A DNA stretch of 64,000 bases from Heterobilharzia americana. Its lineage: Eukaryota; Platyhelminthes; Trematoda; Strigeidida; Schistosomatidae. Made by a program: the position numbers and the translations under genes. Below the pieces are notes generated by a model. The model was not told where the DNA came from. It searched no databases and worked only from the letters and a program-made list of their open reading frames with translations. Below are positions 1-64,000 of the stretch, piece by piece (the stretch's first letter is position 1; each line of letters opens with the position of its first letter). Location of the stretch: assembly GCA_944470555.2 (NCBI GenBank), contig OX104127.1, positions 131,007,113 through 131,071,112 of the forward strand. Reading direction: 5' to 3'.

Positions 1-142
1 GAGATTGCAGCGGTAAGTTTCGGATTCCAGTCTCGACTAGAACAAAATCACTCACTGAGATGCAAGTTCATGCAGTTGACAAGTCTTGAATAAGACAAAA
101 TGCCCTAATTGTATTCTTCTGTTAACAACTAACCACTGACTG
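1..142 (+). repeat. Degenerate hammerhead repeat, family A (Sm-alpha-like)
   Basis: The stretch resembles the better copies at 30.5 and 35.4 kb. A tRNA B-box-like stretch near 20-40 is followed by the shared text actcactgagatgcaag (50-66), then an eroded hammerhead region in which the core reads gttgacaag and the later GAAA reads CAAAA. The right end, near 135, keeps the trailing taaccactgac typical of the family. Both catalytic strands are mutated, so I infer no ribozyme activity. The left end is cut by the window edge. Confidence 0.5.
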
Positions 143-560
143 ATGTAAGTAAACATTTTATAGTTTATAGTGTAGAAAAACATGTTTTCGAACAAAAAAC
201 GTTTTAGAAAAGCATTTAGTGAAGGTAAGAATTCACTAGAAATACGTTTCCTTATGAGTAATATATTTTTCCTCTTCAATAATTATGTATAAGAATTATA
301 CATTTATTGGAATTACAAAAGTGTCATTTCAAATCAGTAGTATATAAGAGTATGCTCTAAGTAACTGCTGACTGACCTATGTAATTTGACCTTAGAAATG
401 ATTAAATTGCCCTGAAGAATCTTGTTTACTAATCTCCATGTTCAACAACTTTACTTGTTTAAAAAAGAAATTATTTCTAGTTGATACCGGTACTCACAGT
501 ATGTAAGACAATATAAAAAAGATAAGTAAAAGTCATACTTCAAAAAAAACTTTTACTTAC

Positions 561-750
561 AAGCTCTTGTTTCACGTGGATGAAATTTACTACCACCTTC
601 ATTCAAAATGTATTCACTTAAATCATCTCTTAATTGAAATTTCTCAGGTATATTACGTGCTTTACATGACTGTATATTAAAAAATGTTACCAAGAAAGCG
701 AAATATATAATCATAAAAATTTTAAATATACTGCGATAGTTCCTACTCAT
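561..750 (-). CDS. Putative first coding exon of a secreted peptide (unassigned)
   Basis: A true ATG (748-750 on the minus strand, context gaccaATGa) opens a frame of about 63 codons. Residues 1-31 look like a signal peptide: a basic start (MSRNYRS), a hydrophobic core (IFMIIYFAFLVTFF) and a possible cleavage after SCKA. A short charged segment follows, running to HPRETR. The frame runs straight into a strong 5' splice donor, GAGCTT|GTAAGT at about 561-555, so I read this as a phase-1 exon boundary and not the gene end. The next exon would lie below 550 or outside the window; I could not find it. The size and signal peptide suit a peptide-hormone precursor or a micro-exon-type secreted protein, but I recognise no family. 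It could be a chance frame in AT-rich DNA. Confidence 0.35.
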
Positions 751-759
751 TGGTCATAA

Positions 760-1850
760 AATTTACTGTATACAGAATAATATATTTGAATATCAATGTT
801 TATAATAGATAAGGATGTTTAAAATGTACAGAATTACTTCTTCAGCTTATAAACTAGATATCTACAGTAGATGAAAATGTAAAGTATCTAAGATTTTTCT
901 GATTGGTTATATTTTCATAACGAAATGATGACAACATAATAAAATTTAAAAAACACAACCAACTAAAAAGGAATATATAGTATGCGGAAATAAAGTCCAC
1001 TTTTTGATTGATACACTGACCAACTGTTATTTAATTTGCTGATAGATTCAGCTATTAAATGTTCATTTGTTTATTTAATGTTTTCCTGGAAGAGAAGGAT
1101 TTCATTTAAGGACTGAATACTGTGATACAAAGTAAAGAGGGAATATCGGTTGTAATAAGTGCAAAATTTTCAAGTGGTGTATTTCTTAAAGAAAAAATTA
1201 CCTTATTGGAGATGAATTAGAAAAAAATTACGCATTAAGTCGTTTATGAATAAGAAACCTCTGACTTTTCCAGAAGTTTATTAAAATCACATCCAAGAAA
1301 AGTATTTCTTAACAGTCAGAAGTAGGTGTGCATATAGCAGAACAAACTAGCACTTTTTTGAAGCATGATAATCCCATCCAAAACTGAGACAGTTGTACAA
1401 TCGGCTGTAGAATCAAACAAGTCATATCTTACGAAGTTAGGATATTCGATGCCATTTTGATTATTTTGGTACCTGTACTTCTCAGTGAATGTAAAGTTTA
1501 GTAAATTTGTTCTAACTGACATCCAACTATTTACTGCTATGTGAAGACATTCTACTATCAGATATTCTTTATAATTTCTAAAGCCTTTTTAAATAATAAA
1601 GTGTTCTGTAATGTGTTTGATGTTCTGTAGTAGAACACCGTAACATTGCATATGTTGAGTACCGTCCTAATTTCGTCTGATGTGTGTGATCTGTATGATA
1701 CGTCTATTGTTAAGGCCCATGATTAGGGAGTACCATTACTGTTTTATCGATCATTATTTTCTATTTTACGAATGAATTTCATGGGATAATTTTTTGTTCT
1801 AAGTATCTTGTTTAAATATTTTAATACATCAAGTCTTTCATCTTCCCTTT
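760..1850. other. No recognisable gene or repeat
   Basis: AT-rich sequence without a convincing coding frame. A 68-codon minus-strand frame at 1316-1522 has no recognised motif and no clear splice context, so I do not call it. Confidence 0.4.
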
Positions 1851-3765
1851 TAGAGTGTGTGATCTACCCTAAAAGACGAGAGGTAACAGAAACCTTCACG
1901 CTGACTGGATGTATTGAACTGAAATCTAAATATTTGTTGGAATTTGTTGCATTTCTGAAAATTTCCACATCTAAATGTCCATTTTCTTTCAGCCTAACAT
2001 AAAAGTCAAAGAAAGGCAGTTCCTCTTTAGCCGTTTCTTCTTCTAAGCTGGACTTGATACAGAGTGATCTGGAGTTCAGCTGACCTAGGAATACTCGGTA
2101 TGAATTGTGTTTCAAAATGAGGAATGTGTCATCAACATACCTCACCAAAATGTTTGGCTTCAGTTAGTGGATGAGGACATTTCCTTCTAAATCACTTATT
2201 TGTAGGTTACCTATAGTTGGGGAAAAAGTGAAACTATATCTACACCTTTAGTTTACCTTTATAATTTTCCTGTAAATGTGAAGTAAGTAATCTCTGAGCA
2301 AAATTTTAAGGCTTTAATTATGTCACTCATATTCAGTGGACATATTTTTGTCATGTGTCTGAGTCTAATAAATTGAGAATAAAATCTAGGTTGTCATTGA
2401 TTGGTACGTTGTTATATAAATGGCGATTTCATAGCTCACCACAATTTTATCTTCAATTTTAAGTGAGGAAATTTCGGTATTAAAGTTAAGTGAGTCTCTT
2501 TTTGTATATTCTCTGCGATTTTGTAGGGGATATTAAGAGAGGTTGTTCGTTGGTGTTGGTGGAGTCCATAATGTGGTCTCAATTAGATGGAAGACTTGCG
2601 AATCCTAGGTAGACCGCAGAATCTTGAAGACATCTAAGACTTATGTTTCAGTTTGAACCAAAGTGAAACACTGATTAAAAGTTTCTGGTTTCAGAGTTAG
2701 TCTTTTAATTCAAAAAAATTCAAAATACAGACTATTTTAGTGAAGAAAATTTCCTTTTCGACGAATCATTTTAAGCAGTTGTACAGTGGAAGTAATAAGC
2801 AAACAGATTAGTCTGTTATTGGCTAATAGTTTAGATCATCAAAACGGAATGTTCTAAGGTGAAGTAGTGGGTCGACCTTAGATTTAAAAATGGATTGTGC
2901 GATAAAGTGCGCATAAGGAAAATAAGAAGTGGATTAACATGATGATTAATAGGTTAAAGAAACAGGTCAAAATGGTGATACTAATTATAATCAAAAATCG
3001 GAGTAAAACATTGTGAAGACTGTGAAAGGGAGATTAGAGGTAGCATGTTAAGAAGTGAAAAAGTTGTGAGACTCAGTCAGTAAGATTAAGACCATTATTG
3101 AAACCTTAAAGAAACTTAAGGAAGGAATATGAACATGCCAAAACAAGAGAATGGACATAACTCTTCCGGCCTTAATTACTGAATCGCCAACGCCTTTGCT
3201 ACACATGAGTGACAGATATACAGTCCTTTCGTGTCGTCTTGTTTCACTTTGTTTAAGATTTTAAAAGGAAACATTGGGTAAACAACACGATCAGAGTTGA
3301 CGAAATGACCCAGCATGGAACTACTGCTCGACTTGTATTCTCTTATGAACAGCCACACTGGATAGCGCTTGGAGGTCCGTTTGGAAATATATATATTCAT
3401 ACTTATATATACGGTTTATTAGTGTTTAGTTTCATTTCGGTGGTCTTTTCTCATCAGTTACAGAGTATGGGCCTTCGGACAAGTGTTCGCTTACCTTCCT
3501 CTCATTGTCTGCTTTGTTCATACCAATCGTTACATTCCCTTTATCTGTTTTCATCATTATAATGCTCTTATCATTCCTTAAATTTTTCAGGGCTTTAAAT
3601 TCCTGTTTTTCTTTGCTGTGTGAGGATATGTGATATTTTTTGACGGTCAATTTACTCTCTGTCATTAGATAATGGATACTGTTTTGACTATTTAGTTGTA
3701 GAACAAATAGTTCGGTGAAGAAAATCGTTTTCAACGAATTTATTTCCACAGGCTATACTATAGTA
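1850..3765 (-). pseudogene. Decayed Penelope-like element (RT and N-terminal region)
   Basis: Read on the minus strand, the pieces follow the order of a Penelope-like ORF. Positions 3749-3432 hold an N-terminal segment with LRNDKSIIMMKTDKGN, the family's ND...I...DKGN block. Around 2650-2400 frameshifted text reads FCGLPRIRKSSI (compare the family's FYGLPKIHK) and then IVVSYEIAIYIT (the motif A region). Positions 2148-1864 hold the catalytic block VRYVDDTFLILK followed by ELPFFDFYVRLKENGHL and a degenerate KYLDFSSIHP. Several frameshifts and stops separate the blocks, and about 650 bp (2780-3430) is unexplained, perhaps an insertion. No GIY-YIG segment was found downstream. The element is non-functional. 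It belongs to a different lineage from the open copy at 4.6-6.1 kb, judging by its YVDDTF and different spacing. Confidence 0.75.
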
Positions 3766-4612
3766 GATTTATGATCATTGTCTGTGTTTGTTCTTGACAA
3801 GATGTAGATTGAAACGCGACTTTAGTAATTTCCAAGTAAACTAGGGATGCTTTTATGGCACTTATAAGGTGAACATATTACCACATTGTCCTCCTGTTAA
3901 AATCGCGTACATAAATAGGTTTTCGCTTTGTGTTTCAATTATTTTGCAGTGTTTATAAATTAAATGAGAAAGATGTGTGAATTCAGTTCCCTAGAAAAAC
4001 TATGCTACATAATTTCTATTTATAAAGAGGTTTTCTTTATAAGTTGCGTATTTAATAAATCTACGTCATGTTATTGTAGGCACTTTAATACATTATTTCA
4101 GATTGCACTTAGTGTTTGATAAGAAAGGCAGTGACAACAACGTTTAGTAAAAAATATTCTAAATACTAATTGCTTTTCGTTGATAAAAGTGTAGGTTAAA
4201 GGTTATTTAATTGCCTCAATGAACTTGTGAAAAGCGCATAGTGTTTGGAAATTAATTCAGTAAACTAGACAAACAGACTGATATAGGACTCATTCAATTT
4301 CACTTACATCCATCACAAAATTGTTTATTTCAGACTAATGTTCGTTGAAAAGAGCGCCGAAAAATCGCTTCGCGTTTACTTCAAACAAAACCTTGAATAT
4401 TCAACAATTTACGGGGTAGATTTTAAATCGACAATACTTTTTATAAGTGAACCCAATGCACCCAAAAATAAAAAAACATTGTTTTCACGGGTGATTTCAC
4501 TACGTGGTTCATGAAAAAGACTATTATGAATAATGGTAAATCAATTAGGTATTATGTAATGGCATTAGACAAATTGGACAAGATGAAGTCAATGTTTTCT
4601 AAAAGGATTAAG

Positions 4613-4851
4613 ACAATTAAGTGAAACAACACCGGAAACTAGTTGAAGTGAAGGCGATTATAATAACAATAATAGTGATAAAGGAAGGATACAAAGGTTA
4701 AATTAACAAAGTGGGAGGGGGAGCTAATGGGGTGGGAAAATGTTATGGCCATGATAAAGACAGTGACTGCACATACTTCTTTTGTACACACAGATCAGGT
4801 CTTAGTTCATGAATAGCTAAAGCTTCCGCTGTTTTAAGGAGTTGAAAACGA
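4613..4851 (-). repeat. Left inverted arm of the Penelope-like element
   Basis: Reverse complement of 5873-6111, with one mismatch seen by eye. It includes the antisense of the last ORF codons (encoding EALAIHELRPDLCVQK) and the whole 3' untranslated region. The match ends at acaattaag (4613) on the outside and at gttgaaaacga (4841-4851) inside. Confidence 0.9.
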
Positions 4852-5981
4852 GCTGCTTGAAAGAGCTTTTGTTGAGGTGCACATTTAATGTCCAATTCAG
4901 TTTCAATAATGAAATCTACAGACAGAAAGATGGAATTGCGATGGGGTCACCATTGGGACCACTGCTAGCAGATTTCTTCATGTCGAAACTGGAAAATTCA
5001 CAACTTCGTCAAACTATTGATAGCTTTGACTTTTATAGAAGATATATGGATGACACGTTTATTATTTGCGACAAAAATGTAGACCTCGACGACGTGCTTC
5101 GTTCATTCAGTGAATGTCATCAAGCCCTCAAGTTTACTATAGAGAAGGAATCAGAATCAACTATTCCTTTTCTTGATGTGCTTCTCACCCGACGTCAGAA
5201 TGGATACCTTAAAAGATCCATCTACAAAAAACCAACGTGGAACGGACAACTAACTAATTTTTATAGTTGGGTGCCCATCAACAGAAAAAGAAATCTTATT
5301 CACTCTCTTTGCTATCGAATAAGAAGTATCTGTAGTGACGATTGTATCGACGAAGAGCTATCTTTCTTAAAAAGCATACTTGTCGAAAACGGTTACCCTA
5401 GCCGTTTTATTGATAAAAATATGCGGGAAAGAAACACTAAACCAGTCATCCACTCGGTCTCAAAGAAAAGATTGTTTATGAGCCTAGAGTTTAAAGGAGA
5501 CCTAGCATCGGATGTACTGAAGAATCGTCTTACCAGATCAATCAATAGGACTTTCTTCGCAGCAAGACTCCAGTTGACTTTTACCAGCCGCAACCTATTC
5601 TCCACCTGCGTCAAAGACAAGCTTCCTCGTTTGGCCGCCTCTATGTGCATCTACCAGTTCACCTGCTCTTGTGGAGCAAGGTACATCGGCCGTAGCCAGA
5701 GAATGCTTTCTACACGTATACGAGAACATGTTCCTGCTTGGTTTTATAAAGGTGAAAGAAAGTCTGTTAGAAGTTCGATTCTAGAACATTTGATTGACTT
5801 CCATCACACAACAAATCCAGACGATGACTTTGAAATTATTTATCAAATTCGCCCAAACCTCCCACGTTCTCTTCGTTTTCAACTCCTTAAAACAGCGGAG
5901 GCTTTAGCTATTCATGAACTAAGACCTGATCTGTGTGTACAAAAGAAGTATGTGCAGTCACTGTCTTTATCATGGCCATAA
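4842..5981 (+). CDS. Penelope-like RT/GIY-YIG protein, N-terminally truncated
   Basis: 379 codons, opening at TTG inside the left inverted arm, so there is no genuine start. Residues 27-48 contain RQKDGIAMGSPLGPLLAD (RT motif B region). Residues 64-73 contain FYRRYMDDTF, whose paired aspartates are the motif C catalytic residues. Residues 108-113 (IPFLDV) and 127-133 (IYKKPTW) are further RT blocks. Residues 183-189 hold the conserved NGYPSRF. The C-terminal GIY-YIG nuclease starts near 269 (CIYQFTCSCG) with YIG at 281-283, TRIREH at 291-296 and a terminal EALAIHELRPDLC. RT motif A (FDV-SLFT) and everything before it are absent, cut off exactly at the inverted-repeat junction. The product would copy RNA at a nicked target if complete; this copy should be inactive for RT but may keep an intact nuclease domain. 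Confidence 0.85.
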   Translation: MKTSCLKELLLRCTFNVQFSFNNEIYRQKDGIAMGSPLGPLLADFFMSKLENSQLRQTIDSFDFYRRYMDDTFIICDKNVDLDDVLRSFSECHQALKFTIEKESESTIPFLDVLLTRRQNGYLKRSIYKKPTWNGQLTNFYSWVPINRKRNLIHSLCYRIRSICSDDCIDEELSFLKSILVENGYPSRFIDKNMRERNTKPVIHSVSKKRLFMSLEFKGDLASDVLKNRLTRSINRTFFAARLQLTFTSRNLFSTCVKDKLPRLAASMCIYQFTCSCGARYIGRSQRMLSTRIREHVPAWFYKGERKSVRSSILEHLIDFHHTTNPDDDFEIIYQIRPNLPRSLRFQLLKTAEALAIHELRPDLCVQKKYVQSLSLSWP

Positions 5982-6111
5982 CATTTTCCCACCCCATTAG
6001 CTCCCCCTCCCACTTTGTTAATTTAACCTTTGTATCCTTCCTTTATCACTATTATTGTTATTATAATCGCCTTCACTTCAACTAGTTTCCGGTGTTGTTT
6101 CACTTAATTGT
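5873..6111 (+). repeat. Right arm (element 3' end) of the Penelope-like element
   Basis: Contains the final 36 codons of the GIY-YIG ORF, the stop TAA at 5979-5981 and about 130 bp of 3' untranslated sequence. It pairs with 4613-4851 in inverted orientation. Confidence 0.9.
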
Positions 6112-6447
6112 ATTATAAATAAATCATCTAGTGTTGCTAGACAATACAAAACAGGATATGGATTAACAGGTGACATTTTCTGGCCACTAAATTTATTTCC
6201 TTCGAACACGTCACTTTGGTAATAGATGTTAGAAGCCAGTCAGCACTTTTTGATCCACAGTTTCATACTTCTTCGTATTCATCAGCAAAACATGTTAATG
6301 TGTTTTGAAATGCACCAGTGATATTTCCTAAAAAAATAAATTTTTCTAATGAAAATTTTTATGATGCTGTTTGTTGTAGAAGTAAAGGTAGTTAGTTAAC
6401 AAAATATAAGACAGTCAAATTTTATAAAGTAAATATAAATTATAGAT
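6112..6447. other. Spacer between two retroelements, nothing recognised
   Basis: AT-rich DNA between the Penelope-like element and the RTE insertion; no frames or repeats that I could support. Confidence 0.4.
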
Positions 6448-6460
6448 TTATCAGTTACAT
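6448..6460 (+). repeat. Target-site duplication of the RTE element (3' side copy)
   Basis: ttatcagttacat here recurs exactly at 9675-9687, immediately outside the other end of the element. The first three bases could partly belong to the element's 5' end, so the true duplication is 10 to 13 bp. Confidence 0.85.
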
Positions 6461-6474
6461 TATTATTATTATTA

Positions 6475-8601
6475 TTAGTCCCTTGGGTTCCTAGTGGAAC
6501 ATAGGGCTTCAGCAGCACGCCTCCAGTGACCTCTGTTCTCTGAGATCTTTTGAACCTGGTTCCACGACAGCCCAGAAGCTCTCATTTCCTCCTCGCACGA
6601 CCTCCTCCATGTCACCCTCGGACGTCCAACTCGTCGCTTCCCATGGGGATTCCACTCGAGGGCCTGACGCGTGATGTCCTCAGTCGGCCTTCTCAGTGCA
6701 TGGCCAATCCATCTCCACTTCTTCCTGCATATTTGTTGCGTGATAGGTTCTTGGTTGGTTCGTTCCCAGAGTTCCTTGTTGCTTATTTTTTCTGGCCATC
6801 TGATCTTCAGCAGCGAGCGTAAGCAGTTGTTGATGAATGTCTGTAGTTTATTGGAAATACCTTTCGTGACGCGCCAAGTCTCTGAGCCATACAAGAGCAC
6901 TGACTTGACGTTGGTGTTGAAAATCCGTATCTTGTTCCGCATGCTGAGTGCAGAAGATCTCCACACTGGTTTCAGGCTAATGAACGCCTGTCTTGCTTTT
7001 CCGATTCTGACTTTGACGTCCTCGTCCGTCCCGCCTGTAGTTGAAACAGTGCTTCCTAGATAAGTGAAGGAGGTTACTTCCTTCAAGTTTCTCCCGTTGA
7101 CGGTGATTGGAGTTTGTTGTTGTTGTTGTTGATGGTGGTGGTGCGGTATCTTCATCACTTCTGTCTTCTCTATATTCACCTGAAGTCCCGTCTTAGCTGC
7201 CTCTTCTGTCAACTTGTTAGTTTTTGCCTGCAGATCTTCAAGTTTATGTGACATTAGGCATAAGTCATCGGCGAAATCCAAGTCTTCTAGGTTCTTTTCC
7301 GTCGTCCAGTGTATCCCCCTCTTCTCGCTGCCTACTGTTTGCTGCATGATCCAGTCCACCACAATAAGGAATATCATGGGGGATAGTAGGCAACCTTGTT
7401 TCACTCCTGTCTTCACTTCAAAGGCATCACTGAGCTTCCCATTGTGGATTACTTGGCATGTGGCATCTTCATATAGTTGTTGAATGAGGCGGATAAAGGT
7501 TTGCGGTACTCCGTAGTATTGAAGCAGTTTCCAAATTACTTCTCGGTCGACGCTGTCAAAGGCCTTCTCAAAGTCGATGAAGTTGAGGTGGAGAGGTGAT
7601 TGCCATTCTATGCTCTGTTCTATGATGATACGAAGCGTTGCAATTTGGTCAGCACATGATTTGTACTTCCTGAAGCCTGCCTGTTCCGGTCGTAGTTTTG
7701 AATCCAGTGCATCCCTTAGCCTCTCCAGGATGATGCGGCTTAATATTTTACTTGGGGTGGACAGGAGAGTGATTCCGCGCCAGTTCTTGCAAGCACTGAG
7801 GTCTCCCTTCTTCGGCAGTTTGACAAGGTAACCCTTCTTCCAATCGTCAGGTACCTTCTCTTCCTTCCACACCTTCTGCAATAGTGGTGTGAGCATGGCC
7901 GCTGTTGTCTCTGCATCTGTTCTCAGTGCTTCTGGCGGTATTCCATCTGGTCCTGCTGCTTTCCCGCATTTCAGTAGCTTTATGGCGTTCAGGACTTCCA
8001 TTTTCGTTGGGGGATTAATGTTCACTTGTAGTTCAGCGGCTGCAGGTGGTATTTCTGGACGAAGTGCAGGTGGTGGTCGATTCAAGAGCTTCTTGAAGTG
8101 GTCGGCCCATCGTTTCCTCTGTTTCTCTTCTTTTGTAATTAAATTTCCTTCTTCATCTTTTATTGGTTTCATCTGTGTTGGTCTCTTCCCTGATAGCAAC
8201 CTGGTTATTTGATACAATGTCGTCAGGTCTCTCTTACCTGCAGCCTGTTCTGCTTCACTTGCCAGTGTGTCGTAGAAGTGTCTTTTGTCTTTGCGTGCAC
8301 TCTTCTTCACTTCTTTGTCCAGTGTTTTATACATTGTGCTCAGTTCCTCTTGTCGTTGAGCATCCTTGCACTGGTTTATCTTCTGCTTCACCATCCTCCT
8401 CTCCTCTATCAGCTTCCAGGTATCCGTCGAGATCCATTCCTTGTCTTCCTTCTTCCTTCCTAATACTGTTGTGCAGGTTTCTTTCCACATAGCTTTCAAA
8501 GACTTCCAGTGTTCTTCCACACAGGTTTCTTCAGGGATGTTGCTCGATGTCTCCCATTTTGTCTTGATGGCTGCTCTTGAAGATCTCCTTTGTAGTTTCA
8601 T
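6475..8601 (-). CDS. RTE reverse transcriptase ORF
   Basis: 708 codons from an ATG at 8601 to the TAA at the start of the 3' tail. Landmarks: GKAAGPDGIPPEAL (about 213-226), LPKKGDLSACKNWRGITLL (262-280), RPEQAGFRKYKSCADQ (304-319), FIDFEKAFDSVDR with the first catalytic aspartate (341-353), GVKQGCLLSPMIF (399-411), and LDFADDLCLM with the catalytic DD (441-450). A His/Gln run at 487-496 is encoded by a short trinucleotide expansion. The C-terminal part has FTYLGST (512-518), YGSETW (571-576), KWRWIGHALRR and a GRPRVTWRR segment, usual for this clade. All RT motifs look intact. The first roughly ten codons overlap the endonuclease frame and align poorly; homologous sequence starts near AAIKTKW (residue 10). 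The endonuclease is in the other frame, so translation needs a frameshift or reinitiation, or this copy carries a 1-bp indel. Confidence 0.9.
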   Translation of the reverse strand: MKLQRRSSRAAIKTKWETSSNIPEETCVEEHWKSLKAMWKETCTTVLGRKKEDKEWISTDTWKLIEERRMVKQKINQCKDAQRQEELSTMYKTLDKEVKKSARKDKRHFYDTLASEAEQAAGKRDLTTLYQITRLLSGKRPTQMKPIKDEEGNLITKEEKQRKRWADHFKKLLNRPPPALRPEIPPAAAELQVNINPPTKMEVLNAIKLLKCGKAAGPDGIPPEALRTDAETTAAMLTPLLQKVWKEEKVPDDWKKGYLVKLPKKGDLSACKNWRGITLLSTPSKILSRIILERLRDALDSKLRPEQAGFRKYKSCADQIATLRIIIEQSIEWQSPLHLNFIDFEKAFDSVDREVIWKLLQYYGVPQTFIRLIQQLYEDATCQVIHNGKLSDAFEVKTGVKQGCLLSPMIFLIVVDWIMQQTVGSEKRGIHWTTEKNLEDLDFADDLCLMSHKLEDLQAKTNKLTEEAAKTGLQVNIEKTEVMKIPHHHHQQQQQQTPITVNGRNLKEVTSFTYLGSTVSTTGGTDEDVKVRIGKARQAFISLKPVWRSSALSMRNKIRIFNTNVKSVLLYGSETWRVTKGISNKLQTFINNCLRSLLKIRWPEKISNKELWERTNQEPITQQICRKKWRWIGHALRRPTEDITRQALEWNPHGKRRVGRPRVTWRRSCEEEMRASGLSWNQVQKISENRGHWRRAAEALCSTRNPRD

Positions 8602-9610
8602 CCTTCAGTTTCCGAGTGTTGTACTTGGGTTGAGGTCTATCACCAGCTTCCTTGAAGGCTTTTAACTTGATTTGGAAGGTTCCTTGCACTAGATAGTGGT
8701 CTGAACCTACATCTGCTCCTCTTCTTGACCTTGTGTTAAGTAGACTGCGTCTCCATTTTCTTGAGATTGAGATAAAGTCGATTTGATTTTTAGTGTGTCC
8801 ATCTGGTGAAATCCATGTCGCTTTGTGGATATCTTTGTGCCTGAACACACTGCCTCCAATCACCAAATCGTTGAATGCACAGAATTCTGCAAACAATTCT
8901 CCATTCTCATTCATTTCACCTAGTGCCTCTCGACCCATGGTTAGTTCTCTTCCCGTGTTGTCCCCTCCCAGTTTGGCATTCATGTCGCCCATTAGAATTT
9001 TGATATCGCCAACTGACGTCTTGTCCAGTGTTGATTGAAGTTGTCTGTAGAATTCCTCCTTTTTCTCTTGCTCTGCATTATTTGTAGGTGCATAACATTG
9101 TATGATTGTGACCTTCCTTCCTTTTGAGTTGAATCTTGCTGTCATGATCCTGGAGGAGATTGGTTCCCACTGCATGAGAGCCTTCGATGCTCTTGAGGAC
9201 ATCATGATAGCCACTCCCTCAGTGTGCTCGTGGTTGGCGTCTGGGTGACCGGAGTAGATTATTGATTCTCCAGTTGACAGTTTGGAGAGTCCACTCCCAT
9301 TCCATCTGCTTTCGCAAATCCCAAGCACTTCGATGTTATACCTTCTCATCTCCTTTGCAATCTGGGCTGCCTTACTGGGTTCAAACATCGTGCGGACATT
9401 CCATGTCCCCACGTTTACTTTCGCTTTCATCGAGAGAAGACACATCGGCCAATTGGCTTCCCGAAGGCTTTCACCAACTGGCGTCATTTCGCCTCTCCGA
9501 TTCCAGCGGGGAATAAGTTTGTTTTCATTTTTTATATTTTGTTTGTGCTTTGAAGTTTCTTTAGCGGTTAGATTTGTTTTACGGGGTAGGGTTGCTAGCC
9601 CTATGCCCAA
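8531..9610 (-). CDS. RTE endonuclease ORF (APE type)
   Basis: 359 codons; the frame opens at TTG. A more plausible ATG start is at residue 42 or 61 (MKAKVNVGTWNVRTM). APE-like endonuclease residues visible: N71 in TWNVR, E100 in GICESRWNG, QCYAPTNN at 171-178, GDMNAKLGG at 208-216, TWISPDGHTKNQIDFI at 265-280, and the catalytic SDH at 303-305. It would nick target DNA to prime reverse transcription. The frame overlaps the RT frame by 71 nt and ends with DIEQHP. Sequence similarity to a continuous endonuclease-RT protein moves to the other frame near the codons for EIFK. Confidence 0.88.
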   Translation of the reverse strand: MGIGLATLPRKTNLTAKETSKHKQNIKNENKLIPRWNRRGEMTPVGESLREANWPMCLLSMKAKVNVGTWNVRTMFEPSKAAQIAKEMRRYNIEVLGICESRWNGSGLSKLSTGESIIYSGHPDANHEHTEGVAIMMSSRASKALMQWEPISSRIMTARFNSKGRKVTIIQCYAPTNNAEQEKKEEFYRQLQSTLDKTSVGDIKILMGDMNAKLGGDNTGRELTMGREALGEMNENGELFAEFCAFNDLVIGGSVFRHKDIHKATWISPDGHTKNQIDFISISRKWRRSLLNTRSRRGADVGSDHYLVQGTFQIKLKAFKEAGDRPQPKYNTRKLKDETTKEIFKSSHQDKMGDIEQHP

Positions 9611-9674
9611 CCTTCCCTCTTTACCCGGGCTTAGGACCGGCTAGTAACTAGTAAACTAGTTAACCAGGCGAGGT

Positions 9675-9687
9675 TATCAGTTACATA
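9675..9687 (+). repeat. Target-site duplication of the RTE element (5' side copy)
   Basis: Exact repeat of 6448-6460 (ttatcagttacat), directly after the element's 5' boundary sequence ggcgagg. Confidence 0.85.
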
Positions 9688-9689
9688 GA

Positions 9690-10940
9690 GGGAATATAAT
9701 TTAAATGATAAATACAGATTGAACTACAAGCTTAACAGCGTAAAGTCCAACAAGGATTAAGATTGATGGTTTGTAGATAAATGGCATAAATCGACAATTT
9801 ATGGCGAAAGTCATTCCACAAAAAGAAGTTGTGTAACTTTATCAACCTTTATCCTGTCTTACCTTAATTGCGAAAGGAACTAAAAGCTGAAACTTTCGCG
9901 ACCTATTACAATCAAGCCAAATTTCAGAAAACAATTGAACAGTTTCCTTAATAACACAAGTATACGAGTACATGACAGTTATGTGAAGAATTTTAGGAAC
10001 AGATTGGAACTTGGGAGTTCATTTTGTTGCAAATCTGTTCCTCAACATGCTGCAGAAGTCTTAAATGCAAGTGCTGATGTAAGTCCGTACATGTATACAC
10101 GTATATGTATATACGTCCATACATGTAATCTAATTGAGTAAACACGACGAAAAGCGAAGTAGTCGTTTATATACTGTTACAGTTTCTGCTGCAGTGAAAT
10201 TTTGGCATTCTTAACAGTTTTGCTGAAAAACACAGCTGGCCATCTTTCTAAGGTCCATATCGTTCTTTATCTAAGTGAAATGATTGTTATTCTAAAGTGC
10301 ATGCTGAGGCGGCATGATTGTTTAGATCCCTGCTTTGTAATCCAAAGAAATAGGTCACAAAATTGACTCCGATGTAACCAAGATTATTAGAGAAAGGTTT
10401 TGGCTCGTGCCAAGAAAGACTGACAACCAAAGCCTTACATATAAGGATAAATCCAGATAGTCTGAGAAAAAAAAGATGAAATGCAGTTAACTGTTTCTTA
10501 ACAATTGCAAATAAGTAAACAAAATGTGTGGCTTGGGCATTTTTCTTCAAAACCAGTCTCATCTTCATTATAACTGTATCAGCAACAAACAAACTGGAAT
10601 GGTTTGATTTATTATTATTATAACTATTAGTATTATTACCATCACCATTTACTCTCATTATATTCCAATATATTAATGAAAAACCCGAAATAATTACATA
10701 TCCACCTCATGTACCCTGTCGTATTTCAATAAAGTTATTAGAAGACAAAAATTATCTGAAAAATGTGTTTGTGACGTACATTTCGAACAACCTGACCTCA
10801 CATTTACTTCTGAAGTCAGTCTATACACAAAAAAAATTACTGAAAGCCAGATATAATGAATACTAAAAGGTTATGACACTAGTCTTGGTAATATAATCAA
10901 ATAAGCATTACTAAGGTAAATTAAGTGAAATAACAAATCG
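9690..10940. other. No recognisable gene
   Basis: AT-rich; contains a minor run of tacatgtatacacgtatatg-like sequence near 10090-10125. Frames here show no family motif. A 123-codon minus-strand frame at 10287-10658 has an Asn-rich start and no recognisable domain, so I leave it uncalled. Confidence 0.4.
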
Positions 10941-10944
10941 CTTT

Positions 10945-13400
10945 TGTGCACACAGCAAGGGCTGAGGTTTACGAATGGCTAAGGCTTCGTCAAACTTTAG
11001 TATGCGCCTATGATTATCCCTATATTATATGTTAAATGCTGTTTTCATACTAGCCTTGTCATTCGTTTCGATGATGTTTTGCCATTGATGAAGATGGATG
11101 TCCGTCACCTGAAACTACTAAAGTTTGTGTCCAGTCTGCATAGCACGATTATTCCTCCCTATGTATGTGTGACCATACATACAAAGGGATTGGTAAACAC
11201 AGTGGGACGTGATATTTATGCGAGGCTTATGTTTGTGGTGAAGCAAGTGTTTCGTTGTTACAACAGTGATAAGCTGAGCTGCATAGGATGTTTTACTGAT
11301 AACAGACTTTAATCTCTGTTTCAATATAATACCACGTGTTTCTCTTCAGTATGGTACTTTAGGAAATATATCCTTTTTCTTCACCCAGAAAATTTTAGGC
11401 TTTGAGGTTAGCTGTTTTCTACAACATTTCAGAAACTGTACTGGATATCCGTTTACTATAATCGTACCTATCAGAAATTTACCTTCATCATCTATTGTGT
11501 CAGATGTACAAATACGTTGGATCTTACTGAATAAGCGTTTAACTAAGCTCATCGACGTCTTTGAAATGAAGACAGCAGTAAGACGAGGCTGCCACTTACT
11601 GTCACCCATGTTCTTCCTGATTGTAGTTGACTGCATCATGCAGCAAACTGTGAGGAGCAAGAAGAGCGGTATACGCCTGACCGATGAAAAGACCCTAGAA
11701 GATTTGGATTTTGCCGATTATTTATGTCTACTGTCACACAAACTCGAAGATCTGCGGGCAAAACTAACAAGTTGACAGAAGGAGCAGGGAAAACAGGACT
11801 TCAAGGGAATGAAGTTGATGGAGGTATTGAACAAATAACAACATCAACAACAAGAGGCACTAATCGCCATCAACGGGAGAAGCTGAAAGGAAGTAGTCTC
11901 TTTCATCTACTTAGGCAAGGCAGCATCGTTTCAACTACAGGCGATACAGACGAAGACGTCAAAACTAGGATCGGAAAAGCAAGACAGGTGTTCATTAGGC
12001 TGCACTCAGCACAAAGAACAAGATCCGGATTTTCAACACCAACGTCAAGTCAGTGCTTCTGTATGGTCCAGAGACTTGGTGCGTTATGAAAGGGATTTTC
12101 AATCAACTACAGACATTCATCAACAGCTGCCTACGCTCATTACTGAAGCTCTGATGGCCGGAAAGAATAAGCAGGAAGGAACTCTGGCCTGCCAACAAAC
12201 CAAAGAAGAACCGAAAGCTCAACAAATATGCAGAAGGAAGTGGAGATGGACTTGGCATACACTGAGAAGGCCGACTAGGGACATCACGCGTTAGGCTCTC
12301 GAGTAGAATTCAAAAGGGGAAACTATGAGTTGGGCGTCCCAAGTGTTCATGTGAGGAAGAAATGAGAGCTTGTAGGCAGTCGTGGTGCAAGGTTGAAAAG
12401 ACTGCAGAGAACAGAGTGTAATGGAGGCGTGCTACTGAAACTTATGTTCCACTAGGAACCCAAGGAAAAAAAAAAAATAATAATCCTGTCTCATATTTCA
12501 TTAGACAAAAGCCGTAGAAAATTAAATACTGTCCTGTCTAAGTAGGCTTTATATAAATTGATCGTCTGGCAGATTCATATTCCCTCGGGAGCAAGAGTAT
12601 ATCAAGAAATGCAAAATAGAGATGGTAATTTTCTTCCTCTTATGTTGCACTGATGTGAACGTGTACAGTATTAGGCATTTCTAACAAAACCAGGCCATTT
12701 ACATGTGTGTCCCATATTACAATGTTGTCACCAATATACTTTCTATAGAACGTGACATTACTGAATAATTCTTTACCCATTATTTCAGTGTGTGACATAT
12801 ATATGTATGTCTGCTGAAAACAGTCCTGTTGGACTCTGGACAGCGACAGCATCAGTTTGCTGAAAGTATTTACCTAAGGAAGGGAAATGAACCTTATCAG
12901 TACGTAATAAAAGTAGCTCCTTCAAATACAGTGGAGAATTAGGGAAAGAAGGATAACTCGAGGATATAGAATCGCGAAGAATATCACCTGTCTTCGTTAG
13001 GAGTGCATTAGTAAATAAAAAATTAACATCAAAAGAGTATATTGTCTTGCCTTTGATATTCATATCAGTAAGACAATCAACAATTCCAAAAGTATCTTTA
13101 AATGAATACTTACATAATATATTTCGAATCAGGCTTAATATCTTGCTTAACCATTTTGCCCATTTGTTTAGTGGATTATTAATTTTACGAATTTTTGTTA
13201 GGCCTTATAGATTTAGAAACTTAGGTTCCATGGGTTTCAAGGAATTGGACTCCGCTTTAACAATAACATTCATATTAAGGAGTTTAACTAGACTAGATGA
13301 TATTTTTCCTTTTGATTTTCCAATATCTTCTGATGAGACATCCGCCATGAATTTACTTTCATCAATAATTGTATCAAAGTTGTATTGATAAAATTACCGA
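10945..13400 (-). pseudogene. Decayed Penelope-like element interrupted by an RTE insertion
   Basis: Minus-strand order: near 13200 a degenerate GLTKIRKINNPL (pre-motif A block); 13063-12790 IYSFDVNFLFTNALLTKTGDIL (motif A) and YFQQTDAVAVQSP (motif B, GSPLGP lost); about 12755-12730 FYRKYIGDNIVIWDT (motif C with YIGDN in place of YxDD); about 12640-12540 a frameshifted FAFLDILL and SIYIKPT. The ORF then stops at an inserted RTE fragment (about 11547-12483) and resumes at 11546 with SLVKRLFSKIQRICTSDTIDDEGKF and NGYPVQFLKC. At 11195-11150 is the GIY-YIG remnant CVYQSLCMYGHTYIG, and near 10990-10945 a terminal EALAIRK block. Loss of the second motif C aspartate and multiple frameshifts make it dead. 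The two halves abut with almost no missing codons once the RTE is removed. Confidence 0.85.
11547..12483 (+). mobile_element. RTE 3' fragment inserted in the Penelope-like element
   Basis: Starts at ctttgaaatgaagacag, matching the RTE RT region just before the GVKQGCLLSP block, and runs through degenerate LEDLDFADYLCL (about 11696-11731, second DD aspartate lost), the tail blocks (GRNLKEVTSF equivalent near 11870; ITTRQ equivalent near 12280), and ends with an A-run followed by ataataat (12464-12483), the family's 3' tail. It is 5'-truncated, frameshifted and older than the 6.5-kb copy. Orientation is opposite to the host PLE. I could not identify a convincing target-site duplication; only a short ctcat is shared by both flanks. 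Confidence 0.85.
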
Positions 13401-13409
13401 ATGAATGCA

Positions 13410-14600
13410 GTGTCACCTCAGATACTTCGTTTTGTATTTATAACGAAGATGCAGCGAAACACACAACATACAACATGAAATATACGATTTCACATTGAAT
13501 GATTAATTATCATATTTTAGAAAATGTTTGACTATACGAAGAAGATTTGACAGGAAGATCAACTACAGATCTTTGAATTCATCTATATATCACTGATATT
13601 TCAATTTTAATTTCCCTAAAGTAGCTCGGACAAGACTTCCATGCAAAATGTTGGAATTATTTTATAAAAATATATGCTGTGATTTACACAAATATAAACT
13701 ATAATGTCAGCCCACAGAAATGCCGTAGGATTCAGTCTTATTTAGTGGTCGTGGTTCATATAAAACTCTCCTTATATTAAAAAGCAATCTAACGCTTCAG
13801 ATATTTTTTTAAATTCCCTCTTTTACCTCTTTTCAAAATTATAAAAACGTTTCTACATTTATTCAAAAATTGAATAACAAGCTTTTTGGTAGGGAAAAAT
13901 AGCTTTTTAGTAGAAAAGTTGTAGTGTGATCGTTTGCCACAAAATTGTCGTTCTGCGAAAGTAACACTACATAGCTAACTGACAAAAAACTATTGAAAAA
14001 GAATTCAGTGCAAACCAAATTTTATTTCCTTAACTTTAAAGTACGTCGTTCGGTAGCGTTTAACGTGAAAATGAATAGCTTTGAAACAGTTTTGACCTCA
14101 TGACTTATCAGTAACTAGCACGTGCATAATCCTGTAATCCTTAGAATTATTTCCCTATTGTTGCTGCTAAAATTATCGTTATCATAGCTAAAACGGAATA
14201 CTTACTCATGACTGTTTAATGCTACAGGCAACCAGTTCATTTATTTGAGATTAATGCTATAAAATTTTTCCATACAGTTGTTTAACACAATAGTAAAAGT
14301 ATGATTCGATTGAAGATTCTGCTCGCTAGCTGTGTAGAACTTATTTTTCTTTGGACTATTTCATGCTTGCCATCTTTACTAAGTTCTGTTAAGATGACAG
14401 ATATATTATTCTGCTATTAAGTCAATTATCTCAATTCTGACTTTTGACTGTACTAAATAGCGGTGAATGCCATAATCTGTTGACAGACATTAGCCGCTCC
14501 GCCTCTTAAATCTTTTGTGTGTAGTTACAGATTAGTTCTCCTGTCCACTCAAGCATATAAATCCCCCTGTATAGTAAACGAATAAAAAAGGTCAATATTA
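13410..14600. other. No recognisable gene or repeat
   Basis: AT-rich sequence with A and T runs; no supportable frame. Confidence 0.4.
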
Positions 14601-14785
14601 ATGACAGGTAGTGACTAGCACTGGAGTACAGAATGCAGATTTTTGAGGCTCATCAACCGGATGTAACAGTGAATGAAGTTGTTTCTACTAAGACTCAAAC
14701 CTGATACCTATCCCTGAAACTACTGAGTGTTATTTGCTGACCTGCTGGGTGACCATGGTAAATTCTCCTGTAACAGACTTCATTT
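14601..14785 (-). repeat. Degenerate hammerhead repeat, family A
   Basis: On the plus strand tagtgactagcactggag opens the copy, the reverse complement of the family's 3' side. The ribozyme region is strongly mutated: the GAAA strand reads as ttttgagg, and the CUGANGA strand falls in gctcatcaaccgg. A tRNA-like head remnant follows near 14680-14720 (aagactcaaacctga). I infer inactivity. Confidence 0.45.
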
Positions 14786-14789
14786 AACG

Positions 14790-15485
14790 TTAAAGCCCAT
14801 TGGTACTCGTCTTTGAGTGAATGGAAGTGACCAACTACTGATGACATTTTTGCTCCAGCACAAATGCCTGGATGTTACCGGTAAATAAAGTTTGATACTA
14901 GTGATGGATTATAGCTAGCAGTCAGGTATTATGAAACTCATATACACGTAGACTTTCAACATGCTCCAGAAACATTAATTCATTTTATCATTCAACCATC
15001 AGTCACCATATCTTTGACTTTGATTTTACGCCTCACTTTCTCGAAACCAGTCATCAAAAAGTGTCAAACTTATCAACGGCTATTCTATTTAGCCTACAAT
15101 TTCAGAAATGGCAAATTACATCTTACATCCTTAAGTTAACGAGTTTCCAAGATTTTACTGGGTCCTTTTCCATTCTCATTGTATTCAACAAAGATTTTCG
15201 CACGTAGTTAACAAACGTTTATTTCCCGCTGTTTAACAAGCGAAGCATCACAATGAATACTATCTAGCATTCCGAGTGACTATACTTAAAGATCAACGAT
15301 TACATACATCCCTTTTAAGTTTGTGGCTGATCTTCAGATTCGCTGTTACGTAGTCAGATACAGCTGAAGTATTCAAATACGAAAGAATGGATGTAAATAC
15401 GCATACTTGAAATGAAACTCAACATGAACAAACGTACAGGGAAAACGACTACGATGATGCTCACTTAGTACTCATAGTATCAGTA
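14790..15485. other. No recognisable gene
   Basis: Nothing beyond AT-rich intergenic or intronic sequence. Confidence 0.4.
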
Positions 15486-15487
15486 GG

Positions 15488-15685
15488 AACGCCTAGAAGA
15501 GCTCAGTGGCAATGTGATTGGCCACAGGACTGGATGACATGGATCAGAATCTCAAAAAGGGCATCAGTTGCTTCAAGATTACTGATACACCATTCTGATG
15601 AGTGTCAATAAGCATGAAACCTAGGTTCAGGATTTCCTACCTATTGCCTCCAACCAATAAACACATCAATCTCTTTTGCAATCCA
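15488..15685 (+). repeat. tRNA-headed hammerhead repeat, family C
   Basis: The tRNA-like head has an A-box-like gagctcagtggcaatg near 15498 and a B-box-like ggatcagaatctc near 15541. The hammerhead region is 15588-15635: CTGATGAG, a short stem II (gtg/cat around a loop), GAAA, the palindrome CCTAGG as stem III, then gttcagga. Core strands CUGAUGA and GAAA are both present, but the 5' side of stem I (ccatt) pairs poorly with caggat. The family's 3' tail, tgcctccaaccaa, follows. Confidence 0.6.
15588..15635 (+). ncRNA. Hammerhead ribozyme motif, family C
   Basis: Order is CTGATGA, stem II, GAAA, a short palindromic stem III (acctaggt) and a permitted NUH site (GUU) before stem I. This is type I topology (stem I open). 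Stem II has about 3 bp including a G-U pair, so activity is doubtful. Confidence 0.5.
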
Positions 15686-15689
15686 GAAA

Positions 15690-18310
15690 AGATGAAAATA
15701 TTATCGATTAACCAAACCACTAATATGGCAGTTTTTTTAACTTTTCCTGTTGTTTCCGTTGCATTATTCCAACTCTTTTTACAAAGAGCTGCCATTATAC
15801 GGTCGTGAAAACAGTGAAATGAAACTTATCCTATCGTAATAATAAGAATATCAACTAAATTAGTGACCATAATATGATACAAAGTATTCAACACAACATC
15901 GTCTTGAGATTCTTTTACTGTTACGAGCAGGTTTATCGCTTATGACTCAATTCTCCTTATACTAAGAGAGAATTTTAACCTTATCCATATAACCCGTGAC
16001 TGGACTAGACTAGTTTAAAGATAATTACTACCAAAGGATAGTAGTTGAAAGTAGTAAGGGAACTTAGCTGGCACTTGAAATCCAGCTGTTTCGAGTTTAC
16101 GGTTATTATTCTAGAATCGGATGTCAGACTTTTAGACCAAGTAATGACAAACTTGTACATGTTCATTACTTGGTGACTTAACAGAAGAAGTCTTTTTGTG
16201 CTTAGATACTTCTTTTACCTCCACTTCTGACTAAATATACTCGAGTAATCGTTTGGGCACTACCTCGATGTGGTGATCGAGCTAGTACATCAAATTAACC
16301 CAGACAGCGGTACTAAGTGAGTAGATCCTTATTTGCGCTCCTACCAGAATAGAATGATCTTTGGATATTGTTAAACCTAAAATCAGTTACTATTAAAGTG
16401 CTAAAGGCTTAAGTTTCATCACTTTGATGTTTCCTGTTGTTAACTTATGCGCCATGCTGATAGTGCTGTCCCTTATGAGATAGAAGAGTCACGAAAGTTT
16501 GTCTTTGAAAAACCACCCTCCTCTCTTCTCAACAGTCTTCCTGTGATGGCAGTAGGGGCATTTTGTAAGCAGAAGTAATAATTAAATTCACATACACAGA
16601 ACGATAGCAGTAAAACTTTAAATGATCATAAGGATAAGTTAAAAAGTAGTAACTGAATCTCAAGAACTCCATCCGAATCGACGGATGCAATTCAATAACT
16701 TCTTTTACGCTACAAGTACACCTAGGAGCTTAGGGAAACTAAGTGAAGATTTACAAAGCTTTTGGTGTCAAACAGTCATGGTCAGTGAAGCATAACTAGA
16801 TGGAACGAGATAGAAGTGGTAGACAACACCTGAAAGTTATTAACAATTGTTCATGAAAATGAGGTGGGAAAGTCAGTGATTAGTGAAATTACAGCGGAGG
16901 ATGATACGCCGTCTACTGTATCTCAGAGTTGATTAGAATGATGGGTGCAACAATTTGATGAACAGTTCAACTAATCTGCAACTGTTTTTTGATTTATTCA
17001 ACTTTAAATCACATATTAAATGAAAGAGTGGGATAGGATTACCAACTCTCGCTGAAGTTCAGAATGCAATAGGTGGCCTGAAACGAAGAAGGGTAGAGGA
17101 CTTCAATGGGCGCATATAATAAACGTTTAAGCGTTGTGATAGAATTTTATTGGTTCTACTGGCTGAAGTGTAGATTATGATCAAGCTGACACAGAAGGAT
17201 TTCTTCTGTTTTTAACTAAATAGGACTTTCAGTGATCAGGACTAATCATGTAATATTTTTCCAGAAAGCCTTAGAACATTAGGTAATCCTCATACCGTGA
17301 CTCTGGATGCATCAATGAGATCTGTGTCCTTTATTTGATCTTGGAAACAGGCACTTACTATCGTCTCCCAGCATTTGCATCGTTTTACTTGAGTGTATTA
17401 TTTCTCCCTGTTCTTCGAGAAGTCATATGGAAGTGTTTGTCACTGAAACGGGTTCAAGGTAAATTATCACCTTAATGAAGGCTTTATGTATTCTAAAAAA
17501 CATGTTCACATTTAAGGTTTTGGTGAGGTACGCAGTGAATTGTGTACGTTGAGTGGTATTCGCCAAAGATATTTACTATTTATTTTTTCATTCAACTTTA
17601 TTTAGGACCTCATTAGATATCCGTTTCCTCAACCGACCTTATTTGATAAATGGTAAAGAACCAGACGCCTAAGTTGAATTAAAGTCTGTAGATTGCAGAG
17701 CCATTTTATCTTAAGACAGTGAAACGATACAGAATTTTATGAATCAGTTGAGTGACAAGCTGAAAATGTTTAGAATGTGTTTCTCACTCCATGCCCGAAA
17801 TCTTTGTTGTATACTAGAACTGGATCATCTTTATAAGTGACTGAAGAACAGGAAATGATACAGTTGAACGCAGCCATTGAAGGCAGAGATCTAGAGAATG
17901 CTGCAGTCGTTTGACCTTCGGTGTCCTTGTAGCATCATCTGCACAACCAAGAGGTAATATGTTAATAATGTGGAAGTTAGGGATGAAGTGTCACTTAAGA
18001 GTGATAAGCGGGTCAATTAGATTATGAATGTTAATCATCTGAAGTGACTGTGGGTGTTTGTTAAGCATGCCTAATAACTTTCTGTCAAGCAGGGAAATGT
18101 TAGATGATATTGGTTTAGAGTGAAACGGGTGAAAGGTATAAGCATAAAAATGGGAATAATTTACTAATTTGCTCACTGCGTTCAACAGATAAGGTCTAGG
18201 CAAAAATCAGTGTGAAAGGCTGCAGACTATGGCTGAGACGCTAAGGACTGCTCCCGGTGCGGCGAGGTTACCCATATTTTATCTTTATTCTGTTTTAACA
18301 TTTTTATGTC
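15690..18310. other. No recognisable gene
   Basis: About 2.6 kb in which I find no coding frame with family motifs and no repeat shared with the rest of the window. Confidence 0.35.
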
Positions 18311-18365
18311 TCAGGTTGGAATTCATCATGGACTGACATCAGCTGGAGGAACATTGGCAACGTGG

Positions 18366-18414
18366 GAGCACTGGACAGCTGTTTCGTCCTACTATCAGAC
18401 TTCCCAGCAGTGCA
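18366..18414 (-). ncRNA. Hammerhead motif, family B (core mutated)
   Basis: On the minus strand: stem I gcactg/cagtgc intact, stem III palindrome acagctgt intact, GAAA intact, a GUC-type site present, but the CUGANGA strand reads ctgggaag. Probably inactive. Confidence 0.5.
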
Positions 18415-18645
18415 TACCAATGACCTGGGACCTTCAGCTTCATTGGCCAACCTGAAGTGAGTTAATGAATCTCCACAAACTTCCGCATAGAATTAATCTG
18501 ACGCTCATTGGTGACTAGCTTCGAGAGGTGATTCCCCAGGTCCCAGTGAGAAGTCGTCACCAATGGAGACAACCAAGTTAAACAGTTACTGGTAGCGGAA
18601 TCTAAAAGTCCTGGGTTCGATCCCTGAGGGGGCAGTGTCATGGGT

Positions 18646-18695
18646 GCGCACTGCTGAGGAGTCCCCTAGTAGGATAAGACAGCTATTCAGTGCTC
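18646..18695 (+). ncRNA. Hammerhead motif, family B (GAAA mutated)
   Basis: CTGAGGAG (fits CUGANGA with N7 = G), stem II tccc/tagga, stem I gcactg/cagtgc. The GAAA strand reads taaga and the cleavage site is altered (ctatt). Probably inactive. Confidence 0.5.
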
Positions 18696-18774
18696 TCAGG
18701 CTTCTAATGTTTCTCCAAGTGATATCAGTTCATGATAAATTCCAACCTTAAACCAATTAATAAATCTTCAGAAA

Positions 18775-21105
18775 CCTTCAAATTCAATCCCTTTTATTTG
18801 GTTTATTCCATCTCCTTTTCTTCTTATTACTTTTTAGGAACTTTGATGAAGCTATATCCATTTCTCTGTATTTCATTTTATTGTACTACATTCGGGTGTG
18901 CTGCCGATAAATGCGGGAATTTTAATCGTTAGCCAGTAATTACAAATCCTACGCTAAAACAGATTTGAGTGACCATGAGGATTATGCATGTGAACGGTCA
19001 CACAATGATGCAAGTGAATGGATTCGCCTATTTTACTTTATATACAGTACACTTATTCGTAAGAAACTTCTTATACATGACGATTTTCAGTGAAAATAGT
19101 CTAAAATCTATTTGCTGCCGAACTGCATACAGCTAGAGTGAATTAACAATTCACAAATTATATTTTCCTGATTGATTTTATTTCATAAGGAATATTTTCA
19201 AACTAGCCTCTACTTCACAAAACAAGCAACACTGTGTTAAATCTTGAGCAGTGAATTACCATCAGCTTTTTGTCTTATATGAATGATAATGTAAATTGAC
19301 AGATAGTTTGCAATTACCTAAACAGTTCATTTCATTAAAGCGTAGTAAGCATGTTGAGAAGTTATTAAGTGTTTTCTCATTTCTTATCATAAAGTATAGC
19401 TACACAGTGTGTTGTGATTATTTTGGCAAAAATAATATGAGTGACAAGTTAGATGTTTACCGGTTACAGTATAGCACCTCTAAAATATATCACATTATGA
19501 GGCTAATGAGAATGCAACAAGTAGACACTATGCCATTGATGAAAATCAGTTATTTCTTAGCCCATTGATATACAGTATGTTTGTATAGCTGTTGTACAAT
19601 TATTCCTCCTTTAGAAAAGCAGGGCAGGTGATGGTTTCGACAACTTATTATGTGTCAAAACAACCCCCCCTCACTGGCTTTTCTCACAAATTTTGCTTCA
19701 ACAGTTCACTGTTAGTGAGAGCTAAGATGTTTTCATCAGTTAGCACTTATTTACTCAGAGATAGTAGGAAAAATAATCATAACCTATTTGTTAACTTATT
19801 ACTTAAAGGTTTAGTAATCTAATTTCCAGCATTTCTTTCCGAAAATATTCTCACCTTTTCTACTTGCTGGTCAGGCATAACACCATTGGCAGTATTTGCT
19901 TTCATTTACAACAACCTTAGCCGTAGTCGAAATCTTGAATACTCTAGATGAACCTACATCTTTTGATCTGACAACTTTACTGCTTGTAGATTAGTTACGG
20001 CTGCACACCAACACTAGTAGGATACTCATTGGAGACCGAGGACTACTGGATCACAGATTTTTTACAGTACAGTCAAGAATACCTACTACATGAAGCTGGA
20101 CAACTTTACAGTCTGTGAAAGGCACAATTTTTTTTTAGTTGTGGTCATTAGCGGTCATATCTTCTCAAAATCTAGTCACTTACTAACAACTGGCGATCAT
20201 TTAGCGCAATAAAGTACTTTGAAAGAAATTATTGTCAGTAGTTCCAAGGTTTACGATGAATATTCAGTTGATAAAGACTGATTCAAAGACAACAAACTGA
20301 GGTCCGTTGGAATAGTCGAGTTTCTTAGCTACGTTTCACTACTGATTTTATGTAACATCAAAAGACAATTCTGGAAAATCGTCATTCATTACTAGTTGTT
20401 ACTCTAGCATTTTAAAGAACGCAGTGTGAGGAAATCTTCCTTACTTCTGTAGGAAATCGTTAGTTTAAGCACTTTGTGTGAGTGGCTAAACTTAAGTTCA
20501 CAAGCTGAAACGAGTCAGACAAATATAAAACATAGGAAGTCACCGAAAAATCTTTGACCCTAAGTTTCAGGACTCTGATTACCTGTACTAGTGAATTAAC
20601 ACGAGGTGCAGCTTACGATCTTAAAATGAGATTGTAACTACCTTACAATTCAGCAGTTAGGATCAATCTGACTTTCTCAATATCGTGTGGAGAGGTAACC
20701 ATTCAAAGTTACTTTAAAACATTTGTCCTCTCTCCTAGCTTTCAAGACCACACCCACCACTAATTATTCGAACTTGTTATATACCCACAAATACGAGATC
20801 AAGAAAGAACACAACAGCGTAGTCGGATGGAATAGTACATTTGCGAGGTCATGCCAAGATACCGATGCCTGCCAACTAACTGGCTAGATAGTCGATTACG
20901 AGCAATGCAACATAACACGACAGCGTGCCAAATGGCGAGGATTCTTGACCGGATGCCTCTACATTAGCGAGTCCAGTTAAACTAGCAAGGTCAGCATTAA
21001 TGTTCAGTCCCGTTGAACCCTAGGCTATTGATTTTGGAGAAGTGTGTGACGCTACACTACGAAAATATCCTAGAAGAAGATGAGCACCCAGTCTGATTGA
21101 ATCAT
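18775..21105. other. No recognisable gene
   Basis: No motif-bearing frame; short frames at 19296-19568 and 19592-19822 look like chance. Around 20810-20990 the base composition is slightly richer in G and C but I recognise nothing. Confidence 0.35.
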
Positions 21106-21163
21106 TTTAAGCATATATTTTAATATAACCTCAGCGTATTTAGGATATAAAAACAAGGTATTT

Positions 21164-21202
21164 CTGAACTTTTCGCTGTGTAAGCCACAGCTTCTTCAGC
21201 AG
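21164..21202 (-). ncRNA. Hammerhead-like fold, left arm
   Basis: On the minus strand: stem I uucug/cagaa, CUGAAGA, one extra A, a perfect 6-bp stem II GCUGUG/CACAGC with loop GCUUA, GAAA, a minimal AGUU in the stem III position, then CAG. The extra A and tiny stem III deviate from the textbook ribozyme. Confidence 0.5.
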
Positions 21203-21602
21203 AATATACGGATTTTTACTACCTCAAAATGATACATCAAATATATTTAGTGAACGTAGGTCATTGGTCATACTTGTCACCTGTCTGGCAAACAGTAATC
21301 CGACAAAATCATTAATGATGACCTTTTCGAATTGGAGTAAAATGACAACGACAATTATTGGCAGTTTTATAAATAAAAGTACAATCTATAAAACATTCTA
21401 CAGCAAACATAAACACACACACACACTTTGACTGTCTTATATATGGGCTGACAAATGACAACAATAAGCATGAACTTGTAATGACTTATCTTTTGCACTC
21501 AGGTTCGACAGGAAAATCACTCAACCAATGACCTACGTTCACCAAATATATTTGATGTATCATTTGACTACATATTTTGATGTTAATAAAAATCCATATA
21601 TT

Positions 21603-21641
21603 CTGCTGAAGAACCTTTGGCTTACATAGCGAAACGTTCAG
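21603..21641 (+). ncRNA. Hammerhead-like fold, right arm
   Basis: Same layout on the plus strand: ctgCTGAAGA, stem II weaker (acctttgg ... catagc), GAAA, acgt (self-complementary) as minimal stem III, a GUU site and CAGAA closing stem I with UUCUG. Confidence 0.45.
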
Positions 21642-21699
21642 AAATATCTTGTTTTGATGATCTAAACACGCCAGGATTATATTAAAATATATTCTTACG

Positions 21700-24590
21700 G
21701 TGAATTATCAGTAATCGCTTAATGCATTATCAGATCATATGGACAAGAAATAGCAAAAATAGGTATGTCTCCAACAAGACATTTCTGGTTGATGCATACT
21801 TTGCTTTGAACAACCATACTCATAGGTGCTCATAATTACAGTCGATGCACTTACTTTCAGATTGGGAAACGTTCTGGTAGAAATGATTGGAATAGGTGGA
21901 AACAACTCTTTCTCGGTTGTATTTTGCTCGGTCTAATTTGGATTTGAGACATTAAGAAGTAAAGATACCAAAAGAAGGTTTCATGAGTAACTTTTGACAA
22001 GTGACTTCTGTATTATAAAACATTAGGTATCTGAGCTCTCATAGAGATGTAGAAAAGGCGAAAAGTTAATTCTTTATTGCTCTGTCTGAGAGTCTTTAGC
22101 ATGATTGTTGTCACCATGTTCGGGTGAACACTTCAGTCTGTTGGGATGAAGAATGAACAATTATTTAAGAAAAAATAAGCTGTCTGTTTTTTGCCTGGGT
22201 CACCAATGGTGGAATAAAAAAATAATCGCTCAAACACTGTCAAGACATAGTTTTAGGTCTCCTTTGTCTTTCCCATTTTTTTCTATCCTGAGCTTACTTT
22301 CTAGGCACAGTAACTTTTTTTCTCAATCTCCTAATTAATCTTTTCATTTTGCACAGTATGATCACAGCCTCGAGACAAAAGTTTGTATTATCCTTGCTTA
22401 TGTAGTCATGATATCATATGAGACCAACTTCAATGTTATCACTTAAGAACTGTATTCTTTCTTCTTCCAATTTTAATTCAAAAACAGTTTTTTTGGCTAA
22501 CTGACATTGATCTTTATTGATATTTCTGTTGGTTGTTCCCAAATTATCATTTAACTGCTCTATTGTGATGAAGTTTTGAAAAGTATGTTTTCTGACTAAT
22601 GTTTTAATTATGTAGTTTGTCAGTGAAAATACGAGGTGTGTGAATTTATTTACAGCATTATCAGAGTTACTTTAAGGTTGAATAAACTTATTTGAAGTGG
22701 ACGCTCTAAACAAATTTGATAAAAACCCTTACAAAATACGAATTTAAGTGAAAAAGAAGTACATTGAAGAATCTTCAGTTCAGAGTTCTGACTGTCATCG
22801 GGAATGAACCGGAAAGTTATAAGTATTTTGCACAATGGGAAGTATTGTGTTTCATATTAAGCTAATGTTCACAATATAGTTACATATGCAAACCAACAGT
22901 CACTAACACCAACTGAAATATGTCTGTTAAAGAATAATCAGTTAGCTATATGAAAAAAGGTGTACTATTGCCGGAAAATTATTAATTTGATGCATTTATT
23001 GCTACAAGAGTGATAAAAGTAACCCTCAAGTTGCTTACATCGGGACTTCTTAAGTGAATCTATTGGTAAGACAGGCTAGGAATTTGAGTAAAACTCGCAT
23101 TGACCTTGAAACGACAACAGTGTTCCAGCCAGTGAAGCCCCATTTACAATCGTTTTCCAAGTGTGATTCAACTTGAAACAACTAAAACAGCACACATATC
23201 GTTCATTCACTCAGAGCACTAGTGATCCAATATAAACTTTGACAATCAGTATCATACAGAAATACCTAGGTTACGGATTTTTGACTGATTAGGATATCTG
23301 AGTCGGTACTGGATGATGATTAAAGGTGGGATGAAAAACGGCATTGTGACAAGAGTCAAATAAGCGGGATTCTAGTTACAGGCCTGTTCCACTTCCAGCT
23401 ATGCTACGGGACCTAGCTGCTCACCAAAATCTTAACTTTTCTCTAATCGTCAAGGCTTTTGCCCAGCTATCATGTAAAACTGTGTCCTACCCAACTATTG
23501 GTTCATGTTACTCACACCAGCTTCCTAATCATATCTTCTCACCTCAATTCAAACCATACCTAAATAGAAAGAAAGAGAAAAAGTAACTCAGATTTTCATT
23601 TCATCTCCGGTCATCGTTAAATATCAGTAACATCAGTCTACCGAACCACGGCAATTTCAGACAGTCTCATCATTATAATTGTTGATATACTTGTAATTCT
23701 GTTTTGTTATACTGGATCGAATTTTTCGATTCTGGACCAGTCGACTGTTAGCCACAACCAAGTAAATCACCATGATACATAGGTTGTCCAGAGTCCACCA
23801 ATGAGACGATTCCTTACGTTTTCAAATAGTGTAATCGATTGGTATAGTTTCTGTTTTTCCGATGACTTTAGACTCTAAAGAAGTTATTATGGTGTTTGGA
23901 GGTCTCTCCAACTTCTTTGAAACTTTCGATTATCAGACTAAGCGGCCAATTTTGCAAGTTTTAATCACCATGTATAATCACCATGTGAAAAGTTATTTTA
24001 AAAAGCTTTTAAGAGATTCAACAGTAACTGTTGCTTTCTGCAGCCAGCGATTCATCCGAATTCTGTTTTCACGCTAAATTATTTCTGTAAGTATTCTATT
24101 ACTGAAAACAGTTTTAGGTGATCTGACAAGGTTATCTATATTTTTTACTGACTACCGTAGGATGTAACAGCTAGATTACTGTTTAGACCGCACAGAAAGG
24201 TAGACTTTCTTTTTTCTAAAAACAATTTACTGATAAAATTTCATGGTAGCCAGAATGCATAGGTAGTTTCTTGTCCAGAATATACAGAACAAGTAGAAGC
24301 AAAGTACATTCACGTTAAATTCGCCATGTTACCTAGAGAGCATTAAGTCAAAGAAAGAATAAAGTATTGCTATCTTTCCTGTTTGGATGCCGGTTTCCAT
24401 TAACCGGTGATAAAGTTCACCTGTAAAAGAAAGAAGTTGTCGAAATAGCCAAAAACAAATCGTTCGCTGTCATCAACTATCCTATCATAACTGCTAAACT
24501 GAAAATGCTCAATTATGTAAGAGTGAATCTCAGCCACTTTGGTAGAGTGTAATTCCATACTAGCTCATTTATTTGAAATAGGAAACAATG
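21700..24590. other. No recognisable gene
   Basis: About 2.9 kb without motif-bearing frames or repeats shared with the rest of the window. Confidence 0.35.
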
Positions 24591-24599
24591 ACGTAGTAT

Positions 24600-25130
24600 T
24601 ACTTACTGGATGACGTTTCGAGCAGACTCCATTGTTCATATTCAGCTTAAAGTAACTATACCACTTTTAGACTTCTTTTATATAGTTCAACAGTATATTC
24701 ATCTATTTTAACGGTAGTAAAATTTTCTAGATATCTGCAATATATGGTGAGTCATTCATGTTACACAGTAGGTGTCGACTCTATGAACGAAGATTTTGCA
24801 ATCAATCTCTTCATTCACCCAGCTGTATTGGGTCTTAAGATTGCTACTCTGTCCTTCACTATACTGTGAATATGGGTCAATACATGTAGAGGGAAAGTTG
24901 AGTTCACTTAGTAGGGTCTACTATTATATGTTTCGTTAAATTCTTGCTTTCTGCTTGTCTGACTGACTCCAATAGGTTGCTTTGAGCCATATACTTGACC
25001 TTACAGTCATTACATGATATCTGATAGATTAGATCATTTTGCTTAATTAGCTCTGCCAGATATTTTAGCCTCCGAAATATCTCAGTAAGCCAGTTTGTGG
25101 GTTTAAATGCCACCCCAACCACACATTGTT
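24600..25130 (-). pseudogene. Penelope-like element 3' remnant (GIY-YIG and terminus)
   Basis: On the minus strand a frame from 25122 reads VGVAFKPTNWLTEIFRRLKYLAEL, then LIYQISCNDCKVKYMAQ, the family's pre-nuclease block and a GIY-YIG with YMA in place of YIG. It breaks near TKHI (24915). Some 270 bp further on, 24646-24612 holds a terminus-like motif: gctgaatatgaac, a hairpin, then ctcGAAACGTC. The upstream boundary abuts an RTE fragment at about 25155. Confidence 0.7.
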
Positions 25131-25154
25131 AAGAATTCTATGAAAATTCTTCGG

Positions 25155-25956
25155 CAATACTTGAAGATCTACAGGCAAAAACTAACAAGTTGACAGAAAA
25201 GGCAGCGAAGACGGGACTTCAAGTGAATATAGAGAAGACAGAGGTGATGAAGATACCGCACCACCACCAACAACAAACTCCAATCACCATCAACGGGAGA
25301 AACTTAAAGGAAGTAACCTCCTTCACCTATCTAGGAAGCACTGTTCCAACTACAGGCGGCACAGACGAGGATGTCAAAGTCAGCCAGGATCGGAAAAGCA
25401 AGACAGGCGTTCATTAGCCTGAAACCAGTGTGGAGGTCTGCTTCACTGCACTCAGCATAAAGAACAAGATACGGATTTTCAACACCAACCCTGTCAAGTC
25501 AGTGCTCTTGTATGGCTCAGAGACTTGGCGCGTCACGAAAGGGATTTCCAATAAACTACAGACATTCATCAATAACTGCTTACGCTCGCTACTGAAGATC
25601 AGATGGATTGCCAGAAAAAATAAGCAACAAAGAAATCTGGGAACAAACCAACCAAGAACCTATCACGCAACAAATATGCAGAAGGAAGTGGAGATGGATT
25701 GGCCATGCACTGAGAAGGCCGACTGAGGACATCACGCGTCAGGCCAGTCACTCGAGTGGAATCCCCATGGGAAGCGACGAGTTGGGTGTCTGAGGTGAGG
25801 GTGACATGGAGGAGGTCGTGCGAGGAGGAAATGCGAGTTTCTGGGCTGTCGTGGAACCAGGTTCAAAGGATCTCAGAGAACAGAGATCACTGAAGACGTG
25901 CTACTGAAGCCCTATGTTCCACTAGGAACCCAAGGGACTAATAATAATAATAATAA
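25155..25956 (+). mobile_element. RTE 3' fragment
   Basis: Starts at acttgaagatctacagg, corresponding to LEDLQAKTNKLTE in the full element, and proceeds through EKTEVMKIPHH, GRNLKEVTSFTYLGST, the YGSETWRVTKGISNKLQTF block, KWRWIGHALRRPTEDITRQ and a final taataataataataataata tail (25938-25956). It is 5'-truncated just after the FADD motif, with a few indels that split it into three frames. It is closer to the intact 6.5-kb element than the 43- and 53-kb copies are; the His/Gln tract is shorter. Confidence 0.9.
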
Positions 25957-25959
25957 TAC

Positions 25960-26560
25960 TATATTATATTCTTTTATTATATTTACTTGTTCTTTAGATT
26001 CATTGCCAGGTAAATAAGGTTTTTTTAATGTTAAATAGCGGAAATAAGCTAATCTCCTGTTGAAAACAGATTTCAAAGTGTAGTTATGAAGACAAAGAAA
26101 AGTAAGCACTTCATAAATACATTTCATATACCGAACTTTAATTGTATGTATGACATCAACCGAAAGAAATTTCAAATTATAAATAAATTGTTTGAATGGG
26201 TCCATTGGGTCACAACACATTAATCTCCCAGTGAACTGATAACATTGTCAACCTTTACAATCGCATATGAATGTAACCTTTACTTGGTAACAAAAATGGA
26301 CTTTTAGTAAAATTTGGTTATCATTTCAATACAGGAAGTCGGAGGAAGAATTGTGAAACATTTAAAATAATAATATGAAAAAGTGAAGTACCATTTAATT
26401 ACTGAAATAAATGACACAGTACAGTTTAAGTAATTAAGGAACGAAATGTGAACATTAGCGGAGAAAGAATACAGTGTATGAGAAGTAATGTGTTAGTAAA
26501 GGAGTATAAGGCTAGATTTTGAAGGTAAAATGTTTTTTTCATGTCAAATTAAGTGACTGA
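25960..26560. other. No recognisable gene
   Basis: A minus-strand frame of 102 codons at 25912-26220 overlaps the RTE tail at its end and has no known motif; I do not call it. Confidence 0.35.
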
Positions 26561-26564
26561 GCAA

Positions 26565-26800
26565 ACCTCTTGACTGCACAATTTAGGCCTCAAAATATGA
26601 ATTTCTATGCCTTCCACAGTTTAAAGAAGTTTTAGACCCTTTGTATGGTCCACAAAAACCTTCCTGATGACACTGTAGTTTTCTGCTGTATTCAGGGAGT
26701 GGTCGGAATCAATCAGGTGTTGCAGCATACAGCTTTGATGTGTTTTTCTTCCACCTCTGAGGGAACCAGCCTGATATATGTTAAGCGAAACTTTTACGAG
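26565..26800 (-). pseudogene. Penelope-like GIY-YIG C-terminal remnant
   Basis: The minus strand reads YIRLVPSEVEEKHIKA (in the place of YIG...R...H) and, after a frameshift, MLQHLIDSDHSLNTAENYSVIRKVF, then TVEGIEIHILRPKLC, the usual end of the GIY-YIG ORF. Two breaks and one stop are visible. No RT blocks were found upstream (26800-27400), so this is a tail-only remnant. Confidence 0.65.
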
Positions 26801-26804
26801 AATG

Positions 26805-29678
26805 TTGAGTATGGCTAGTGAACTTTACTCCTTAGGAGCAGGTTAGTTGGTGTACTTACAAAGAGTTAGCCAAAGGATTTATCTTATCCTTCATTCAAGG
26901 TCGAAAAACTGGGTTTGGAAGCATTAAAGATATTTCTCGGTGAGCACACCAGATGGTTTCTTATTATTTCTTCTGGGGATTCTTCACTGAATAGAAAGCT
27001 CATAGAAAAGGCCTTTTAAGAACTATAGAAAAGTATAGACTACCAGGTTACAGTTTCATAGTTATTACACTGAAACACTCAGGATATGACTGCTTGATCA
27101 AAACATTCCTGAAGAAATTTAGTCCATCTATCAAAGTATGAAGACTGCAGACATACTTCTATTACAACAGAATTGTCACTGCATACATCAAAAAGATAAT
27201 CTGCTGATAGGAGATTGAGATACATGAGTGTAAATAAATGTGCTATAACCTGTAGTATGAACTAACAGCCTTCGAGAGATACCAGCCTAGAAAACTACGA
27301 ATTATACGAACCTAATGCACAAATGAATCGACTCTAAAGCAAATCAGAACGCCATTCACCACCACAACTATACTACTGATGCGTGAAGATAACAATAAAA
27401 GACAGACCGTTGACAGAGAGTCTTTTACTGTCTCAACAGCAGTCATTACAATTGACTGCGATCCTGAATATATACATTTCCAAATAACCTTAACAAAACT
27501 AAATCTACATATAGGTAAAAATGGTTAACAACCAATGAGAGTTCGGCCTTGAGAGCAGAGTGAAGGAAAGCTAGTAACGGTGTGAAAACATACATGTAGG
27601 TTATTTTAAGGTCATGGGCAAAGCCGCAGGCAAAAGGCATTCAAAACTAGAGGTATATAGAAAAACGAGAAATTGATATAGCTGCCCGGCGAAAACGTAG
27701 AATGTTAGTTAGTTTATATTACAAACTGAAACCCAGTGGTTGCTGGTTGGAATCTGGCCACGGTCTAGACTTTCATCTCACCATCAGTCATCACTTGGCA
27801 TAAAATGAAAAACTGTTGAACTGTGACTCACTAAGTGTCAACACGCTTGTTTTAAAAATTAGTCCTAAATATATAGTTTTTTTGAAGTGAAAATTTACAC
27901 TGCCAAAAAGCTGCAAACAGCAGTAGTTATCATACTTGTAATCTGTTATCACAAAATATATTCGACGTAAGAATTTGGAGTTGTTCTTCTGTGTTTGTTA
28001 TATTTAATTAAAAACATTTGAAAGGAAGAATATTCTTTCCACAAATTTCTTATCAGGTTCTATAATTAACAAATATAATAATACTGAGTAAAACAATTCA
28101 GTTTTGAGGAAAGTATATTTTTAAAGTACAGTAGGAGTTAGGAGCCCTAAAGAAACCGCTTTAAAAAATTTGTCACTCTTAAGATAACATATATACAGAT
28201 GAAGACTCTGATAGTAAAAAAAAAATACAGGAAACGAAGACAAGAGTCGACTTCAGTTTTTCCAAGGCCAAAGGGGAAATAAAGTTTGTACATATATCCT
28301 CTAAATTTAAAGTTCATGTTTGATCAGTCCTGTTGCAATAGCGTCAGCTGGGTTGGGCAGGTGTTTGAGGGGTACACATAGCACTATCTCTGGTAAACGT
28401 AGTCTAACACTATGAGCTCTGTAAGCATATATGTGATGTACTGTGTTTACTAGATGCGATAGGATAAGACATTTCATCACTTACACTCCAACTTTTCAAA
28501 TCAAGCTAGCAAATCTTCTGTCTCTTGAGACGCATCCACATAAACTTACACCATACGTAGCTTATTCCACAAGAACAATTAAACTGGTCTATACAAGATG
28601 TAAAGCTAAGATTAGGTAGACTGTCCTCTATTTTCGGACTGAATATTGGTCGACTACTGAAATGTGCTCAGAGATTACCTGCATAAAACTTTTAGTCCAC
28701 TGCTCCATGTGCTGCCATAGAATGTGACTTGAAGCGTTTTCCTTGAGTAATAATCCCGGAAACAGAGGTTTCTTCCCATGTTTGAGATCATTGTTTTCTT
28801 TGATGAACTTTTCAATATATCTTTTTTTACCTAAAATAACACAGATATATATCAGTTCTGTTTCCCGATTCTCCCTGGAATAAATCGATCCTAGTTTAAG
28901 TGGTAGGCACCTGATTAGTTATATTATGTTTCTACTTCATAGGCAAGAAGCTAAAGTTGTGTATACTATGCATTAGTCGACAGTTTTCAATGTAAACTTT
29001 TCATCATACAGTCGTCGTTTTTCCATGTCATTAACAAATCGAGAAAATGTATCTAATCGTTGATTTCACTATCGAAAGGGAAGCGAACTGGTGAATGTGC
29101 ACTGTTGAGGTCAACAAACTCAAAGTCAGTGGTATCTGACCTTGGATTAATGGTCAGTAATATTCCTTATCTCACTTAGAAATGGAATTCTTCCCATAGC
29201 ATCTCAAATATCTACCTGAAACCCCTTGCATGTTAGTTTTCAATCTAAGCGAACTTTAAACTTGACAAATTTCCAATTGTGCACTGCATAATTTCAACTT
29301 ATTTCACTTCCAGACACTATAATACGCTCTAATGTTTACATTTAAGCTTTATATTATTAATATACAAAATGATCAAAGCAGCCCAATTCCTTCTACTCAG
29401 AATTCACTCACTAGTAATACATTCATGTAATTTTTGAGCTTTCGTTATGACTGTAGCTAAACATTCATTGTTTTAAATGCAAGATTATTGCTCACTAGAT
29501 CACTGGGCTACAAAAACCGTTTCCTTTATTATAGCTACCGATTTTCATCCATACATCACTATATAAAGCTGACAAAAATCCAGGCATTCGCATGTAGACC
29601 TAATATGCTGTTTTATTCAGGGTGAAAGGTGTAACTAGTTACAGATCTTAAAGTAGTATCACATCATTGCTATTCCGA

Positions 29679-29680
<2 letters not shown>
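26805..29680. other. No recognisable gene
   Basis: About 2.9 kb. A weak tRNA-like or repeat-like stretch around 27725-27800 (ggttggaatctggcc) may be an old SINE fragment but is too eroded to assign. Confidence 0.35.

Positions 29681-29681
<1 letters not shown>

Positions 29682-29723
<42 letters not shown>
29682..29723. repeat. AT dinucleotide microsatellite
   Basis: About 21 uninterrupted AT units. Confidence 0.95.
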
Positions 29724-29726
<3 letters not shown>

Positions 29727-29924
29727 AGAAAAGTATGCTATTCACTCAGTTCACATAGACATTCTGCACTTTTAAGCATTTTTATTACCTATTTGGTGAT
29801 AATTTCAATAGGGTTTTTAATTAAAACGTAACAGCTGAGAAGCTGCCGAAACATGAGTAATTAATAGACAGTCGAGGGATTAATTCAGTTTGTGGTCTGA
29901 CGGAGATTTAGTTATTGGTTTCTG

Positions 29925-30190
29925 GTTGATATTCATCACGGGCTGACACCACTTGGCGAATAAATGGAACCCTTGGGGTGTTGAACAGTAAGTAGAAAAT
30001 GTAAACCACTGAATTACGACGCGAAGGTCTAGTAGCAGCGTTCTAGTAGAGGAACTTGAAGGTCCGTATTCGATCCTCGGAGATACGAATTCATGGATGT
30101 GCACTGTTGACCGTACCTATACTGGGATGAATCAGCTGTCGAATGGTCCTAGTTTACAGATTTACAAGCCTCGGAGTTGTGGCGTTACTT
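29925..30190 (+). repeat. Degenerate hammerhead repeat, family B
   Basis: An inverted tail remnant (gatattcatcacgggctgacacc, 29928) precedes a plus-strand tRNA-like head (aaggtctagtagcagcgttc near 30020, B-box-like gtattcgatcctcgg near 30065). The ribozyme region near 30098-30150 keeps the cagctgtc stem III palindrome but has lost CUGANGA (tgttgaccg) and GAAA (gatgaatc). Confidence 0.5.
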
Positions 30191-30386
30191 TGATATAACT
30201 ATGAACAATAAGTAGTGTCCGAAACCTTATCCAGTAAAGAACAATACTAGTGTTATTGCTTGTATTGAACTGTCGTTGATTGGACCGAATTGATCAGTCT
30301 CTGTTGGCACATGGGCTCCTATGCGGATGTCTCGATATTGTCTATGTTTCAATTATGTATAGTAATCGTAGGTAGTGACTAGCAAT

Positions 30387-30439
30387 GGAATCCAGGATGC
30401 GCATTTCGTCCTAATTGGGACCCGTCAGCTGGATGTACC
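30387..30439 (-). ncRNA. Hammerhead ribozyme motif, family A
   Basis: Minus strand: stem I atccag/ctggat, CTGACG then G in place of A9, stem II gtccc/aggac closing an AATT loop, GAAA, stem III palindrome atgcgcat and a GUC-type site (CAUC). A single core substitution (A9 to G) probably impairs it. Confidence 0.65.
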
Positions 30440-30501
30440 TGACATTGGGATTGCTCCCGAGTCCGAATCCCGGTGGGAACAACGTCACTCACAGGGATGC
30501 A

Positions 30502-30553
30502 GGTACGTCCAGCTGACGATTCCCAAATAGGACGAAATGCGCATCCTGGATTC
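30502..30553 (+). ncRNA. Hammerhead ribozyme motif, family A
   Basis: Plus strand: stem I tccag/ctgga, complete CTGACGA, stem II tccc/agga with loop AAAT, GAAA, stem III atgcgcat, cleavage site AUC. Only the first stem II pair is a mismatch (U opposite C). One of the two best-preserved copies in the window. Confidence 0.7.
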
Positions 30554-30589
30554 CACTGCTAGCCACCACCCATCATTACTATAAAGAAC

Positions 30590-31715
30590 AGTGCTGTTTC
30601 GTGTCGAAGTACGCCTTAACAAGAAAGAAAAGAAAACTATAATCTACCACAGTGTTGAGGTTCTACACTTATGTTGACTTCATGAGTAGATGTCTAAGAC
30701 TCTGAACTAATATTTTTATGTTTATTTTATAACAATTAATATAGTTACATGTGAACCAGAAGTATTCTTTTAACAAGGGTTTTCAAGCGAAGAAAAGATA
30801 TTGTAGACATTATAATACCTTCAGAAATAATGCTGATTATTGGATCGACTGATAAAAAAATTGGTCATTTCTGATCACTTTTACTAGTAACCTGTAAAGA
30901 AATGGAATCATAAGATGAACCAATAATGTCTCGGTGTAATTCAGAACTTTAACAAACGATATTCCTAAAGTGAACACAAATTTTGTTAGAATTTTGTGTC
31001 CACTAAAAATTTAGTTTGAATAGTGATGGTATCAGGAGTCCGACTGGTGATAGTTATACAAAATACTTTCAAAATGAGATTGTGAAATAAGAGTGTTGCC
31101 TGTCAACTAAAAACAGTTCATAGACCTATGTATAGCGTTTCTAAATTACCCATCAGCAATCGAAGTAATATAATATTACAAAAACAACTCATTATTAGAG
31201 AATTATTCTTCAGATACCTAGGAATACCTTAAGTTGTACATGTGAGATTATTTCCTCCGTTTTCGTTGTTGTTACTTCAATAATTCTTTAAACAAAGTCT
31301 AACAGGAAAAAATTTTTCCCCTGAGAACAAACACTTCTAAACAGGATTTTAAGAAACTACCTTTTTTCAATTTAGAAGTTTGTGGGGATTCATTCATTGA
31401 GGAATACCAACCTAAGGTACCTTCGTGTCAAAACTGTACTCCGATTGAACTGAGTCCTGTCCTCGTTGTTCATCCAAGAGGAAATAATGAAACGTACAAT
31501 TTTGGCAGTATATATGGAATGACAATATGGCTACAATAAGCGAAACGGTGTTGGCATCAAAAAACATATATGATAATAAGTTGCAGGAGCATATAAGCAA
31601 CGATCTGGGATCATTATTCTCTCTGATCGGCCACTAAACAGTAATCAGTTTCATATTCTCTACTCCAATGGGGTGATAGAATTCTACCTATCATTTTGTG
31701 GCATTGTAACCAAAC
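30590..31715. other. No recognisable gene
   Basis: AT-rich; no supportable frame or repeat. Confidence 0.35.
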
Positions 31716-31719
31716 TAGG

Positions 31720-31960
31720 TAACTCACCATCTCGATGTACTTGAAAGCAATCATCTAGATACTCTGGAGTTAGGTCCCAATTCTAACTGGGCTCCGTCAG
31801 CAAGGCGTATTTATTACTCAGAAGGGAACTGACTGTCACATCACAGATTCGAACCACAGTCACTCATTGCTGCAGTCTAAATCGCTACTGCTGACCATTT
31901 TGATCCGTCACTGACCTCCTGCAAGATTGGATGAGATACACTGATTAATCAGTAAACAGC
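31720..31960 (-). repeat. Hammerhead repeat, family C (degenerate)
   Basis: Minus strand: tRNA-like head with the B-box complement gattcgaacc near 31848, then cgccttgCTGACGGAG, a strong hairpin cccagttagaattggg, and a mutated GAAA position (ctaa) followed by ctccag. Stem I ccttg/c-agg is partly kept. Extends into tail-like sequence near 31725. Confidence 0.5.
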
Positions 31961-31969
31961 AACCAATTT

Positions 31970-33750
31970 TACGTTTTCTAGTCCCAGTTTCTGAAGTAAG
32001 CAGCTAAGGTGATATTCAAATGTGAATAAAATTTGTTTAAAGCCTTGAGTGGTCCATTCATTAGCATAATGGCTTATCTCATAAAACTGCAAAGTCCATC
32101 ACAATATTTCCGCAACAGATTTTTTCATGAGGTTTTCATTTTTTACACTTTTCTATCTGAACGGTATTTGAAATTATTCTTCAGGAAACCACGGAACCAA
32201 TGAGTACGCCAGTCGCTACTCTCTAGCATTCCATTCCAGAAAAGCTAAAGTTAAATTTACAGTTACACGCGCTCAAGATTGCTCCTTCATTGAAAAATTG
32301 TCCTGGTTACGAATAATCACTTGCAGTAAAGAAAAGTATGTCCGAATTAGGTAAATGATGGTAATCTCTGTATTTCTAAGTACGTTTTTTTTGACCACCA
32401 CCATTTCAACAATATATTTTTGTTCATATATTTTAACTACCCACAAGTAGGCAAAAATGTCTGCACAAATTTTCAAATTCAGTATAAGTAGGTCAAATTA
32501 AGTGAATATTCTTAGTTCAAGACACACAAAGATACCCAAAAACACCATCTATGTTATCTTATCTTCCATTATACTGAACACGACCTTTGAAATATATCTT
32601 CTGAGTAAAAACCAGGTTAAGGACTGAAAAACTAATCATTCAGATATACTAATAGCAGAGCCATCAAAAATTCATCGGCGAAATTCTTATCGACACTACT
32701 GAGGCGCATTGTAATGAATGAAACTTGAGTCGATTAAATAAACCAAATGCTGCCCATCCTCAATTTTTTCAGTCCTTTCCAAAGTGCGCTACCTCATGAA
32801 TAATTAGGAGGACAGTAAATGTCCCTACATAGTCAAGGCTGAGGGACAATTGGTGGTTGAACACGCCAACCGCATACTACATTCAGGACAGACCAAAAAT
32901 GCAAGTGGCAGAATTGGGTGCTTGAGGGTATGCTGTAAATTGTTCATACACGTTGTTTATCATAGCACAATGCATATAAATTGTCCTCACTTTAAGCTCC
33001 AAGATTAGCAAGATAGTTGAGGATGCAAATTAACTTTAAAATAACCTCGTGGAGGTGGCAACGCAACTTGTACCGTGGGATACAACAGAACATATCAAAA
33101 ACAGAAGTTTTCGTTTTGGTGACTGGTTATTGAGATAAAACATTCTGAGCTCACTTCTTATGCATGCGTGAACATCAATAACTTGCCTGATATTTCAACC
33201 TATCGGTTGGTTCATCCTAATGAGATGGTTAGTTATATACTAAAAGAGATCTTATGATCATTAACGTTATATATGTAGTTTCCTCGTAGTATCCTTCACG
33301 TAAAAATTCATTAACTCACGTACATAGGTATTGACCTCATAATCCCTTCAAGACACCTTTAGACTCAGGTCATTTTGCTTGACGCTGCTCATAAAACCAA
33401 CATCTCAAAGGCAACAGAAACGGGTCATCACACCATCCAGATATTTGTATATTCTATTACCACCAAAAGCAGAAAATACACGGTTGTTGAATGATTATTG
33501 AAAAAAGTCTGAAAATTTACTTTACTCGAATCATAATCTATTGTTGTCTATGATATCGGATGGAATAATGAAATCTAAACTGACGTACCACTACTGTGTC
33601 CAAGTTAAACACTTACATACTTTGAAGTTTCCAGTATATAGTTATGGTGCTTTTGTAATGTGCAGTAAATGGAATGGAAGTTTAGTAATGATAATTGTTT
33701 GCATTCTGGATTGGCCTTCACCACGAATTGTCATAATTTGTAGAAACACT
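31970..33750. other. No recognisable gene
   Basis: Short frames only. Sequence around 32800-33070 is less AT-rich and could be an unlisted repeat, but I cannot link it to another copy here. Confidence 0.35.
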
Positions 33751-33754
33751 GTGA

Positions 33755-34010
33755 ACCTGTGAGGGCTGGACAACTGTTTCGTGGTAATATACAGCCTGTC
33801 AGCAGTTAGCACACTCAACCCACCAGGGATCAAACTCAGGATCTTTGGGTCAAGCGGTCAGCTCTTTAGCGTTGAGTCACTAGGTTGAGATTCAGTGATC
33901 TATATTGCCTACTTCTGTTAGTTCATATTATGATACGACCTCCATCACAGGTTTCCAATGGTCTCTCACCTGATTTCAGTTCGTAATGAATACCAACCTA
34001 AAATCTCAAC
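33755..34010 (-). repeat. Degenerate hammerhead repeat, family B
   Basis: Antisense ribozyme remnant (gagggctggacaactgtttcg, 33761-33781, keeps the GAAA complement; the other strand reads gtcagcagttagc), then the antisense tRNA-like head (gggatcaaactcagg near 33825). A sense-orientation tail follows (ccaatggtctctcacc to aataccaacctaaaatc, about 33955-34004). The inverted tail arrangement matches 47278-47570. Confidence 0.5.
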
Positions 34011-34019
34011 ATAAATTCC

Positions 34020-35220
34020 TATAAATTTTCAAACTGAATTGATTACGTTGTTCAGAATTTTCAATAACCAAATAAGAAAGTAACACGTACTATATAGGAA
34101 TGCATACTACAATAAGAAATGGACAAATCAGCGTCAATTAAATTAAATACATAGCAATTATTATTACTGACTTAGCGAATACCTACATGAAGAAACAATA
34201 AAATATTACTATTGATTAGTGAAATTACGTGAAAATATTTACAATCTACCAAAAATCAATAGGCAAAAAAAATATTTTTAAACATTAGTCTTCATCTAAA
34301 TTAGTTAAATAGCTAAGCACATCTGTCGTAATAAAGAACCACATAATGTATACATCCAAAGCAGTCAGTTGTCATTAAAATCAAACTCTATAGAAGAACT
34401 GTACAACAATGAAGATACCAAGCATGGAAATGAAATTGTACGTTCACTTTAGACAGTCATTAAGTAGAAAGATGTGTCAAGCTTAGAACGTTCAACGTTT
34501 CAATCACGTTGTCATTTGATAAAAAGGTCAGAATTGAGTGGTTCATTTATTCCAAGCATTTTAAACTCTTCGTGCAGCTTGACCATCATAAATGTCAGTG
34601 GTGAGCGTGCAGTCTCATCGTCAAAATATCAGACAACACAGGCTATGGTCACCTTTTTGAAGCGAATAAAAATACATCTCATAGTTTATCAGTAATGAGT
34701 AGTAAATTTCCTTTTGACTCATCGAGCTTCAAGCAAACTGAATACATTGTAAATAGTTATCCTCACAAAATACGGTTAACCATTTCCTACCAGACTCTCC
34801 AGTTATCTAGTTACCTACCTGAAAGTGACCAGATGTAGTGGGTGTATTACAGATTTGGACAACAGATAAAGTCTGTGGTAAACCTATTGTGGGGTAATAC
34901 AGGCTAAAACGTTTATTACCAATACCAAGTTGTAATATTTGTTTGTCATATCCTGTTTTCAGACGAGTTCTCCTAGTTTCGTGGTTTTATTTATTACCAC
35001 TACGACAAATGATTTTTGATACGTAGATAATAATAAAAATATGAAAATATTTCTTTCGTGATACAAATTTTAAAAAAAGCAACGAATGTGAAAAAAGGAG
35101 AATACACTGAAATCATGAATTTAAGTGGTAACCATCAGCTGGATACTTTATACACTTGATTATACATACTGTTAAAAGACGGAAAAGTATATACATACAT
35201 ATATAATTGTAGACTGAGAC
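34020..35220. other. No recognisable gene
   Basis: AT-rich with nothing assignable. Confidence 0.35.
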
Positions 35221-35416
35221 AGATTTAGGTGTAACAACATAGAGACCGATCAATTCAGTTCAGTCAACGACGAGATAATACAAGTAACAACACTATACCC
35301 GTTGCACAAGAAATGAGTATAACGACTCGGTGGTCTAGTGGATAAAGACCTGGTGTTTGAAGAAACTGGGTCGGAGTTAGAGTCCCGGTGGGAACAACAT
35401 CACTCACTGAGATGCA

Positions 35417-35469
35417 GGTACGTCCAGCTGACGACTCCCAAATAGGACGAAATGCGCATCTTGGATTCC
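35417..35469 (+). ncRNA. Hammerhead ribozyme motif, family A
   Basis: Stem I tccag/ttgga (one G-U), complete CTGACGA, stem II tccc/agga with AAAT loop (closing pair C opposite C), GAAA, stem III palindrome atgcgcat, cleavage site AUC. Type I topology. Confidence 0.7.
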
Positions 35470-35487
35470 ACTGCTAGCTACTATCCA

Positions 35488-35493
<6 letters not shown>

Positions 35494-35542
<49 letters not shown>
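35494..35542. repeat. AT dinucleotide microsatellite
   Basis: About 49 nt of alternating AT lying between the ribozyme flank and the second tail copy of the family A dimer. Confidence 0.95.
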
Positions 35543-35546
<4 letters not shown>

Positions 35547-35840
35547 CGGGCAATATCGGGACATCCGCTCAGGAGTCTGTGTCCCAATAGAGACTGATCA
35601 ATTCGGTCCAATCAGCGACGGGATAATGCAAGCAATAAGACTAATCTACAGGAAATGTCTTTATAGTTCAAGTGGTAATGCAAAGGGTAGGAATGGATGT
35701 TGAAAATTCAATTGGTTTGGGGATAGGTTGCATGGTTAACTGAGTTTGGATGATAGGGGATTTCAGGTAGGAAAATAATGATGCCAATAATAATTATCAT
35801 TTGACTATCTGAGATAGCCGTATTTCGGCAGACTAGTATT

Positions 35841-36003
35841 TAAACTGGGTTATGATTGACGGTGAAATGAAAATTTGAATTCAAACCAGCGACCACCGAG
35901 GTTTGTAACTCAGTTGGTAGAGCATCGGTTCGAAAACCCGGGGGTCGCTGGTTTGAATCCAAATTTTTATTTCAGTTTCAGTCATTACCCAGTATAGATA
36001 ATA
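35841..36003. repeat. Inverted repeat with a tRNA-like core
   Basis: Arms of about 60 bp (about 35841-35900 and 35941-36003) are inverted copies. The inner 35 bp of each are nearly identical: tcaaaccagcgacc on the left, ggtcgctggtttga on the right. The loop contains the A-box-like taactcagttggtagagca (35907-35925), and the right arm supplies a B-box-like ggtttgaatcc (35950-35960). A cloverleaf can be drawn for 35900-35967 with a 7-bp acceptor stem (aggtttg/caaattt, two G-U) but with a mismatched D stem and a short anticodon loop. I read it as a tRNA-derived pseudogene or SINE and not a working tRNA. Confidence 0.6.
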
Positions 36004-36244
36004 AGAATGTTGACACAGAGGGTAAGAACTGAATCGGTTGAGTGTAGATCACAACATTCAAAAGATGATACATAATAGCACTTGTGCAGACATAATAAGA
36101 AAATCAGATGCATATTTAGATGATCAATAATAATAATAATAATAGGGATAAAGTCAGTTCGGTGAAAAAAATCAAGCAAGGAAAACGAAGTATAGGATGC
36201 CAGATAATTAAGAGAGAAGAGCAAGTTAGAAAGATTAAATGTGA

Positions 36245-36565
36245 TCAGATGATGTTGTAATTCCTTATAAATGTAGAGGTTTGGCTTAACAACTGGAAAC
36301 GCGCAGGCTTCTACATATCGAAGTAACTTCTTATTTTGATATCTGCTGATAACTGTAAAAGACTTACAGGTGTTAATATCATACCCAAAATTCACTAGGT
36401 GTTTCTTTATTGAGCTTCTCGTGGTCTTCTTCTGGACATGCTTCAACCATTTGGGTGAGCAAACGCCTCTCCGTACAACCAATGTACTTGCTTCCGTAGG
36501 TACAATCGAATTGATATGTGCATCTATTACTATTATTTTCTTGCCTTAAATCCACTAACATCTAA
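36245..36565 (-). pseudogene. Penelope-like GIY-YIG C-terminal remnant
   Basis: Minus strand: CTYQFDCTYGSKYIGCTERRLLTQM (GIY-YIG with YIG intact, about 36520-36446), then after a frameshift SIKKHLVNFGYDINTCKSFTVISRYQNKKLLRYVEACAF and VKPNLYIYKE (about 36415-36255), equivalent to the family's terminal EA.AI..L.P.LC..K. One frameshift separates the parts. No RT blocks found upstream. The tRNA-like inverted repeat lies about 240 bp downstream. Confidence 0.75.
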
Positions 36566-36569
36566 ACTC

Positions 36570-39500
36570 AGTGAACCATGTTACCTATCCATAACCAACT
36601 GAATTTTCAACATCTATTTCCACCCTTTGTATTACCACTTGACCTGTAAAAACTCTTCCCTTCTATGTTTTTACACCGAAATCTGTCTCAGCCTACATTT
36701 TATATGTATGTTCTTTTCTATCGTTTAATGGCATATATGATCAAGTATATTGAGTATCTAGCTGATGAGTACTACTCAAATTTATGTATCCATTAAATCA
36801 TGCTTTTTTTCACATTCTCTGCTTGTTTTAAAAGTAAAAATTTATTATTGACACTTCCATTATGTTCTATCATATTGTTGTTTTTGTAGCATAGAATTGT
36901 GAAAACACTAAGTAAACTAAATTGCATGTTACACGTTTCTAATATGCTTTAATGTTTTCCTTTCCAGCAATCATTTGATGGAACAGCTTGAACGTATACG
37001 CTCATATGTGCTATGATGTTGATTGATTATTGTCTAAAAATTCATCACTTGTCACTTCTTCATATGTCTATTTATCTATTTGTTGTTTTGTGTTGCGTTT
37101 GGTTTACGCTGATCCAGTCTACAGTTGAATGAGCTTAGCTTTACTTCTTCAATAATCGAGGTTTTCGTAGTGTATTCTCACAGAAAAAAGTATTCATGAC
37201 TCGGATGAACTGTATAGATAATCTGTCGTAATCAAAGAAAACTGTGTTCCTTTAATGTTCCCTGATGTTGAAGGCTGGTAAACCTTTGTTTGAAATGAAA
37301 TTTGCAATTTGAGTCATCGTCGTCATGATACTTATACTTCTATGCAGAGTACGTGGGATTACGATGAGTTGTCCATTCTGAATCTGCCTGAAACTGAGAT
37401 GAGATATTCATTAATCAACAGAGATATGCCTAGACACTCACAAAATGTGACTTACTTGGGATGAGAGGATTCGCACATCGTAAAATCTGAAATCGACGAT
37501 TCAAACGAGTACTGGGCCTAGTTGACAAGGAAGAAACACAAAACTTCACTGTAACGAGCTTCGTTTCCCAGTGTCACCCAATGAGATCGAAGGTGAGGTA
37601 TGTGACAGTGTGTATATCATCAGTTGTCTCGTGAGCATATAATATGCATGGGTCAGGAAACGCAGTATGCTGGCGTTGAAGTTACTTTTAAGGTACCTCC
37701 AAGTTGATGAGTTTTACTGCGGATAGTGTGACCAAACTTGGTAATGAAACGTCCACAGCGGAATATCAAATTTCGGGGAGATCCCAGAAGACTCATTTTC
37801 TCACTTTGACCTACGAATCTTCATTGTTATAACTGTTTAATAAATACACGCAACTCGAAAACAAGCATTACATATTCAGCAATATATGGTTTTTCGCTGT
37901 ATGTGAAATGTTTGCCTGCATTATTTTTGAGCGTAACGGAAGATAACGCATCATATATTTTTTTCATCCAGTGAGCTGTTTGTTTTATTCAATTGTATAA
38001 ATTGATGATCTCAACAGGGTGATTAGTGAAATTCATTACAGTCAAGTGGATACTTATTTCTCACCCATAATCTCATGACTGTTATTTTCTATCGATTTTT
38101 TTTTCTCTATACCCACCATGGTTTTCGATGAATCATGAAAGGCCTGGATACTGAATTTGCTGATCATTAAAGTCAACGTTAGTGACTCAGAGTCAGTGTT
38201 ATTGAATAGTGGTTCTACCACATTTGGTTCAATCATCAAATGGCAATACTGAATTCTTAATAATATATGCAATGTAACTTAAATATTTCATGAAGCAGTC
38301 TACTTTCATGACTGTTCAAGGCTTAGAGATAAGATGTCACGTATCTGAAACCGATCTGCATATTTCATTGAGGATAGAGAACTTCTGCTTGTAGAATATT
38401 TACAATAATTCTGAGACTCTTATACCGCTGACCGTAGAATCTAACATTGTATATTCAGTCGTCAAACCCGTGCTAGTTGCTTTAGTGTGGAGTGAAGGCT
38501 GTTTTGGAACACATGCCATTAAGTAATTGTATCATAGAAATAGGAATTGCACTTGTGTATTCGATGGAAATATAGTTTTGTAATCTCATATCGTTTTATA
38601 ACTGAATGTTTCTGACAGCGAATTATTTTATTACACACAACACTTTGAAAATATGTTGACGTATTCTGACGTTCTATAGCAGATCGATCATAATCTATTT
38701 GAAGGTATTTTTCAGTATGCTGCAAGGTGTTGAAGAATATTTCATTCAAATTATTCAGGTTTACTACCATGCTATTTCACTTAAGTATCATCATGTACTT
38801 GTAAAGTGAGTGATAAGGCGACTTATTGTCACAGCTGTTAGACATAATCTGGCTGCTCTGCGCGAATAAAGAATCAGAAAAAGATTCTTGAATATTAATA
38901 ATGATATATCAAGCTTAACTTTTTGGTAATGACAAAAATAGGAAGTTACTGTGAATACACAAAAAATAACAGTTGTTCAATGTAATCTCGTGAGAATTTT
39001 CACGAAGGAGAACGGTGAACATATGGCAAGCACATTCTATCGTTTATACTTTACTTTCAAAGTTTCATAATCGGCAGTGGTTAATCAAATCAAGGTGAAA
39101 AATTGAAGTCAAACCTTGGACTAACTAACCATTTGACTACGCAATGAAAGTTCTTACTTATTCCTTTTGAATTTTAGTTGTTCAATTTCGAATATGTTCC
39201 AGTTGATTGTTGATCAAACTGCTTTTTTTGTTACATCGTTAAACTTACTGGATCTACTGTATTTAACAAAACTTTACGTGGTTTAATCATAGCCTTAGAT
39301 TCGGTTGGAAAATTTAATTAAAATCTCCCAAGACATAGATTTCTAAACCTCCATTTTCATTTATTTTAAGAGAACTGAAATTTGAGACCAAATCAACCTG
39401 AGCACCATTTATTTACTTTGATTGCACAAGAAGAATACTCTGTTGTATAAGCTGTATCTCATCAAAGACATTCGACTACACATACCCCTAATATGCATGA

Positions 39501-39935
39501 ATGAAAACTCGTAGGATATCTGATTTCGCATTAGTTTATAACTGCTTTTTAACTGATGACAGGGATCATCAAAACGATAAGCTTAGTCTTTAAGAAGCAA
39601 CATGCAAGACATGAGTTCAACTGAAGTGAACTAATTGCATCAAAACTCGTCTGCAAATGAAGAACGTTAAAGTTTCAAGATAACTTACGGTTAGTAACTA
39701 AGTAATTAAGTACATCACACTATTATGAAATGTTTCATACCACTTTTGTGAAACTTATTATCTTAATTGTTGAATCAATAAAGAATACACAGATGCTTAA
39801 CCTCACCACTCTTTATGAATGTGGTTATCCTGAGTATTGGCTGTGGTCATAATGCAAAATGATCGATAGAATTTGATCAATGCAGAGAACTAGAAAATAT
39901 GAAATTAGTTGAGCTTCAATGATCAGTCATTGTGT
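36570..39935. other. No recognisable gene
   Basis: About 3.4 kb. Frames at 38054-38272 and 38519-38770 lack motifs. ctgatgag at 36770 is isolated, with no GAAA strand in register. Confidence 0.35.
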
Positions 39936-39944
39936 ATAATCCAT

Positions 39945-40110
39945 TCCAATAAGGAATCAGCTGTGGTTCGAATTACTCGGTCGTAACGTCGTTGAACATA
40001 ACACTGGGTGAAACGGGTTCGAACCTTAGGCAGGACATCAATTCCGTTGAGGCTTCAGATACGCCTTGCTGACGAGTACCAACAACTGCATACATTTTCT
40101 TCATAACCAT
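39945..40110 (+). repeat. Hammerhead repeat, family C, 3'-truncated
   Basis: tRNA-like head with a good B-box, acgggttcgaacc (40015), then the family text aggacatcaattccgttgagg and cgccttgCTGACGAG (40060-40076). The GAAA half and stem III are missing; the sequence diverges after taccaacaactgc. Confidence 0.6.
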
Positions 40111-40149
40111 TTAATTATTCTCACGATTAAAACATTGAGTTTGTTCTTC

Positions 40150-42810
40150 AGTCAGTCAGAGAATCTCTAAACAAGTACAACTTTTGATTATAGTTTTAGA
40201 AAGTCCTAAGATGGGATACATTGAATTGAACAATGCAGTAAAAGTTCTTATCCCCCTCAGAATGTTAGGACATAGTGAAAATTGTACTTATACCATTGTA
40301 TTTAGTAAGATCAGTCAAATCCCAAACTGAGTACTGGATTAGCATTTATCTTTTGTCAATATTTACTACGGTTGTTCCAGGCTTTGTAGGGATCTGTGTG
40401 ATTATTTTGTAGCCTGTATGGGTAGAGTTATTCATTAATTTGAAGACTTTAAGATGCTTTCACTGTCCTAACACAGCCCTTATGATTAAGATTTATTGGC
40501 TGATGTACAAAAGTCAGTTGGTTAGCTGCCACAGCAGAACTGAAATTATGACCTATTTGGAAATATAATTAATCTACAGTAAACATCAGTTTCATTGAAA
40601 CACTCAAGGAAAGGTATTTTCTAGTGATTACCAATACCTTTTCAATATCATTCATAGTATTGATAATTGAAAAGATTTCCACAATGATCACAACATGAAA
40701 ACTGACAGAAGGGTTCTGGTGCTATGGAAAACCTGATTGGTTTACAATTGAGCAGCTGGTATGGGCTCATAAATTTCAAATAGTCAATCCGTGTTCGATA
40801 TTTGATGTCAAAAAGCATAAAACAGTACCTGTAGCCTGGAGAGGGGAAGTAAGGAGGTTACTGTGGTCAAGACAAGTAAACCACATCGGAAAGCTTGAAG
40901 CTTCAAGTGACATCTACGGGAAGCGTGAAGGAAAACTATTGGCGGAAGCTCTGTAGTATGAATCCAGTAAAAACAATTCACGAAATGTCAGTAATCAGAA
41001 GGCTAAGTGCAGTTTCCACAGAGATGACCTCAGTGAGTATGTGCGGAATGTGACCTTACAGTTGGAAATATCCGGACACTCACGCAATCTAAAGATTCTT
41101 GGAGTGATATCTCACTGATAAGCGTTTCATGCATAAGTTATGAACCGTACATTTGTTTACAGTTAAGGCCCAAGGGTCATGCTGTGGACGTTTGATATGT
41201 TCATTGATGACCTAAAAGGAACAAGATAAATCTTAGGTAACAAAAGCCACTTGGTAGTCACGTCAATACTAAACAACATGAGCAGTTACAGAACAGCCAC
41301 ACTGATCTGTCGATTTTGATATCCAGATCACAGTCACCTGAATACAGGGTCGCCGATCCCCTCCCCTAGGTCCGAGTTTATCAAAAGGTGTACTCGTAAA
41401 AGTGTAACTAACAGAGTCGAATTTCTCAGGTAAACTGAATCTGCCCAGCTGATTCACATTGACCGGTTTGCCTTGAATAAGATGATCAGTTCGCAAACTA
41501 CTGTAGTGCCAACAAGATTTCTGTTCACGGTCACTCAGCCAAGATTATAAAGTTTGGTTTCTGTTTCAAAAGTGTTATAACTAACGAAACATACTACTGA
41601 ACAACATAAGTAGTATAAAATCTCCTATTTTCCTACTTGTCTTCTATGAATCTCATTATTGCTGAGTCGATATTTAAGTGATGATTCACCCGTTGTCTAG
41701 CCATGAAGTGGTAGTAGATATACCAGCTTCGTGTTAAACTTCAGAATCACGTATTTCTATGGCTTTCTTCAAAGCACACCAATAACTGTATCATCATGGG
41801 TACTCGGCTATATTCAGCCATGATCATGCTTTCGTATGATTTATCTTTTTATGTAGGTCATACGATGTTTGTTTTTCAAGGTCATCTTTGTAGGGCATTT
41901 CTGATGCATCTTTCTGTTTTTGTCATTTCGAGATAGGTAAGCAACCTCCTGCTTATTTTATCACTAGTGTTAAAACAAGCTTACTACAGAAGTAGTCCTT
42001 TAATGACTCATACACATTTCTTCACACACAAATCTTACCAAACAAACGCATACATACCTATGACTCATCAATAAAGTTCATTCATAAAACTTTGTTTTCA
42101 TACTGGTTTGTTACTAATGTAAGAAACAAGATAACCCTAGTGATAATCATATAACTTTAAAGGTCATCGGAACTATTGCTGAAATAGCCAAATAAATTTT
42201 TTTACCTTGACTGAAAAGATAGTTTATCATAAAACAAATAAAATGGATTGGTAATTTCAGTAGACGCTGGAGCCGCTGTCAAGGTCAATCCAAGTGATCA
42301 GGCTGAAGGTTTTCAGTATGTTATTAGGCCTCCGAATTATGGATTTAGTAAGAAGTTATGTGCTAATGAAGCCTAGTAGTATGCAATATACCTGAAGTTA
42401 GAAGTTAGAACTGTTGTCAGGTCTTGTTAATGAAGATGCAGATGAGTAATTCCTACCATAAGAATTCGAATAACTGACTTCTATAGATTACATTTAGTAC
42501 ATCAATCCTAATGAAATGTTCATCTTAATTGTAAATCCACTCACGATAACTTCCTAATCTTAAGCTAACTATCTAATGAACAATAGAGTTGCCTTTGAGG
42601 CGAACAGTGTTTAATTCGAGTTCCTGTAAATGCTTACACAACGAGTGTAGATCTAACTAACAATTCCTAAATAAAGAGAAATCTCAATTCTGAACTTCAA
42701 TGACAGTGGTCATCAAACAACTAAGATAGCAGTGAAAAGACCAGGAAGAAACAGCTGTTCAATAATCATGCATTTTAAAACTTCAAATCCCTTGGTATGG
42801 ATCAATAATT
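40150..42810. other. No recognisable gene
   Basis: A 75-codon minus-strand frame at 41269-41496 includes YTFTSTPFDKLGPRGGDRRP, which looks protein-like, but I recognise no family and see no splice context. Confidence 0.35.
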
Positions 42811-42814
42811 CACC

Positions 42815-43245
42815 AAATACTGGCCAGCTATTTCGACCTAAACGGGACTCCTCGGTGGGTGCACCCATGACCCTACTCCACCAGGTATAGAACGTGAGAA
42901 AACGAATGTCGCAGTCAGAACTTTGCCACTAGGCCACTGGGTTAGAATCCGATGATTCATATTTCCTTTTTCTGTCAATACACAACATAGAGCGACCTCC
43001 ATCCCATTCCATCAATGAGTAACAATTCTCACGCATTATATCATAAGGTAACAGTAGTAGGTAATACGGACCACTGGATTTTAACATACTGACTATTAAA
43101 CAATAACGTCCTGGTTTCGACTACTGACAGTGGAGGTCATAGGTACACACCGCTGAGGATTCCGATTCTTCTTCAAGTGATGTCGGTCCATGATGAACAC
43201 CAACCTTAAATCGCTAAATAAATCCACATAACCCTCCAAATGGAA
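42815..43245. repeat. Head-to-head pair of hammerhead repeats, family B
   Basis: Antisense copy at about 42815-42960: ribozyme 42819-42863 with core cCGAGGAG and GAAA intact, then a head whose A-box complement is gccactaggccactggg. A sense remnant at about 43040-43245 keeps a degenerate head, cacaccgctgagga and the tail aacaccaaccttaaatc, with an internal deletion that removes the GAAA half. Confidence 0.6.
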
Positions 43246-43290
43246 CTCTCCGAAACAGTTAGTTAAGCAACAATACTATACTTTTCATTT

Positions 43291-44275
43291 GCTTGGCTGG
43301 ATCATACAAGAACCTGTGAGGAGCTGCAGGAAGATAGGGATACGCTGTTTGACTGATGAAAAGGTCGTAGAAGATTTGTATTTCACCGGCGATGATTTAT
43401 GTCCAATGTCGAACAAATTCGAAGATCTAGAGTCGAAAACTAACAAGTTGGCAGAAGAGGCGAAACAGCGAATACGGGACTTCAGATGAACGTAGAGAAG
43501 ACAGACGTGATGAAATTACCCAATCAGCAATAACAATCACCAATCACTATCAGGGCGGGAAATCTGAAGGAAGTTGTCTCTTTCACCTACCTACCTTGGC
43601 AGCATCATTTCAACTGCAGGCGGCACAGGCAAAGATGAGAATGCGAAAGCAGGGATTGGAAGGACCTTCCTGCAATAATCTGAAACCAGTGTGGAGATCC
43701 ACTGCACTGCACTGCACTCAGCATTAAGCGTGAACAAGATCTGATTTTTCAACACTAATTCAGTCAAGTAAGTCAGTGTTTCTATGTGATGGGTGAGAGA
43801 CTTGGGGTAACACGAACTGCATTTTCAACTAACTGCAGACATACATCACATCAACAGCTACCGACTACGCTCATTCGACACTGATGATCAAATAGATGGC
43901 CAGAATAAATAAGGAACAGGGAAGTCTGGTCTGGTCTGGCAACCTACCAACCAATCAAGAACCCATCGCCCAACAAATATACAGTCAAGGAAAGTGGATA
44001 TGGATTGGACTTACACTGAGAAGACCAGTTGGAGACATGATGTGACAGGCCAGGCTAGGCTAGGCCAGGCGGTCAAGTGGATTGCAAAGGGGAACCGGTG
44101 AGTTGGGCGTCTCAGGTGAGGGTGACATGGAGGAGATGGTGTGAGTAAGAAATGAAAGCTTGTAGGCAGTCGTGGAGCCAAGTTGAAACAACTTCAGAGA
44201 AGAGAGTGCAATGGAGGCGTGCTACTGTAGCCTTATGTTCCACTATGAACCCAAGGGAAAATATAATAATAATAA
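43291..44275 (+). mobile_element. RTE 3' fragment of a decayed sublineage
   Basis: Begins at ggctggatcat and contains VVEDLYFTGDDLCPMSNKFEDLESKTNKLAEEA (43352-43467), an altered FADDLC block with an in-frame insertion, then an early stop. It continues through damaged YLGST and YGSETW regions to a 3' tail of aataataataatga (44262-44275). The nucleotide sequence is nearly identical to the reverse complement of about 53220-54090, including shared frameshifts and short tandem duplications (ggtctggtctgg, ggctaggctagg). A cactg triplication near 43700 is longer here than in the other copy. Confidence 0.9.
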
Positions 44276-44279
44276 TGAT

Positions 44280-45260
44280 AATAGACCTGAAAATAATCAA
44301 GGCCATTGTAATACATATGAACCTTGCAATTTGTATATATTGTTAACTTTGCTATAGATGCTGCAAAACATACCTTTTGTTCTATTACTCTCTATTCTAT
44401 TTATTGGGAAGCTGAGTGACCATTAAGGGTGGAATCTGAAAATATTTGTACAACCGTCCTTACAGATGATAGTCTGCACCCAATTTTAACTCAGTTTGTA
44501 TCAAGTCACAGGTAAAGAGTTTCAAAAATTGTCAACGGAAGCTATAAAAAAGTGGTGACTAAAGTAAATATGAAAAGCATATCTTAATGAGTGCATAACT
44601 GAAAATGTTGGCGTTGATTTGAATGAGACTTTATGCTTTTCAGTCTACTAGTATGATTTATATATTAGTTTAAAACGCTACTTTTACTACAGCTGAACAT
44701 AATTTTATTCATATAAATATAAATATACATGATATGTGGATTACAGCGAGTGGTCGTATAAGTAGTATATACTGGCTACATTTTAATTTCAGCCTAGCTT
44801 ATAATTAAACAATTTCATTGTAATCAAATTTTATGGTCACACCAATTTACTGATTGCATGTCAGTCAAAACAAAACCTTACACTTTAGGTTGATACTTTA
44901 AGATTAGGATTTGTTAGTGTAATATTCTAAGCTTTTGTTTTATCGATCGCTTTGTGTTTAGCTTAAATTTTAATCGATTGATGATTAGTTAAATCTAGCT
45001 GAGTTAATATGCTATATATATAAGCAGAAATCAAAATATCAGCCAACCAACTTAACTAATTTTAAAATTTACTAATTGAAGTGAATGAAATTTGATTCAG
45101 CAAAATAACGGTGAAGCATACATAGTTAACTCAACAAAAGTTATTGTACAAGATATAAATAAATATATAGATGGAGAACTTTCAGCCATATAGAGACAAC
45201 CAAAAGTGGTTAAAAACTGTTTATGAATCTTTGTATTATCAGAGAGTAGCTTATTCAATG
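44280..45260. other. No recognisable gene
   Basis: AT-rich sequence without assignable content. Confidence 0.35.
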
Positions 45261-45264
45261 TTTA

Positions 45265-45450
45265 CCTTTCCGAAAAGTCTACTAGTAGTTTCTAAATTAC
45301 TTCTCAGTTGACACTATCAATGGCCTTTCCAAAGTCGATGAAGTTGAGGTAAGATAGAGAGAGACTTGACTGACATTCTACACTCTGTTCTACAATGCTG
45401 CGTAGAGTAGCGTTGGAATTTGAACTGCACATGATTTCTTTATCCTGTAG
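45265..45450 (-). mobile_element. Short RTE fragment (RT region)
   Basis: Plus-strand text tttctaaattacttctcag to agtcgatgaagttgaggt (45290-45350) matches the antisense of the RTE motif A region (FIDFEKAFDSVDREVI), followed by ctctgttctacaatgctgcg and gcacatgattt matching the IIIEQ and SCADQ blocks. Neither end of the element is present; boundaries are approximate. Confidence 0.75.
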
Positions 45451-45459
45451 CCAGATAAG

Positions 45460-46315
45460 TCACCTTTACCAATGCAAGATTTATGGTTTATCTCTGCTTC
45501 TGAGAAGTTTGACATACTTTAATGTCCATTGCGTTAGATAGTTTTGAAATCACAGCTCTCTATCTGTCCTCCACTCTGTTGTTCTCCTTGCCCAGAGTTG
45601 TTGATCACTCTAGAATCAATTTCAGACATTCGAAAAGTTCTATTGGTCACCTTATACAAGTATTTTTCCAAAATCACAAGCTGTTTTGGCTTTCAAAGTA
45701 AAGATAATGATAACGGTTTATAAAACTGTCCTTGACATTGTCCTTATAAGAAAAGATTATTCTTGATCTGATAAAAATGAAGGGATTTTTGGAAGGTAAA
45801 ACAGCTTATTCAAATTTATGAGGTGATTTTCGATCGTACTACTGAGAAAAAATCCTCAAGTTCACTATTCTTGGGAAAGGCGATTACAATAAGGATACCT
45901 GGTCTTTGTTCTACTCTAAATTCATTCAGTATTGACTCGATTTCGTCCACATACCATGGTTTTCACTACCAACATTTACTATTCAATAAGTATTACTGAA
46001 GAACAGTAACTGATTCTTTATTTAGCGCTTTTACTGTATTAGTATTTATGATTGTAGTCACTCGAAAAAAAACGGTCCTGTTGTCGAGAAAATGGTTTAA
46101 ATACAAAACTATTTTTCGTTTGTAAACCGTCTACCAAGTGCTTACTTTTTATCAAATCAAGTATGTTTCTTTCGTTTGTGTATACTTCAAAATATACATC
46201 ATTTTGTTTACTGTTACTAAGACCAATGATATTCTGAACAAGAAGAAAATCTATCAGTTCGTCCTTTCTTGGCACTTTTTAAAGCATTTTGTGTTGTTGC
46301 TTTTAGTATCCCATC
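45460..46315. other. No recognisable gene
   Basis: A 78-codon minus-strand frame at 46039-46275 (IKSKHLVDGLQTKNSFVFKPFSRQQDRF) looks slightly protein-like but is unassigned. Confidence 0.3.
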
Positions 46316-46319
46316 ATCA

Positions 46320-46670
46320 ACTGGACCAAATTTATCGGTCTCTGTTGGCATAAGGGATCCTACTCGGATGCCTTAATATCGCCTAGTGTTTCATTTTTTC
46401 GTAGTGATGGACAGTGAATAGCATCGGAATCCAGGATGGGCGTTTCGTCCTATATGGGATTCGTCAGCTGGGTACACCTGCTTCCCAGTCAGTGATGTTG
46501 CTCCTATTGAGACTTGAACTTAGGACCCATTAGGCTAGCAAACCATAATAGCCACTTTTTGTGTGATATGTGTAGTTTTTATGTTGTTGTCTGTACTATC
46601 GAAGCATCTTCACAGGAGCCTATATACCAGAAGAGACCGATCAGTTTAATCCAATCAAGGATACGATAAT
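46320..46670 (-). repeat. Hammerhead repeat, family A, with inverted tails
   Basis: Left end: antisense tail (tcggtctctgttggc to actcggatgcc, about 46338-46370). Then an antisense ribozyme (46426-46478), the spacer tcagtgatgttgctcc and an antisense head remnant (about 46510-46545). At the right end, about 46612-46665, the tail recurs in sense orientation (ggagcctatataccag, then gagaccgatcag). The unit is thus bounded by inverted copies of its tail. Confidence 0.7.
46426..46478 (-). ncRNA. Hammerhead ribozyme motif, family A
   Basis: Minus strand: stem I ccag/ctgg, CTGACGA complete, stem II tccc/agga with ATAT loop, GAAA, an imperfect stem III (cgcccat), cleavage site AUC. Confidence 0.6.
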
Positions 46671-46679
46671 ACCAGCAAC

Positions 46680-47265
46680 AACATAAAAACACTATTCAAT
46701 CGAGTCTTCGTAAAGCACTGGAACTGACACTAGGAAATATTTTGTCTGCTTCTATGTTGTGTTACTTTGTTAGTTGCTTAGACAACCCGCATAAATAATA
46801 GTGGCGATGATAATGGAATCAAGGTGGATGTGTTTGTTCAACTATTTCTGTCTGTGGTAAAGGATTAAAACCTGTCCCAAGAGTAAATGTAGGCATCATC
46901 GTATGAATTGAAAACTATACTGATTAAATACTATAGTTGTATACGCCAACTAGTTTCACTTTTCCAGAGATATACATGAATGAACACTAAGCAAATTTAT
47001 TTGCCACTAAGGTAATTGACCATAGAAATGTCATGTTATTTAGAACATTTACTAAAACACAAGTAAATTAATCAATAAGATGATGTGAAGTAATCTGATA
47101 CTTATATGAATATTATGATGAAGCTGACTGACCAGACTTAACAAGATGTAAAACTAGTAGGTGATTATTATATTGATTATAAATATATATGTATTGAATA
47201 TTTACACACAATTTACAATTAATTGATACGCTTTACAATGCACACATTTTTGATGAATATGACTG
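46680..47265. other. No recognisable gene
   Basis: AT-rich; nothing assignable. Confidence 0.35.
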
Positions 47266-47329
47266 ATTATTATATCAGGTTGGTATTCATCATGGATTGA
47301 CACTAGTTGGAGGAATATTAGAAACTTGA

Positions 47330-47378
47330 GAGCACTGGACAGCTGTTTTGTCCAAGCATACGACTCTTCAGCAGTGTG
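47330..47378 (-). ncRNA. Hammerhead motif, family B (GAAA mutated)
   Basis: Minus strand: CTGAAGA complete, stem III acagctgt and stem I cactg/cagtg intact, GUC site present; the GAAA strand reads caaaa (G12 lost) and stem II is weak. Confidence 0.5.
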
Positions 47379-47867
47379 TATCCATATCCCTGCCCTGTCC
47401 CGGATCGAACCCAGGACTTTCAGGTTACGTGCCCAGCACGTTACCATTGAGCCTTTGGGTTGGAATCCAATTGTCTATATTTCCTACTTCCGTCAGTTCA
47501 CGATATAGTGCTCCCAGGTTTCCAATGTTCATCCAACTGATGTCAGTCCAGTACGCATTCCAACCTGAAACCAACTGATAAACCTCCACACACTTCCGGA
47601 TAGAATTAATCTAGCGCTCATTGGTAACTAGCTTCGAGAGGTGATTCTCGAAGTTTCAATGTAAGGTCGTGAGCATCGGTGCCAACCATGAAGAACATGA
47701 GGACAGTTACTCAGCGATGACACTGGATGGTGGTCACGCTACATAGTGAAGTGACAGAAGTAGGAAATATGAACTGCTGGATTCTGACCCAGTGACCCAA
47801 TGGCAACGTACTGACCACGAAACCTGAAAGTCTTGGGTTCCATCCCTGGTGGGGTGGGGTCATGGGT

Positions 47868-47917
47868 GAGCATTGCTGAAGAGTCCTATACCTGGACGAA
47901 ACAGCTGACCAGTGCTT
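47868..47917 (+). ncRNA. Hammerhead motif, family B (cleavage site mutated)
   Basis: Plus strand: CTGAAGA and GAAA are both intact, stem II tcc/gga, but the expected GUC at the cleavage site reads GAC, breaking the A-U pair at the base of stem III. This copy keeps both catalytic strands. Confidence 0.55.
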
Positions 47918-48184
47918 ACAGCTTTCCACCGTTACTCCATTTAATACCAATCGATGACGAGTTCGAACCTAAAATCAGCTATTAAGTTCTCTCAAACCCT
48001 CAGATAAAATACATAGTTAAGAAAAAACCCTTTAGCCATTCTCGAACATCTGATTAACTATAATCACTGCTTCACTGGAATCTTTATTCATGGTCATTTA
48101 TAAAACGCATTCAGGCATTTCGAAGGGAATGCAGAGTTGCCAAATGAATGGGGCAGAAAACTAGGCAATCAATCTTTTCATGTT

Positions 48185-48360
48185 AGTTAGGTGCTGGGAG
48201 CCGGCAGGAAGCTCTTCACCTAGGCTTCATGCTTTTTAGCACTCCTCAGCAAGGTGTATTTGAAACCTTGACGAAAATGAGGACCCCCTTAGAATCAAGC
48301 CCGTAAAGCCCAGTGTTGCAGTTGGAGGTGTTATCACTAAGCCACTCGCTTACTCACCAA
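48185..48360 (-). repeat. Hammerhead repeat, family C
   Basis: Minus strand: a head remnant near 48300-48350 (aagccactcgctta on the plus strand is the A-box side), then ccttgCTGAGGAG, a 4-bp stem II gtgc/gcat around TAAAAA, GAAG in place of GAAA, and the CCTAGG palindrome (48211-48255). The tail reads ttcctgccggctcccagc. Confidence 0.6.
48211..48255 (-). ncRNA. Hammerhead motif, family C (GAAA to GAAG)
   Basis: CTGAGGA fits CUGANGA; stem II has 4 bp with one wobble; stem III is CCTAGG-based; the last A of GAAA is G. Stem I ccttg has no good partner (gaagag). Probably inactive. Confidence 0.45.
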
Positions 48361-48424
48361 TGATCAATCAAAGTACTTAATCCAGTTTAACAAGAAGTCA
48401 GTTACCGCCTAAACAATTCAGTCT

Positions 48425-48600
48425 CAGAGTCTCTGACTCCAGAAATGGGAGACGTGGGTTTAAATCCCAATCGGGACATCTACTGCGTAGAGGTTGCAGA
48501 TACACCTTGCTAACGAGTGCAAAACCCAGAAAGTTAATTCTATGGTTTCCTGCTGACTGCCTCCATTCAAATAATATCTATCTCAGTGCATCGCGACGAT
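48425..48600 (+). repeat. Degenerate hammerhead repeat, family C
   Basis: Sense copy with B-box-like gggtttaaatcccaatcgggac (48453-48474), ggttgcagatacaccttgc and a mutated core (ctaacgag at 48511). GAAA-like cagaaag follows but stem III is lost. Tail: ttcctgctgactgcctcc. It lies 65 bp from the antisense copy at 48185-48360, head to head. Confidence 0.55.
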
Positions 48601-48609
48601 GAGCTTCCT

Positions 48610-50110
48610 AGCCTGGTCACCTCACTGTGAAATGGTCGACAGAATTCCTCCAGCACTAACAACTGGACTACATGAAGCTGTTTACCCTTCAGTAATTAAT
48701 CAATTTAATCTTTTGGTATCTCATCTTTTTGTTCAGAAGTTAGGTTCAATCTCTCATTTTTATCTTACTCATAATCTTCTTTTGACTGCTTTCATCTCAT
48801 TGTTATTTCTTCCCCTTTTCTTGAATTACCAATGGTCTATTTTAATTTTCCCATTACTATCCAATATTTACTATCACTTGTATTCCTTCCTAGGTTGTTA
48901 CGTATTCACTTCATAATTGTAGTCTACTAATATGTTGTAAAAAACGATAGTGGATGACCTTGTAGCCAGTGATTAACACTGAATTGCCACTGTTATCTGA
49001 CTGTTCTTTATAAAGTCAATTTTTCTTACCAATAATACAAGTCAACAAATCTAATTATTGCTGGCAAAGTGTAAATTGACAACATCACAATACTGCTATA
49101 GGCGTTTAGGGAAAACATCATATTCCCCAACAGTTGATAAGTAAGAATAATATATTTATTGCCATTTAGATAACTTGACTGGCTGAATGCTGAATAAGCA
49201 TAAACATTTGAATAGATTAAGATTACATACATCTTATTGTTTATAAACTGATTAACACACCAGCGTTATCTTTCCTTAGCTGGGTTTGTTATCACTCTGA
49301 CTTTGTCTGTCAGTATACCAGCCAGTTGTACCTTAATCGATTGCTTTGTTGTCGTAATTACTGTAAGTCACGTTTATTTAGTAGGATAGGCGATTTATAT
49401 TAATTTCTGTTTGATCAATCAAAAAATTGGTTCAAAACAGTACAAGAACCTCGACCTATACACATTCCGCTACGGTCTAGACTTCTTTGCACGCAAAAAA
49501 ATGTATCATGCCATCTTAGAAGTTACTTAAATAACCAAATTCTATTTCTTCTCCACTTAAATGTGAAACAGACTCCCCATAAATAGTCGTAAAGTAGTTC
49601 AAATCTTTGTGGGTGCTTTACTTTTTATGAATTAAAAACTATGGAATCTTTTTTGGTTGCACCGTGCGTCAGGACAGTGAACATAATGGGACTGAGTGCC
49701 ACTAGTCTTCCTCACCAGGTAGATACAGAAGGATATTTACACGAATTAGTCCATGCTGTACTATATCAAAATCTAAGCAACTGGATAAAAAATATATAAC
49801 ACAGAGAACTTCTAATAAACAGATATTGAAGGATATTAAAAAAAAATTTACTGTATATTTTTATAAATTGCTGTTTAGGCACAAAAATGTAGTTGAAAAC
49901 ATTTATTTAGATTTACGTTGATTGGGAGAGATTATTTTTGCAAACTTTAATTCTTTGGAACGCACTTCCCAATTTAATTTTTAGAACTACGATTCTACAT
50001 TTGCAAAACAGACTGCTCTCAAATATGCGCTACACTGGCCTTCACTTATGCTTTTTTTCATACGCATAGATCCTTGTTTTTTACATGCCCAATGAACTGT
50101 CCTCGATATA
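48610..50110. other. No recognisable gene
   Basis: Frames such as 48599-48916 are hydrophobic by T-richness and carry no motif. Confidence 0.35.
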
Positions 50111-50117
50111 GTATTTA

Positions 50118-50270
50118 TCGTGATGACTAGCAGTGAATTCCAGGACACGCGTTTCGTCCTATTTGGGGCTCGTCGGCCGAATGAAACTTCATCCTACACC
50201 AGTCACTGGTGTTGTTCTCACTGCTACTCCAACCCAGTTACTATCACTTCAAACATCAAAGTGTTATTCA
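50118..50270 (-). repeat. Hammerhead repeat, family A
   Basis: Antisense copy: flank gatgactagcagtgaattcc, ribozyme (50135-50182), spacer cagtcactggtgttgttctc, and a head remnant near 50220-50250 (actccaacccagttac). Tail-like antisense fragments (gcctatgtggaggcc) continue near 50392-50410. Confidence 0.65.
50135..50182 (-). ncRNA. Hammerhead motif, family A (core U4 mutated)
   Basis: Minus strand: CCGACGAG in place of CTGACGAG, GAAA intact, stem III acgcgtgt, cleavage site GUC, loop AAAT in stem II. Confidence 0.5.
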
Positions 50271-50429
50271 CCAGGCATCCACTGAGGCATAAAAACCGCC
50301 TCTTGCACAATGAGTATCAGTTGTTGTTTGAGACTTGTAATTTCCTATTGCTATGAAGGGTCGAGTTGCTTGACCTCTATTGGGAGATTGGCGCCTATGT
50401 GGAGGCCTTGATACCTGGATTCTGCTGCT

Positions 50430-52230
50430 GATCACCGAGATGAATATAACATCATGCTTATCCAGCACAATTAAGGTATCCACATAGAAGTTTGCCTGCC
50501 AAAAGAGGACTAGCAAATCGGCTCTGTATAGCAGTGAGAGTCTCATCACATATTTTTTCCAGTTGCTACACTCTTTGTGTTTTAAACAGTTGTAAAGATA
50601 ATAATTTCAGAGGCTTGATCTGGTTGTAGTAAGAAACTGATTATGGCTTTCTCTGCACCTCGCCTATCTGTTAATTGTAGAACAGTGTCTGAAGATGGAA
50701 GGAATAAACATAATCTCAAAATGGGATAATCTGAAGAGCATGAAAGTTATTCAAAATGATTTTTCTCGAAATTCTTTCATTATGCTTTCCAAATACCATG
50801 TGCACAAGGACCATGAGTTAACAAACTTCACTAGGAAAAATTAGACTTCCAGAAGGATGGCATATAGTGGATAGTGAAAAAAAGCACTTTTCCATGCTCA
50901 GAACCAGCAGTTCTTACAAAAGTAGTAAATATTAGAATTGTTTAACTCTCAAAAATATAAACTTACTGTTCACTTAACGCTAAACTCACCTAACAATGAC
51001 ATGAATTTTCCCCTTATGTGCTCTTTTCTCCCTTGCAAGCCCAACTTCACTATTCCTTATTGTAATTTTACACATTTTTAATCTCCCAACTCATTTGCCT
51101 ACCTGTAAGACAGTCGCACTCTATATAAACAAATGAGATTTGCAAAGATTTCATACTTTTTCCGATTGAAGGTGAAACTTATAATCTTAATCCTCTTCTC
51201 TTCTTGATGTAAACTGATAGAGTTATAGAGGAAGTCGTGTTCCGTTCATAAGTAAAGCCAGAGTATCCATTCAGAATTTAGCATAATCGAAGATTTTAAC
51301 ATCTTAAAAGTCTCACAGAATCTTAAAATATGAATCAAGAATATATCTTGCAGCTTGTAAAACAATATAAAAATATTTATCGCGTACATTTTCATTGCAG
51401 AAACTTCTGTAGAAATAGGGACAAACCCAAAATCTGGAATTCAAGGGATAAAAACCTATGAAAAACTCTTTTAAGCAACTTCCCATATATCGAATGTTAC
51501 ACACATGTGAACGCTTACTTGCTTGCAATTCATAAGAAGTGTCTCTGCTAAAGTTTTTATCATTAATTTACTTAATTTGTCGACATACCAACAGGGTTGC
51601 TACAATTTCTAGATGCATTGATTGGACCTGATTCGCATCATGGCAACCACTCAGGCGGAACGATGCGGTTTTAAGACGGTTGTCAGATTTTCCCTATTAT
51701 GGTCAGTTTTTAGGGTGACATAACACTGCCTACTCCCCTGCCTAATACATTTATCGAATCATCTTATTCTCTAAATTGGAGTGATTTCATTTTATGTAGT
51801 TTAGGTAACTCATTGGATTAGTTATGCACTTTGAGAAAATTTGTTCCAATCCATACTATGGCTTCATTTTTGAAATTCAATTACTTTCCCAAGTAACAAG
51901 AAAATTTTCATTGACCTTTTCAACTTCGTCTATGCAACTCCTATATATTTATAATGTACAACTGAACGTATCCTCCCTGTTCTTCGGTTCTTGCTTGTCA
52001 ATTTAAATGAAGCATCTAAATATTTTTTTATCCTTTGCTGTAAACAGCTGAAAAAAGTCCCAGGTATGCAATAAATTCACATCAGCATACGATAAATTTT
52101 GTTCAAATGTAGCTCAAGTGTGACAAAAAAGTCAAGTGAAGCGATTAGAATAGGTACGAATCACAGCAGCTAATTATTTCTGTTCGATGAAATACAGAAA
52201 AATATAATCTGTAACATCAAAACTGTACCC
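50430..52230. other. No recognisable gene
   Basis: No supportable frames or shared repeats. Confidence 0.35.
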
Positions 52231-52247
52231 GTTGCATAAACAGTATC

Positions 52248-52395
52248 TCTCATGACTCAGTAGTGGATAAAGCTCTGACATGTGAAGTGATGTATTCTGA
52301 GTTCCCGTCTCAGTAAAGGTACATCTAGGTAATCGGTGGTTTCAAGAAATCACAGAAAGTGTAACTCGGATCCTACTGCTAGCCAATATCCCCAA
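52248..52395 (+). repeat. Degenerate hammerhead repeat, family A
   Basis: Sense head remnant (gactcagtagtggataaagctctg, 52255-52278; B-box-like gagttcccgtctcag at 52299), the text ggtacatct at the start of stem I, and the flank ctactgctagccaatatcc at the end. The hammerhead core itself has been lost (ggtggtttcaagaaatcac lies in its place). Confidence 0.45.
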
Positions 52396-52399
52396 TTGA

Positions 52400-53130
52400 A
52401 ATCTTATGGAAACCAAAAGAGTAAAGATTATGTTACCATCTGTTCCGAGGTCAAAGCACAATCATCAAACAAAGTTCAGCGTATTCATAAAATCTTTTGA
52501 TATACGTAAAAGGTTACGAAAATACCTTTCGCACTGAACAATTGAAAAAAATGTATTCATAACAGATCTGTTGACGGTTACAATGACATATTTTGGCATA
52601 TATGTCACGATAACTTAACCTGATGTGATATATTCCTTTGTACTATACGGTTCTAGTTGACGCACACTGATGATTCTTTTATGCATGCGTGTCAATAATT
52701 AGATATCAGTTGATAAAGATAAATATGAAATCGTTATTCATAGGCTGTAACAAATAATGATGGTAAATATGCTCACGAAGTCTTCTGGACAATAATATCA
52801 CAATCAAGACGTCACTTTTGCAAATTCAGAGGATTTAAATTTGTTTTTTGCACTCGAACTAGCTGAATTCCCATACAGAAGTCAACTACGAAGTCTTTTT
52901 CAAATTGTAATGACCAGCGATCAGTTTGAAAATGAGTCTGAAAAAGAGCAAAGTCAAGGAATACAAATTTGACTTAACTGCTGTACTAAGTAACGGCAGA
53001 TAGTTTACGTGCACACAGATATTAATGATTTACACATGTTCCTTAAATTTTGTTAATTGGTGCAGAAATGATTCCAATTTAGGATCTTTTAATATTCCTT
53101 ACCGAAAAAGGCGTGCACATCATTCGTCAA
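52400..53130. other. No recognisable gene
   Basis: AT-rich, nothing assigned. Confidence 0.35.
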
Positions 53131-53132
53131 TA

Positions 53133-53147
53133 TATGCGAACCAAATA
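53133..53147 (+). repeat. Diverged target-site duplication of the old RTE copy (3' side)
   Basis: tatgcgaaccaaata matches tatgggaaccgaata at 56469-56483 in 13 of 15 positions and sits directly outside the 3' tail remnant. Confidence 0.65.
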
Positions 53148-53906
53148 TTATTGTTATTTGTCCCATGGTATCCATATCAGTAACACGTCACAATTTCACT
53201 CTATTCTCTATAGTTGTTTCAACTTGGCTCCACGACTGCCTACAAGCTTTCATTTCTTACTCACACCATCTCCTCCATGTCACCCTCACCTGAGACGCCC
53301 AACTCACCGGTTCCCCTTTGCAATCCACTTGACCGCCTGGCCTAGCCTAGGCCTGGCCTGTCACATCATGTCTCCAACTGGTCTTCTCAGTGTAAGTCCA
53401 ATCCATATCCACTTTCCTTGACTGTATATTTGTTGGGCGATGGGTTCTTGATTGGTTGGTAGGTTGCCAGACCAGACCAGACTTCCCTGTTCCTTATTTA
53501 TTCTGGCCATCTATTTGATCATCAGTGTCGAGTGAGCGAAGTCGGTAGCTGTTGATGTGATGTATGTCTGCAGTTAGTTGAAAATGCAGTTCGTGTTACT
53601 CCAAGTCTCTCACCCATCACAAAGAAACACTGACTTACTTGACTGAATTAGTGTTGAAGCATCAGATCTTGTTCACGCTTCATGCTGAGTGCAGTGGATC
53701 TCCACACTGATTTCAGGTTAATGCAGGAAGGTCCTTCCAATCCCTGCTTTCGCATTCTCATCTTTGCCTGTGCCGCCTGCAGTTGAAATGATGCTGCCAA
53801 GGTAGGTAGGTGAAAGAGACAACTTCCTTCAGATTTCCCGCCTTGATAGTGATTGGTGATTGTTATTGCTGATTGGGTAATTCCATCACGTTTGTCTTCT
53901 CTACGT

Positions 53907-54173
53907 TCATCTGAAGTCCCGTATTCGCTGTTTCGCCTCTTCTGCCAACTTGTTAGTTTTCGACTCTAGATCTTCAAATTTGTTCGACATTGGACATAAA
54001 TCATCGCCGGTGAAATACAAATCTTCTACGACCTTTTCATCAGTCAAACTGCATCCACCCATTTTCTCGCTCTTTACAGTTTGCTGCATGATCCAGTCCA
54101 GTCCAGTCCAGTCGACAACAATTGAGAAGATCATTAGTGATAGCAGGCAGCCTTGTCTTACTTCTGTCTTCAC
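53907..54173 (-). pseudogene. RT fragment of the old RTE copy
   Basis: The longest recognisable RT piece: KTEVRQGCLLSLMIFSIVVDW (motif around GVKQGCLLSP), then a short insertion from tandem ccagt repeats, IMQQTVKSEK, VVEDLYFTGDDLCPM in place of LEDLDFADDLCLM, and NKLAEEAKQRIRDFR before a stop. The C-terminal half is almost identical to the frame at 43289-43489. Confidence 0.85.
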
Positions 54174-55129
54174 TTCACTTCAAAGGCGTGACTGAGCTTT
54201 TCACTGTGAATCGTTTGGCATGTGGCGTAGTCATTTATCTACGGAATGAGGTTGATAAGGGTTTGTGGTACTGAAACCGTAGTGTTGAAGCAGCTGCCTG
54301 CCACATTACTTCTCAGTCGACGTTATCCGAGGCCTTTTCAAAGTCGATGAAGTTGAGATAAGGTGGAGAGTTGACTGCCATTCTACTCTCGGTTCTTTGA
54401 TGATGCGTAGCGTAGCGTTGGAATTAGATCCGCACATGATTTCTTTTTTATTATGCCACCTTGTTTCCGTCCTAGTTCTTCTTCTAATTGGCCAGCAGGT
54501 ACCTTTCCTTCCTTCCAAACCTTATGCAACAGTGATGTGAGCATGTCACCACTGAAATCTCGGTGTCTGTTTTCAGTGCTTCTCCAGGAATTCCATCTGG
54601 TCCTGCTGCATCCCGTCTTTCAGCAGCTTTATGGCCTTCACGACTTCACTTCTGCTTTTGTCGGAGGGCTTGTGTTCACTGATAATTCTGTGGCTGGGCT
54701 TCTGGTGGTATTTCTGGACGAGTTGCAGGTGGTGGCGGTAGTCGATTTCAGGGTTTTTTGAAGTGGCCAACCCATCATTTCTTCTGTTTCTCCTCTATGG
54801 TAACTAGGTTTCCACCAACATCTTTCATTGGTTTTGTCTGCATTGTTCTCTCAATAGATAGTAACCCGGTTATTTGACATAATGTTGTTAGGTCTCTCCT
54901 ACCAGCAGCTTGTTCTACTTCATTTGCAAGTGTGTCGTAGAAGTGTCCTTTGTCTTTTTGTGCACACTATTCTTAACCTCTTTGTTTAGTGTCCTATACG
55001 TTGTAGTCAGGTCCTCTTTTCGTCCCTGCACTGCACTGGTTCATCTCTTGATTCACCATCATCATTTTCCTGTCAATACTTTATCAGCTTCCACTTGTTT
55101 GTCGAGGTACATTCAATGTCCCGTCTTCT

Positions 55130-56123
55130 TTATTCTTCCTTCCTAATACGCTTATTCAGGTTTCCTCCGACGTCTCTTTCAAACAGTTCCAGTGTTCTTC
55201 TACTCAGGTTTCTCCAGGGATGTTGCTCAATATCTCCCATTTCGTGCTGATGACTGGCTGACGTGAATATGTTCTTTGTAGTTTCATTCTTCAGTGCAGT
55301 TTCTCTTCCGGATGATGAACTTGAACTGTAGTCATCTATGACCAACTTCTGTGAAGGCTTTCAACTTCATTTTGCAGGTAGGTTCCTTGCACTAGATAGG
55401 GATGTGAGTGGTGTGAACCTACCTGCATCTGGTCCTCTTCTTCATCTGATCTTGTGTCCAGCAGGCTGACTGCGTCTGCGTCTCCACTTTCTTCACACTG
55501 AGATGAAGTCGATCTGATTTGTAGTGTAGTGTGTCCTGGTGTCTAGTGAAATTAAATCCATGTCTCTGCCTTGTGAATATCCTTGTGTTTGTACACACTG
55601 CCTCCAATCACAAAATCGTTGTGTGCAGAAGTCTGCAAACGGTTCTCCATTTTCGTTCATTTCACCGAGTGCCCCTCGAGCCACGATGGGTCTTTTACTA
55701 TGTTGTCAGCTTCATGCAGCTTGGCATTCATGTCAATCCAGTCATTAGAATGAATTTTGATATCGCCATGAGAGTGGGCTGTTGTCCATTATGGATTGCA
55801 ATTGTCTGTGGCATTCCTCCTTCTCTCTATCCGAATTATTTGTAGGTGAGTAGCGTAGCATTGTATGATTGTGGTTCTCCTTCATTTTGAGTTGAATCTT
55901 GCTGCGATGATCTTGATCCTGCAGGAGGAGATTGGTTCCCACTGCATGAGAGGAGGAGAGCCTTTGATGCTGTTGGGGACATCAAGATAGCCACTCCTGT
56001 ACTTAGTGTGCTCATGGTTGTCGTCTGGGTGACACTATCGGAGCAGATTATTGACTCGTCTCTAGTTGACAGTTTGGGGAGTCCACTTCCATTCCATCTC
56101 CTTACAAATATCCCCAGCCTCAT
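55130..56123 (-). pseudogene. Endonuclease and linker fragments of the old RTE copy
   Basis: Contains broken pieces of the APE endonuclease and the linker to RT. At 55345-55130 the frame KNETTKNIFTSASHQHEMGDIEQHPW corresponds to the C-terminus of the endonuclease frame of the intact element (KDETTKEIFKSSHQDKMGDIEQHP). The RT-like continuation (VISTKWEILSNIPGE) is again in the next frame, as in the intact element. Confidence 0.75.
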
Positions 56124-56468
56124 ACTTCTCTGCTATACCTTCTCATCTCTTTTGAAATCTGAACAGCCTTGCCATCCAGCTTCAAACATTGTGCGGACAA
56201 TCCATGTCTGCATTCTTACTTTCGCTGTCATTGAGAGAGAGAGAAGACGCATCGACCAACTGGTTTCTGGAAGGTTTTCACCAAACGGCGTCATTTCGCC
56301 TCTCCGATTCCAGTGAGGAATAAGTTTAATTTTATGCTTTATATTTTCTTTGTGCTTTGAGGTTTCTTCAGGGATTGGATTGGGGTTGCTAACCCTATGC
56401 CCAAGCTTCCCTCTCTATGCGGGCTTAGGACGGTCTAGTACCTAGTGGACTAGTTAACTAGGCGAGGT

Positions 56469-56483
56469 TATGGGAACCGAATA
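56469..56483 (+). repeat. Diverged target-site duplication of the old RTE copy (5' side)
   Basis: Partner of 53133-53147; two mismatches in 15. Confidence 0.65.
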
Positions 56484-56533
56484 AGTGACTGCTAATATCG
56501 CGTTGTTTATGTCAATTTTCATTTGATTCTAGG

Positions 56534-56656
56534 GACACATAACAAAGAAGCGGTTGAACTTTGAGGTTCAGAAAGGTGGAAAATATCCTCAAATGGTAGG
56601 GAAAACCGCAGCAATCAAACGGTTCGATCAACACAGTGGGCGGATAGACGTAGGTT
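56534..56656 (+). CDS. Putative internal host exon (unassigned)
   Basis: A pyrimidine-rich stretch and AG acceptor (tttgattctag, ending about 56533) precede an open frame without ATG that reads GHITKKRLNFEVQKGGKYPQ and then MVGKTAAIKRFDQHSGRIDV. A possible donor GTAG|GTTATA lies near 56656-56662. The composition (Lys, Gly, Arg, Gln mix, with little of the Asn/Ile/Phe/Tyr bias of chance frames here) and the raised GC content stand out from the surroundings. It sits 50 bp beyond the old RTE copy. I recognise no domain. Without neighbouring exons this remains a candidate; the frame stays open to 56757, so the 3' limit is uncertain. Confidence 0.4.
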
Positions 56657-56759
56657 ATATTATTGGTTCAGAAGGAACCTTTAGACCATTGTATGTTATA
56701 CAACTTGTTTCGCTTGTCATTTGTATCAAAGCAAAAATAATCAGACCAGAAGAATAACT

Positions 56760-57025
56760 TGCTATCTTGTCCATTTCTTGGCTCCTCCTCAGCTGAAAAC
56801 TACCTGGAATAAATACAAAATTAGTTGTCAGTACGGTATGCTTTAGTTTATTAAAGGCTACACCCTAAAAAATTTTGAAAAGCTTTTTGTGCATATAAAA
56901 ACAATTTATCTTTGCTTGAAACCTTCTCCATCAACCTTTATCCCATTTAAATATCATGGTTATTGTGGAAATATATCATTCCTCCTCCATCTTCGTTTTG
57001 TTTTCAACTCTTCTATTATCTTTAG
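56760..57025. other. No recognisable gene
   Basis: AT-rich intronic or intergenic DNA. Confidence 0.35.
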
Positions 57026-57029
57026 GTCT

Positions 57030-57485
57030 TATTCCTCTCGGACTGACATCAGATGAAGAACTACTGAAAACCTAGGAGTAGTGAACTACTGATTCTTCCC
57101 ATTATGGGATTCACAAGCAGTACCACCTACCACCCAGCCAAGTATCGAACTCAGGACCTTCAGGTTTCATGGTGAGCATATTAACCATTCAGCCACTAGG
57201 TTGTAGTTCAACGGTCCACAGTTTCCTAATTCTAGAAACCTTGGATAATAGCCGTGCAGTGTCGCGAATTGTTAGAAGCATGGAAATGTGAGCTAATGAT
57301 CTCCAACCCGGTGGTTGAATAGGTAACGCGTTCACCTTGAGTAAGTTCACTGGTAGGGTTGTGAGCGCACGCTGCCTAGGAGTCCTGTGCTAGGACAAAA
57401 CTACTCTCCAGGGCTCCCATATTTTCAATGGTTATACTAGTTATGTTAGTCAGTGATGAATATTACCAAATAAATTTCACTATCC
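57030..57485. repeat. Head-to-head pair of degenerate hammerhead repeats, family B
   Basis: Antisense copy at about 57030-57240: tail text ggactgacatcagatg, antisense head with aagtatcgaactcagg at 57151, A-box complement cattcagccactagg. Sense copy at about 57300-57485: head ccggtggttgaataggtaacgcg, ribozyme remnant 57366-57412 (ctaggagtcctgtgctaggacaaaac) and tail. Both ribozyme cores are lost; stem II of the sense copy (tcct/agga) remains. Confidence 0.55.
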
Positions 57486-57489
57486 TTAT

Positions 57490-60400
57490 TTGTTTATCTT
57501 ACTCTACTCTTTTTTCACCCTTTATTTTAAATGTCCTCACAAGTAAGTGAGTGATTGCAAGCATTCTGTAAATGAAGTATTTTTAACCTATGAATACCTT
57601 TTGACTACTGTATGAAAAAAGTCGAAGATAGTGGAAGTTTATTTGAACGAACCTTATTTTAAAGTCAAACTATTCACTGTGGGACTGAAATAACTCATTT
57701 TTATTCTCTTTGACACATCTGATAATAATAGTTGTTAATTGGATTGACTAATTCATAATAAACATAATGATGGAAACATTCAAGGCGCCAACATAGTGAA
57801 TTTTCATTATTTTTTAAACTGAGCTTACTTCCGTTTAAAAAAAGGTTGAATATGCGTTTCAAAAGTTTCAATGTCTTCAACTGATCAGACCGCGTGATTT
57901 GAATCTTTATCAAAATAACCTGAAGACCTACAAGCGTCAGAAGTGTTTTGTCCGTTAACATATATAATTTACCTCTAAATTTTCACAGAATGTCTTCCAT
58001 GATTAGTCTCTCATTCTCATACATCTAGTTGGCTATGTAGCCAAATTAATTAACGATTACATATCTAAGCAACTGTCTGTCAACTTTGACAAAAAGTGTT
58101 TTACCATACCCATGAAAATGGGTCATTCGAATTCTATGGACTTTTATAAGTCCCAACGGTATAAGTTATGCACTTGTGACACTTTGGTATTCTTTATTAA
58201 ACTCTTTCAAATTTGACGTCATAGTTTTTATCAAACCATGTCAGTTCCCTTCCGCCCTACTCAATGAACAAATTTTTATCCCTTTGAATATAGTTAAGTT
58301 AGACTTTAGTTATTTATTTTTCATAAACTGCTGACTATAAACAAATAAAATGACAAAAAGCGCCCTAGTTATTCAGCTGACATTGTTATCCTCATTGTCT
58401 TCAATCTACCACTTATTGTACTTACGATAAGAACCTCTTATCTCGTGATGTTGACTCTATGCTATCCTAATTAACGACTACCATTCTTACTTTAAATATC
58501 TAGGATACTCCGTATCTTCCGAAAACCTATCGACTTTGCTGTTTCACAAAGAATTTTGGTCTTTTTTAATTATCTCCTTCAGCTCTTCCCGGTTGACCTT
58601 TCGTGTATGATTGTGATCAGAAAACCCATGTCCGAAATTTTTAATAGTCTAGCATTTAATCTACCTGCTTTCTGAGTAAATATTATTGATTGATCTTCAG
58701 TTTTTAGAAGACATATCGGTTGTGACTGCCAACAGGCATTCAGTTACATTGCTAAACTAAGCGTTTGTTGTTCACCATTTTGGTGATGTCTATCCCAGTG
58801 CAGTGTAGTCAACACTGAAATCTACGCTATTATTTTGTTCCAATTGACTTAAAACCCTATTTTTCCTATGATCTTTAACACAATCCCATATTAACTACCA
58901 ATAATAAAAGTAACAAGTATTAGACTTGTACAAACCTCCACATATATTTATATCGACATATTTGCTATATAAAATGTCATATTACTGCTAACAACACTAT
59001 TATTCTGAATATAGTGTTCCATTATTTTACGAACACAATACTTGAGCGGTACCTTGACATTTTCTCCTCGCACATCTTGTGTTTTTGGTATTGTAGTCTG
59101 TGCTTTTATCCAATTTGTCCATTCCAATAAGTAAACCTGAAGTTCGATGTCCACTTCTAAATGTCGCTTCGAGTCACTTGTCCTCTCTCTCTTCTACTAT
59201 TTTCACAACCCATAAACTATCTGATTGCCCTGGTGATCAACGTTACATCGCTTGTGCATTGATACTCATTAGATCAATGATCAGGATTGTCTGTAGTTTT
59301 GGCTCAAAATGAGACGTTAAACACATTGCTATTTTCAACGAGAACTTCTTCGGCTACTTGCAGATTGAATGTGGTTCAAAAATTAGCAAACTTTATTTTC
59401 TCTGATGTATTATGGCAATGCATCATTTCCGATGATCAGTTTCAAAGGAGAAGGAGGGGGTATTTGAATCTTATGAATTTTTTTAGTCTTCTTTCCCACA
59501 TTTTTGATAAATATCAAATTGAATGCGTATCATATGTAGTCTTCACTTTAAAGTTTCTATTCACCTGCCTTTTATTTTCTATGTATACAAATATTTATAG
59601 GTTCCTAGAGTAGGCAATGTCACAATGTCTAGTTTCATAAGCTGAGTGCCTCTGATCAATAAAGTGTGCAATGTAACCACAAAAATAACCAGGCCGAAAT
59701 CATAATACAATTAATTCGAGTCATAGAGAAGTTATCTCGAGTGTAAGTAACTTTCATCTTGATTGTGTCGTATTCACTGAGCTGGATAGTTTAGTCGTGG
59801 AGCCTTCGTTATCATCTCAGACAACATTATCAGTATTAACTTTGATATGAAGTGTCAGTATCTTTCCGAGAGTTATTCCGTAGTCTCCAAATGAAGCAGA
59901 GTGTTACTGGTAATGTCGCTTGATTATTTTGCTGTTGATTTCATAGATTTCCCTGCTGATGGTTTCACCGCTTGACTTTTGACCCTATAGCTATTTGTTA
60001 TTTTTCTTGCTAACTGATAGACTAGGTCCACGTGTATACAGCTAGTGACTACTAGCTGGCCTGAATGTTAAGCTTCCAGGAATTATGTTTGTGTTGACAC
60101 TCATTAGTAAGATGTATAAGAAATGAATGAAAACTCTCACAAAAGCAATAGTTTACAAAAATATCACATATATGTGTCGGTAAAGTTCTCTAAGTAATTT
60201 ATCGTAACTGTTTTACCGTCATTTATTTAGGAAACTGTTATCATTATAGCCATTCATATTAATAGTTTGCTCAAAGAAAGTTTTTGTTCGATAATAATCA
60301 AGCATTTTCATCTTAAATAATTCATGTGAAGCTGTAGAATAATCCATGTTCCATCGAAAACAACATGCCGTGAACACTAGCTCTAGCTAAGGTACAACGG

Positions 60401-61365
60401 AAAGAGGAATTCTTTACCCTATTTTAAACTGGCAATAAGCAGGTTGAAATTGCTCTTCGAGGGATGGAAATTTAAAGTGTCAATCAAGATAACTTTTAAC
60501 CAAACTATTTAATAAAATACAACGTCGTTCATTCTTCAGAATAAAATATAGCTCATGTGGTCACTGATATTCAGCAGGTTATTTTGCTTTATTCTGATTA
60601 TTTGTGCATATAGATTCTTATACATAATAAGGTAGTAGTAATTGAAATGCCATTGCAATTATATGAACAATTCCATACGGTGTAAATAAATAGAAAATTT
60701 TAGAAAAACAGTCATGGGATCAATGCTTTTTTCTAACCTTTGAATTTACTTCTGGTAGTAAAAGTGCAACCATAAAAAAGTTATATAATATTCAAAGTTT
60801 TCTATGGTATATTCACTAGTAAAAATTTTGGGCAAATCTAGGTTAAACTCCTCTATTTTCATCTTATTTTTATCTGGTTATTTCAGCTTTTGGATGCTTA
60901 GCTATGTGGTTCGAACTTGCCTTGTTTAACACTGGTCACCACAAGTAGTGTTTGCTCCAGAGAAATCTCATCTCAGTCCAAAATATTCTTCTGCTTCCTA
61001 TAATCTCCCAACTGTTTTTTTTCAGCTGATTTTATTTAGCTTATAAAAGGTATTGTAATAGAGATTGTTATCAGTGAATAAAGTCTTACTACAGTGCATC
61101 CACCGAAAGATAGGCAACGCTGTAACTGATATTGTCGCACGAATTCAGTCACTTGTAAGTGATATCTTCGTAACAGAATGTTAGTGATTTCACTGTATCT
61201 TCTACTTTGAATAGGAAATGTAGATTACAACAATTAACAGTTTCTAGTATTTTCAGTAGAACAACATGAGACAGCGTTAGACTTATTGATTGGTTACTGG
61301 AGGGAAATCAACTTCATTCAGTATAGTCTTAAGCGCTGACTGAACTCTATTGATCATTCTGCAAT
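57490..61365. other. No recognisable gene
   Basis: About 3.9 kb, the longest unassigned stretch. Short frames (57701-57961, 58948-59154, 59287-59613) have no recognisable motif. Confidence 0.35.
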
Positions 61366-61374
61366 GTGGATAGG

Positions 61375-61715
61375 GGGCTCTTCGTCACGATGTACTGAGA
61401 CAGGTGTTAATTGGATGGAAACAATCGACAGAAAACCTTGAATCCAGGTTTTTGGCACTCATCATTAGCGCATGTCTGCAGGAAATCTTGACCCGAATAA
61501 GTTAGTGGTAACGTCTGTAACTGCAACACTGGGTTACACGGGTTGAAATTGCAGACGGGACATCAGTTCCGTTGAGGTTAGAGGTGCAGCCTGTTGACAA
61601 GTGCCATAAAAACGAAAACCTAGGTTCAGGGCTATTTACCGATTACCTACATCAAACTTAAATAGAGTTAGACAGCTGAGGTCACTGAAACGTGCACAGG
61701 AAACCAATTCTTCTG
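61375..61715 (+). repeat. Hammerhead repeat, family C, with inverted partial copy upstream
   Basis: Left part (about 61380-61470) is antisense: tail and a ribozyme remnant (ccttgaatccaggtttttggcactcatcat), lacking the GAAA complement. The right part is sense: head (tagtggtaacgtctg near 61500, B-box-like cgggttgaaattgcagac near 61540), the family text gacatcagttccgttgagg, ribozyme 61588-61631 and tail to about 61715. Confidence 0.65.
61588..61631 (+). ncRNA. Hammerhead motif, family C (core mutated)
   Basis: gcctgTTGACAAG in place of CTGACGAG; stem II gtgcc with a long A-rich loop; GAAA, CCTAGG stem III, a GUU site and caggg closing stem I with cctg. The first core strand carries two changes. 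Confidence 0.45.
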
Positions 61716-61719
61716 CTAA

Positions 61720-64000
61720 CTGGAATTCAGTTGCATTCCAGTCACTTGATGTTTTAACCACTTGTCTGTCAACAAGCAATACTTGAATGTTCAGCCGTCG
61801 CTAGAAAACTTGTTCAAGCTTCTGCCCTAATCAAGAGGCAAGAGTGTAGAGTGAGAAAAAAACGACAGCTCATAATACTTTTAACTTGAGTCCAGTCATA
61901 GTCAAGATTTTTTCATGGCTTCAATCAGAAACTTCATACGTATGGTAGTTAGTTTATTAACTTGTAACTTTGTACTTTGGATTTATGGATGCATCGGCTA
62001 CTCATATGATGAATCTCACCTACAAAGGCCCTCTATAGTCTACCCGATTGTTTATGTATAGGAAGCTAGTTGAAATTCAGAGATCATCTTCAATGGGCAT
62101 ATTATTAAACCTGATGAACAGAAGGCCGTATGGAACTGATATTTATCATATCAGTTAGGAGAATTATGCCAATAATTTGATTGAACAATCTGACTGACTG
62201 ATCACGCAATAAATTACAGAGTAGTCAAATTAACACAAAAGAATAACTCTTCTAGTGAACCTAAAATGACACTTCAGATCAATTAGCATACAAATGTCAA
62301 AAACATGTCAAATAAAAACCTACCCCATAAATAGATTACATAAAATAAATTTTATTTGAATGTGCATATCAGCCGTAAGTTGAATGACAGTGATTGTTCA
62401 GGCAACCAGAAGGAGATGTTGATCGACTTTCAATAAAATATCAAAACTATATGATTTTATTAACTACTGATGAGTTAATCACAAAGAAGTACAAATCAAA
62501 CACCCTCATATTCACACGGAATCAAATTAGAACAAAACTTTTAAGGTTCACTATTTCAACTATTCATTAATAACTACCGAAACTTCATTTCTATTTATTG
62601 AAGTACTGAGACCAATATCTACTCTGGGGTGATCTGATCTACTTTACACGAGAATATATAAAAAAAGTGGTATGAGAAGAGATATTCATTCAACAGACTG
62701 ATGATTTAAAATACAATAGAAATCTAGGTCATATTAAGATTTAAAGCAGTAGCTAACAGTTCAGTGATCTAGTGCTCTATCAGTCGATCTAGGAAACTCA
62801 AGTGCTAATCAGGTCTCCACTTCACTACCACTACCAGGAACATTTCAGATTTTTCGCAAAGTGTCCTCGTTTGCAGGTTTATTCGCTTAAAAAGTGACCG
62901 TTTCATCCTCAAAATGATAATACATACGGCAAATTAATGATAACATCCTATGTTAGTTTTACTTACACTTGCTCTGATTTCAACACCAAACATTTTGACG
63001 ATATGTTCAACTTCACGAAAAGTAGATAAATAAATTTTAGCTGTCATTCCACAAGTTACAAATTATTTCGTATTTTACATGTCTAAGCATGTATATTTAT
63101 ATGATATCGGCAAGACTAGCAAAGTTTGTTTCACCTTTATCTCTGTCTCGCTGTTGCACATATATACGCACATAAAGTACTGCGGTTACAACTTACTGAT
63201 TTTAAAACGAACTACTCATATTGTTCTCTTGAATAAAGACGGAGGACCAAATAATGTCCATGAATATTAACATCAAGCTACTAGATAGGTGGTTTTACTA
63301 ATTAGGCTACAGGTTCCGTAGACCAAGTTCATGAAATCGGTTAAAGATTTTCAATCACTGAAGACATCTGATATGTTGGCATGTAAGCTTTATGCAGTAT
63401 GACTGTTATTAGCGATCATTATTCCGTTCAGATAGTAAGTAAAGTCGATAATTTTGAGCACAATCTTAATTAACCTCTTCATTTTATATCTTTAACCCAG
63501 CGTATCATATTAGGCTTCAATGACAACATGCTGGATACCCGCAGTATCTGTAATACTTCCTCCACATGGACACCAGGTCAAAATTGATAATACGCACGAT
63601 AAACTGCTTCAGTGTTGAACGTGTCACGATAACGCCCCCAATTTAACTAGAAGAAGGAGAGATTCGATTGTGACACTGAGACCAGATAAATATATGAGAG
63701 GACAAACAAGATGACGAGTAGAGTACTTGAGATTTGGATAATGTGTTTTTCACGCCCTGAAGTAAGAATGATCTTTATTTTATGCAGATTCCTTAACCTC
63801 TGATATTCACGTTGTGGTAATTAAGTTCTACAAACAGTTAGTGAGATTATCAGCCGGTTTCATGCTCCAGTGTGAAGTTGTTTTCCTCACTCAGTAACGT
63901 GTCATGTATCTAAGATAATCATAGCTACGTTTATAGAGCACACTTACCAATTATTAAAGTCGACATGCATTTACAAAATCTTTGACTGGACAACAACTTT
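61720..64000. other. No recognisable gene
   Basis: No motif-bearing frame or repeat shared with the rest of the window, up to its end. Confidence 0.35.

Follow-up and report, generated by a model that had tools for sequence, protein, structure and literature searches.

Hammerhead repeats of Schistosoma mansoni have been published under the names W25.2, W26.2 and W27.2, besides W36.2. In PMC8490949, the first three are described as having a very short stem III, a length of 399-428 bp and tens of thousands of copies each, mostly partial and autosomal. The same paper reports that the three W25.2 and W36.2 variants put to the test cleaved in vitro, and it mentions intra-element inverted repeats and target-site duplications (TSDs), so that inverted repeats as such are already in print. 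The word "tRNA" occurs nowhere in the main text of that paper; a full tRNA-Gln in schistosome repeats was noted in the 2016 retrozyme paper (PMC4918200). Metazoan non-LTR retrozymes (PMC4918200; PMC7229834) are short repeats, each containing a single type I hammerhead, and form partial tandems, and the word "inverted" is absent from PMC7229834. Passages of the latter paper present Penelope elements as strong candidate movers of metazoan retrozymes, the role of Penelope in animal hammerhead repeats being proposed from common features and co-occurrence. As portrayed in portions of PMC3846280, Penelope elements typically carry direct and inverted pLTRs, the inverted arrangement being most often head-to-head; their TSDs measure 8-10 bp or are missing, and an unrelated gene was moved in trans.

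The three repeat families treated here, A, B and C, resemble these systems in different respects. By description, family A resembles Sm-alpha/W36.2 in its tiny stem III, its tRNA-like head and a ribozyme that comes close to the type I consensus of Rfam; its period is 348, including an (AT)n run, against a unit of 333-335 bp for Sm-alpha (PMC8490949, in part), and families B and C differ from it in stems, heads and tails. Composite B copies span an estimated ~368-380 bp, beside the 399-428 bp of W25.2, W26.2 and W27.2. With metazoan retrozymes, the families share short length and a single type I hammerhead, and partial tandems occur, most clearly in A; B and C copies are for the most part single or inverted, not tandem. 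Penelope-like elements that bear minimal type I hammerheads are alike in the hammerhead and in the direct or inverted (pLTR) arrangement of own-tail sequence at the 5' end; unlike them, A, B and C carry tRNA-like heads, lack an ORF and have no tail in common with the Penelope copy found nearby.

Results

Every count below refers to a single window, that is, the whole 64-kb stretch of DNA analysed. Searches with nhmmer and alignment identified 25 bodies in it (8 of A, 10 of B and 7 of C; Table 1). The three tRNA-headed families with a hammerhead core that the initial annotation had recognized are thus present, although the range given for them, 30268-61715, is too narrow because bodies extend from 18 to 61659. 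Aligned copies follow the order of elements proposed there, namely head, stem I, CUGANGA, stem II, GAAA, palindromic stem III, NUH and stem I, the palindrome being ATGCGCAT in family A, ACAGCTGT in family B and ACCTAGGT in family C. A strict descriptor, which required stem III to be a perfect palindrome and tolerated no more than a single mismatch in the core, matched four times in the window (three A, one B, no C) and not once in 40 simulated first-order Markov sequences of 64 kb, which places the motif beyond chance. Exact-pattern scans of viral contigs for A and B, and of genome contigs for C, returned no matches. Of the 22 stop-to-stop ORFs that reach 110 aa, not one overlaps a ribozyme at any of 19 positions compared for A, B and C; because no ORF of this size, and hence none coding for RT plus GIY-YIG, overlaps them, the families would be non-autonomous at best. 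We read A, B and C as short non-coding retroelements with a tRNA-like head, SINE-like and retrozyme-like, each family bearing a single type I hammerhead whose stem III is a tiny palindrome.

Table 1. Repeat copies, own-tail pieces and other elements in the window. R1, model built from family A only; R2, model built from families A and B; scores for tail pieces are given against the maximum among shuffles.
Feature	Position	Strand	Remarks
A hammerhead, decayed, window edge	70..114	+	R2 25.4 bits
A copy, deletion spanning ribozyme	14596..14705	-	nhmmer E 9e-22, mixed model
A head-to-head inverted pair	30248..30585	.	30358-30583 self-inverted, 76% over 241 columns
A hammerhead, inverted partner of 30507(+)	30390..30434	-	Rfam 57.0 bits; A9 changed
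A hammerhead	30507..30551	+	Rfam RF00163 55.0 bits; invariant positions intact; stem II 3/4
A unit with partial head-to-tail repeat	35239..35643	+	35239-35295 repeats 35587-35643, period 348
A hammerhead	35422..35466	+	Rfam 52.0 bits; invariant positions intact
A hammerhead	46429..46473	-	Rfam 44.7 bits
Inverted A tail piece upstream of 46467(-) copy	46597..46688	+	46614-46688 vs 46287-46361, 73%; score 69 vs 25
A hammerhead, U4 changed	50138..50182	-	Rfam 43.0 bits
Direct own-tail piece upstream of A 50138..50182(-)	50375-50413		modest score, 33 vs 25
A copy, degenerate	52314..52401	+	nhmmer E 1.5e-12, mixed model
B hammerhead	18368..18413	-	head-to-head with 18648(+), arms 78.6%; Rfam 23.7 bits
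B hammerhead	18648..18693	+	R1 E 1.2
Inverted own tail of B copy 30107(+)	29879..29976	-	score 89 vs 27; not detected by pairwise BLAST
B hammerhead, decayed	30101..30146	+	in R2 training set
B hammerhead, decayed	33763..33808	-	in R2 training set
Inverted own tail of B copy 33802(-)	33945..34043	+	score 83 vs 28; not detected by pairwise BLAST
B copy	42816..42986	-	head-to-head with 43040-43208(+); nhmmer, alignment, own-tail test
B copy, ribozyme core deleted	43040-43208	+	head-to-head partner of 42816..42986(-)
B hammerhead, G12 changed	47332..47377	-	R1 E 0.34
Inverted own tail of B copy 47275-47505(-)	47507..47610	+	79% over 62 bp; score 128 vs 26
B hammerhead, U16.1 changed	47870..47915	+	Rfam 29.6 bits, E 0.003, below threshold; R1 E 0.3
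B head-to-head pair	57023..57467	.	57234-57023(-) and 57261-57467(+)
C copy	15496..15660	+	nhmmer E 9e-43; R1 E 0.18
Hammerhead of C copy 15496..15660	15592-15633	+	invariant positions intact; stem I 3/6
C copy, decayed	31741..31901	-	nhmmer E 4e-33; R2 E 1.8
Direct own-tail piece of C copy 39969..40086	39844-39873		own-tail test
C copy, head and 5' ribozyme part only	39969..40086	+	nhmmer, own-tail test
C copy	48183..48347	-	hammerhead 48218-48255; R1 17.1 bits, E 0.023; Rfam 19.8 bits
C copy, head-to-head partner of 48347(-)	48412..48574	+	nhmmer E 1e-39
Inverted partner of C copy 61494..61659	61407-61498	-	score 127 vs 27
C copy	61494..61659	+	hammerhead 61588-61632; R2 E 0.62
Penelope-like element (our label), 5'-truncated	4609..6115	+	RT ORF 4821-5981; RVT_1 E 3e-10
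RTE-type ORFs (our label)	6475-9640	-	
Second copy similar to RTE-type	11545-12484		

A piece of the family's own 3' tail, inverted or direct, lies upstream of 18 of the 22 copies tested (A 6/7, B 9/9, C 3/6; A76, B43165 and C61478 omitted from the 25), its best match exceeding all 200 shuffles, with some scores inflated because the tail consensuses were partly built from the tested pieces. For paired copies, this piece is the tail of the partner. Plain pairwise BLAST shows the repeat at 6 of 16 regions (A30, A35, A46, B18, B47 and C48) and finds none at the other 10, a result that counts against the interpretation favoured below. Seven pairs of copies are arranged head-to-head and none tail-to-tail, nor do any two copies stand on the same strand within 520 nt; random placement yields a mean of 0.38 head-to-head pairs, and none of 20000 runs reaches seven. 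The partial tandem at A 35239-35643 has direct repeats (35239-35295 and 35587-35643) that agree at 82% over 57 bp (E 9e-13, pairwise BLAST); weaker examples occur at A 50176 and A 14660. In family B, a direct tail piece lies upstream of 18654, and the piece upstream of 47876 is the partner's inverted tail. The A pair at 30248..30585 is probably one insertion. Copies of TAAAGAACA flank it at 30235-30243 and 30582-30590 and represent a probable 9-bp TSD, whose right-hand copy touches or overlaps the end of the element; a TSD check on the other seven inserts revealed only 5- to 7-base end words in common, within chance. This 5' own-tail architecture, inverted and tandem, is absent from the initial annotation.

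The Penelope-like element in the window has a comparable 5' end: its segment 4609-4851 is the inverted 3' tail 5873-6115 (99.2% over 243 bp). Relatives of its ORF occur in Schistosoma, some of them named GIY-YIG, with 71% as the best identity among the best 120 of 785 matches. A 3' end common to A, B and C and the Penelope or RTE copies in the window was considered and rejected, because the tails of the three families have no sequence in common with the 3' ends of those copies; this, too, counts against the interpretation that we favour. With moderate confidence, that interpretation takes A, B and C to be retrozyme-like tRNA-headed SINEs that a reverse transcriptase of the Penelope type probably copies in trans. 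It seems unlikely that they are instead ordinary tRNA-derived SINEs moved by an RTE/SR2-type LINE, with the hammerhead as a passenger and the inverted neighbours due to nesting or later rearrangement. RTE-type ORFs and a similar second copy do lie in the window, and Sm-alpha has been called SINE-like (PMC2770079; PMC8490949, in part); yet the pairs are exclusively head-to-head, partial own tails both direct and inverted stand at the 5' ends, and the RTE 3' end has no tail in common with the repeats. The RTE tail is itself not found at two RTE-type 5' ends, the second of which is placed only by a decayed twister motif.

Hammerhead identity differs in strength between families. Five A copies exceed the 34-bit gathering threshold of the Rfam Hammerhead_1 model (RF00163), the best at 57 bits, and family A is Sm-alpha-like, as the initial annotation had it, by description. 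The covariance search suggested there for B and C had a divided outcome. Single copies miss the Rfam threshold, the best B copies scoring 29.6 bits (E 0.003) and 23.7 bits (E 0.27) and the best C copy reaching 19.8 bits (E 0.05, search over 601 bases). Leave-family-out models do list them: with R1 (5 of the 8 A copies), eight of the ten entries that come next after the five training copies are A, B or C copies and two are unrelated, the first being C 48218(-) at E 0.023 with the others at E 0.044-1.6; R2 (5 of 8 A, 7 of 10 B) returns four C copies at E 0.019-1.8 among a few non-family matches. The majority letters of the aligned B and C copies form a CUGANGA/GAAA core with three stems, entered through stem I as in type I, and together with the marginal support from these models they bear out the claim that B and C carry hammerhead motifs.

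Compensatory changes in stems, the other test put forward, are strong between families and absent within B. Between-family stem covariation is 0.460, compared to 0.224 ± 0.029 in shuffled and at most 0.114 in slid alignments, and 79% of cells are paired against at most 37% upon sliding (18 of 25 bodies; A14660, A52355, B57117, B43165, C31800, C40070 and C61478 omitted). The value within B is 0.107 versus 0.114 (8 of 10 copies), and that within C is 0.231 versus 0.178 ± 0.070, from four rows of seven copies, too few to inform. A check of invariant positions covered 16 copies. All eight B copies included carry a change at such a position; U4 is changed in one of the remaining two and the core is lost in the other, so that none of the ten B ribozymes is intact, which again counts against the favoured interpretation. 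Only one of seven C bodies, 15595(+), keeps every invariant position, its stem I pairing 3/6, and a core or stem defect is present in all seven. Most copies in the window are dead fossils.

Could family C lack a hammerhead altogether, its tRNA-headed repeat showing CUGANGA...GAAA and a palindrome by chance? The single complete set of invariant positions with its half-paired stem I, the four-row covariation value and the scores below the Rfam threshold are all compatible with this notion, as is the fact that R1 pairs the palindrome of 48218(-) as stem I and not as stem III. We nonetheless regard it as quite improbable, for a C copy tops the non-A entries of R1, R2 recovers four C copies among a few non-family matches, and stem III of family C is paired in 12 of 12 cells.

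Folding of two units gave z values of -5.0 and -5.5; such strong self-pairing follows trivially from the (AT)n run together with the tails that lie inverted, and neither lowest-energy fold (dot-brackets as read) shows a full hammerhead. An origin of the inverted arms as DNA-level palindromes, through hairpin repair or as foldback or MITE-like elements and with no part played by reverse transcription, would suit the short gaps between arms, a palindrome of 172 nt centred on a tRNA-like sequence at 35834-36003 and the search for W elements, with their TSDs and inverted repeats, by a MITE program (PMC8490949, in part), but is very improbable given the direct own-tail pieces (35239-35295, 50375-50413) and the several inverted pieces that consist of part of a tail and do not form symmetrical ends.

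Head boxes were sought over 120 nt upstream of 22 copies (A52355, B43165 and C61478 omitted). A B box with 7 or 8 of 8 positions is found in 9 of 22, compared to 136 of 2000 random windows (6.8%); an A box with at least 6 of 8 positions is found in 7 of 18, compared to 131 of 923, a weak enrichment. The heads are degenerate, since none reaches the Rfam tRNA threshold and ARAGORN (bacterial code) reports no tRNA gene. Similarity was assessed on family-clean consensuses (6 A, 8 B, 6 C), which give weaker values than mixed nhmmer models; consensuses from the iterative models are biased because these absorbed members of other families. For heads, z is 5.0 for A-C (0 of 1000 shuffles), 0.6 for A-B and 1.4 for B-C; for spacers, the corresponding values are 2.7, 0.4 and 3.1, and for the stretch following the cut 2.3, 1.3 and 3.2. 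Nominal core positions are off by 1 to ~30 nt in C48513, C40070, C61478, A14660, A52355 and B43165, which we judge immaterial for 330-nt flanks and pair counts and which may blur the consensus similarity test.

These values make it doubtful that the families are "unrelated", as had been proposed, the A and C heads being alike and the B-C resemblance weaker; yet head HMMs gave no convincing detection across families (A head to C, E 2.1; C head to B, E 0.023). The A and C ribozymes probably share a common ancestor, while that of B may descend from the same ancestor or be a separate acquisition. Three independent ribozyme captures are disfavoured by the A-C and in part the B-C similarity, an argument that is weak for B. 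The architecture common to A, B and C suggests one mobile class, in agreement with the initial annotation.

Discussion

Families B and C, whose earlier description the initial annotation left open, have probably been described as repeats already, since the S. mansoni literature includes the hammerhead repeats W25.2, W26.2, W27.2 and W36.2; they are likened to the first three by description only.

If a Penelope-type reverse transcriptase copies these repeats in trans, the pol III-type head would drive transcription, and the hammerhead would cut multimeric or read-through RNA into unit-length, possibly circular molecules. The enzyme would then copy the unit-length RNA, and through its template jumps or self-priming, pieces of tail could end up at the 5' junction, in tandem or inverted. 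Counting against a part for cleavage is PAc, a Penelope element studied in vitro, whose insertion proceeded without need for hammerhead cleavage in the experiments described in part of PMC11167929. We entertain only tentatively the stronger idea that the tRNA-headed hammerhead SINEs of schistosomes are obligate Penelope passengers whose insertion is shaped by ribozyme cleavage; if true, pol III promoters, processing by the ribozyme and insertion by Penelope would all belong to a single life cycle. The own-tail signature at the 5' ends of three tRNA-headed hammerhead families, which matches that of a Penelope copy within these 64 kb, lends itself to a direct genome-wide sequence test. The families also illustrate how ribozyme stems can be replaced under a fixed core.

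Three B copies, 47371, 33802 and 30107, have an inverted arm made of tail only. Its inner edge lies 2, 7 and 8 nt, respectively, from the predicted cleavage site, which in family B would follow GUC and in family C GUU. The three junctions may stem from one source copy, and hence not be independent; the arms look as if they were cDNA from a self-cut 3' fragment.

Hammerhead families A, B and C

Searches with nhmmer, combined with alignment, identified 25 bodies (copies) of the three tRNA-headed repeat families between positions 18 and 61659: eight of A, ten of B and seven of C. The tRNA-headed hammerhead repeat is a real and well specified feature. In majority letters, the B core reads GCACTG CUGANGA GUCC loop GGAC GAA ACAGCUGU C CAGUGC and the C core ACCUUG CUGACGA GUGC loop GCAU GAA ACCUAGGU U CAGGGU. 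All five type I hammerheads above the Rfam threshold belong to family A. Single copies of B (29.6 and 23.7 bits) and C (19.8 bits) fall below it; a covariance model was therefore built from the five A ribozymes only and run as an unfiltered search of the window. The first non-A match was a C copy (48218-48255, minus strand; E 0.023), in which the model took the palindrome as stem I. Further matches, at E 0.18-1.6, included C at 15592(+), B at 47870(+), 47332(-), 18368(-), 18648(+) and 42811(-), and two unrelated sites, 41321(-) (E 0.89) and 24817(+) (E 1.2). A model from A and B ribozymes listed four C copies (E 0.019-1.8) interspersed with non-family places at 6247(-), 21600(+), 21161(-) and 29099(+); E-values of both models are rough.

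Across an alignment of 18 ribozymes, 79.0% of cells pair in the hammerhead structure (65.0 ± 2.0 when shuffled, no more than 36.9 when slid). Two-sided changes number 38 (16.5 ± 3.1 when shuffled), and covariation reaches 0.460 (0.224 ± 0.029 when shuffled, no more than 0.114 when slid); in the same set, neither pairs with a two-sided change nor further pair types exceed the shuffles. The covariation stems from between-family differences and therefore reflects in effect very few events. Within B it is absent (0.107 vs 0.114 shuffled), and the C rows are too few for a within-family value. The covariance check of the cores proposed in the initial annotation thus gave a divided answer: the models list B and C at marginal E-values and the stems covary between families, but single B and C copies stay below the Rfam threshold and nothing covaries within B. 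When 16 copies were checked position by position, an invariant position was altered in all eight B copies and one of two C copies, and three of six A ribozymes were intact. All remaining B and C bodies, outside this set, are also defective. Hence, the ribozymes within the window are mostly fossils.

Two other places carry hammerhead-like sequences. One, 6247-6291(-), matched by the A and B model at E 0.0021, lies between the end of the Penelope-type element and that of the RTE-type element; we read its stem III as lacking a palindrome. The other consists of inverted arms (21108-21268 / 21524-21697, 81.6% identical), both with CUGAAGA...GAAA, the right arm having a 4-nt ACGT stem III by our reading. 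These arms look like a minimal Penelope-type hammerhead without tRNA head.

Heads and kinship

Of 22 copies, 9 have a B box matching at least 7 of 8 positions, a level that 136 of 2000 random windows reach; A boxes matching at least 6 of 8 are weakly enriched (7 of 18 vs 131 of 923). No tRNA in the window passes the ARAGORN or Rfam thresholds. The heads are therefore likely tRNA-derived but degenerate. A tRNA-Gln-TTG SINE resembling Sm-alpha (PMC2770079) and full tRNA-Gln in schistosome repeats (PMC4918200) have been reported. Similarity was measured on family-clean consensuses. A and C heads are alike (z 5.0, reached by 0 of 1000 shuffles); A-B (z 0.6) and B-C (z 1.4) heads do not stand out. 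Likeness also shows in two further segments, the spacer before stem I (B-C z 3.1, A-C z 2.7) and the part that follows the cut site (B-C z 3.2, A-C z 2.3). These values make it doubtful that the families are unrelated, as first proposed; head HMMs, on the other side, gave no convincing detection of other families, and common descent falls short of proof.

A 172-nt palindrome (35834-36003, 75.6%) with a tRNA-like centre (RF00005, 23.4 bits vs threshold 29) adjoins a Penelope-like fragment; no hammerhead was seen in it.

Insertion architecture

The informative twist of the three families is their insertion architecture. Seven head-to-head inverted pairs have their two members within 520 nt of each other, with no tail-to-tail or same-strand pair; random placement gave a mean of 0.38 pairs and reached seven in 0 of 20000 runs. 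In 18 of 22 copies (A 6/7, B 9/9, C 3/6), the region 70-400 nt upstream of the core holds a match to the family's own tail that outscores all 200 shuffles, though only modestly in A copies A50176 and A14660. Where copies are paired, the matched sequence belongs to the tail of the partner copy; the counts are also biased in that the tail consensuses partly derive from the very pieces tested. By plain pairwise BLAST, which escapes this bias, 6 of 16 regions show inverted arms or repeats of the own tail. The word TAAAGAACA borders one A pair on each side; a shared word of at least 9 between random 40-mers has a probability of 0.006, and eight inserts were tried, the other seven having flank words of only 5 to 7 bases in common.

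Coding elements and own-tail pieces in the window. Copies are named by family and nominal core position, regions by family and kb.
Feature	Position	Strand or orientation	Remarks
Reverse transcriptase ORF	4821-5981	+	RVT_1-type Pfam match; read by us as Penelope-type
Endonuclease and reverse-transcriptase ORFs	6475-9640	-	read by us as RTE-type
Own-tail piece of A35428	35239-35295	direct	repeats 35587-35643
Own-tail piece of A46467		inverted
Own-tail pieces, family B	29879-29976; 33945-34043; 47507-47610	inverted
BLAST-positive regions	A30, A35, A46, B18, B47, C48

The whole window is rich in AT, its GC content lying at 32-42% in 4-kb steps. Penelope-type and RTE-type are our own labels, Pfam giving only RVT_1, DUF6451 and Exo_endo_phos families; the former was chosen because some relatives carry the name GIY-YIG endonuclease. 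Among the best 120 of 785 protein matches, Schistosoma proteins are the closest relatives of the Penelope ORF (71% identity), which points to a schistosome, or something closely allied, as the origin of the DNA. In this 5'-truncated Penelope element, the final 243 nt recur in inverted orientation at the 5' end (4609-4851 / 5873-6115, 99.2%). ORF 35985-36545(-), in our reading a second Penelope fragment, is enclosed by inverted arms (35651-35779 / 36532-36659, 83% identical). As a small control, the RTE tail was looked for in the 5' flank of the copy that ends at 9680 and beside a second RTE-type 5' end, placed only by a decayed twister motif at 56474, and was found at neither. Direct plus inverted pLTRs are described as the typical Penelope structure, head-to-head being the most frequent inverted arrangement (PMC3846280, which also records a foreign gene moved in trans); Penelope loci can be tandem or partial-tandem, with a hammerhead (PMC11167929). 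Full-text searches of an open-access library turned up no account of tRNA-headed hammerhead repeats with Penelope-like own-tail 5' ends.

From these sequence features we infer the following route. The tRNA-like head would drive transcription and the hammerhead would cut the transcript, probably helped by dimers since stem III is tiny. A Penelope-type enzyme would then reverse-transcribe the RNA, jumps or self-priming leaving tail pieces at the 5' end. Penelope-like elements have been proposed as movers of animal retrozymes (PMC7229834, PMC7761336). Against this route, none of the A, B or C tails matches the 3' end of a Penelope or RTE element of the window, and the PAc Penelope inserts in vitro without need of hammerhead cleavage (PMC11167929).

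Relation to published repeats

Among schistosome repeats, Sm-alpha, which A appears to resemble, is well described. Hammerheads were reported in W25.2, W26.2 and W27.2, whose units measure 399-428 bp, and in W36.2, equated there with Sm-alpha; three of five candidates, variants of W25.2 and W36.2, cleaved in vitro, and TSDs and intra-element inverted repeats are mentioned (PMC8490949). Judged by unit length, B is plausibly one of these repeats, since we estimate its composites at about 368-380 bp.

A SECIS_1-like match within the RTE 5' ORF (9432-9497(-), 34.2 bits vs threshold 35) is probably due to chance. Twister-P1-like motifs at 9607-9680(-) (53.7 bits) and 56401-56474(-) (33.9 bits) are both below the Rfam threshold of 67.2; the former sits at the 5' end of the RTE-type LINE, and truncated twisters at RTE 5' ends are mentioned in a 2020 review (PMC7761336) as work in preparation.
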